Assembly (NCBI RefSeq): GCF_024198235.1
Contig: NZ_JAKCFB010000001.1
Location: 62,001-126,000 of the forward strand
Reading direction: 5' to 3'
From: Myxococcus dinghuensis
GTDB taxonomy: Bacteria; Myxococcota; Myxococcia; Myxococcales; Myxococcaceae
Length of the DNA stretch: 64,000 nucleotides
Below the pieces are notes generated by a model. It worked only from the letters and a program-made list of their open reading frames with translations, searched no databases and had not been told where the DNA came from. A program made the translations under genes and the position numbers. Shown one piece after another: positions 1 through 64,000 of the stretch (positions within the stretch are counted from its first letter, which is position 1; every line of letters starts with the position of its first letter).

Positions 1-2
1 TG

Positions 3-65
3 CAGGCCGTCGCCCTGGCCGCGTACAACGACACCGGTGGTCAGTATCCGTTCACCTGTGGCTGA
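3..65 (+). CDS. 3' end of an unidentified upstream gene (partial)
   Basis: The frame beginning at base 3 reads 20 residues (ending GGQYPFTCG) and stops with TGA at 63-65. Its third codon positions are mostly G or C, as in real genes here, and the stop lies inside the overlap with the YcaO gene (GTGGCTGA), the usual look of a translationally coupled pair. The piece is too short to assign to a family. It could be the tail of another biosynthetic enzyme or of a precursor peptide with Thr/Cys near its end; the sequence to the left of the window would decide. Confidence 0.4.
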   Translation, partial: QAVALAAYNDTGGQYPFTCG

Positions 66-2205
66 GTCCGTCGCCTCGGGAGAGGGGCTCCACCGTGTCC
101 TCCAGCTCTCTCCGAGGCTCCGTCTGGTGCCGCGGGGAGAAGCCGGAATGGGGCTGCTCCTCGGCGAGCGGGAGCACTACGTCGTGCGCGGACCCGCTGT
201 CGCGGTGCTGGCCCGGTTGGATGGTCGCCGCGACGTGGAGCAGCTCATCGCCGCCTGCGACGACCTGCCGATGGAGTGGGTGCTCGACACCCTCGTCCAA
301 CTCGAACAGCGCGGGCTGGTCGCCGAAGTCCAGGCCGGTGAGCCCGCGCGGCTGGCCTTCGTCGACGGGCTGCGCGCTCCCGCTCGGTTGCCCCCTGTGG
401 ACCTGGTGGACGCCGGAGTGGGGGCGGAGGTGATGGCGACGGTGGCCGTGGCCTTTCGCGGTGCCGGCTTCGAGCTGGCAGGGGAAGGGACTCGGGTCGT
501 CGTCGCCGCGGACCTCACGGCGTCGCTGTGCGTGGCGCGCGCGGAAGACGCGCTTCGTGCCGGGCGAGCCGCCTTCCTGGTCCAGCCATCGGGCCTTCGT
601 CCACTGTTGGGGCCGCTCTTCACGGGGGCGCTGGCGCGACCCTGCCCACGGTGTCTCAGTCACGCCCTCGAGGAGCAGCGGCCCGTCGAGCGGTGGCTCC
701 TGCGTGATTCGCCCGAGGGGGAGCGGCTGGCGCCTCCCACCGCCGCGCTCCCCTCGAGTGTCGCGGCGGCGGCCCATCTGGCGGCCATCGAGCTGCTTCG
801 ACTCATGGGCCTGCGCGAGCCCCCCGCGCGACTGTGGACGCTGGACCTCCCGCGCTTCGAGCTGCGCGAGCATCCGGTTCGCCACCGCCCCCAGTGTCCT
901 GGCTGTGGAGACCCGGGGTTGCAGGCGGCGATGGGGGCACGGCCCGTGACGCTCGCGTCGGTCAGGGTTGGGGCCTCGGACGATGGCGGGCTCCGGCGCG
1001 AGCCGCCTGGCGTCAGTCTCACGCGGCTGGCGCAGCTGGTCAGCCCGGTGCTCGGCCCGGTGACCCACCTGTCGCCGATGCCGGACCGTCACGGAGAGGG
1101 CCACCCCGTGTTCAGCTCCGGCTTCCTCGTCGTCCCCGGCTCGGGCCCCCCGTCGTTCGACCGGCGCTGCGCGGGCAAGGGTTGCACTCCGGACCAGGCC
1201 CGCATGAGCGCACTGGCCGAGGCCATCGAGCGGACCAGCGGCGTCTATCGCGGTGACGAGGCGGCGCGCCAGGCACGCTTCGAGGAGCTCGCCGGCGAGG
1301 CCCTCCACCCCGATGTGTTGCACCTCTTCAGCGCGGCCCAGCAGGCCCGGGGGCTGGCTCCGCCCCGCCTGTCGCCAGAGACCCTCACGACGTGGACTCC
1401 CGCGTGGTCGCTGACCCACGACCGTCGCAGGTGGGTGCCGCTGGCGTACTGCTATGGCGAGGCGCCCGATGCACGTGGCGCGGGCTATTGCAGGCCTTCC
1501 TCGAACGGCAGCGCGGCGGGGAGTTGTCTGGAGGAGGCCATCCTCCAAGGCCTGTTCGAACTCATCGAGCGCGACGCGGTGGCCATCTGGTGGTACGGCC
1601 GGGTCCGTCGGCCCGCGGTGTCCGTGCCCGAATCGGCGCGGGTGTACTTCGAGCAGCAGCGTGCGCGCCATGCGGCGCGGGGCTGGTCCATGTGGGCGCT
1701 CGACCTGACCCACGACCTGGGCCTCCCGGTGGTTGTCGCCATCACCGCGCAGACCGCTGGCGAACGGTTCGCGATGGGCTTCGGGGCCCACTCCGACCCG
1801 GCGCTCGCGCTTCGCCGAGCGGTCTCCGAGCTCGCCCAGGTGTTCGACCCTCATGGCACCACCCCGAGCCCCTGGGATGGCATGGCCGCGTCGCGACTGC
1901 TCCACCTCCAGCCCGATGACGGCGCCCTTCCGGTCGCCCCGGTGGCCTCCGTCCCCAGCGATGACCTGAAGGACCATGTCATGACCTGGGTGCGCCGCCT
2001 CGAGGCGCGAGGATTGGAGACGGTCGTCGTGGACAAGACCCGTCCGGACCTGGGGTTGTGTGTGGCCCAGGTCATCGTCCCGGGGCTGCGTCACCCTTGG
2101 CCGCGCCTCGGGCCCGGCCGCCTCTACAGCGTGCCGGTCACCCTCGGCTGGTGGTCCCGCCCGCTCGCGGAGGATGAACTCCACCCGGATCCACTGCTCG
2201 TGTAG
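58..2205 (+). CDS. Fused RRE/YcaO cyclodehydratase (TOMM azoline-forming enzyme)
   Basis: Predicted to convert Cys/Ser/Thr of a ribosomal precursor peptide to azolines using ATP. Seen: an N-terminal winged-helix-like leader-binding region (about residues 10-90), a ThiF/E1-like middle part with a zinc tetrad C196-x2-C199 / C280-x2-C283, and a C-terminal YcaO domain with SNGSAAGSCLEEA and FELIERDA, the Glu-rich nucleotide/Mg site. The size, about 715 aa, fits fused LynD/TruD-like heterocyclases. The C-terminus ends HPDPLLV, a degenerate form of the PxPxP tail of azoline-forming YcaO proteins. Start: the frame is open to the window edge. GTG at 37 is possible, but GTG at 58 overlaps the preceding stop by 8 nt and is preferred. 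The amidohydrolase gene follows after 8 nt. No SagB-type dehydrogenase or precursor gene is visible, so the rest of the locus should lie to the left. Confidence 0.85.
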   Translation: MAESVASGEGLHRVLQLSPRLRLVPRGEAGMGLLLGEREHYVVRGPAVAVLARLDGRRDVEQLIAACDDLPMEWVLDTLVQLEQRGLVAEVQAGEPARLAFVDGLRAPARLPPVDLVDAGVGAEVMATVAVAFRGAGFELAGEGTRVVVAADLTASLCVARAEDALRAGRAAFLVQPSGLRPLLGPLFTGALARPCPRCLSHALEEQRPVERWLLRDSPEGERLAPPTAALPSSVAAAAHLAAIELLRLMGLREPPARLWTLDLPRFELREHPVRHRPQCPGCGDPGLQAAMGARPVTLASVRVGASDDGGLRREPPGVSLTRLAQLVSPVLGPVTHLSPMPDRHGEGHPVFSSGFLVVPGSGPPSFDRRCAGKGCTPDQARMSALAEAIERTSGVYRGDEAARQARFEELAGEALHPDVLHLFSAAQQARGLAPPRLSPETLTTWTPAWSLTHDRRRWVPLAYCYGEAPDARGAGYCRPSSNGSAAGSCLEEAILQGLFELIERDAVAIWWYGRVRRPAVSVPESARVYFEQQRARHAARGWSMWALDLTHDLGLPVVVAITAQTAGERFAMGFGAHSDPALALRRAVSELAQVFDPHGTTPSPWDGMAASRLLHLQPDDGALPVAPVASVPSDDLKDHVMTWVRRLEARGLETVVVDKTRPDLGLCVAQVIVPGLRHPWPRLGPGRLYSVPVTLGWWSRPLAEDELHPDPLLV

Positions 2206-2213
2206 AGGCCCGC

Positions 2214-3425
2214 ATGCGAAATGGTATCGCCATCATCGACGTCGACCGCCACGTCATGGAGCCCATGGCGATGTGGCGCGAATACCTGCCCGCGAAGTAC
2301 CACGGGGTCGCGCCGGAGGTCCGTCCGCTGTCACCGCCTGGTGAATCGGTGCTCGCCCGGCTCGAGCGGTTGGGGGACCACGCGCTGTTGCCCACGCCGC
2401 CGGTGGTGGCGGTGGAGGGCAAGCCCATCTGGCGTGGGATGACGGAGGTCGGCTACATCGAGGTCGGGTTGCACAGCCAGGGACACCGCGAGGAGCTGCT
2501 CGCGGCCGAGTCGGCGGCGGGGCAGGTGGGGACGATGGACGCGTCGGGCGTCGACATCGCCATGCTGCTGCCCACGTACGCGGGGTACCTCGTCTACGAC
2601 GACGACATCGACGCGGCCCGCTCGCGCGCGTACGCATCGGCCTACAACCGCTGGCTCGCGGACCAGTGCCGGCAGCGGCCCGACCGCCTGCTGGGGGCCG
2701 CCATCATCTCCCGCCACGAGCCGGAGCACATGGTCGCGGACCTGGAGGCCGGGCTGCGGGAGGGCCTGCGGGCCGCGGTGCTGAGGCCGAACCCCGTGCG
2801 GGGCCGGACCCTCGGCGCGCCGGAGCTGGAGCACTTCTTCGCGGCCTGTGAGGCCGCCGACGTGCCCGTGCTGCTCCACGAGGGGGCCCACACCCGCGCG
2901 GAGACGGCGGGGGCGTCCCGCTTCGAGACGCACTTCGCCCAGCACGCCTGTTCGCATCCGATGGAGGCGATGATGGCCCTGCTCGCGCTGCTGGAGGGGG
3001 GCGTGCTCGAACGGCACCCGAAGCTGCGCGTGGCGCTGCTCGAGGCGGGCTGCGGTTGGTTGCCCTACTGGCTGTGGCGGCTCGACGAGCTGGAGTACGC
3101 GCAGTTGAGCAACGAGGTCGCGGGACGCGTGAACCGGCGACCCTCCGAGTACTTCCGGCGACAGTGCTGGATTGCGTTCGAGCCCGACGAGGTCCTGCTG
3201 CGCGCCAACGTCGACGCCATCGGCCTGGACCGGGTGGTGTTCGGGTCGGACTTCCCTCACGTCGACCATGACACGAACATCGTCGAGCGGCTCTTCGCGC
3301 CCGGGGCGCCGCTCGACGCGCCGCGGCTGCGTGCCGCGCTCTGGGACAACCCGGCGCGGCTGCTCGGGGGTGGGCTCACGGTGCCCGTGACGGCGCGGCC
3401 GGCGCTGGGTTCGGCAGGGCGATGA
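2214..3425 (+). CDS. Amidohydrolase_2 family metal-dependent hydrolase
   Basis: A 403-aa TIM-barrel hydrolase of the amidohydrolase_2 family. Visible signatures are the N-terminal DVDRHVMEP strand (a D-x-H metal-binding variant), the histidine-containing stretches LLHEGAHTR and HACSHPMEA, and the late FGSDFPHVD motif holding the last metal-binding Asp. ATG at 2214 has AGAGG 5 nt upstream and lies 8 nt after the YcaO stop, so the two genes probably form one operon. In RiPP pathways such hydrolases can trim the modified peptide (bottromycin is the known case of a YcaO plus amidohydrolase pair); that role is inference here. An independent small-molecule hydrolase or decarboxylase cannot be excluded. 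The 3' end overlaps the convergent kinase gene by 50 bp. Confidence 0.82.
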   Translation: MRNGIAIIDVDRHVMEPMAMWREYLPAKYHGVAPEVRPLSPPGESVLARLERLGDHALLPTPPVVAVEGKPIWRGMTEVGYIEVGLHSQGHREELLAAESAAGQVGTMDASGVDIAMLLPTYAGYLVYDDDIDAARSRAYASAYNRWLADQCRQRPDRLLGAAIISRHEPEHMVADLEAGLREGLRAAVLRPNPVRGRTLGAPELEHFFAACEAADVPVLLHEGAHTRAETAGASRFETHFAQHACSHPMEAMMALLALLEGGVLERHPKLRVALLEAGCGWLPYWLWRLDELEYAQLSNEVAGRVNRRPSEYFRRQCWIAFEPDEVLLRANVDAIGLDRVVFGSDFPHVDHDTNIVERLFAPGAPLDAPRLRAALWDNPARLLGGGLTVPVTARPALGSAGR

Positions 3426-5163
3426 TGAACTCGGTGAAGCTGCCGAGGACCGACTCGGCGCGCAGGGTGCCCCGGTGTCCCTGCACCACGATGTCGTGAC
3501 TGAGTGAGAGGCCGAGCCCCGTGCCCTGGCCGGGGGGCTTGGTGGAGAAGAAGGGGTCGAAGATTCTCGCCAGGTCCTCCTCCCGGATGCCCGTCCCGTT
3601 GTCGCGGATGCGCACCAGGAGGTGCTGGTCGGTCTGCTGGGTCTGGACGCGCAGGACGGGGACGTACTCGGGCCCGCTCCGCAGCCGCTTCTGCTGCATG
3701 GCGTACAGCGCGTTGTCGACGATGTTGATGAACACGCGACTCAGGTCGGTGCCCACGACCTGGGTTCGTTCGAGCGACGGGGCGTACTCTGCCTCCACGT
3801 GGACCTGCAGCTCGGCGTAACCCCGTCCTCCCGCGGCCAGCCGCACGCTCTCGGCCAGCATGGCGTTGAGGTTGGACTCGGACCGGCCACCGGTCTTCCC
3901 CCGCGCGTGCATCAACATCCCTTGGATGACCGAGTCCGCTCGGCGACCGTGCTCGCGGATGCGCGCGATGTTCCCGCTCAACAGGGTGAGGTTCTCCTGG
4001 ATGTGGGGCAGGGCGTCGGGCTCCGGCAACCGGGGGAGCTCCACCAGCGCGCTGGAGAGCTCGGCCACCAACTCCTCCGAGAGGCCCGCGAAGTTGTTCA
4101 TGAAGTTGAGCGGGTTGCGCAGCTCATGGGCGACGCCCGAGACGAGTGCGCCGAGCGAGGCCAGCTTCGCCTCCATGATGAGTCGCATCCGCTCGCTCGT
4201 CTCCTGCTCGATGCGCCGGTAGAGCATCGAGTTCTCGATGGCGAGCGCCGCATGGCTGGCGACGATGACGAGGAACTCCAGATCCTCCTCGGAGAAGCGG
4301 TTCGGGACGGAGAGGTTGTCGACGTAGAGGATGCCCATGACGTCGTCCCGGGGCTTCAAGGGGACACACATCACGGCCCGGATGGAGTGGTGGATGACCG
4401 ACGCGGCATCGTCGATGCGAGGGTCCTCGACGGCGTCCGAGAAGAGCGCCGCGAGGCCCGAGACGCGCACGTACTCGACGATGCGCTGGCTGTACGAAAC
4501 AGGGCCGCTGGGAGGCCCGCGCGTGGACCGGGAGGCCTTCGCCTCGGGCAGGCCCGACTGCGGATCGATGAGCAGGATGACGCTGCGGTCCGCGTCGAAG
4601 ATGCGGAAGACGACGTCCAGCACCTTCTGGAACAGGACCTCCAGCGACCCGGGGACACCGAGGATGCGGCTGACCTCGAGGAGGATCTGCAGCTTGTCCT
4701 GTGCCTTCGCGAGCGCGGCCTCGCGTTGGAGGCTCTGCAAGTGCTTCGTCCTGCCCAGCAGTTGCTCCAGGTCCAATCGGAGCATCTCCCGGACGACGGT
4801 GGGGCGCAGGGCCGAGGTGTCCTGGGGCTCCTCCGGCTCCACGGGGCGCTGGACGGCGCCCGGCCTGGCGGGGCGGTGCTCCAGGACGAAGGTGAAGGAG
4901 GCGTTGCCGAGCAGGACCGTGTCCTCGTCCTGGAGCTCCTGATGCTGGACCCGCCCCCCGTTGATGAACGTGCCGTTCTTGCTGTCCAGGTCGGTCAGGA
5001 TGAACCGGCTGTCCACCTGCTCGATGCGGGCGTGGATGCGCGAGAGCCCCCGGTGGGTGATGGAGACCTCGCACTCCGGCGCGCGCCCGACATGGATGGG
5101 ATGCACACCCAGCTCGTAGCGCCTCTCGTCGGCCTGGCCGCGATTGTAGATGAGCAGGGCCAT
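3376..5163 (-). CDS. FHA-GAF sensor histidine kinase
   Basis: A soluble 595-aa kinase with no membrane segment. Residues 1-100 form an FHA phosphothreonine-binding domain (HVGRAPECE, then SRIHARIEQ and DLDSKNGTFING). Residues about 160-305 form a GAF sensor domain. The transmitter follows: the H-box GVAHELRNPLNF carries the phospho-acceptor H346, and the ATPase part has the N-box NIVDNAL, the G1 box DNGTGI, the F-box FDPFFSTK and the G2 box GTGLGLS. GGAGG lies 9 nt before the ATG. FHA plus GAF suggests coupling of Ser/Thr kinase signalling, abundant in myxobacteria, to a histidine kinase. No response regulator is adjacent, so it is an orphan and its ligand and partner are unknown. Confidence 0.93.
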   Translation of the reverse strand: MALLIYNRGQADERRYELGVHPIHVGRAPECEVSITHRGLSRIHARIEQVDSRFILTDLDSKNGTFINGGRVQHQELQDEDTVLLGNASFTFVLEHRPARPGAVQRPVEPEEPQDTSALRPTVVREMLRLDLEQLLGRTKHLQSLQREAALAKAQDKLQILLEVSRILGVPGSLEVLFQKVLDVVFRIFDADRSVILLIDPQSGLPEAKASRSTRGPPSGPVSYSQRIVEYVRVSGLAALFSDAVEDPRIDDAASVIHHSIRAVMCVPLKPRDDVMGILYVDNLSVPNRFSEEDLEFLVIVASHAALAIENSMLYRRIEQETSERMRLIMEAKLASLGALVSGVAHELRNPLNFMNNFAGLSEELVAELSSALVELPRLPEPDALPHIQENLTLLSGNIARIREHGRRADSVIQGMLMHARGKTGGRSESNLNAMLAESVRLAAGGRGYAELQVHVEAEYAPSLERTQVVGTDLSRVFINIVDNALYAMQQKRLRSGPEYVPVLRVQTQQTDQHLLVRIRDNGTGIREEDLARIFDPFFSTKPPGQGTGLGLSLSHDIVVQGHRGTLRAESVLGSFTEFIIALPNPAPAAPSRAP

Positions 5164-5243
5164 TCGAAGGCGCCTCCGTGGCTCGGAATGATAGCCGTAA
5201 GGCCATGCCGGGAGGCAGGGGGGCTCAGCATCATCCTCCTGCT

Positions 5244-5273
5244 CCGGCGGCTCCTCGACTGGGAGCCCGCCGG
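5244..5273 (-). terminator. Hairpin downstream of the lectin gene
   Basis: CCGGCGGCTCC (5244-5254) can pair with GGAGCCCGCCGG (5262-5273) across a 7-nt loop with one bulged C. It lies 20-50 nt past the lectin stop and before the kinase gene on the same strand. There is no U-tract, so it may only stabilise the mRNA 3' end. Confidence 0.4.
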
Positions 5274-5293
5274 GAGGTGTTCACACGCGAGGT

Positions 5294-6097
5294 TCAGCCC
5301 AGCGTGCCGCGGAAGCCGATGGGTTGCTCGCCGCTGTAGGTCATGGTCCCCATCAGGGTCTTCCCACCATTGCTGGAGCTGACGTCGATGGCGACGACGT
5401 TCTGCCCTGGCCGGAAGCCGATGATCCACTGCCCTCCGGGATTCCACGCGGCGGACGTGCCGCCCCATTGGTTCTCCACGGCGTAGGTGCCCGCTCCGGA
5501 CAGGCTGCCCCGGAATCCGATGGGCTGCTCACCGTCGTAGGTCATCGTCCCCGTCAGCGTCTTTCCGCCGTCGGGGGAGGTGACCTTCAGCGCGACGATG
5601 TTCTGCCCCTTGCGCGCCCCGAGGCTCCAGAGTCCGCCGGCATTCCAGGGCGCGGAGGTTCCGCCCCACTGGTTCTCGACCGAGTAGGGGCCGCCATGCA
5701 CCAGCTCGCTCTTGAACCCGATGGGCTTCTCACCCGAGTAGGTCATCGTCCCGACCAACGACTGGCCGCCGTCGCTGGAGGTGACGTCGATGGCGATGAC
5801 GTTCTGGCCCACCCGGTAGCCGAGGAGGAAGGTGCCGCCCGGGTTCCAGGGCGCGGAGGAGCCGCCCCACTGGTTCTCCACCTGGTAGTTGTTCGCGCCG
5901 GTGAGGGTGCCGCGGAAGCCGATGGGCTTCTCGCCTGCATACGTCATGGTTCCCGTCAGCGTCTTGCCTCCATCGCTGGAGGTGACATTCAGCGCGATGA
6001 CGTTCTGGGTGGGGCGGTTTCCAATCACCCACATGCCCCCCGGATTCCAGGACGCGGACGACCCTCCCCACTGGTTCTGAACGCTATACGTAGACAT
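5294..6097 (-). CDS. mbhA: MBHA-like four-repeat lectin (OAA family)
   Basis: A 267-aa protein made of four tandem repeats of about 67 residues, each beginning NQWGGxSAxWNxGG and ending with a T-Y-x-G-E-x-P-IGF-(R/K) block. This is the Oscillatoria agglutinin-homologue fold, which binds high-mannose glycans, and it matches in length and repeat number the myxobacterial haemagglutinin MBHA, a developmentally induced, cell-surface-associated lectin of Myxococcus xanthus. No signal peptide is present, as in MBHA. Two ATGs compete (6106 and 6097); AAAGGA ends 9 nt before 6097 but abuts 6106, so 6097 is chosen and yields exactly four repeats. The 278 bp upstream, up to the next gene, are locally A/T-richer and probably hold its promoter, but no clear promoter could be read. 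Confidence 0.93.
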   Translation of the reverse strand: MSTYSVQNQWGGSSASWNPGGMWVIGNRPTQNVIALNVTSSDGGKTLTGTMTYAGEKPIGFRGTLTGANNYQVENQWGGSSAPWNPGGTFLLGYRVGQNVIAIDVTSSDGGQSLVGTMTYSGEKPIGFKSELVHGGPYSVENQWGGTSAPWNAGGLWSLGARKGQNIVALKVTSPDGGKTLTGTMTYDGEQPIGFRGSLSGAGTYAVENQWGGTSAAWNPGGQWIIGFRPGQNVVAIDVSSSNGGKTLMGTMTYSGEQPIGFRGTLG

Positions 6098-6375
6098 TGC
6101 TGGCATTCCTTTGCTGGTGGACCTGATGCGAGGGAACAGCAGGCGGAATCCAGGACACGGGAACTGGCTGGGTTCCGCGCCGCCGATGGTCGATTCGGGG
6201 GCGGATGCGTGTCTACGCACGTGGAACGATGTGGCCATCCTTCGACATATCGAGTGGCCAGGAGCGCACCTGGAAGCGCATGTCGGGGTAGGGGGAATGT
6301 ATAGGATTGAACCCGCCCCTCGGCCCCGCGGGAGTGGGGGACGCCGAGGGCGGCCGGGGGTGGCTTCACCGCCGG

Positions 6376-6663
6376 TCAGGTCGTTCGATGTCGGCCTCGT
6401 CGGATGAACCGCCACCTGCCCATGCGACGAAGCACGATGAATCCCAGTGAGAGGAGCGCCACGGCGAAGCCCGCGGGGCGCAGCATCGCGCCGAGGGTCC
6501 CCGCGGCGCCGACCGTCACTCCGAGCACCGGCAGGTACGCGACGAGGCACAACGGGCATTTCGGGAGGAGCGCGGCCATGAGCCCCAGACCCAGCGATAC
6601 GGTGGGAGCACGCACGGCCGGGCGGTGCCCCATCTGGGCGCTTGCCTCATGCTCAGGGGCCAT
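6376..6663 (-). CDS. Small membrane protein with a CPLC motif
   Basis: A 95-aa protein with two hydrophobic segments, about residues 17-48 (including LLPKCPLCLVAYLPVL) and 50-75, followed by a basic tail (RRMGRWRFIRRGRHR). The CPLC at the membrane edge resembles small MerC-like or thiol-bearing membrane proteins. The family is not securely recognised. Its ATG (6663) lies inside the end of the DUF899 gene (ATGGCCCCTGA, 11-nt overlap), so it is translationally coupled to that thioredoxin-like protein. A redox or metal partnership between the two is inference. A longer frame extends upstream but is merely open antisense-like sequence within DUF899. Confidence 0.68.
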   Translation of the reverse strand: MAPEHEASAQMGHRPAVRAPTVSLGLGLMAALLPKCPLCLVAYLPVLGVTVGAAGTLGAMLRPAGFAVALLSLGFIVLRRMGRWRFIRRGRHRTT

Positions 6664-7360
6664 ACTCGTCCCGCAGGCGAACCCAGTGCATCGGCGAGGG
6701 CAACCCGTCTTCGTCTCGGCCCTTCGGGACGAGGTCGAGGAGCTGATAGCCCGTGTTGAGCGGCTCGATGCCTCGCCCGTAGGTCCCATACGTGTGGAAG
6801 ACGTCTCCGTGTTCATCCTTCGAGAAGACACTGAAGCCCGGCATGTCCGAAGGGGCGTGCGGCAGCGGCGCGTAGTTGTAGACGGCGTCGCCACGCGCCA
6901 CGGCGTCTGCTCGGAAGGACACGTGGAAGTCGAAGTTGAACTCGCTTCCCTGCGATGACACCCACTTGAAGCGCCAGCCCATCCGCTGCCGGAACGCCTG
7001 CAGCTTCGGCAGCTCCGCGCGTGAGATGGCGACGAAGCTGACGTCCCGTTGCCGCAGGTGCTCGACGGCTCCGTTGAAGGAGTCGGCCCAGAACGAACAG
7101 CTCTTGCATCCCTTCTCCCATTCGGGGGCGAACATGAAGTGGTAGACGAGCAACTGGCTTCGGCCCGCGAAGAGCTGGGCGAGCGTCTCCTTGCCTTCGG
7201 GGCCCTCGAACACGTATGGCTCGGTCACACGCAGCCAGGGCAGCGTGCGGCGCGTGGCGCTCAGCTCGTCGCGCAGGCGCGTGAGGGCCTTCTCCTTCGC
7301 CAACAGCTCCGTGCGTGCGGCCAGCCACTCACTCCTCGACTCCGTCTTGGCGTGTGTCAC
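6653..7360 (-). CDS. DUF899 thioredoxin-like protein
   Basis: A 235-aa member of the DUF899 family, which has a thioredoxin-like fold. Visible hallmarks are VYHFMFAPEWEKGCKSCSFW with cysteines C85 and C88, then FVAISRA, the RMGWRFKWVSS block and a C-terminal YGTYGRG. The biochemical role of the family is not established. GTG at 7360 is chosen because AGAGGA ends 6 nt upstream; the frame stays open further up but has no other ribosome site. It is divergent from a transcriptional regulator, with 115 bp between, which suggests that this regulator controls it. The small CPLC membrane protein is coupled downstream. Confidence 0.88.
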   Translation of the reverse strand: MTHAKTESRSEWLAARTELLAKEKALTRLRDELSATRRTLPWLRVTEPYVFEGPEGKETLAQLFAGRSQLLVYHFMFAPEWEKGCKSCSFWADSFNGAVEHLRQRDVSFVAISRAELPKLQAFRQRMGWRFKWVSSQGSEFNFDFHVSFRADAVARGDAVYNYAPLPHAPSDMPGFSVFSKDEHGDVFHTYGTYGRGIEPLNTGYQLLDLVPKGRDEDGLPSPMHWVRLRDEYGP

Positions 7361-7373
7361 CGTGATTCCTCTG

Positions 7374-7392
7374 CTGGGGTGGATGGCCCCAG
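7374..7392. promoter_or_regulatory. Inverted repeat in the divergent DUF899/regulator intergenic region
   Basis: CTGGGG (7374-7379) and CCCCAG (7387-7392) form a perfect 6-bp inverted repeat with 7-nt spacing, centred between the two divergent starts. It could be the operator of the flanking regulator; in DNA this GC-rich, chance occurrence is possible. Confidence 0.3.
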
Positions 7393-7475
7393 ACGTAATG
7401 GATGGGACGCTTGAGCCGGGAGTAACAAAGGCGACGGGCTTCCCAACGCGGAAGGGGTGCCGGAGGATGCGCGTC

Positions 7476-8696
7476 ATGGATGCGCTCATCACGGCGGCGG
7501 CCCGGGCACTGGGGGAGGGAGACCCGCTGGGGGCACTCCAGCGCGTGGCACTCCGGGAGGACGCGCCTGCGTTGGCCGTGAGGGGCATCGCCATGGCGCA
7601 GATGGGGGTGTTCGCGAAGGCGACGCAGCTCCTGCGGCGCGCGGCTCGGGCCTACGGCTCCAGTGACGCCCTCGCGCGGGCTCGCTGCAACGTCGCGGAG
7701 GCGGAGGTGGCGCTCGCGTCTCGGGACTTCGGAGGCGCCGACCTCACGCTCGGCGAAGCGCTTCGCACGTTCCTTCTCCATGGTGACTCGCGGAACGCGC
7801 GCTACACGCGGTTGTTGCAGGCGCGGCGAGCCCTGTTGCTGGGACGCGTCGACGAGGCCGCGCGGGCCATGGCCGAGCTCGACCTCCTGGGTGCATCCGC
7901 GATGACACTGGCTGTCGCGCATCTGCTGGAACTCGAGGTGGCGCTGCGGCGAGGGGCCACCCGTGCGGCCCGCGTCGCACTCGAACACGCGCGGAGCGCC
8001 GCTGGACGTGCGCGCATCCCCTCGCTCGACGCCGAGGTCGAGCATGCCGCTCGTGTCCTGAGCCTCCCCGCCGCGCGAGTCATCGCCCGGGGGGAGGCGA
8101 GGCTGGTCGGGCTCGATGAGGTCGAGGCGCTGCCAGGCTCGGGGCACCTCGTCGTCAACGCCTGCCGGCGAACGGTCCACGCGCGCGGGCGCGTCGTGAC
8201 GCTGTCCACTCGCCCCGTGCTGTTCGAACTCCTGCGCGTCCTGGCCGAGCGCTGGCCTGGTGCGGCCTCGCGAGATGACTTCGCCTGGCGCGTCTTCGGA
8301 GCGCGGCGCGTGAATGCATCTCATCGCGTGCGCCTGCGAGTCGAGCTGGGCCGCCTGAGAGCGCAGTTGCGCGACCTGGCGGAGATCCGGGCAACCCCGC
8401 TCGGCTTCATCCTGGCTCCGCGGGAATCGATGGAGGTGCGGGTCCTCGCGCCACCCATCGAGGGAGCGGGTGGTGGGGTGTTGGCGCTGCTCGCGGACGG
8501 CGAACATTGGTCGACTTCGTCGCTCGCGCTCGCGCTCGGTGCAAGTCAACGCACGGTGCAACGCGTCCTCTCCGCGCTGGCGGAGGACGGACAGGTCCGC
8601 GCGCTCGGCGGTGGCCGCGCGCGACGCTGGGTGGCGCCTCCTGTCAGTGGCTTCACGACGACGTTGTTACTCCCGACTTCCACCCTCTTCGAGTAG
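7476..8696 (+). CDS. Transcriptional regulator with OmpR-like and second winged-helix domains
   Basis: A 406-aa protein. The first ~210 residues are alanine-rich helices of TPR type. About residues 225-310 resemble an OmpR/PhoB-type winged helix (RTVHARGRVVTLSTRPVL, then RVRLRVELGRLR and TPLGFIL). About residues 325-390 form a second winged helix (LALALGASQRTVQRVLSAL). It lacks a receiver domain, so it is not a classical response regulator. Start: ATG 7476 has GGAGG 9 nt upstream, whereas ATG 7467 abuts it; the frame is open far upstream but those codons overlap the DUF899 promoter. It is divergent from DUF899 and followed after 26 nt by a beta-propeller gene, so it probably regulates one or both. 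Confidence 0.75.
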   Translation: MDALITAAARALGEGDPLGALQRVALREDAPALAVRGIAMAQMGVFAKATQLLRRAARAYGSSDALARARCNVAEAEVALASRDFGGADLTLGEALRTFLLHGDSRNARYTRLLQARRALLLGRVDEAARAMAELDLLGASAMTLAVAHLLELEVALRRGATRAARVALEHARSAAGRARIPSLDAEVEHAARVLSLPAARVIARGEARLVGLDEVEALPGSGHLVVNACRRTVHARGRVVTLSTRPVLFELLRVLAERWPGAASRDDFAWRVFGARRVNASHRVRLRVELGRLRAQLRDLAEIRATPLGFILAPRESMEVRVLAPPIEGAGGGVLALLADGEHWSTSSLALALGASQRTVQRVLSALAEDGQVRALGGGRARRWVAPPVSGFTTTLLLPTSTLFE

Positions 8697-8722
8697 AGCG
8701 GGGCGAGGGCCGGAGCACGGAC

Positions 8723-9394
8723 ATGGACAAGACGCGGAGCGAGGCGGAGGAAGAGGTACAGCCAGCGGAGATTCTCCGTGAGTACGGCCCATTCGATGCC
8801 GCCTCGCGTGTCCATGGCGTGACGTATGACGGCGCGAACGTCTGGTTCGCCGGGGGCGAGACGCTTCAGGCCTTCGACCCGGTGAGCGGCGCGCCCGTGC
8901 GCACCCTCGACGTTCCATGCGACGCGGGGACCGCCTTCGATGGCCGGCATCTCTTTCAGCTCGGAGAGGGCGTCATCCGGAAGATCGACCCTGGGACGGG
9001 ACAGGTGCTGAAGGTCGTGCCTGCCCCTGGCCATGGCAACGACTCGGGGCTCACCTGGGCCGAGGGGTTTCTATGGGTGGGGCAGTTTCGTGGCCGGGTG
9101 ATTCATCAAATCGACCCCGAGACGGGCGCGGTCCTGCGCACCATCGAATCCAAGCGCTTCGTCACTGGCGTGACGTGGGTGGAGGGCGAGTTGTGGCATG
9201 GCACCGCGGAAGGTGATTCGAGTGACATCCGACGAATCGACCCGAAAGACGGTCGCGTGCTGGTCCGGCTCACGCTGCCGGAGGGCATGACCGTCACGGG
9301 GCTCGAGTCGGACGGCGGCGACATCTTCTACGCGGGTGGGGGGCCGAGCCGCACGGTTCGCGCCGTGAAGAGGCCCCGGCGCCCGCGCCGCTGA
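8723..9394 (+). CDS. Glutamine cyclotransferase-like beta-propeller protein
   Basis: A 223-aa protein built of repeating beta-propeller blades, each with a GxxWxG-type strand and an IDPxTGxVLxxI turn (VRKIDP, HQIDPETGAVLRT, RRIDPKDGRVLVR). This is the pattern of Q-cyclase/YncE-like proteins. No signal peptide is visible, so it is probably cytoplasmic. The catalytic residues of glutaminyl cyclases cannot be confirmed, and it may be a non-enzymatic propeller. ATG 8723 has GGAG 7-8 nt upstream and lies 26 nt after the regulator stop, which suggests a shared transcript. Confidence 0.68.
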   Translation: MDKTRSEAEEEVQPAEILREYGPFDAASRVHGVTYDGANVWFAGGETLQAFDPVSGAPVRTLDVPCDAGTAFDGRHLFQLGEGVIRKIDPGTGQVLKVVPAPGHGNDSGLTWAEGFLWVGQFRGRVIHQIDPETGAVLRTIESKRFVTGVTWVEGELWHGTAEGDSSDIRRIDPKDGRVLVRLTLPEGMTVTGLESDGGDIFYAGGGPSRTVRAVKRPRRPRR

Positions 9395-9633
9395 CGTCGT
9401 GACTCCAGGCTGTCCCTGGTGCTGCGTTCGTGGCCTACGCCCTGGAACCGGACGCATGGGTGTGTATGCCGGAAACCCGCGTCGGGCGTCCTCCCAGGAT
9501 GGAGGGTGAGCGCCGAGGCAGCTCCATGCCGCAAGGGGGCCTGCCGCCCTCTGGCAACGCCGCGACCCGGTTCGTTTCGGGGCTCCGGAAAGAGGGCCGG
9601 GCACCCACCTCCTTCGCACGAGGAGTCTCCGCC

Positions 9634-10629
9634 ATGAACATGAAGGTCAGGGTGCCGTTGATGCTCGCGTTGTGGGTGGTAGGTCTCGTGGGCGCGAGTT
9701 GCACGAAGTCGGAGGCGGTCTCTGAGCCTGGGGTGTTCGCTCAGCCCATCGGAGCCCTCGCCGCGCTCCTGGAGGCCGGGTACGTCTATCCGGAAGTCGG
9801 AACGAGATACGCGACCCGGTTGCGAGACAACCTCGCCCAGGGGGCCTATCGCGAGTACGTGGCTCAAGCCGATCTGGCCATGCGCTTGACGTCCGACCTC
9901 CAGGCGGTCTCTCCCGATGGACACCTGCGAGTCGTGACGACCGAGCAGGGGCCGAGCGCTGGTGGCCCTCCTCGCCCCGAGCCTGTTTCGGAGGCCAGAT
10001 GGCTCTCGGAGGGGATCGCCCATATCCGTATCAACGGGTTCCCCGGTGATGACGCGACCGTCGAGCGCGTGGACCAGTTCATGAAGGAGCACGCGACGGC
10101 TCGGGTGCTCATCATCGATGCCCGGACGCATGGTGGTGGGGGCACGCGGGAGATGAACGTCCTGCTGCCCTATCTCTTCGACCAGGAGACGGTCCTGGCG
10201 TACATGGACGCTCCCGAACGCAACCTCGAGCTCAGGTGCCTGCCGCCCGCGGACCCCACGCTGCGAGAGGTGCAAGGTCCCGAGGGCATCTATCGACGAG
10301 CCCACCTGGTCCGGCCCAATCCCGACGAGTCCCGACTGTTTGGAGCGCAGGTGTTCTATCTCACCTCGAAGCGGACCGCGTCCGCGGCGGAGCACCTGGC
10401 GTTGGCGCTCCAGCGCACGGGACGCGCCACGCTGGTCGGAGAGCCCACGGCGGGCGCCAACCACTTCTCCTGCCTGCGAGAGCTTGGAGACGGGCTGGCC
10501 GTGGTCCTTCCCGTGGGAAGGACCGTGGACCCAGACACGGAGCAGGATTGGGAGGGCGTGGGCATCCTCCCCGACATCGAGGTTCCCGCCGATGACGCGC
10601 TGGAGGAGGTGCTCGCGCGCGTCAAGTGA
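9634..10629 (+). CDS. S41 family peptidase, putative lipoprotein
   Basis: A 331-aa protein with a signal sequence ending VGASC (Cys23), an acceptable though imperfect lipobox, so it is probably membrane-anchored outside the cytoplasm. The rest matches the tail-specific protease/IRBP family (S41): an N-terminal helical part, the VSPDGHLRVV turn, GIAHIRINGF, LIIDARTHGGGG and the nucleophile region TSKRTASAAEH (candidate Ser250), followed by LVGEPTAGANH. It has no PDZ domain, as in the short S41 subgroup. AGGAG ends 8 nt before ATG 9634; the frame extends 68 codons further upstream but without a ribosome site or signal peptide. The 239 bp before it show no gene. Confidence 0.86.
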   Translation: MNMKVRVPLMLALWVVGLVGASCTKSEAVSEPGVFAQPIGALAALLEAGYVYPEVGTRYATRLRDNLAQGAYREYVAQADLAMRLTSDLQAVSPDGHLRVVTTEQGPSAGGPPRPEPVSEARWLSEGIAHIRINGFPGDDATVERVDQFMKEHATARVLIIDARTHGGGGTREMNVLLPYLFDQETVLAYMDAPERNLELRCLPPADPTLREVQGPEGIYRRAHLVRPNPDESRLFGAQVFYLTSKRTASAAEHLALALQRTGRATLVGEPTAGANHFSCLRELGDGLAVVLPVGRTVDPDTEQDWEGVGILPDIEVPADDALEEVLARVK

Positions 10630-10636
10630 CACGGGG

Positions 10637-10666
10637 GCGGGTCGGCGTCACTGCTCGTCGACCCGC
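10637..10666. terminator. Hairpin between convergent genes
   Basis: GCGGGTCG (10637-10644) pairs with CGACCCGC (10659-10666) over a 14-nt loop. It sits just past the S41 peptidase stop and overlaps the last codons of the convergent TIGR04141 gene, where a bidirectional terminator would be expected. No T-tract. Confidence 0.35.
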
Positions 10667-12240
10667 AACAGCGAGACCTTGTAGCCCATCCGAGTCAACC
10701 GGTCCGAGGCGTGGCTGAGGCTGAGCTGGCTGAAGAACGGCAGGGACAGCGGCCACTGCGCGTTCGGTTTGGTGATGATGGCGAAGACGACCTCGAAGTC
10801 CCTGGCCACGGGCTGCTCCTTCGGAATGAGCGCCGCGAGCTTCGGGCTGGTTGCGGCGACGAGGTTTCGTGCCTGGAGCCGGAGGTCCTCATCCATGAGG
10901 AAGGACTCCGCGGCGACGACGCCCTGAGAGAAGAGGTGGCTCAGGGTGGCCGACTTGGTCCTGCGCTTCACGTGGACGAGCTGCCGGTCCCGGGTGAACA
11001 GATCGCAGACCTCGATGCGACTCGTGGCGCCCTTCACCTGCGCGTTCTTGCGGTCCATCAAGGCCAAGGCCTTGTTCCCCGTGGCGACTCGAATGTTGAA
11101 GTCGTCCTCCCGCTCGCTTGGCTGGGCGGGAGGGAGCACCAGGGTCGCTGGGTTGATCTGCCGAACCTTGTCCTGGATCCTCCCCGCGAAGCTCCGAGCG
11201 ACACGGAACCACTCGCCACTGGAGAGGACGTACAGCTCATCTCGTTGCTCCATTTCGAGCACGATGGAGTCGTAGATGCGCCACTTGGAGATTGGGGCGG
11301 TGCCACCCGTGTGGTGGAACTGGAGTTGATGCTTCTTCAGCTGGCTCAGGGAGACCTGGCCTGGGTCCTTCAGTGTCTTCAGATAGTCCTCGACGAGGAG
11401 GTCATATCGGGGGACGGGGGCCTTCTCGGTCGAGAACGAGAACCCCTCCAGCAACTCCGAATCGATGACTTCTGGCGGCGCGATGTGGAGCGTGTCGAGC
11501 TGGTTTTGTCGAAGCTGCTCGACCAGCGAGGCATCCAGGGTATCGACCAGGGCCGGGTCACGAATCGCCCGCAGGTGGTCGAACCACGGGAACGACTTCT
11601 TGTACTCCTGACTCTTGTACGCCTTCAGCAGCGCCTTGCACTTGGCGCCAATGTCCTCGACCTGGAGCTTGGCGCTCAACCAGAGCGAGTCCGACCCCAC
11701 GAGCCGGGTCGCCAGGCGGGGGTCGAGCGGCTTGCCCGTCAGGAGTCGGAGGATGTCCTGGTTGACGTTGATGGAGAAGGTCTCCAGCGGCGTCCCCCGA
11801 CTGGCCTGCCGCCGCGTGTGGAGCGTGAGCTCCTCCACCGTCCGTGCGTCGATGCTCCGCAACTGGCTCGGGTCCACCGAGTTCAGGACGACGCGGAGTC
11901 CGAAGTCCCGCTCGAAGCAGTCGGGACGTAACAGGCTGCGCCCGTGTCCGAACGTCACGGCGAAAAGGCGCTTGGATTCGCTGACGAAGAGGACCGCCAT
12001 GATGTTGGTGCTCAGGGGCGCCGACGGTTTGCTCGCCAGTCCCTCCGCGATGAAGTCCAGCCAGACAGGGGAGCGGGACTTCTTCGATTGATAGAAGAAG
12101 TCCGCGGAGTAGGGGAGTTGGGGAGACGTCGGGACCTGCTTCGTCGCGGAGTCCTGCTTGAGGCAATCGGCCGTGGTGAGGCCCTCCTTGATCAAGAGGA
12201 CGTTGAGATGCCTGACGCGGACCGCGCTGGATGTGGCCAT
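10648..12240 (-). CDS. TIGR04141/DUF6119 sporadically distributed protein
   Basis: A 530-aa soluble protein recognisable as the TIGR04141 ('sporadically distributed') family. Seen: the N-terminal LNVLLIKEG strand, FGHGRSLLRPDCFERDFGLRVVLN, the central KWRIYDSIVLEMEQRDELYVL.. SGEWFRVA block and the most conserved part IEVCDLFTRDRQLVHVK (E410, D413, K425), followed by SHLFSQG. The last block looks like a PD-(D/E)xK-type nuclease core with His in the third acidic position; that reading is inference. The function is unknown, and a patchy distribution is typical of defence or mobile genes. ATG 12240 has AGGAG 5 nt upstream, so it is preferred over GTG 12246. Codon use looks somewhat less GC-biased than in neighbours. 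It is divergent from a LuxR-type regulator. Confidence 0.8.
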   Translation of the reverse strand: MATSSAVRVRHLNVLLIKEGLTTADCLKQDSATKQVPTSPQLPYSADFFYQSKKSRSPVWLDFIAEGLASKPSAPLSTNIMAVLFVSESKRLFAVTFGHGRSLLRPDCFERDFGLRVVLNSVDPSQLRSIDARTVEELTLHTRRQASRGTPLETFSINVNQDILRLLTGKPLDPRLATRLVGSDSLWLSAKLQVEDIGAKCKALLKAYKSQEYKKSFPWFDHLRAIRDPALVDTLDASLVEQLRQNQLDTLHIAPPEVIDSELLEGFSFSTEKAPVPRYDLLVEDYLKTLKDPGQVSLSQLKKHQLQFHHTGGTAPISKWRIYDSIVLEMEQRDELYVLSSGEWFRVARSFAGRIQDKVRQINPATLVLPPAQPSEREDDFNIRVATGNKALALMDRKNAQVKGATSRIEVCDLFTRDRQLVHVKRRTKSATLSHLFSQGVVAAESFLMDEDLRLQARNLVAATSPKLAALIPKEQPVARDFEVVFAIITKPNAQWPLSLPFFSQLSLSHASDRLTRMGYKVSLLRVDEQ

Positions 12241-12337
12241 CTTCACTCCTGTGTCTGGGAATCGAAATGTCGGGTGAGCGACAGCGAGGTCTTGCGCCGC
12301 TGGCGGACAGGGAAGGATTCTGGAGTCAAGCCCTGAG

Positions 12338-12363
12338 CTGTCCCCCTGGCGGGGGAGGGACAG
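12338..12363. promoter_or_regulatory. Hairpin/inverted repeat between divergent genes
   Basis: CCCCC (12342-12346) and GGGGG (12351-12355) enclose a TGGC loop, extended by CTGT/ACAG outer arms with an asymmetric AGGG bulge. It lies in the 202-bp gap between the TIGR04141 gene and the LuxR-type gene, about 80 nt before the latter. Operator or leader hairpin; function unknown. Confidence 0.25.
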
Positions 12364-12442
12364 GCATTCAGGGGATGTCTATGGATGGACCGGTCAGCAG
12401 GGCGGTCTCGCGGACGGGTTTGACCAGAAAGGACGGATGTAC

Positions 12443-13534
12443 ATGCCGGTGAACTTCAGCGCACGCGAATGGATGCTCAGGGAACGCGTCATCGAGGCCT
12501 TCCACAGCGACTTGTCCCTCTCCACGGCGCTCGAGGCGGCCCGGATCCCGCTCCTCGAACTGCTACCCGCTGACCACATGGCGATGTGCCTCATGACGCT
12601 CGGATTGAGCGTGGAGTTCAAATGGCTGGTCCCTGGCCATCGACTCACGCTGCTGGACGAGTACCCCAAGTGGGTCGACTCCGATTTCGTCCGAGCGCCG
12701 ATCTTCGCTCGACCCAATACAGCCATTCGGGATTCGGAGATGCTCTCCCGTCGCGCGCTGGAGCACAGCGCCTTGTACCAACGGAGCCGAGAGCTGGAAC
12801 TGCGTCTGGAGCACGTCATGGCGATGCTGCTGCCGGTGCCTCCTGCGCAATGTGCTGCTTTCGCCTTGTACCGGGATCGCCGGCGCCCCTTCTCCGAGAA
12901 GGACTCCGCCATGCTGACGAGCTTCGCGCGGCACATGGTGAACATGGTGCGCAACTGTCGCGACATGCAGGTCGCCACGTCCGGGGTACGTCTCCTGGAG
13001 GAACTCCACGGACGTGACGATGCCGCCTTCATCGTGGTGTCGCAGCCCTCGCGCGAGGTGCTGCGTTCGCGTCGCGCTGCCACGTTGTTCGAGAAGTGGT
13101 TCACTCCCTCGGACCTGCATGCCTCGGGAATCCCTGAGGTGCTGCATGAGCGCCTCGTCGCGTTGCCGGGTATGGATGCGGACTCGCGCCTGGACGCGAG
13201 TCTCTGGGTGTCGCTCCATGGCGACACCTACCGGGCCGTGAGATTCATCGAGCTGCCCGCGGAGGGAGATGCGCCTCGCCAGTGGGCGCTCGTCCTGTAC
13301 GAGATTCCCGTCTCGATTCCCCTCCCGGAGGTGTTGCGTCGGCAGCTCACGGCACGGCAGACCGAAATCGCGAAGGGTGTCCTCCGGAATTGGTCCAACC
13401 GGACCATCGCCAATGAGTTGAGGCTCTCGGAGGAGACGGTGAAGACACACATGGGGGACATCTTCGAGCGACTCAGCATCGACAGCCGGCTCGACCTCTT
13501 CTACCAGGCGACGTACCTCAACAGGCCCATTTGA
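12443..13534 (+). CDS. LuxR-type transcriptional regulator
   Basis: A 363-aa protein whose C-terminus (about residues 305-360) is a GerE/LuxR helix-turn-helix: LTARQTEIAKGVLRNWSNRT, then IANELRLSEETVKTHMGDIF. The N-terminal 180 residues resemble a GAF-like sensor (LELLPADHMAMC, FALYRDRRRPFSEKD) and there is no receiver domain, so it should respond to a ligand or protein rather than to phosphorylation. AAAGGA ends 9 nt before ATG 12443; the ATG at 12437 is only 3 nt from it. It is divergent from the TIGR04141 gene. Its targets are unknown. Confidence 0.82.
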   Translation: MPVNFSAREWMLRERVIEAFHSDLSLSTALEAARIPLLELLPADHMAMCLMTLGLSVEFKWLVPGHRLTLLDEYPKWVDSDFVRAPIFARPNTAIRDSEMLSRRALEHSALYQRSRELELRLEHVMAMLLPVPPAQCAAFALYRDRRRPFSEKDSAMLTSFARHMVNMVRNCRDMQVATSGVRLLEELHGRDDAAFIVVSQPSREVLRSRRAATLFEKWFTPSDLHASGIPEVLHERLVALPGMDADSRLDASLWVSLHGDTYRAVRFIELPAEGDAPRQWALVLYEIPVSIPLPEVLRRQLTARQTEIAKGVLRNWSNRTIANELRLSEETVKTHMGDIFERLSIDSRLDLFYQATYLNRPI

Positions 13535-13570
13535 GGAACCCCGTGCGGGGCCTCTGTCGCTGCGGCGACA
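13533..13570. terminator. Two small stem-loops between convergent genes
   Basis: GAGG-aa-CCCC / GGGG-CCTC (13533-13554) is followed at once by TGTCGC-tgcg-GCGACA (13555-13570), directly after the LuxR-type stop and before the convergent DUF3892 gene. Probably a bidirectional end of transcription; neither stem has a T-tract. Confidence 0.35.
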
Positions 13571-13604
13571 TGGGAACTCGAATGGACAGCCCATTGCCTG
13601 CTCC

Positions 13605-13865
13605 TCAGAACCGAGGCAACTCGAGCAGGTTGTCCGTGAGGACGCCGTTGGCCTTCGTCCTCAAATAGGGGGGCCTTGCGTTGACGACCTCGACCTTCAC
13701 CACGCCAGAGGCCGCGGCCACTCGCGCATCTCCTCCCGCGCGGATCCACTGCACCATCTCCTCGCGGCTGGCCTCGCCGGCCGTGATGCCATCCCTCCAG
13801 CGGACCCAGGTGATGTGCTCATGGAGCACCCCGCCGTCGAGATGAATCTGGACGATGTGACGCAT
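13605..13865 (-). CDS. DUF3892 domain protein
   Basis: An 86-aa protein that is essentially one DUF3892 domain: ITWVRWRDGITAGEASREEM, then VQWI, a Val-rich strand (VVKVEVV) and the closing PYLRTKANGVLTDNLLELPRF, split here between adjacent residues 65-86. The function of this small widespread family is unknown. ATG 13865 is chosen because a near-perfect GGGAGGAG ends 5 nt upstream; ATG 13880 would destroy that site. It is alone between the LuxR-type gene (convergent) and the heparinase-like gene. Confidence 0.82.
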   Translation of the reverse strand: MRHIVQIHLDGGVLHEHITWVRWRDGITAGEASREEMVQWIRAGGDARVAAASGVVKVEVVNARPPYLRTKANGVLTDNLLELPRF

Positions 13866-13977
13866 GCCGTCTCCTCCCATTCGAGTCTCGATTCGAATGG
13901 GAGGATCGTTCGTCCCGGTCGAGGCTGTCTGTACCTCTGGAGTGGTAGGTCCCCGAGTCTCCGCGGGTTGCGGTCCG

Positions 13978-16900
13978 TCACGGCCCCCAGACGGGGCCGC
14001 TCCCGGTGACGCTCATGGGCTGCACGGTGGTTCGCAGGGGCGCAAGGGTGACCGGTCCGCTGGCGGCGTAGCCGAAGCTTCCGCCGGTGCTCGTGATTCC
14101 CTTCTCGAGCTGGACCACCGCGCTGCCACGGGTCGGGTGGCTCATCGTCACGGTGTACGTGGTCGACGTCTCGGCGAGCGTGAGCGTGAGCGCCGAGCCG
14201 GTGGTCACATCCCGGGCCTGGACCACGTGCAGGAAGTGGCTCACCACCTGCCCCTGGGTCTCGACCTCTCCACGGAACTGGCCCACCGGGTACGGATGGC
14301 TGCCATCGGCGCGGGCGGGGCCGCGCTCGTCGATGACCCGCCGGACCGGGCTCGCGGGCACCAGGGTGCTGACGCGCAGCTCCTGGCCCCCGCTGGTCGC
14401 GGACCAGGTGTTGCCCGTGAGCACCGGACTCTGCGGGAAGTGGACGATGAACGTCTTGTCCACCGAGGCGTCGTCATTCGCGCTCTCCACCCGGTCGAAC
14501 ACGACCAGCGCGTCGAGCGGACGCACGAACAGCGTCTCGCGCACCACCCGCCCCGCGTACGGATTGCCGACCTCCGCCTCGCGGTGCGCCCATTCGTCGT
14601 TCACGTCGTACACGCCCGTCAGGTCCACCGCCGCGTAGTTGGCCACCGCCGAGGACTCGAGGCGCAGCATCTGCGGCGCGTGGTGGTAGTAGCCCACCGT
14701 CCCCAGCCCCTCGAACAGGAGCGTGTTGTGGGCCACGGGCGACTCCGTCTCCACCACGCCGTTGCCGGCGTAGCCGACGATGTAATCGGCGTACCCCACC
14801 GTCTCGCGGAGCAGGAACTGGCCCGCCCGCCACAACTGGAAGTTGCCCGAGTCTCGGTGGGCATGGCCCGCGTTGGAGGTGACACCGAACTGCAGGTTCA
14901 CCATCGTCGCATCCGCCGCCCAGGCCGTCTTCGCGTACACCATGTTCAGACCCGGCGCGCGATAGTCGAGCGGAAGCGTCGACAGGTCCCTCGACGGCAC
15001 CGCCGCCAGCGTGTCGCTGTAGACGTACCGCACCATCCGGTCATCGATGGGGTGCCCGGTCATCTCCAGGAATCGCTTCGCGTAGCCGGCGATCGGCTGG
15101 TCGGACCACTCCTCGATGAGCGGGGCGAAATAGCTGCCCAGCGTGGTCTGTGCCGTGTTGCTGGGGTCCCACCGCGACAGCCAGCGCTCGTCGTCGTTGA
15201 AGGGGAAGGTCTCGTAGAGCGGGAACTGGCCCATGGGGCTCAGGCCGGGCGCCGTCGAGTAGATGGCCCAGAAGACCGTCTCCATGAAGTAGTCCGTCTG
15301 GTTCCACATGTCGTGGCCATACAGGCCCAGCGTGGTGAACGGCACCGTCATGTAGCCGAACGTCCGGCGGCCATACGTCGAGCCCTCGTGCGGCGCGCCA
15401 CCCGCCGCCGCGCCGTCCAGGTAGGGCTTCAGCGAGAAGTCCCACCGCGAGTTCATCGCGTACTGCAGGAGGTCGTCGGCGTAGGGCTGGTTCTCGTGCC
15501 AGCTCGCGATGGCCCACAGCAGGGAGTTGCGGAAGTAGCCCGTGTAGTAGTTGTTGCCCTCCATCCCGATGCCGCCCCAGGGATTGTCGTTGAGGGCCGA
15601 GATGACGAGGTTCCAGCGGTCCAGCAGCGTGGTGCGCTCCCCCGGCGAGAGGTGGGCGAAGCACCAGTCATAGGTGAGGATGATGCCCTCGCCGTACCAG
15701 CGGGCGGGGTCGCTCGACACCGTGTTCTCCGTGATGGGAATCTCGGTGTTCACCGCCCAGGTGATCGCGGCGCGACAGGACGCGGCGCTCCCGGTGATGA
15801 GCGAGTGCATCGCCGCGTCGAGCGCCTGCTCCGGTCCCTCCACGGTCGTCGCCGGCGTGTAGGGATTCAGCGCGAAATAGGCCTGGGCGCGCGCCAGCCG
15901 GTCTCCCGTGAACCAGATGCGCGGGTGGCTCACCGGGATGTCCAGCACCACCGGTGGGCCGTTGGCGATGGTGAGCGAGATGGGCGCCGAGGTGGCGAGG
16001 TTGCCGGCGCGATCCCTCGCCACCGCCGTCACGGAGAACGTGCCATTGCCGATCCGGGTGGTGGTGACGTTGATCCAATACGGATACGTGACGTCCTCCT
16101 GTCCGAAGTCCTGGCCGTCCACCCGCAACCGCACGCCCGCGAGCCTCACGTCGTCGTAGGCGTCGACCCGTATCTGGAGGGTGCCACCCACCGTCGCGCC
16201 GCTCGCGGGCGAGACGATCTGCACCTGCGGTGGGGTGGTGTCCGGCGGAGGCGCGCTCACGACGACGGTGATGGGCGTCGACGTGGTGACGTGGCCCGCG
16301 GCGTCGCGCGCCACGGCGGTCAACTGCCTGCTCCCGTAGGGTTGCAGGTTCTCCGTGTCGAGCGCCACCGACCAGGGCGCGGCCAGGTCCGCATCCCCCA
16401 CCTGCACCCCGTCCAATTCGACGTGCACGCGGGTGACCCCCACGTCGTCGGTCGCGCTCATCCGCACCACGAAGGGGCCGCTCACCGTGCTCCCGTCGGC
16501 GGGCAGGGTGAGCTGCACCTGGGGTGGAGAGGTGTCGATGATCTCGTTGTCGATGGTGATGCGAACGGGGGCGGAGGTCGTGAGGTTGCCCGCGGCGTCC
16601 CGGGCGTGGGCGGTCAGCACGTGGCCCCCGTTGCGGAGCAGGCGCGTGTCGAGCTGGGAGGAGGCGAGGTCACGACCGTCGATGCGCAACTGCACGGACG
16701 CCACGCCCACGTCGTCGCTCGCGCTCACCGCGACGGTGACGACGTCCTCCACCGTCGCGTTCGCCGCGGGTGAGGTGATGGCGACGGTGGGCGGCGTGGT
16801 GTCGCTGCGAGGGCCCGGGGCCGTGTACTCGAGGGTGAGGACCGGGCGGCGCTCCGGCTGGGTGGCCAGGGCGGTGAACAGCTTCGCCACCTTGCCCACC

Positions 16901-17499
16901 TGCGTGTTCGCCAGCATCAGGCCCTGGTTGGTGGACGGGTCGTCGACCCACGACTGGACCATGGCCACGTCGAGCACCACGTCCTGGATGGTGACGATGT
17001 CCGGGAACGTGGTGAGCGTGAACGAGCGGTTGGCGACGAGGTCCGTCCCCTGGCCCACCGCGCCCAGGCGCTCCCACTCCAGCCCGTCGTCGCGGAACTG
17101 CCAGCCCAGCTCGCTGGCCATCAGGTTCCACGGCGTCTGGAGGTACGCGCCGCGAATCGCGAAGCCGTCGGTATACGTCTCCATCGCGAGCCGCAGGGTC
17201 GCGCCCTGCACCACCGCCCCCACGGGCACGCCGAGCTGCGGGAAGCGCAGCAGCGCCTCGATTTCGTAGTCCTCCGTCTGGAAGACGCCAATCAATGGCT
17301 CGTTGCGGTACGCCGCGCCGTTGGGCGTCATGCCCTGGCTGGTGATGGTCACCGCCTCGGACACCGTCACCGAAGACGTCAGCGCCCGCCGCGCCGTCCC
17401 CGTCGACGATTCCCGCTCCCCCACCTGGGTGCAGCCGCCGAGCACGACGACGAGCACCGCCACCCACGAGGTCAACGCGCGGCTTGTTCCAGAGTTCAT
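13978..17499 (-). CDS. Heparinase II/III-like lipoprotein with DNRLRE and Ig-like domains
   Basis: An 1173-aa secreted lipoprotein. A signal peptide with VVVLGGC gives lipidated Cys23. Residues about 45-232 are a DNRLRE-type beta domain (EALLRFPQLGVPVGAVVQGA, then LRLAMETY). Residues about 235-515 are three Ig-like repeats, each starting PPxVxIxSPAxGxTV and carrying an ASDDVGV-like strand. The rest is a heparinase II/III-type polysaccharide lyase fold: an alpha/alpha toroid around NNYYTGYFRNSLLWAIASWH, and a beta part with HAHRDSGNFQLWRAG, the usual His/Asn active-site stretch. It probably degrades a uronic-acid polysaccharide at the cell surface; the substrate is unknown. No clear ribosome site precedes the ATG, but the signal peptide fixes the start well. 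Confidence 0.87.
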   Translation of the reverse strand: MNSGTSRALTSWVAVLVVVLGGCTQVGERESSTGTARRALTSSVTVSEAVTITSQGMTPNGAAYRNEPLIGVFQTEDYEIEALLRFPQLGVPVGAVVQGATLRLAMETYTDGFAIRGAYLQTPWNLMASELGWQFRDDGLEWERLGAVGQGTDLVANRSFTLTTFPDIVTIQDVVLDVAMVQSWVDDPSTNQGLMLANTQVGKVAKLFTALATQPERRPVLTLEYTAPGPRSDTTPPTVAITSPAANATVEDVVTVAVSASDDVGVASVQLRIDGRDLASSQLDTRLLRNGGHVLTAHARDAAGNLTTSAPVRITIDNEIIDTSPPQVQLTLPADGSTVSGPFVVRMSATDDVGVTRVHVELDGVQVGDADLAAPWSVALDTENLQPYGSRQLTAVARDAAGHVTTSTPITVVVSAPPPDTTPPQVQIVSPASGATVGGTLQIRVDAYDDVRLAGVRLRVDGQDFGQEDVTYPYWINVTTTRIGNGTFSVTAVARDRAGNLATSAPISLTIANGPPVVLDIPVSHPRIWFTGDRLARAQAYFALNPYTPATTVEGPEQALDAAMHSLITGSAASCRAAITWAVNTEIPITENTVSSDPARWYGEGIILTYDWCFAHLSPGERTTLLDRWNLVISALNDNPWGGIGMEGNNYYTGYFRNSLLWAIASWHENQPYADDLLQYAMNSRWDFSLKPYLDGAAAGGAPHEGSTYGRRTFGYMTVPFTTLGLYGHDMWNQTDYFMETVFWAIYSTAPGLSPMGQFPLYETFPFNDDERWLSRWDPSNTAQTTLGSYFAPLIEEWSDQPIAGYAKRFLEMTGHPIDDRMVRYVYSDTLAAVPSRDLSTLPLDYRAPGLNMVYAKTAWAADATMVNLQFGVTSNAGHAHRDSGNFQLWRAGQFLLRETVGYADYIVGYAGNGVVETESPVAHNTLLFEGLGTVGYYHHAPQMLRLESSAVANYAAVDLTGVYDVNDEWAHREAEVGNPYAGRVVRETLFVRPLDALVVFDRVESANDDASVDKTFIVHFPQSPVLTGNTWSATSGGQELRVSTLVPASPVRRVIDERGPARADGSHPYPVGQFRGEVETQGQVVSHFLHVVQARDVTTGSALTLTLAETSTTYTVTMSHPTRGSAVVQLEKGITSTGGSFGYAASGPVTLAPLRTTVQPMSVTGSGPVWGP

Positions 17500-17657
17500 T
17501 GTTTGACGGCTATTAGTCTGCCAATGCAGGGAAGTCCATGGGACCCCAGGCGCGCGGGTGGCAGGGATTCCCGCCCGGGCGGCCGAGTCACATGCGGGCT
17601 GTCATGGCGAGCCGTCCCGGCTCCGCGGCGGGGCGGCCGGGTCCTGGGCGCGTGGAC

Positions 17658-17855
17658 TCAGAGCGCCGCCAGCTTCTGCTGGACCAGCGGCTCCACCTGT
17701 CGCTGGAGGGCCTGCAATTGGGAGAGCTTCTCCCGCAGCTTGATGCGCATCTCGCGCGCGTCGGTGTGGAGCACCTCGTCGTGCAACTCCTCGATGCTTT
17801 CGACCAGACAGTCGTGGAGGAGGTGGATTTGCTGCGGGGAGAGCTCCAGGACCAT
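17658..17855 (-). CDS. Small helical protein of unknown function
   Basis: A 65-aa protein, MVLELSPQQIHLLHDCLVES at the start and then Glu/Leu/Gln-rich with heptad-like leucines (LREKLSQLQALQRQVEPLVQ), so probably an alpha-helical hairpin or coiled coil. GAGGTG lies 5 nt upstream of the ATG. Third-position GC is high. The longer frame upstream lacks a ribosome site. It lies downstream of hppA on the same strand, separated by a hairpin. Family not recognised. Confidence 0.6.
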   Translation of the reverse strand: MVLELSPQQIHLLHDCLVESIEELHDEVLHTDAREMRIKLREKLSQLQALQRQVEPLVQQKLAAL

Positions 17856-18111
17856 GGGACACCTCGCGGTCTGCGGAACACGCGAAAGCGTAGCGTGTGC
17901 GCACCGGGAGTCCTGGCGCCGGGACGACAATGATTGTCGAGATGTCGGCTGTCGGACACTCGCGAATCGAATCACTGGCATGGCGCGCATCCGTTCGACG
18001 CGCGGCGCTATCGCCGGACTCGACCCGCATGACCCCCGGGTGGGGCTCCAGGTCCCGCACGGCCTCCGTGGGGGGGCCGCGGCGTGGGAGGGGAGCCCCT
18101 GCCCGTCGGGG

Positions 18112-18142
18112 GGAGCGGCGCCGTGAGGACGGGCGCCGCTCC
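18112..18142 (-). terminator. Terminator-like hairpin after hppA
   Basis: A perfect stem GGAGCGGCGCC (18112-18122) / GGCGCCGCTCC (18132-18142) with a 9-nt loop begins 15 nt past the hppA stop. There is no U-tract, common in high-GC genomes. The remaining bases of the 301-bp gap 17856-18156 show no gene or repeat that I can support. Confidence 0.55.
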
Positions 18143-18156
18143 TTCGCGCGGCGTGA

Positions 18157-20235
<2,079 letters not shown>

Positions 20236-20576
20236 CCCATCCTCCAGAGCAGTCCCGGGGCCTTGTCCCTCCCCTCTGGGGCGCTCATGCGCCGCACAGT
20301 GTGCGTGGGGGGCCTATACGGGATTTCCGCTCCATCTGGGAGCCTTCTCGAAGCCCCCGAGCACGATGGTCAGGCGCTCGGAGGCGCCAAGGGGGGCTCG
20401 GAGGCGGTGGAGGGCCTTCCGGGCAGGGTGCCGGTGTGGAAATCACCCCCTCTTGGACACACGACTACCCCGAATAACCCGTTGGAGAACCCACGAAGAC
20501 GCCCCGGCGGGCGGGGAGGTGCACGCCTGACCCGGTGGTGGGGCGGGCGGAGCGGCCCTGGGCGGCTGCGTCGGGG
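20236..20576. other. Intergenic region upstream of hppA
   Basis: 341 bp between the end of the metallopeptidase gene and the start of hppA, both on the minus strand. It must hold the hppA promoter. A comparatively A/T-rich patch lies at about 20455-20490, but no convincing -35/-10 pair was found. Open frames on the plus strand here are low-complexity and unsupported. Confidence 0.4.
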
Positions 20577-21758
20577 TCAGCGCCAGGTGAGGGCCCGCTC
20601 CACGGGGATGCGGGGTTGGGGGTGGTCCTCGAGGTAGTCCGCGAGCTCCCCGGAGAAGAGGCCGGAGTGGCCGAAGCGCAGGCCCAGGCGGTGCTCGGCG
20701 CGGAGGGCGTTCTCAGAGGGGTCTCCGCCCTGGATGGTCTCGTACTCCTCGCGGTTGTCGTAGTCGCACATGGGGAACTGTCCCCGGGCGGTGCCGTGCG
20801 CGTTGTGCAGGGCGTGGATCAGCTCGTGGGCGATGGTGAGGAACAGCGGGGTGGGCAGCGGGTTGATGGTGGCGTCCAGGGCGAGGAAGGACGAGTCGCA
20901 GATGTCGGGGTGGAGGGCGATGAGCGAGTCGCTGCCCCCGTCGGGCAGCGGAGGCAGCTCCGTGCCGGAGATGATGTCGATGTTCGCGCGGGCGCTGCCC
21001 AGGGAGCGCGCGAGGTTGAACGGCGTCATCGGCTCCGCGGAGGTCGCGGTGATGGCGGGCCCGACGTGGTCGCTGACGGGGGTGTTGGGGACGGGGATGC
21101 CGTGCATCGCGTTGAGTCGGCGCAGCCCCTCGCGGAGCGCGACGGCGGACACGACGGAGCTCTGGGTCCGGGGGAGGATCCGCACGAGCCTGGGTTGCGC
21201 GAGCACGCTCGTGACGAGCCTGCGGCCGCCCGCGGTGGACAGCATCCGCGCGAAGGCCGCGAGCACCTTGGTGCGGAAGCCGTCGAAGCGTTGCGTGTCT
21301 CGTCGGGTGGGGACCGCGAGGAACCCGTCGTCGTCCAGGATGCGGATGCTGCCGTTGCCGCCCTTGAGCGCGCGCCACGCGTGGGTGGTCACCAGGTCGT
21401 CGTCGTCCATGGCGTACACCGTCGTCTCCGGCATCACCTCCGTGATGACGGCGGTGTGCTCGGCCTGGACGTCGTCGAGGAACGAGAGCAGGTTGAGGAA
21501 CGCCGTGCGCCCCACCGCGCCGGTCCGGGCGAGCTGCGGACTCGAGGTGAGGAACTCGTAGACGCTGTGCTCGACGAGCGAGAGCACCTCCTGTCGCTTG
21601 CGGTAGCGCTCGCCGCGAATCTCCAGATAGTCGCCCCAGAAGTCGTCGATGGTCCCGAAGAGGTCTGCTCTCGCCACCGAACCCTCGAGCTGGTTGCGGA
21701 GGACGCGGGTGAGACCGATGACCTCGGCCTTGGTTCGGACGGTCGGCAGCAGGGGCAC
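20577..21758 (-). CDS. M91-type (NleD-like) zinc metallopeptidase
   Basis: A 393-aa protein whose C-terminal third carries the zincin signature AHELIHALHNAHG (H311-E312-x2-H315) followed about 25 residues later by NREEYETIQGGD, which should supply the third ligand. This is the arrangement of effector-type peptidase M91 (NleD family). The N-terminal 270 residues have no family I recognise. No signal peptide is visible, so it is cytoplasmic or exported by a dedicated system. Start: GTG 21758 is chosen because AGGAG ends exactly 7 nt upstream; ATGs at 21797 and 21791 lack a ribosome site. It is divergent from the PKS operon, with about 640 bp between, and need not be related to it. Confidence 0.75.
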   Translation of the reverse strand: MPLLPTVRTKAEVIGLTRVLRNQLEGSVARADLFGTIDDFWGDYLEIRGERYRKRQEVLSLVEHSVYEFLTSSPQLARTGAVGRTAFLNLLSFLDDVQAEHTAVITEVMPETTVYAMDDDDLVTTHAWRALKGGNGSIRILDDDGFLAVPTRRDTQRFDGFRTKVLAAFARMLSTAGGRRLVTSVLAQPRLVRILPRTQSSVVSAVALREGLRRLNAMHGIPVPNTPVSDHVGPAITATSAEPMTPFNLARSLGSARANIDIISGTELPPLPDGGSDSLIALHPDICDSSFLALDATINPLPTPLFLTIAHELIHALHNAHGTARGQFPMCDYDNREEYETIQGGDPSENALRAEHRLGLRFGHSGLFSGELADYLEDHPQPRIPVERALTWR

Positions 21759-22396
21759 GGGAACACTCCTCGGAATGAGAGGAGATGACATTCGCAAGTC
21801 CCGGGCCAGACCTGTTCACCGGTCTGCATGTGAGGCTTTGCGGGTGTCTGGATTGGCGGCGTGCGTTCCAGGAGGACGTGCGTGCGTCCTCCGGGGAAGC
21901 GGGTCCGTTCCGGGCAACACGGCTCGTGGAATCCAACGGATTCCCAGCCCCGAGGGACGCTGGGCCCCTCTCGGGATTGTGGGTATGAGCTTGGACATTC
22001 CTCGAACGGAGGGTTGGATGGGCCTCGTGGTCATGGCTGTGCGGGTCGCGCTCGTCTGGGTATGCGGGGGGGCTTTGCCCATGGGATGCGGCTCGGGCCC
22101 GGTGGCCAGGACAGGCGGATTGTGTAGCTGAGTTCGCGAGGACGTTGGTCGTTCGCGCTCCGAGCGGAGTCGCGGCCATCGAGTTGAGTGCATGCCTCCA
22201 CCTTCGACGCGGGGTTCACGGCCTCGTGGAAGCGCATGGGCATGTTCGCGCTGATTGTTTCGCGCCGTCATTCCCAGGTCGTGCATCGAGTTGACGGGCC
22301 CCGTTCCGAACGGAACACCGGGTGACGGACGGGGTCCGTCGTCGACTCCGTGCCGGGCCTGGAGTCGGCGGTCGCGTGTCCAGGACAGAGGTCCGA
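21759..22396. other. Regulatory region between the metallopeptidase and the PKS operon
   Basis: 638 bp without a convincing gene, containing the divergent promoters of the metallopeptidase and the PKS operon. It holds two mutually exclusive small stems, 21943-21948/21959-21964 (CCCAGC/GCTGGG) and 21949-21954/21970-21975 (CCCGAG/CTCGGG), and the candidate promoter and palindrome listed separately. A 48-codon ATG frame at 21985-22131 lacks a ribosome site and support. Confidence 0.45.
22291..22320 (+). promoter_or_regulatory. Candidate PKS operon promoter with an internal palindrome
   Basis: TTGACG (22291-22296) matches five of six bases of a -35 box; the matching -10 position (about 22314-22319, AACACC) is poor. 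Between them lies the perfect inverted repeat GTTCCG-aa-CGGAAC (22303-22316), which would place an operator across the promoter. A transcript starting near 22326 would leave a leader of about 70 nt before the GTG at 22397. Suggestive only. Confidence 0.3.
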
Positions 22397-25300
22397 GTGT
22401 CGTCGAAGAACAGGTCGCAGAAGGCAGGTTTGGCCGAGGTCCGGGGCCAGTTGGCGGCGGTGCTTGCTCGGAGATTGGGAATCGAGTCGCACCGCTTGGA
22501 TGTCCGCGAGCGATTCAGCCTGTACGGCCTGGATTCGCTGAAGGCCACGGGCTTCATCGCCGAGGTCGGGACGCTGCTCGGGCGCGCCTTGTCGCCCACG
22601 CTCGCCTGGGAATACCCCACGCTCGACGCGCTGGCCCGCCACCTCGCGGGTGAGCTGGAGGACACGGCCTCCCGGGGACCGTCTGGGATTGCGCGAGCGG
22701 ACGAGCCCATCGCCATCGTCGGCCTCTCCTGCCGCTTCCCGCGCGCGCCCGACCCGGCCGCGTTCTGGCGCCTGCTCGTCGAGGGAACGGACGCCATCTC
22801 CGAGGTGCCCGCGGACCGGTGGGACGTCGACCGCGTCTACGACCGGGACGCCTCCGCCCCGGGCAAGAGCATCTCCCGCTGGGGGGGATACCTGGGACCG
22901 GTGGATGGGTTCGACCCGCTCTTCTTCGGAATCTCTCCGAACGAGGCGCTCCACATGGACCCGCAGCAGCGGCTGCTGTTGGAGCTGACGTGGGAGGCCC
23001 TGGAGGACGCGGGCATTCCGGCGGAGCGCCTGCAGGGCTCACCCACGGCGGTCTGCTTCGGCGCGGTGTGGATGGAGCACGAGATGATGCTGCAGCGCTT
23101 CGGCCTGCGGCGCATGTCCTCGTATACCCTGACGGGGTACCACCACAGCGTGCTCGCCAACCGGGTCTCCTATTTCCTGGGGCTGCGGGGGCCGAGCTTC
23201 TCGATTGATTCGGCGTGCTCGTCCTCGCTCACTGCGGTGCACCTCGCCTGCGAGAGCCTCCGTCGAGGGGAGTCGACGCTCGCGCTGGTGGGGGGCGTGA
23301 ACCTGATGCTCGGGGCGGAGAGCCAGGTGGCCCTCTCGAAGCTTGGGGCGCTCTCCCCGGATGGGCGTTGCCACGCGTTCGACGCGCGCGCCAACGGCTT
23401 CGTGCGGGGCGAGGGCGCCGGCGTGGTGGTGCTCAAGCCCCTCTCCCGCGCACTCGCGGACGGGGACGCCCTCTACTGCGTCATCCGGGGCAGCGCCATC
23501 AACAACAACGGAGGCAGCAACGGCCTCACCGCGCCCAACCCCAAGGCCCAGGCAGAGGTCATCCGACAGGCCTGCGAACGCGCGGGCGTCGAGCCGTCCT
23601 CCGTGCAGTACGTGGAGACGCACGGCACGGGGACCCAGCTCGGGGACCCGCTGGAGGCCCAGGCCCTGGGCGCGGTGCTCGGTGCGGGACGGTCCCCGGA
23701 GGCGCCGCTGCGCATCGGTTCGTGCAAGACGAACATCGGCCACCTGGAGGCCGCGGCGGGCATCGCGGGGCTCATCAAGACCGCGCTCGCGCTCCACCAC
23801 CGGACGCTCCCGCCGAGCCTCCACTTCGAGACCCCCAATCCGCTCATCCCCTTCGAGGCGCTGGGGCTCGCGGTCCACCGCACCCTGGGCGATTGGCCCG
23901 CACCCGAGGAGCGGCTCGTCGCCGGGGTCAGCTCGTTCGGCTTCGGCGGCGCCAACTGCCACGTCGTGATGGAGGAGGCGCGGGGGCCCGAGGCACGTCT
24001 CGCCCACCTCTCCGGGGAGACGGAGGAGGCGCTGAAGGACGAGGCCCGGCGGCTGCTCGCGCGCGCCGCGGAGGGGGCACACGCGCCGCTGGACACGCTG
24101 CTGCGCTCCACCCACGAAGGAGGCGACGCGCACGCACATCGCCTGGCCCTGACGGTCCGGACGCGGAAGGACCTTCTCGCGGGCGTCGAGAGCTTCCTGG
24201 CGGGAGAGACCCGCGCCGGCGTGTCCTCCGGTCGGGGCGAGGCGGGAACGCCGCCGAGGCCGGTGTTCGTCTACTCGGGGCACGGGTGCCACTGGCCGTG
24301 CATGGGGCTGTCGCTGCTGCGCACCGAGCCCGTGTTCCAGGCGACGCTCTCGCGCTGCGACCGGTTCATCCAGGAGACACTGGGGTGGTCGCTGCTGGAG
24401 GTGCTGGGGGCCGAGGATGCCTCGGCCCGGCTGGGGCGCATCGACGTCGCCCTGGCCTCGGTCGTGGCGATGGAGCTGGCCCTGACCGAGCTGTGGCGCT
24501 CGTGGGGCGTCGAGCCCGTCGCCGTCGTGGGCCACAGCATCGGTGAGGTGTCGGCGGCCCACGCCGCGGGCATCCTCGAGCTGGAGGACGCGCTCCGCGT
24601 GGTCTGCGCCCAGGGGCGGCTGCTGCGCACGCTGAGCGGGCAGGGGGGGCTGGCCGTCGTGGGGGTCCCCTGGGCCGAGGCCGCCGCGTTGTTGGTGGGG
24701 TACGAGGGGCGGCTGTTCCGGGCCATCGACTCGGGCGCGGACTCGACGGTGTTGTCGGGGGACGTCGACGCGCTGGAGGCGGTGCTCGCGACGTTGCAGC
24801 CGCGCGGCGTGTTCTGCCGCCGGGTGGAGATCGACGTCGCGGTGCACAGCCCCCGGATGGAGGTGCTGGGCGAGGCGCTGCGCGACGCCTTGAAGGACCT
24901 GCGCCCCCGCGCGGCGCGTGTCCCGATGCTCTCCTCCATCACCGGCGGCGTGCTCGACGGCGCGAGCGCGGACGCCTCGCACTGGGTGCGGAACATCGCG
25001 TGGCCCACGCTCTTCACCGGCGCGCTCTCCCACGCCATCCAAGAAGGGCACTCGCTCTTCCTGGAGGTCAGTCCGCACGCGATCCTGCGGCACCCCATCG
25101 ACGTGACGCTCCGCCACCTCGGACGACAGGGGACGGTGCTCGCCTCCCTGCGGCGAAACGAGGACGAGCGGGGCGCGCTGCTCGACACGCTCGGCGCGCT
25201 GTACACGCGGGGGTTGCCCCTCCCGAACGACGCACGCTCCTCCTCGGGGGATGGGGAGCGGGTCCGTCTGCTGCCTTTGTCTGCTCGGAGCCCGGAGGCG

Positions 25301-28300
25301 CTCAGGGCCTTGGCGAAGGACTGGCGTGACTTCCTGGTGGAGGGCGCCGTCGAGGGTTCGGGGCTCGGTGACGTCACCTACACGGCGGCCGTGCGCCGGG
25401 CACATCTCCCTCACCGGCTGTCGGTGGTGGGCGGCTCGCGGCGGGAGCTGGTGGAGTCGCTGGAGGCGTTCTCGCGGGGCGAGCTCTCGCCGGGCGTCAG
25501 CCAGGGGCAGGTGCGGACCGAGGGGCGGGCGAAGGTGGCCTTCGTCTTCCCGGGGCAAGGCTCCCAGTGGCTGGGCATGGGGCGGCAGCTCCTGGCCGAG
25601 GAGCCGGTGTTCCGGTCGGCCATCGAGGCGTGCGAGCGGGCCATGCGCCCGTATGTGAGCTGGTCGCTCACGGGGGAGCTGCTCGCGGACGAGGCGCGCT
25701 CGCGCCTGGCCGACATCGACGTCGTCCAGCCCGTGCTCTTCGCCGTGCAGGTGGCGCTGGCGGCCCTGTGGCGCTCGTGGGGTATCAATCCGGACGCGGT
25801 GGTGGGGCACAGCATGGGCGAGGTCGCCGCCGCGCACGTCGCGGGCTCGCTGAGCCTGGAGGATGCCTGCCGTGTCATCTGCCGACGCAGCCAGTTGTTG
25901 CGCCGCAAGAGCGGGCAGGGGGCCATGGCCGTGGTGGAGCTGGGCCTGGCGCAGGCGCGCGAGGCGTTGGCGGGCTTCGAGCACGGGCTGTCCGTCGCCG
26001 TCAGCAACAGCGCGCGCTCCACGGTGCTCTCCGGAGACACCGAGGCCCTGGAGACGCTGCTTGCGCGGCTCGAGGGCCAGGGCACCTTCTGCCGTCGGGT
26101 GAAGGTGAACGTCGCCTCCCACAGCCCTCAGATGGACGAACTGAAGGAGGACCTCCTGCGGGTGCTCGAGGGCCTCGAGCCCCGGAGCGCCACGGTCCCC
26201 ATCTACTCCACGGTGACGGGGCAGACGTGTGATGGGGCGGACTTCCATCCGGCCTACTGGGTTCGCAACCTGCGTGAGCCGGTGCTCTTCCATGGCGCCG
26301 TGGAGCGCCTCTTCGAGGACGGCATCACGGTCCTCGTCGAGCTGAGCCCCCACCCGGTGCTGCTCGCGCCCATCGAGGAGACCCTGCGCGAGTCGGGGCA
26401 AGAGGCCCTCGCGCTCGCGTCGCTGCGGCGACAGACCCCGGAGCGGCGCTGCCTGCTCGAGTCCCTGGCGGCGCTCGACGCCTGGGGCTGCCCGGTGGAC
26501 TGGGCGTCGCTCCACCCCGACGGGGGGCGCGTGGTCGCGCTGCCTCGCTATCCGTGGCAGCGCGAGCGGTTCTGGCTGCCGGACGAGGTCGCGGTCCAGC
26601 CCGGAGGCGACGTGCGCGCCTCCGCGCGACGGGGGCACCCGCTCATCGGCGAAGGGCTCTCGTCCTCGGTCCAGCCGGGGACCCACTTCTGGGAGCGGAG
26701 CGTGGGGGTGGAGGCGTTCCCGTACCTGGCCGACCACCGTGTCTGGGAGGACGTCGTCTTCCCGGGCGCCGGCTATGTGGAGATGGCCCTGGCCGCGGGC
26801 GCGGAGGTGCTGGGGGAGACGGGGCTCGTGCTCGAGGACGTCGCGCTCAGCGAGATGCTCGTGCTCGGACCCGGGGCGCCGACACGCGTCCAGGTGGTGG
26901 TGAGCGAGGAGTCACCGGAGCGCGCCACCTTCCACATCGCCAGCCGGGCGGAAGGGGACACCTCCTGGCGGAAGCACGCCTCGGGCACCGTGCTGCGCGA
27001 GGCGCGGGAGGGCGTGGCCGCGGCGTGTGAGTCCCCCGAGTCGCTGCGGGCGCGGGGGCACGTGGTGGTCTCCGGCGAGTCGCACTACCAGCGCCGTCGC
27101 GCGCAGGGCCTGATGTATGGCGCCGCCTTCCAGGGGCTGCGCGACCTCTGGCGGGGCGAGCGCGAGGCGCTGGGGCGCCTGGAGCTGCCCGAGGCGGTCT
27201 CGCTGGAGGCGGGGGCGTACCGCGTCCACCCCGCGCTGCTGGATGCCGGCCTGCAGGTGGCGGTGGAGCTGGTGGCGCCACTGTCGGGGGCCCCCGACCC
27301 GGCGACGTACGTCCCGGTGGGGATGGCGCGTGTCCGCTTCCACCAGCGCCCCGGGCGCGCGACGTGGGCGCGGATGCGGGTGCACGGGGACGGCGAGGCG
27401 AACGAGCGGGAGCGCTCCTTCGACTTCTGGCTCCTCGACGAGCAGGGGCAGGTGCTGCTGGAGGTCGAGGCGCTGCGCCTGTACCGGTTGGATGCGGGCG
27501 CCGCGCTCCGAGGCGAACTCGGGACCTGGCTCTACCAGGTGGACTGGGAGGCGCAGCCGCTCCCGGCACAGCTCCCCTGGCCCGAGCGCACGCCGGGGAG
27601 CTGGCTGATTCTCCGCGACAGCCTCGGCGTGGGGCAGCGACTGGCCATGCGGCTGCGGGAGCTAGGGGAGACGTGTGTGCTCGTCTCGCCCGGGGAGCGG
27701 TACCGGTTCACCGGGCCCGCGAGCGCGGAGGTCGACCCGGGACGCGCCGAGCATTGGCGACGCCTGCTCTCGGACACGCTGGGCGCCGGGAGGCCGCCCT
27801 GCCGGGGCGTGGTGCACCTGTGGAGCCTGGATGCCGCGTCGACCGAGGCCCTCACGCCCCAGGGCTTGGAGGACGCGCGACGGTGCGGGACGACCAGCGT
27901 GCTGCACCTCGTGCAGGCCCTCGCTGGCGCTGGATGGCGCGACGCTCCCCGCCTCTGGCTGGTGACGCGGGGGGCCCGCGCCGTCGACACGACACCCGAG
28001 CCGGTCGCCGTGGCCCAGGCTCCGCTCTGGGGCATGGGGCAGGTGGTGGCGGTGGAGCACCCCGAGCTGCGCTGCACCCGCGTGGACCTCGAGGGGGCGC
28101 CGGAGGTCGCGGGTGAGGCGCTCCTGCGGGAGCTGTCGTCGACGGTGTTCGAGGACCAGACGGCGTGGCGTGGGGGCACGCGTCGGGTGGCGCGCCTGGC
28201 TCGGGCGGCGGAGGCCCTCTCCTCCCGGGCGCCCGCGCCTCCGCTCCGCGCGGAGGGCACGTACCTCGTCACCGGAGGGCTGGGGGGGCTGGGGCTCGAA

Positions 28301-29448
28301 CTGGCGCGCTGGCTGGTGTCCCAGGGAGCACGTCACCTCCTGTTGCTGGGGCGGAGCGCTCCCTCGGCCGAGGCGGAGCAGGTGCTCGCGTCGCTTCGCG
28401 AGGTGGGGGTCCACGTCGAGTCGCTCGGCGCGGACGTGGCGCGCGCGGAGGACGTGGCGCGGGCGCTGGCCCACGTGGACCAGACGATGCCTCCGTTGCG
28501 CGGGGTGTTCCACGCGGCGGGTTCGCTCGATGACGGACTGCTGCTCAACCTCACGGAGGAGCGCTTCGCGACGGTGATGGCGCCCAAGGTCCTGGGGACC
28601 TGGAACCTCCATGTCCAGACCCGTCACCTGTCCCTGGACCACTTCGTGCTGTTCTCCAGCGTGGCCGCGTCGCTCGGCACGCCGGGGCAGGCGAACTACG
28701 CGGCGGCGAACGCGTTCATGGACGCGCTGGCCCAGGCGCGCGCGGCGGAGGGGCTGCCCGCGTTGAGCGTCAACTGGGGGGCCTGGGCGCGCGTGGGGCT
28801 CGCGGCGGCGCGAGCGAACCGGGGAGAGCGCCTGGAAGCCAGGGGCCTGGGGAGCATGGCACCGGACAAGGCGCTGGCGGCGCTCGGTCTGCTGCTGGGC
28901 CAGTCACGTCCGCAGCTCGCGGTCATGGCCTTCGAGCCGAGGCAGTGGCTGGGGTTCTACCTGTCCGCGGCGCAGTCCCCGTACTTCACGCGGTTGGCGA
29001 GTGAGTCCACCCAGCGGCCCGCCACGGGCTCGGGGCGGGGGCGGATCCGCGAGCAGCTCGAGGCCGCACGTCCGCCCGAGCGTCGCGGGCTGCTCGACAC
29101 GCACCTGCGGGAGTTGATCGGCGGCGTGCTCCGCATGGCGCCCGCGCGCATCGACCCGCGCACGCCGTTGATGGCGTTCGGGCTGGACTCGTTGATGAGC
29201 ATGGAGATTCGCAACCGCCTGGAGGTGGCGCTCGGCTTGAAGCTGAGCGCGACGGTGGTGTGGACCTACCCGACGGTGGCCGCGCTCGCGCCCTTCCTGG
29301 CGGAGAAGCTGGCGCTCCCGCTCGACGAGCGCACCCCGGAGCCCGTGCCCGAGAGCGCCGCGCCGCCGGGCGCGCCCGCGGGAGACATCGACGCGCTGTC
29401 GGAAGAAGACGTCGAGCGGCTGTTCGCCCAGCGCATGGAGCAGGGGTC

Positions 29449-29452
<4 letters not shown>
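22397..29452 (+). CDS. mxaF: Type I PKS: starter unit and module 1 (ACP-KS-AT-AT-DH-KR-ACP), myxalamid-type
   Basis: A 2351-aa synthase that loads the starter and adds the first extender. Domains (residues): ACP ~15-90 (GLDSL, Ser47); KS ~102-528 (Cys274 in DSACSSS); AT1 ~622-930 (GHSIGE, Ser714); AT2 ~1045-1340 (GHSMGE, Ser1139; VASH, methylmalonyl-type); DH ~1413-1700 (His1447, Asp1616 in HPALLDAGLQ); KR ~1950-2140 (GGLGGLG, LDD, Tyr2101, B-type); ACP (Ser2265); helical docking tail. AT1 has Gln739 where extender ATs keep the carboxylate-binding Arg, so it should load a monocarboxylic starter such as isobutyryl or 2-methylbutyryl. Expected product of the module: a methyl-branched E-alkene thioester. 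Start: GTG 22397 with AGAGG 5 nt upstream is preferred; GTG 22322 abuts the palindrome. The letter F is assigned by position in the mxa scheme. The last codons overlap the next gene by 4 nt. Confidence 0.88.
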
Positions 29453-35034
<5,582 letters not shown>

Positions 35035-35048
35035 AGCGGACGGGTGCG

Positions 35049-38000
35049 ATGAGCAAGGAATTCTACGAGAAGATTTCGGGTCTCTCTCCCAAGCGGCTCG
35101 CGTTGCTGGCGCTCGACCTCCACGCGGAGAGCGAGGCCCTCAAGCGCACGCGTTCGGAGCCGATCGCCATCGTCGGCACGTCCTGCCGCGTCCCGGGAGG
35201 CGTCCGGACCCCCGAGGCCTTCTGGCGGCTGCTGCATGACGGCGTGGACGCCATCACCGAGGTCCCACGTGAGCGATGGGACGCGGAGGCCCTCTTCGAT
35301 CCCGAGCCGGGCAAGCCCGGCCGCACGTACGCCCGCTGGGGCGGCTTCATCGAAGGCGTGGACCTGTTCGACGCGGCGTTCTTCGGAGTCTCCCCTCGGG
35401 AGGCCTCGCGGATGGACCCGCAGCAGCGGCTGTTGCTGGAGGTGACGTGGGAGGCGCTGGAGCGCGCCGGTCATCCCCCGGACCAGCTCATGGGCAGCCG
35501 GTCCGGCGTCTTCCTGGGCATCATCCACAGCGACTATGCGCAGCTCCAGGCGCGGCAGCTCGGCGAGGCGCTCGACATCTACCACCTGACGGGGACGTCG
35601 CTGAACGCGGCGGCGGGGCGGCTGGCGTACACCCTGGGACTCCAGGGGCCGTGCATGGCCATCGACACGGCGTGTTCGTCCTCCCTGGTGGGCTTGCACG
35701 TCGCCTGTCAGAGCCTGCGCAACCGCGAGTGCGACCTCGCGCTGTCGGCGGGCGTCAACCTCATGTTGATGCCGGAGGCGACGATGGCGCTCTCCAGCAG
35801 CCGAGGGCTCGCGCCGGATGGGCGGTGCAAGACGTTCGACGCGGCGGCCAACGGCTTCGTGCGCGCCGAGGGCTGCATCGTCCTCGTGCTCAAGCGCCTC
35901 TCGGACGCGCTCGCCCATGGTGACGAGATCCTCTCCCTGGTCGTCGGCTCCGCGGTGAACCAGGACGGCGCCAGCAGCGGCCTCATGGTCCCCAACGGCC
36001 CCGCACAGGAGCGGGTCATCGAGCAGGCGCTGGCGAACGCGGGCATCAAGCCTTCCCAGCTCTCCTACGTGGAGGCCCACGGGACGGGGACCTCGCTGGG
36101 GGACCCCATCGAGATGCAGGCCCTGGCGCGGGTGCTGGGTGGGAAGCGGAACGCGGACGCGCCGCTGTTCGTGGGGTCGGTGAAGACGAACATCGGGCAC
36201 CTGGAGGCGACGGCCGGCCTCGCGGGTGTCCTGAAGACGGCGCTGGCGCTGCGGCGGGAAGCGATACCTCCGAACCTGCACTTCCACCGCCTGAACCCCG
36301 ACATCGTCCTCGAGGGCGCGCCCGTGGTGGTGCCGACGTCGCCGCAACCGTGGCCCCGGGCCGAGCAGCCGCGCCTGGCCGGGGTGAGTGCGTTCGGCAT
36401 CAGCGGCACCAACGCCCACGTCATCCTCCAGGAGCCTCCCGCACCGGCGCCCCGACCTCCGACGCCCAGCCGGGGGGCGGAGCTGCTCGTGTTGTCCGCG
36501 CGAGGACCCGAGGCGCTCCGGGCCTCGGCCGGAAACCACGCGTCGTGGCTCGCCGCGCATCCCGAGGTGCCCCTGGGGGACGTGTGTGCCACCGCGAGCC
36601 TGTCGCGCTCGCACCACGACCACCGCTTGACGCTCGTGGGCCACACCCACGCCGAGCTCGCGGAGAAGCTGGAGGCGTTCTCCCGAGGCGAGAGCGTCCC
36701 GGGCGCGGCCACGGGGCGTGCATCCGGACATGCCCGGCGCCGGGTCGTCTTCGTGTTCCCCGGACAGGGCTCCCAGTGGTTCGGCATGGGCCGGAGGCTC
36801 CTGGAGCAGGAGCCCGCGTTCCGCGCCGCGTTGGAGCGCTGCGACGGCGCCATCCGCGCCTGCGCCGACTTCAGCGTCCTGGAGGAGCTCCAGGCGGAGG
36901 AGGGGCGCGGCCGTCTCCAGGACATCGACGTCATCCAGCCGGTGCTCTTCGCCATGGAGGTCGCGCTGGCGGAGCTGTGGCGGGCGTGGGGCGTCGAGCC
37001 CGACGCGGTGGTGGGTCACAGCATGGGCGAGGTCGCCGCGGCGCACGTCGCCGGGGCGCTGAGCCTGGAGGACGCGGCGAAGGTCATCTGCCGACGCAGC
37101 CGGCTGCTGCGCGGTGTCCGCGGCCAGGGGGCCATGCTGCTGGTGGACCTGACGCTGGACGACGCGACGCAGGCGCTGGCGGGCTTCGAGGCCCAGGTCT
37201 CCGTCGCGGTGAGCAACAGCGTGCGCTCCACCGTGCTCTCGGGCGGGAAGGACGCGCTGGACGCCATCGCCGCGCGGCTCCAGGAGCGCGACGTCTTCTG
37301 CCGCTTCGTGAAGGTGGATGTGGCGTCACACAGCCCGCGGATGGACCCGCTCCGACCCGAGCTGCTCGCGGCGCTCCAGGACCTCGCGCCGCGTGTGTCC
37401 CAGGTCCCCATCTACTCCACGGTGACGGGCCTCACGACCCGCGGCGCGGAGTTCGTCGGCGCCTACTGGGCGGACAACCTGCGCGAGCCGGTGCTGTTCT
37501 CCAAGGCCGTCGAGCGGCTCGCGGCGGACGGGCATGACACCTTCATCGAGCTGAGCCCGCATCCCATCCTCCTCCCCGCCGTGGAGCAGCACCTGCGGCA
37601 CCTGGGACGCGAGGGCGCGGTGCTGTCATCGCTCCGCCGCGAGGAGGACGAGCGGGGCGCGATGTTGTCCGCGCTGGGGGCCCTCTATGCCATGGGGCAC
37701 GACGTGGACCTGGAGCGGCAGCACCCGGTGCGCGGGCGGCTCGCCGCGCTGCCCACGTACCCCTGGCAGCACGAGCGCTTCTGGATTGACGCACCCACGC
37801 GGGCGCGCAAGGGGCGGGACACGGGACACCACCCGCTCCTGGGGACACATGTCGCCCTGGCCGGCCAGGACGGCGCGCACCTGTGGCAGACCGAGCTGTT
37901 CGCGGACAGCCCCGCGTACCTGTCCGACCACGTCGTCCACGAGCAGGTCGTCCTCCCTGGGACCGGCTATCTGGAGATGGCGGTCGCCGCGTCTGCCCAG

Positions 38001-40622
38001 GCCTTCGGGCCGGGAGGCCACGCGCTCGAGGACGTCATCTTCCAGCAGATGATGGTGCTGTCCCGGGAAGAGGCGCTCCCGGTGCAGGTGCGCTTCTTCC
38101 CGGAGGAGGACGGCGCGAAGCGCTTCCAGGTGTTCAGTCGTCCGGCGGAGTCGCGTGGCGCCTGGACGTTGCATGCCGAGGGCAGGCTCCGGGAACACGC
38201 GTCCGCCGCCGAGCCCTTCGCGCTCGAGGAGGCACGCGCGCGGTGCCCGGAGCGGTTGGAGGGGGCGCTGCACTACCAGGGCATGCGCGAGCGCGGTGTC
38301 GACTTCGGCCCCAGCTTCCGACTCGTGACGGAGCTGTGGAAGGGCGAAGGGGAGGCGGTGGCGCGCCTGGAACCGTCACCCTCCGTCGCCTCGGAGCTGG
38401 CGGTGCACCGGCTCCACCCCGCGCTGCTGGATGCCTGCTTCCAGGCCATCAACGGGGCGGGGCTGGGCGACCGACGCAAGGAGACCTTCGTGCCGGTGGC
38501 CGTGGAGTCCTTGCGACTCCACGGGAGTCCCGCCGCCGCGACGTGGAGCCATGCCCGCGTCCGCCCCAGCGCGAGCGAAGGGACAGGTTCCATCGAAGCG
38601 GATGTGACACTGCTGGACGCGGATGGGGGTGTCCTGCTGGAGGTCCGGGGGCTGATGGCGCGCCGGCTCGACGCGGTCCGCCGCCGCACCGCCGACGAGG
38701 TGGACGACTGGTTGTATCGCGTCGACTGGCAGGAGGCCGCGCGCGAGGCGCCAGCGCCTTCCCACTCCGCGCCAGGCACCTGGCTGGTGTTGACCGACGG
38801 GGGCGGCTTCGGCGAACGGCTGAAGGCGGCGCTGGCCGCCCGAGGCGAGCGCTGCGTCCTCGTGTCCCACGGCGAGGAGACGCGCCTCGTCGCGCCCGGT
38901 CACCACGGAGTCGACCCTTCGGCGGCTGAGGGATTCGCGCGGATTCTCGAGGCCGAGTTCGGCGCCGGTCGTCCCGCGTGCCGGGGCGTCGTCCACCTCT
39001 TCAGCCTGGACGCGCCCGTCGCGGATGAAGGGGCGGAGGCCCTGACGACGGCTCGGGAGTTGGGCGTGGAGAGCGCGCTGCACCTCACGCAGGCGCTGGT
39101 GGCCTCGGGCTTCCGGGACATGCCCCAGGTGTGGCTGGTGACGCAGGGGGCCCAGGCCGTCGCGCCCGGGGAGCGCCTGGAGCACGTCGAGCAGGCCCCG
39201 CTCTGGGGACTGGGGCGGGTGTTGGCGCTGGAGCACCCGGAGCTCCGGTGTCGGAGCGTGGACCTGGGGGCTCGGGACGAGGCCCAGGCCGTCGCCCTGG
39301 CGGGAGAGCTCCTCTCCGCGAGCCTGGAGGAGCAGGTCGCGCTTCGTGGCGAGACCCGACTCGTCGCGCGACTGTCGCGGCTGGAGCGGAGCCTCGTATC
39401 CGGCGTGGCGCCACGGGCCGATGGCACCTACCTGATTGCAGGGGGGCTCGGGGGGCTGGGCTTGAAGCTCGCGGAGTGGCTCGTCGAGCAGGGCGCGCGG
39501 CACCTCGTCCTCCTGGGGCGCAAGGGCGCGAGCGCGCAGGCGCGGCCCGTGCTCGAGGCGCTGCGCACGGCGGGCGCCGAGGTCCACGTCTTCCAGGCGG
39601 ATGTCTCGGTGCGGGCGGACGTCGAGCGCGTGCTCGGAGAGGTGTCGGCGCGGATGCCTCCGCTGAGGGGGGTCTTCCACGCGGCGGCGGTGCTCGATGA
39701 CGGCGTGCTCGCGAACCTCACCGCCGAGCGTCTGCGGGCGGTCATGGAGCCGAAGGTCCACGGGGCGTGGAACCTCCATGCGTCGACGCGCGAGGCGCCG
39801 CTCGACCACTTCGTGCTCTTCGCGGCGGCGGGCGCGCTCCTCGGGTCGCCGGGGCAAGGCAACTACGCGGCGGCCAATGTCTTCCTCGATGCGCTCGCCG
39901 AACACCGGCGCGCGGCGGGGTTGCCGGCGCTGAGCATCGACTGGGGGGCCTGGGCCGACGTGGGATTGGCCGCCGTCGCCCAGGCTCGGGGGGAGCGCAT
40001 CACCCAGCGAGGCGTGGACGGCATGCCTCCGGCGCAGGCGTTGGACGCGCTGGGCCGCGTCCTGGGCAGTCCCCACCCGCGGGTGGTGGTGATGCGCTTC
40101 GACCTGCGCCAGTGGAGTGAGTTCTACCTCACGGCGGCGCGCTCCCCGTTCCTGTCGCGGCTCGCGCGGGAGCAGGCCGGCCGCGCGCGGACACCCTCGG
40201 ACCGGGGCGCGTTCGTGGAGACCCTCCGCGCCGCGGAGGTGCTCTCACGAGCGCTGTTGCTCGAGAAGCACCTGTGCGAGCAGGCCGGGCAGGTGCTCCG
40301 GCTGTCTCCCTCGCGAATCGACCCGGACGAGCCGCTGGGGAGCATGGGGCTGGACTCCTTGATGGGCCTGGAGATTCGCAACCGGCTCGAGGTGAGTCTG
40401 GGGTTGCGGCTCCCCGCGACCCTGGTCTGGCGCCACCCCACCGTGGCGGCGCTGGTCGTGCACCTGGCCGAGCTGCTGCAACTGCCCATCGCGAACCCGG
40501 GCGAGTCACCCCGGAATGAAGTCGCGGCGCCCGACGCCGCCATCGTCAACCACGTCAAGCAGCTCTCGGACGACGAAGCCGAGGCGCTCCTCGCGGCGAA
40601 GCTCGCCGCGCTGGCCGATTGA
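35049..40622 (+). CDS. mxaD: Type I PKS module 3 (KS-AT-DH-KR-ACP), myxalamid-type
   Basis: An 1857-aa single module. N-terminal docking helix LSPKRLALLALDLHAESEAL; KS Cys209; AT Ser658 with VASH (methylmalonyl); DH His961 in HVVHEQVVLP (Glu replaces the usual Gly, as in module 1) and Asp1128; KR with LDD and Tyr1606 (B-type, E-alkene after dehydration); ACP GLDSL Ser1770; C-terminal docking helix KQLSDDEAEALLAAKLAALA. The predicted product, a methyl-branched E double bond (C10=C11 in myxalamid), fits. It starts 14 nt after the previous gene with only a weak ribosome site (GGACGGG), so translational coupling is likely. Confidence 0.92.
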   Translation: MSKEFYEKISGLSPKRLALLALDLHAESEALKRTRSEPIAIVGTSCRVPGGVRTPEAFWRLLHDGVDAITEVPRERWDAEALFDPEPGKPGRTYARWGGFIEGVDLFDAAFFGVSPREASRMDPQQRLLLEVTWEALERAGHPPDQLMGSRSGVFLGIIHSDYAQLQARQLGEALDIYHLTGTSLNAAAGRLAYTLGLQGPCMAIDTACSSSLVGLHVACQSLRNRECDLALSAGVNLMLMPEATMALSSSRGLAPDGRCKTFDAAANGFVRAEGCIVLVLKRLSDALAHGDEILSLVVGSAVNQDGASSGLMVPNGPAQERVIEQALANAGIKPSQLSYVEAHGTGTSLGDPIEMQALARVLGGKRNADAPLFVGSVKTNIGHLEATAGLAGVLKTALALRREAIPPNLHFHRLNPDIVLEGAPVVVPTSPQPWPRAEQPRLAGVSAFGISGTNAHVILQEPPAPAPRPPTPSRGAELLVLSARGPEALRASAGNHASWLAAHPEVPLGDVCATASLSRSHHDHRLTLVGHTHAELAEKLEAFSRGESVPGAATGRASGHARRRVVFVFPGQGSQWFGMGRRLLEQEPAFRAALERCDGAIRACADFSVLEELQAEEGRGRLQDIDVIQPVLFAMEVALAELWRAWGVEPDAVVGHSMGEVAAAHVAGALSLEDAAKVICRRSRLLRGVRGQGAMLLVDLTLDDATQALAGFEAQVSVAVSNSVRSTVLSGGKDALDAIAARLQERDVFCRFVKVDVASHSPRMDPLRPELLAALQDLAPRVSQVPIYSTVTGLTTRGAEFVGAYWADNLREPVLFSKAVERLAADGHDTFIELSPHPILLPAVEQHLRHLGREGAVLSSLRREEDERGAMLSALGALYAMGHDVDLERQHPVRGRLAALPTYPWQHERFWIDAPTRARKGRDTGHHPLLGTHVALAGQDGAHLWQTELFADSPAYLSDHVVHEQVVLPGTGYLEMAVAASAQAFGPGGHALEDVIFQQMMVLSREEALPVQVRFFPEEDGAKRFQVFSRPAESRGAWTLHAEGRLREHASAAEPFALEEARARCPERLEGALHYQGMRERGVDFGPSFRLVTELWKGEGEAVARLEPSPSVASELAVHRLHPALLDACFQAINGAGLGDRRKETFVPVAVESLRLHGSPAAATWSHARVRPSASEGTGSIEADVTLLDADGGVLLEVRGLMARRLDAVRRRTADEVDDWLYRVDWQEAAREAPAPSHSAPGTWLVLTDGGGFGERLKAALAARGERCVLVSHGEETRLVAPGHHGVDPSAAEGFARILEAEFGAGRPACRGVVHLFSLDAPVADEGAEALTTARELGVESALHLTQALVASGFRDMPQVWLVTQGAQAVAPGERLEHVEQAPLWGLGRVLALEHPELRCRSVDLGARDEAQAVALAGELLSASLEEQVALRGETRLVARLSRLERSLVSGVAPRADGTYLIAGGLGGLGLKLAEWLVEQGARHLVLLGRKGASAQARPVLEALRTAGAEVHVFQADVSVRADVERVLGEVSARMPPLRGVFHAAAVLDDGVLANLTAERLRAVMEPKVHGAWNLHASTREAPLDHFVLFAAAGALLGSPGQGNYAAANVFLDALAEHRRAAGLPALSIDWGAWADVGLAAVAQARGERITQRGVDGMPPAQALDALGRVLGSPHPRVVVMRFDLRQWSEFYLTAARSPFLSRLAREQAGRARTPSDRGAFVETLRAAEVLSRALLLEKHLCEQAGQVLRLSPSRIDPDEPLGSMGLDSLMGLEIRNRLEVSLGLRLPATLVWRHPTVAALVVHLAELLQLPIANPGESPRNEVAAPDAAIVNHVKQLSDDEAEALLAAKLAALAD

Positions 40623-40634
40623 AGGGTGTCCTCC

Positions 40635-56155
<15,521 letters not shown>

Positions 56156-56159
<4 letters not shown>

Positions 56160-59100
56160 GTACACCCCCCAAGGCCGCGGAACCCACCGCGTTGCAGCGC
56201 GCCGCGCTGCTCGTCGAGAAGCTGCAAGCCCGCCTCGAGTCCGTGGAGCGCGCGCGGAGCGAGCCCATCGCGGTCATCGGCCTCGGTTGTCGCTTCCCCG
56301 GCGGCGCCGTCGACGGAGCCTCGTACTGGCGCATGCTGCGCGACGGCGTGGACGCGCTGCGCGAGGTGCCCGCGTCGCGGTGGGACATGCGCAAGTACTT
56401 CGACCCGACCCGAGGTGCGCCGGGGAAGATGTATGGGACGCGCGGCGGATACCTCGAGGGGCTGGAGCACTTCGACGCGGAGTTCTTCGGCATCTCTCCC
56501 CGGGAGGCCGCGAGCCTGGATCCGCAGCAGCGGCTGGCGCTGGAGGTCGCCTGGGAGGCGCTGGAGGACGCGGGGGTGGACCCCGCGCAGTTGGTGGGCA
56601 GCAGGACCGGCGTCTTCATGGGCGTGATGTCCAGTGACTACCTGGCGCGCCTGCTCAAGGACGGAGATGCCACCCGCTTCGACGGGTACATGGCGACCGG
56701 CAATGGCTTCTGCTTCGTCCCGGGGCGCATCTCGTACGTGCTCGGCTTGCAGGGCCCGAGCATTCCGGTGGACACCGCGTGCTCGTCCTCGCTGGTGGCG
56801 CTCCACCTGGCCTGTGAGAGCCTGCGCCGCGGGGAGTCCCACCTCGCGCTGGCGGGTGGGGTCAACCTCATCCTCTCCCCGGAGACGACGCTGTGCCTGT
56901 GCAGCATGCAGGCGTTGGCGAGCGATGGCCGCTGCAAGACGTTCGACGCGGCGGCCGACGGGTATGTGCGCGGCGAGGGCTGCGGCGTGCTCGTCCTCAA
57001 GCGGCTCTCGGACGCGCAGCGGGACGGGGACACTCCCCTCGCGTTGATTCGCGGCTCGGCCGTCAACCATGACGGGGCGAGTGGTGGGTTGACCGTCCCC
57101 AACGGCCCCTCGCAGCAGGCCGTCGTGGCGACCGCGCTGGAGAACGCGCGGGTGGCGCCAGGCCTCGTCAGCTACGTCGAGGCGCACGGCACGGGGACGC
57201 CGCTCGGCGACCCGATAGAGCTGCGCGCCCTGGGCGCGGTGCTGGGCAAGGGGCGGGCGGAGGACCGGCCGTTCTTCGTCGGCTCGGTGAAGACGAACAT
57301 CGGTCACCTGGAGCCCGCCGCGGGCGTCGCCGGCGTCATCAAGACGATTCTCGCCCTCCGGCACCGGGAGATTCCGCCGCACCTGCACTTCCAGACGCCG
57401 AATCCCCACATCGACTGGGGGGACATCCCGGCGCGTGTCCCCGTCGAGCGGCACCCCTGGCCCGCGTACGAGGGCCGGCGCATCGCCGGGGTGAGCTCGT
57501 TCGGCTTGAGCGGCACCAACGCGCACGTGGTGCTGGAGGAGGCGCCCGCCGCCGTCCAGCCCGTGACCCCGGTCGAGGACGGCGAGGCCCGCCTCGTCGT
57601 CCTGTCCGCGAAGACGGCGCCGGCGCTGGTCGACACGGCGAAGGCCTGGGTGGCGCATCTGGAGCGTGAGGACACGGGGACGCTCGCGGAGCTCGGCTAC
57701 ACGGCCGCGCGTTGCCGCACGCGTCACGACCACCGGCTCGCGTTCGCGGCGAAGTCCAGGGAGGAGCTCGCCGCGGGGCTGGAGGCCTTCGTCTCGGGGG
57801 AGGGCCACGGGGCCCTGGCGGTGGGACGCCGGAGCAACAGCCAGAAGGTGGTCTTCGTCTTCCCGGGCCAGGGCTCCCAGTGGCTCGGGATGGGGCGACA
57901 GCTCTACGCCCGGGACGCGACGTTCCGGGAGGCCATCGACCGGTGCCACGAGGCGCTCGGTCGTCACACGGACTGGTCGCTGCGCGAGCTGTTGACGGGC
58001 CCCGACACTCCGCCGCGCTGGGGGGACATCGACGTCATCCAGCCGATGTTGTTCGCCTTGCAGGTGGCGCTCGCCGCCCTGTGGCGCTCGCTGGGGTTGG
58101 AGCCGCACGCGGTGGTGGGGCACAGCATGGGCGAGGTGGCCGCGGCGCACGTCGCGGGGGCGCTCTCGCTGGAGGACGCCGCGCGCATCATCTGCGAGCG
58201 CAGCAAGCTGCTCCGGCGCGTCAGCGGCAAGGGCGCCATGGCGGTCGTGGACCTGTCGCGCGAGCAGGCGGGAGAAGAGCTCCGGGGGCTGGAGGACCGG
58301 ATCGCCATCGCCGTCTCCAACAGCCCGAAGGCGACGGTGCTGTCGGGGGACCCGGCCGCGCTCCGGGAGGTGCTGGCGCGGCTCGAGCAACGAGACGTCT
58401 TCTGCCGTTGGGTGAAGGTGGACGTGGCCTCGCACAGTCCGCAGATGGACCCCTTGCGGCAGGACCTGCTGGCGCGGATGGAGGGGCTGCGCCCCGTCGC
58501 GAGCACCGTGCCGCTGTACTCGACGGTGACGGGGGCACCCATCGACGGGCGTGAGCTGGGCGCCGCGTACTGGGTGCGCAACCTCCGGCAGCCCGTGCTG
58601 TTCGCGGACGCGGTCCAACGCCTCGTGAAGGATGGGAACATCCTGTTCATCGAGTTGAGCCCGCATCCCATCCTGGTGCCCTTCGTGGACGCGATGTTGA
58701 GGGAGGCGGACGCGTCGGGTCGTGGCCTGGTGGTCCCGAGCCTGCTCCGGGAGCAGGAGGAGTGGCCGTGCCTGCTCGCATCGCTCGGCGCGCTGTCCAC
58801 GCGGGTGGACCGCATCGACTGGCTCCGGCTGTATCCCGGCCCGCAGCACCGGGTCGCCCTGCCGGCGTATCCCTGGCAGCGCGAGCGGCATTGGCTGGAG
58901 GCGCGCTCCTCCGGTGGCGCGCGCGGGCGTGTCACGAGAGAGGGGGATGACGGTCATCCCTTGTTGGGAGCCTCGTTCACGACCTCCGTTCCGCAGGCGC
59001 TGCGCTTCTGGGAGTCCACGCTGAGCGCGGCCGAGCCGGCGTACCTGGCGGACCATCGCGTCGCGGGCTCGGTGGTCGTTCCGGGAGCGGCCTCCCTGGA

Positions 59101-62100
59101 GATGGCGCTGTCCGCGGCTCGTGAGCTGTCGGGTGGGCGCGCGCACGAACTGACGGAGGTCTCCTTCGCGGAGGGCCTGGTGCTGCCGGAGGGCCAGTCG
59201 CGCACGGTCCAGGTCTCGCTGCGGGGTGGGGAGTCCGGAGGTCTCGCGTTCCGGCTCTCGAGCCAGGTGGTGGGCGCGGACACGGGCGCGCCCACGCGAT
59301 GGCTGACGCACGTCGAGGGGAGGCTCCAGCCGCGCGGGGAGGACACTTCGCGTCCTCCCCCGGAGTCGCTCGAGGCCATTCGCGAGCGCTGCGCCGAGGG
59401 GCTCACCCAGGCGGCGCACTACGAGACGCTGGCGCGAAACGGGGTGGTGTATGGGCCGGCGTTCCAGGGGGTCCAACAGGTCTGGCGGGGCCGGGGAGAG
59501 GCGTTGGGCCACGTCCGGTTGCCACCGTCACTCCTCGCCCGGTCGTCGGAGTACCTCATCCACCCCGCGCTGCTCGACGCCTGCTTCCAGCTCGTGTCCG
59601 CGGCGGTGTCCCGCGAGGACATCGACCCCGTCGCGGGGCCGGCGGTCCCGGTCGCGCTCTCGCGGCTGCGGCTGCATGCGTCACCCGGCGCGGAGGCCTT
59701 CTGCCACGTGCGACTGAGACCCCTCCTGGGGCCCCAGCGAGGCGTCCGGGAGTTCGACCTGGTGATGCTCGACGCGGAGGGGCGGCCCGTGCTGGAGGCC
59801 CTCGGGCTGCGGCTCCAGCAACTGGACGCCGCGGTCGGAGACGAGGCGGGCAAGGGCCTCTACTTCGCGCACGAGTGGCGCCACACGCCCGACGTCCGAC
59901 AGCTCCCTCCCGCGGGCGCGGAGGCGGGGGGGCGGTGGTTGCTCGTGGCGGACGAAGGCCCCCTGGCCGACGCGGTGGTGTCGCGGCTGCGGGAGCGCCA
60001 TGGCGAAGTCACGCGCATCTGCCTGTCGGACCTGGAGCGTGGCACGGGGGAGGGGGCCTCTCCCCTCGACCTCGAGGCCGTGCTGGCCAGGGTGTTCAGC
60101 GAGGGCGCGGTCCCTCGCGGCGTGATTCACCTGACGGGGGACAGGCCACGAGACGTGGACCCGTGGGTGGACTGCGGTGGGCTGCTGCACCTCGTGCAGA
60201 CGCTGACGCGCCGTGCGTTCGCGAACCCGCCCAGGTTGTGGCTCGTCACGCGGGGACTCCAGCACGGGGCGGAAGCGGGCTCGACCTCCGACCTGTGGCA
60301 GGCGCCACTGTGGGGCGTGGGGCGCACGGTCGCGCAGGAGCACGCCGACCTGAAATGCACGCGGGTGGATGTGTCCGCCGCGCTCGGCTTCGAGGACGCC
60401 GGTGAGGCGTTGCTGCGCGAGCTGCTCCTGGCGGACGCGGAGGAGGAGGTCTCCTTGCGCGGCGATGGGCGCCACGTCGGACGCATCGTCCGGGGCGCGC
60501 CGGGCAGACCGGTCAGCGAGGCCGTCGTCCCCGTGGGAGCGCATGCCTACCAGGTGGTGCGCGACGCCAGCGGACGTCTGGAGTATCGGGCGAGCGACCG
60601 TCGCCCGCCGGGGCCGGGGGAGCTCGAGCTGGCGGTCGACGTCGCCGCGCGAGCCCGCCCGGGTGGGGTGACACGCTCGGAGGGATGGGACGTCGCTGGC
60701 GCGATGGCCTGCGCCGGCCGCGTCGTGGCCGTGGGCGAGGGCGTCCAGGGCGTCGAAGTGGGCGAGGCGCGCATCGCCATGACGACCTCCGGGCTCGCGT
60801 CGCACCTGTGCGTGCCCGTGGGGGACACCGTCGTCCGCCCGCCCTCGTCCTCACCCGGGGGGGCCGCGTCGCTGGTCGCGACGGTGCTGCCGGCCTGGTA
60901 CGCCGTGTTCCACCTGGGGCGCGTCGGGCCGCGAACACGGGTGCTCGTCCTCGGGGGTTCGAGCGGGCTCGGGCGCGCGGTCATCGAGCTGTCCAAGCGC
61001 GCGGAGGCGGAGGTCTTCGCCGTGGCCACCACGGACGCGGAGCGCGCCCTCCTCCTCTCGATGGGGGTGGCCCATGTCCTGGCGCCAGGGGATGGCGTGT
61101 CCACCACGGCGCTCCTCGCGCTGACGGGAGGACGCGGGGTGGAGCTGGCCATCGTCGCTCCCGGGGCCACCGTCCCCGAAGCGAGTCTCGGCGGGCTGGC
61201 GGAGGGAGCCCGGGTCCTCGACCTGCGCACGGACGCGGAGCCCCGGACCCCGGTGGACCCGAACGTCGCCTGGTGCGTCGTCGATGTCTACGCCCTCGCG
61301 CGGCGTGCCCCCGAGCGCTTCGCCCGGCTCTGGCAGGAGGTGCGGGAGGCCTCCGAGGCGGGACCCCCCGCGTCCACCGCGTCGGCGGTGGACACGCTCG
61401 CGCTGAGCCCTCCGGACGTGGGGCGCGTGGTGGTGCAGGCGACAGGGGCGCGACGCCTGCGCGCGAACGGGACGTACCTCATCACGGGAGGGCTCGGAGG
61501 GCTGGGCTTCGCCGTCGCGAAGTGGATGGCGGAGCAGGGCGCGGGACACCTCGTGCTCCTGGGCCGTGACACCTCGCTGACGCCCTCCCAGCAGACGGAC
61601 ATCGCCGCGCTCGAGGCCTCCGGGACGAGGGTGCGGGTCGTCGGCGTGGACGTGTCCGACCGCGCGGCCCTGGCTCGGGTGCTCACGGAGGTGGCCCGGG
61701 CCGATGCCCCGCTGCGTGGGGTCATCCACGCGGCGGGTGTGTTGGACGACGGCTTGTTGTCGCAGCAGACGGTGGAGCGCTTCCGGCGCGTGATGGCGCC
61801 CAAGGTGCAGGGAGGTTGGAACCTCCATGTCCTGACGCGGGAGGCTCCGCTCGACTTCTTCGTGCTGTACTCGTCGGCGGCCTCCTTCTTCGGCGCGGCG
61901 GGGCAGGGCAACTACGTGGCGGCCAATGCCTTCCTCGATGCGCTGGCCCACCACCGGCGCAGGCTCGGGCTGCCCGGGACGAGCATCAACTGGGGGCCCT
62001 TCTCCGAGGTCGGCCTGGCCGCCGCCCAGTCCAACCGGGGTGCGCGTCTGGCTCAGCGCGGCTCGGACAGCCTCACGCCCTCCGAGGGCAACACCATCCT

Positions 62101-62629
62101 GGGGCGTCTGTTGGACGGGGAGGTCACGCAGCTCGCCGTCATGCTGCTCGACCTGGGCAAGTGGGTGGAGTTCCATCCGCGTGCGCGGTCCACACCCTGG
62201 CTGGCGGACCTGGTTCCCGCGGGGACGGCGGGGAGCGCCCCGGCTTCGAGGGACGAGGCGTTGCTGGAGACGCTCCGGACGGCGACCCCGCGAGACGCGC
62301 GGCTGGCCCTGGAGAAGTTCGTCCGCGAGCAGCTCGGACGGGTCCTGCGCCTCGACACCGCGCGCATCGACGTGGAGGCCCCGCTCCAGGGGCTGGGGCT
62401 CGACTCCCTGATGGGCTTGGAGTTGCGCAACCGGCTGGCGTCCGGGTTGGGGCTGTCGCTCCCCGCGTCGCTCATCTGGAAGCACCCGACCCTGGATGCG
62501 CTCTGTCTGCATCTCCAGGGCGAGGTCCTGGACCGCGCGCTGGCAGAGACGCTTGCGCCCCCCTCCGTGGGCGCCGCACCCGTGGTGGAGGACTCCTCCG
62601 CCCACGACAACGAGGTCATCGTCCTATGA
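56156..62629 (+). CDS. mxaB: Type I PKS module 7 (KS-AT-DH-degenerate ER-KR-ACP), myxalamid-type
   Basis: A 2157-aa last PKS module. KS Cys209; AT Ser657 with VASH (methylmalonyl, giving the 2-methyl branch); DH His967 in HRVAGSVVVP and Asp1141; an ER-like region ~1458-1740; KR with LDD and Tyr1920 (B-type); ACP Ser2084. The ER keeps a nucleotide-binding-like LGGSSGLGRAV (canonical HAAAGGVG) but has lost the NFRD stretch near its start, so it is probably inactive, in agreement with the C2=C3 double bond of myxalamid. The protein ends with an acidic/hydrophobic tail, SSAHDNEVIVL, of the kind bound by TubC-type docking domains, and the next gene begins with such a domain. ATG lies in the preceding stop (ATGA), GAAGG just upstream. 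The Stigmatella counterpart may be split; here it is one gene. Confidence 0.9.
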
Positions 62630-64000
62630 GTATTCGGGAGCTGTTGGGCAACCTCGCGGCGCGCGGCGTGCGCCTGCGGGCGGAGGGCGACCGGCTGGTG
62701 GTCGAGGCGGGCAAGGCCGTCCTGACGGCGGAGCTGCGGACCGCGCTCGTGACGAACAAGGCGGACATCCTCGCGTTCCTCCTGAGGCACACCGCGAGCG
62801 CCGGAGGGACGGGCGCGCCCGTGTCGCCGCTCCCGAGGCCGGAGGTCATCCCCTTGTCCAGCGGCCAGGAGCGGCTCTGGTTCCTGGACCGCCTCTCTCC
62901 GGGAACGGCCCAGTACAACGTCCACCTGGGCTTTCGGGTCCACGGCCCGCTCGACGCCTCGGCCTTGCGCTGGAGCCTGGACGCGTTGGTCCGGCGTCAC
63001 GAGATTCTGCGGACCACGTTCCCGGAGGTCGAGGGGAGTCCGCGGCAGGTCATCGCCGCGCCGGAGGTGGGCGCGACCCTGGACGTGGTGGACCTGCCGG
63101 TGCCGGACGTGTCACAGCGGGACGAGGCGCTCCAGCGGTGCTCGGCCACGCTGGCGCGACGTCCCTTCGACCTGTCGAAGGGGCCGCTCCTGCGCGTGAC
63201 GCTCGTCGCGATGGCACCCGAGGATTCCGGCCTCCTCGTGACGATGCACCACATCATGACGGACGGCTGGTCGCTGGGGGTCTTCATCCGGGAGTTGTCG
63301 GCGCTGTACGCGTCACGCGTGCGGGGGCAGGCGGAGGGACTGCCCCCCGTGTCGATGCAGTTCGCGGAGGCGGCGCTGCGCGAGCGGGAGTGGCTGGCGG
63401 GAGAGGAGGGGGCTCGGGAACGGGCGCATTGGAAGACGCGGCTCGAGGGCCTGCCTCCGCTCCAGCTCCCCGTGGACCACGCGGTCTCGGGAGCCACGCA
63501 ACATCGTGGCGAGAGCGTCCCCGTGGTCCTGTCCTCCTCGCTGGTGGAGGGACTCCAGCGGCTGGCCCACCAGGAGGGGTGCAGCCTCTTCATGGTGCTC
63601 CAGGCCGCGTTCGCCGTCTTGTTGCACCGCTACTCGGGGCAGCTCGACTTCGGCGTGGGGACGGTGACGGCGAGCAGGGGAGGCGTCGCGCCGGACCTCA
63701 TCGGCTTCGTCGCCAACACGCTCGTGCTGCGCTGCGAGCTGTCAGGCGACCCGTCCTTCTCGCGGTGGCTGACCCGGGTGCGTGAGACGGTGCTCGACGC
63801 GCAGGACCACCAGTCGCTGCCCTTCAGCGAGGTGGTGAAGGTCGTGGGCGCCTCGCGTGAAGGAGGGCTCAACCCGCTGGTGCGCGCTTGCTTCACGCTG
63901 GAGAACGTCCCGGCGCCCACGCTGGAGTTGCCGGGGGCGCGCTGGTCCTTCTTGAAGGGGGCTCCGGATGGCAGCGTGGAGGGCGTCGCCAAGTTCGAGC
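62626..64000 (+). CDS. mxaA: NRPS, N-terminal docking and condensation domains (partial, runs off window)
   Basis: The first 458 residues of a non-ribosomal peptide synthetase. Residues 1-55 (MSIRELLGNLAARGVRLRAE, then GDRLVVEAGKAV) form a TubC-type beta-hairpin docking domain. From about residue 75 a condensation domain begins (PLSSGQERLWFLDRLSPG), with RRHEILRTTF and the catalytic HHIMTDGWS (His208, His209, Asp213). It would accept the heptaketide acyl chain from the last ACP and condense it with an amino acid, alanine in myxalamid. The adenylation, carrier and release domains lie outside the window; in myxalamid release is reductive to alaninol. ATG overlaps the mxaB stop by 4 nt (ATGA) with GAGGT upstream. 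No in-frame stop occurs before base 64000. Confidence 0.88.
   Translation, partial: MSIRELLGNLAARGVRLRAEGDRLVVEAGKAVLTAELRTALVTNKADILAFLLRHTASAGGTGAPVSPLPRPEVIPLSSGQERLWFLDRLSPGTAQYNVHLGFRVHGPLDASALRWSLDALVRRHEILRTTFPEVEGSPRQVIAAPEVGATLDVVDLPVPDVSQRDEALQRCSATLARRPFDLSKGPLLRVTLVAMAPEDSGLLVTMHHIMTDGWSLGVFIRELSALYASRVRGQAEGLPPVSMQFAEAALREREWLAGEEGARERAHWKTRLEGLPPLQLPVDHAVSGATQHRGESVPVVLSSSLVEGLQRLAHQEGCSLFMVLQAAFAVLLHRYSGQLDFGVGTVTASRGGVAPDLIGFVANTLVLRCELSGDPSFSRWLTRVRETVLDAQDHQSLPFSEVVKVVGASREGGLNPLVRACFTLENVPAPTLELPGARWSFLKGAPDGSVEGVAKFE

Follow-up and report, generated by a model that had tools for sequence, protein, structure and literature searches.

A myxalamid-type PKS-NRPS assembly line in Myxococcus dinghuensis with an apparently mosaic first module

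Results

The stretch of Myxococcus dinghuensis DNA analyzed here (64,000 nucleotides, termed the window) encodes, on five unbroken genes spanning positions 22397 to 62629, seven PKS modules headed by a loading unit, followed by an NRPS of 1510 amino acids (62626 to 67158) that extends past the window end (Table 1). With slashes between genes, the domain order is ACP-KS-AT-AT-DH-KR-ACP / KS-AT-DH-KR-ACP / KS-AT-DH-KR-ACP / KS-AT-DH-KR-ACP - KS-AT-KR-ACP - KS-AT-DH-KR-ACP / KS-AT-DH-(ER)-KR-ACP / C-A-PCP-Red, such that a loading unit leads through seven extension modules to the NRPS, and the first protein combines a loading ACP with KS-AT-AT-DH-KR-ACP, as in Mxa. A preliminary description had read a loading unit and seven extension modules ahead of a C domain, which the domain calls and the order in relatives bear out. 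Chance is not an issue because the Pfam E-values are low (at most 2e-55 for KS and AT, 2e-59 for KR, and 4e-23 for the PS-DH match) and the full order is repeated in seven other mxa-type clusters, in one of which (G047) the module 2 gene is interrupted; from module 2 onward, the order also recurs in phenalamide-type clusters. Although the open frame reaches back to 22322, the MxaF-like gene plausibly starts at 22397, a position that fits the first ACP at residue 19 to 22 in 5 of 7 mxa-type relatives. For the module 2 gene, a start at 29260 was replaced by one at 29449 (ATGA overlap). Rfam gave no match within the 64-kb window.

Table 1. Positions of genes, domains and motifs of the assembly line, numbered from the first base of the window.
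Feature	Positions	Strand	Remarks
MxaF-like gene (loading ACP, KS, loading AT, module 1 AT-DH-KR-ACP)	22397..29452	+	70-78% to seven mxa-type clusters
Loading (starter) AT, GHSIG	24263..25213	+	separate clade, support 100
Module 1 AT and DH, phenalamide module 0-like	25541..27502	+	trees, AU test
Putative mosaic junction between DH and KR region, protein residues ~1700-1707	27494..27517	+	sliding identity, alignment
Module 1 KR region and ACP, phenalamide module 1-like	27518..29290	+	trees, AU test
Module 2 gene, KS-AT-DH-KR-ACP, A-type KR	29449..35034	+	predicted to set C12/C13 and 13-OH
DH2, HxxxGxxxxP and DxxxQ kept, YGPxF lost	32221..33075	+	YGPxF absent in 11/11 clusters
Module 3 gene, KS-AT-DH-KR-ACP	35049..40622	+
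Three-module gene (modules 4, 5, 6), 5177 aa	40626..56159	+	76-81% to seven mxa-type clusters
VPSH motif of AT4	42885..42896	+	11/11 clusters
Module 5, KS-AT-KR-ACP, A-type KR, no DH	46173..50636	+
DH6, Tyr of YGPxF replaced by Leu	53373..54230	+	proposed to serve module 5 too (role inferred)
Module 7 gene, KS-AT-DH-(ER)-KR-ACP	56156..62629	+
Degenerate ER of module 7	60518..61375	+	substrate loop LNFIDVM missing, Rossmann motif altered
MxaA-like NRPS, C-A-PCP-Red	62626..64000, on to window-equivalent 67158 (L009:12627-17159)	+

The AT and KR motifs agree with the earlier reading. The ATs carry VASH in modules 1, 2, 3 and 7, YAFH in module 5 and HAFH in module 6, and the KRs are of types B, A, B, B, A, B and B (LDD in modules 1, 3, 6 and 7, IAD in module 4, and no LDD with Trp at -8 from Tyr in modules 2 and 5). 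The methyl branches at C2, C10, C12 and C14 that had been predicted from these domains fit VASH in modules 1, 2, 3 and 7 and YAFH/HAFH in 5 and 6, but AT4 falls among the methylmalonyl-type ATs in the tree and has VPSH, so that the missing methyl at C8, the module 4 position, which myxalamid presumably lacks, is not predicted by AT family. VPSH occurs in 10 of the 620 ATs of P0121-P0352, and all 10 belong to module 4 of the myxalamid/phenalamide-type family. The alcohol assigned to module 2 likewise holds in part: the A-type KR fits, but DH2, whose Asp region is readable in 10 of the 11 clusters (that of G047 being cut), still has the catalytic His and Asp, the loss of YGPxF being its one distinguishing mark. 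The DH fold of module 2, the missing DH of module 5 and the degenerate ER of module 7 are points absent from the preliminary description.

The remainder of the NRPS constitutes a single module (TubC_N docking, C, A and PCP) ending in a reductase, and the domain reading of the whole protein contains no thioesterase. Its A-domain code, read by eye, is DLFNNALTY, which we take to be an alanine code, and its reductase is 84% identical (305/364) to the PDB chain named MxaA (4u7w/4w4t).

Gene for gene, the proteins are 70 to 82% identical to those of seven mxa-type clusters; from module 2 to the NRPS, identities are 64 to 71% to five phenalamide-type clusters versus 72 to 82% to the mxa-type counterparts, so that the line lies closer to mxa. 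Among named producers, the Stigmatella aurantiaca cluster (G081) was compared whole and M. xanthus by single proteins. The MxaF-like protein is 78% identical over its whole length, and the NRPS 81%, to those of M. xanthus AM003 (G002). From module 2 to the NRPS, the proteins are 65 to 69% identical to those of M. stipitatus DSM 14675 (G113) versus 73 to 82% to those of G121 and G081 (S. aurantiaca). The mxa and phenalamide groups (8 and 3 clusters) separate in the tree with a support of 100. The mxa cluster was reportedly described by Silakowski in 2001. In the named producers, as far as compared here, the seven PKS modules follow the same order as those of the window. The eight mxa-type clusters read share the domain order from loading ACP to reductase, the AT/KR pattern, the DH-less module 5, the decayed ER of module 7 and VPSH in AT4.

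The phenalamide cluster of M. stipitatus DSM 14675 (described by Park 2016, as cited in PMC10435759 and PMC8307915) has modules 2 to 7 and the NRPS in this same order but comprises eight modules. In place of mxa module 1, it has two genes, KS-AT-DH-ER-KR-ACP and KS-AT-DH-KR-ACP, and this front, with its fully reducing first module on a separate gene, is absent from the line in the window. Eight modules are found in the phenalamide-type clusters generally, and the ER in the first of them still has the motifs that have decayed in module 7. Unlike the window, the phenalamide cluster has no cis loading AT, and G113 encodes an E2 acyltransferase-ACP protein just upstream.

The window differs in sequence from the mxa clusters of S. 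aurantiaca and M. xanthus at the starter AT and in two DHs. Of all the ATs, the starter AT diverges most: it shares at most 70% identity with its nearest row, compared with 84% for the extender ATs of modules 1 to 3. The Gly of HxxxGxxxxP is replaced by Glu in DH3, in the window sequence alone among the clusters compared, and also in DH1, where G047 has Ser; such a change could weaken DH1 or DH3 and alter the product. The product might consequently be a new congener, for which the divergent starter AT and both Glu residues argue. However, the catalytic His and Asp are present in these DHs, acidic residues occupy the same place elsewhere (phenalamide module 1, P0133, P0138, P0181, P0228 and P0231), and the fact that myxalamids are a series of starter variants also counts against a new congener, which we regard as unlikely though worth bearing in mind.

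Module 1 resembles two different phenalamide modules. Its AT-DH region groups with phenalamide module 0 (support, 100), and the alternative grouping with module 1 is rejected (p-AU, 0.0002); its KR-ACP region groups with phenalamide module 1 (support, 99.5), and the alternative with module 0 is rejected (p-AU, 0.004). In the deep-branching G124, which is placed with the mxa group in the rooted NRPS tree and left unplaced by the D tree, identities to modules 0 and 1 of G111 are 66% and 50% for the AT-DH half and 52% and 67% for the KR-ACP half. Judged from these sequences, module 1 of the myxalamid line is a mosaic of phenalamide module 0 (AT-DH) and module 1 (KR-ACP). Instead of one recombination, independent gene conversions or unequal evolutionary rates could have produced the pattern: the KS places weakly (support of 52 with phenalamide module 0, grouping with module 1 being compatible at a p-AU of 0.41), the KS, KR and ACP trees drew long-branch warnings, and the trees are compatible with either direction of change. 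This alternative is improbable, however, given that the sliding identity profiles of three mxa proteins each change over abruptly, once, at one common position, that both alternative groupings are rejected and that G124 has the same halves.

A search of 195 genomes of the phylum for an outgroup that would set the direction of the module change yielded no Sorangium-type full-length match beyond the 19 known. The outgroup sought was the Sorangium homologues P0045, P0130 and P0131, whose front modules lie outside those 195 genomes. No earlier account of the mosaic was found among the openly available papers covered; the publications first describing the mxa and phenalamide clusters, which lie outside that set, may already remark on the mosaic, VPSH or the missing DH.

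The Z alkene does not follow from module 5 as had been thought: the A-type KR is present, but the DH is absent in 11 of 11 clusters, and therefore the DH of another module would have to act. Judged from the anatomy shared by these lines and from what is known of epothilone synthesis, and not from any general marker, DH6 likely supplies this dehydration. EpoD of the Sorangium cellulosum epothilone synthase is similar in that a module lacking a DH and carrying an A-type KR precedes a DH module in which the Tyr of YGPxF is replaced (by Trp; P0134, P0135), and that DH reportedly forms the Z alkene for the module before it; it differs in cluster and product, and its DH is of another sequence type (HPxLxDN).

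Loss of this Tyr as a general marker of double-duty DHs is unsupported on the tree. In raw counts (158 DHs from 120 proteins and 20 loci), the Tyr is lost in 29 of 45 DHs following a DH-less module with an A-type KR versus 17 of 113 others, leaving 16 of the former that keep it. The tree offered 10 independent pairs on starred branches; on average, the trait changed in the same direction in 0.4 pairs and in the opposite direction in 0.2 (median P = 1). The 20 loci are the best 25 matches outside the myxalamid/phenalamide-type family, minus five with short open frames; in 10 of them, a Leu-type DH comes after a DH-less A-type module, and in two (L081 and L082) Leu-type DHs come after DH-containing modules. 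No specific name was found for a second family with a DH-less module, the listed names being generic.

The absent DH could also mean that module 5 leaves a 7-hydroxyl and that the product is no myxalamid hexaene. This is very unlikely, as the same gap occurs in S. aurantiaca and in M. xanthus protein P0122, from producers of a compound that we take to contain the Z alkene. M. xanthus strains make myxalamids, which deletion of mxan_4530 abolishes, according to passages of PMC11619377, and production by M. xanthus is also stated in a passage of PMC4902038.

Discussion

Domain order, motifs, identities and the terminal reductase support the earlier assignment to myxalamid. We infer from sequence an unbroken myxalamid-type PKS-NRPS line with a mosaic module 1 that likely makes myxalamids in this strain, and we assign this reading a probability of roughly 0.88. 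Least probable of all is an eight-module line of the phenalamide type that uses an aromatic starter, which would account for the shared order and motifs of modules 2 to 7 and the NRPS but not for seven modules, a cis loading ACP and AT, no two-gene ER-containing front and the lower identities to phenalamide-type clusters.

In the myxalamid line as we propose it, matched against what we take to be the myxalamid and phenalamide structures, the loading AT would charge an acyl starter that is short and likely branched, after which methylmalonyl units would come from modules 1, 2, 3 and 7 and malonyl units from modules 4, 5 and 6. Module 2, with its A-type KR, would leave the 13-OH, and the A-type KR of module 5 would give an L-hydroxy intermediate, to be dehydrated to the Z alkene by the DH of a different module, DH6 of the same protein being the likeliest. 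The C2=C3 double bond would be retained because the ER of module 7 appears dead. The NRPS would then add alanine, and the reductase would release alaninol through two reductions.

The mxa and phenalamide lines likely parted by the gain or loss of one module, in either direction, because module 1 matches the middle of one phenalamide module and the rear of the next. If a single recombination took place at the DH/KR border, it would explain why phenalamide contains one extra, fully reduced methylmalonyl extension that is absent from myxalamid. Taken jointly, we consider it probable that one natural recombination at this border in the first modules separates the two lines, shortening or lengthening the PKS by one fully reduced methylmalonyl unit and swapping the starter, with the 16-methyl branch kept either way; that AT4 (VPSH) represents a natural methylmalonyl-to-malonyl switch; and that DH6 serves two modules.

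The cluster is a further member of the known myxalamid-type lines, as expected in this bacterial group. By the literature and the names of relatives, the junction is conserved in lines that include working producers. It marks a point at which a PKS module was fused or divided, presumably without loss of activity, a kind of site sought by chain-length engineers. AT4 offers conserved candidate residues for a methylmalonyl-to-malonyl switch, and DH6 is a candidate dehydratase common to two modules.

A myxalamid-type assembly line in Myxococcus dinghuensis

The PKS part of the cluster (22397-62629 of a window that spans contig positions 62001-126000, plus strand, in a genome of 10.4 Mb and 124 contigs) comprises five genes, each an open frame, that encode a loading unit and seven modules, with KS, KR, and ACP motifs in the PKS modules (NTACSSS for the module 6 KS, GMTSQ for ACP2). 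The NRPS gene that follows encodes a TubC_N docking domain, C, A, and PCP domains, and an NAD_binding_4 reductase. The preliminary description had matched the PKS to myxalamid and left the rest of the NRPS to be read for an alanine code and a terminal reductase. The A-domain code, read by eye, is DLFNNALTY, which we take to specify alanine; the reductase matches the thioester reductase model NCBIfam TIGR01746 (419.8 bits against a cutoff of 213) and is identical at 305 of 364 positions (83.8%) to PDB entry 4u7w, named MxaA.

Features of the cluster and of neighboring or related loci (window positions unless a locus is named)
Feature	Position	Strand	Content
Gene A	22397-29452	+	ACP-KS-AT-AT-DH-KR-ACP
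Gene B	29449-35034	+	PKS
Gene C	35049-40622	+	PKS
Gene D	40626-56159	+	Modules 4, 5, 6
Gene E	56156-62629	+	PKS
NRPS gene (sixth; N)	62626-67158, beyond window end	+	ATGA overlap at start; 1510 aa
Module 1 switch	27494-27517		Residues ~1700-1707
YcaO cyclodehydratase	37-2202	+	
Amidohydrolase	2214-3422		
OAA-family lectin	5297-6559	-	Four sugar-binding repeats, PF17882
Carrier-domain protein	L010:4329-6083 (window equivalent ~78.2-80.0 kb)		585 aa, carrier domain C-terminal
Acyl-CoA dehydrogenase	L010:6533-8653		
E2 acyltransferase-ACP protein	L096:10291-12045		Frame end set at next gene

With the NRPS as query against 145 genomes of the order, close homologues occurred in 19 genomes among the matches listed: 13 (window included) at 76% or above, 5 at 66 to 68%, and 1 partial (G124, 72%). 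Eight clusters of the first, mxa-type group were examined whole (the window, G120, G121, G105, Stigmatella aurantiaca G081, G103, G047, and G078), and their architecture is that of the window. In G047 (G047:C1, locus L055), the module 2 frame stops within the DH at 1149 aa, so that this copy is interrupted (or misread), and ER7 is shortened as well. All five clusters of the second, phenalamide-type group (G111, G104, G115, G113, and G116) have modules 2 to 7 and the NRPS in common with the window, preceded by two genes, KS-AT-DH-ER-KR-ACP and then KS-AT-DH-KR-ACP, which brings them to eight modules, numbered from 0. G113 belongs to M. stipitatus DSM 14675, the strain for which Park 2016 reported the phenalamide cluster (cited in PMC8307915 and PMC10435759).

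Identities to the seven other mxa-type clusters are 70 to 78% for gene A, 76 to 80% for B, 78 to 82% for C, 76 to 81% for D, 72 to 76% for E, and 76 to 81% for N, as opposed to 64 to 66% (B), 68 to 71% (C), 68 to 70% (D), 65 to 67% (E), and 66 to 68% (N) for the five phenalamide-type clusters. The two types separate with support of 100 in a concatenated C-D-E-N tree (8 and 3 clusters), and M. xanthus AM003 encodes an MxaF-like protein and an NRPS that are 78% and 81% identical to those of the window. Alignment and architecture bear out the myxalamid assignment of the preliminary description: judged by sequence, this is a further cluster of the myxalamid family, an ordinary compound call.

Sorangium So ce1078 (P0130, 66%) and So ce269 (P0131, 63%, with additional ER-type Pfam domains) encode more remote homologues of the three-module protein, and Sorangium cellulosum encodes one of the NRPS (P0045, 60%), indicating that the assembly line is present in Sorangium too. 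Near the window cluster, the YcaO cyclodehydratase and adjoining amidohydrolase are possibly part of another biosynthetic locus, and a lectin gene lies on the minus strand. The carrier-domain protein lies ~11 kb downstream of the NRPS, with the acyl-CoA dehydrogenase next.

Domain specificities and proposed biosynthesis

The AT motifs and KR types listed in the preliminary description were recovered on domain reading; its mechanism needs amendment on three points. Module 5 is without a DH in 11 of 11 clusters, so the Z alkene would require another DH; this domain is also absent from ten homologous proteins, P0122-P0131 (some from the same clusters, two from Sorangium). The AT4 motif is VPSH in all 11 clusters, and AT4 falls with the methylmalonyl-type ATs in the AT tree (split of 42 rows versus 14, support 99; 7 clusters), with 15 residues and one inserted residue that are invariant and occur in none of 47 methylmalonyl-type ATs compared. 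Of the 620 ATs in proteins P0121-P0352, 10 carry VPSH, every one of them from module 4 of the myxalamid/phenalamide family.

DH6 has LGHAF or a near form where YGPxF is expected (11 of 11 clusters). DH2 keeps HxxxGxxxxP, and DxxxQ in the 10 readable copies, with YGPxF lost. In window DH1 and DH3, Glu replaces the Gly of HxxxGxxxxP, a change seen in DH3 of none of the 10 other clusters; G047 DH1 has Ser at this place. The module 7 ER lacks the LNFIDVM loop and has an altered Rossmann motif (11 clusters), whereas the ER of the first phenalamide-type module keeps the loop. A DH-less module with an A-type KR also precedes a Leu-type DH module in a second myxobacterial PKS (L074, L076, L083-L088, L090, and L091), where the AT of the DH module is weak or missing.

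In the proposed pathway, the loading AT would place a short acyl unit onto the first ACP, and seven condensations would follow. Module 2 would leave the 13-OH; module 5 would yield an L-hydroxy unit, most likely dehydrated by DH6 to the 6Z alkene, with DH6 forming its own 4E alkene besides; and ER7 would be silent. The NRPS would add alanine, and the reductase would release alaninol. Myxalamid B carries methyls at positions 2, 10, 12, 14, and 16; phenalamide has a 16-methyl and a phenyl at C18. PMC13148359 gives 12R, 13R, and 16S for phenalamide-type compounds, and PMC4902038 describes a block of mitochondrial complex I by myxalamids.

Module 1 matches halves of two phenalamide modules

Against two phenalamide-type clusters, window module 1 resembles phenalamide module 0 in its AT (74%) and DH (48 to 54%) and phenalamide module 1 in its KR (68 to 70%) and ACP (61%). 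In trees built from 12 clusters (7 mxa-type, 5 phenalamide-type), mxa module 1 joins phenalamide module 0 for the AT (support 100) and DH (99), and phenalamide module 1 for the KR (99) and, with one change, the ACP; long-branch warnings apply to the KS, KR, and ACP trees. When domains were joined (4 mxa-type and 3 phenalamide-type clusters), AT+DH grouped with module 0 (support 100; other grouping rejected, p-AU 0.0002) and KR+ACP with module 1 (support 99.5; other grouping rejected, p-AU 0.004). The KS falls clearly with neither module (support 52 with module 0; grouping with module 1 not rejected, p-AU 0.41). For three mxa proteins compared with five clusters, the sliding-identity profile changes side at residues 1701 to 1760, and alignment narrows the switch further (see table). 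The deep lineage G124 has the same two halves.

The stretch that separates these two halves in phenalamide lines is a continuous one, formed by the rear of one gene and the start of the next. A single loss or gain of this stretch converts one front into the other, the starter end excepted. A tentative preference goes to shortening, in which the similar DH/KR borders of adjacent modules would have recombined.

The starter ends differ: in mxa lines, the ACP and AT used for loading are in cis, whereas three phenalamide-type clusters (G113, G111, and G115) have an ACP-bearing frame of ~600 aa directly upstream of the front genes. In G113, this frame lies directly upstream of module 0 and contains lipoyl, E3-binding, and 2-oxoacid dehydrogenase E2 acyltransferase domains with a C-terminal ACP; the protein could supply the PKS directly with a starter acyl group derived from a 2-oxo acid.

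No account of the module 1 mosaic was found in the open literature searched, a set without the two primary cluster papers (mxa and phenalamide). Unlike the compound call, the module junction is out of the ordinary, and this evolutionary result goes beyond the preliminary description.
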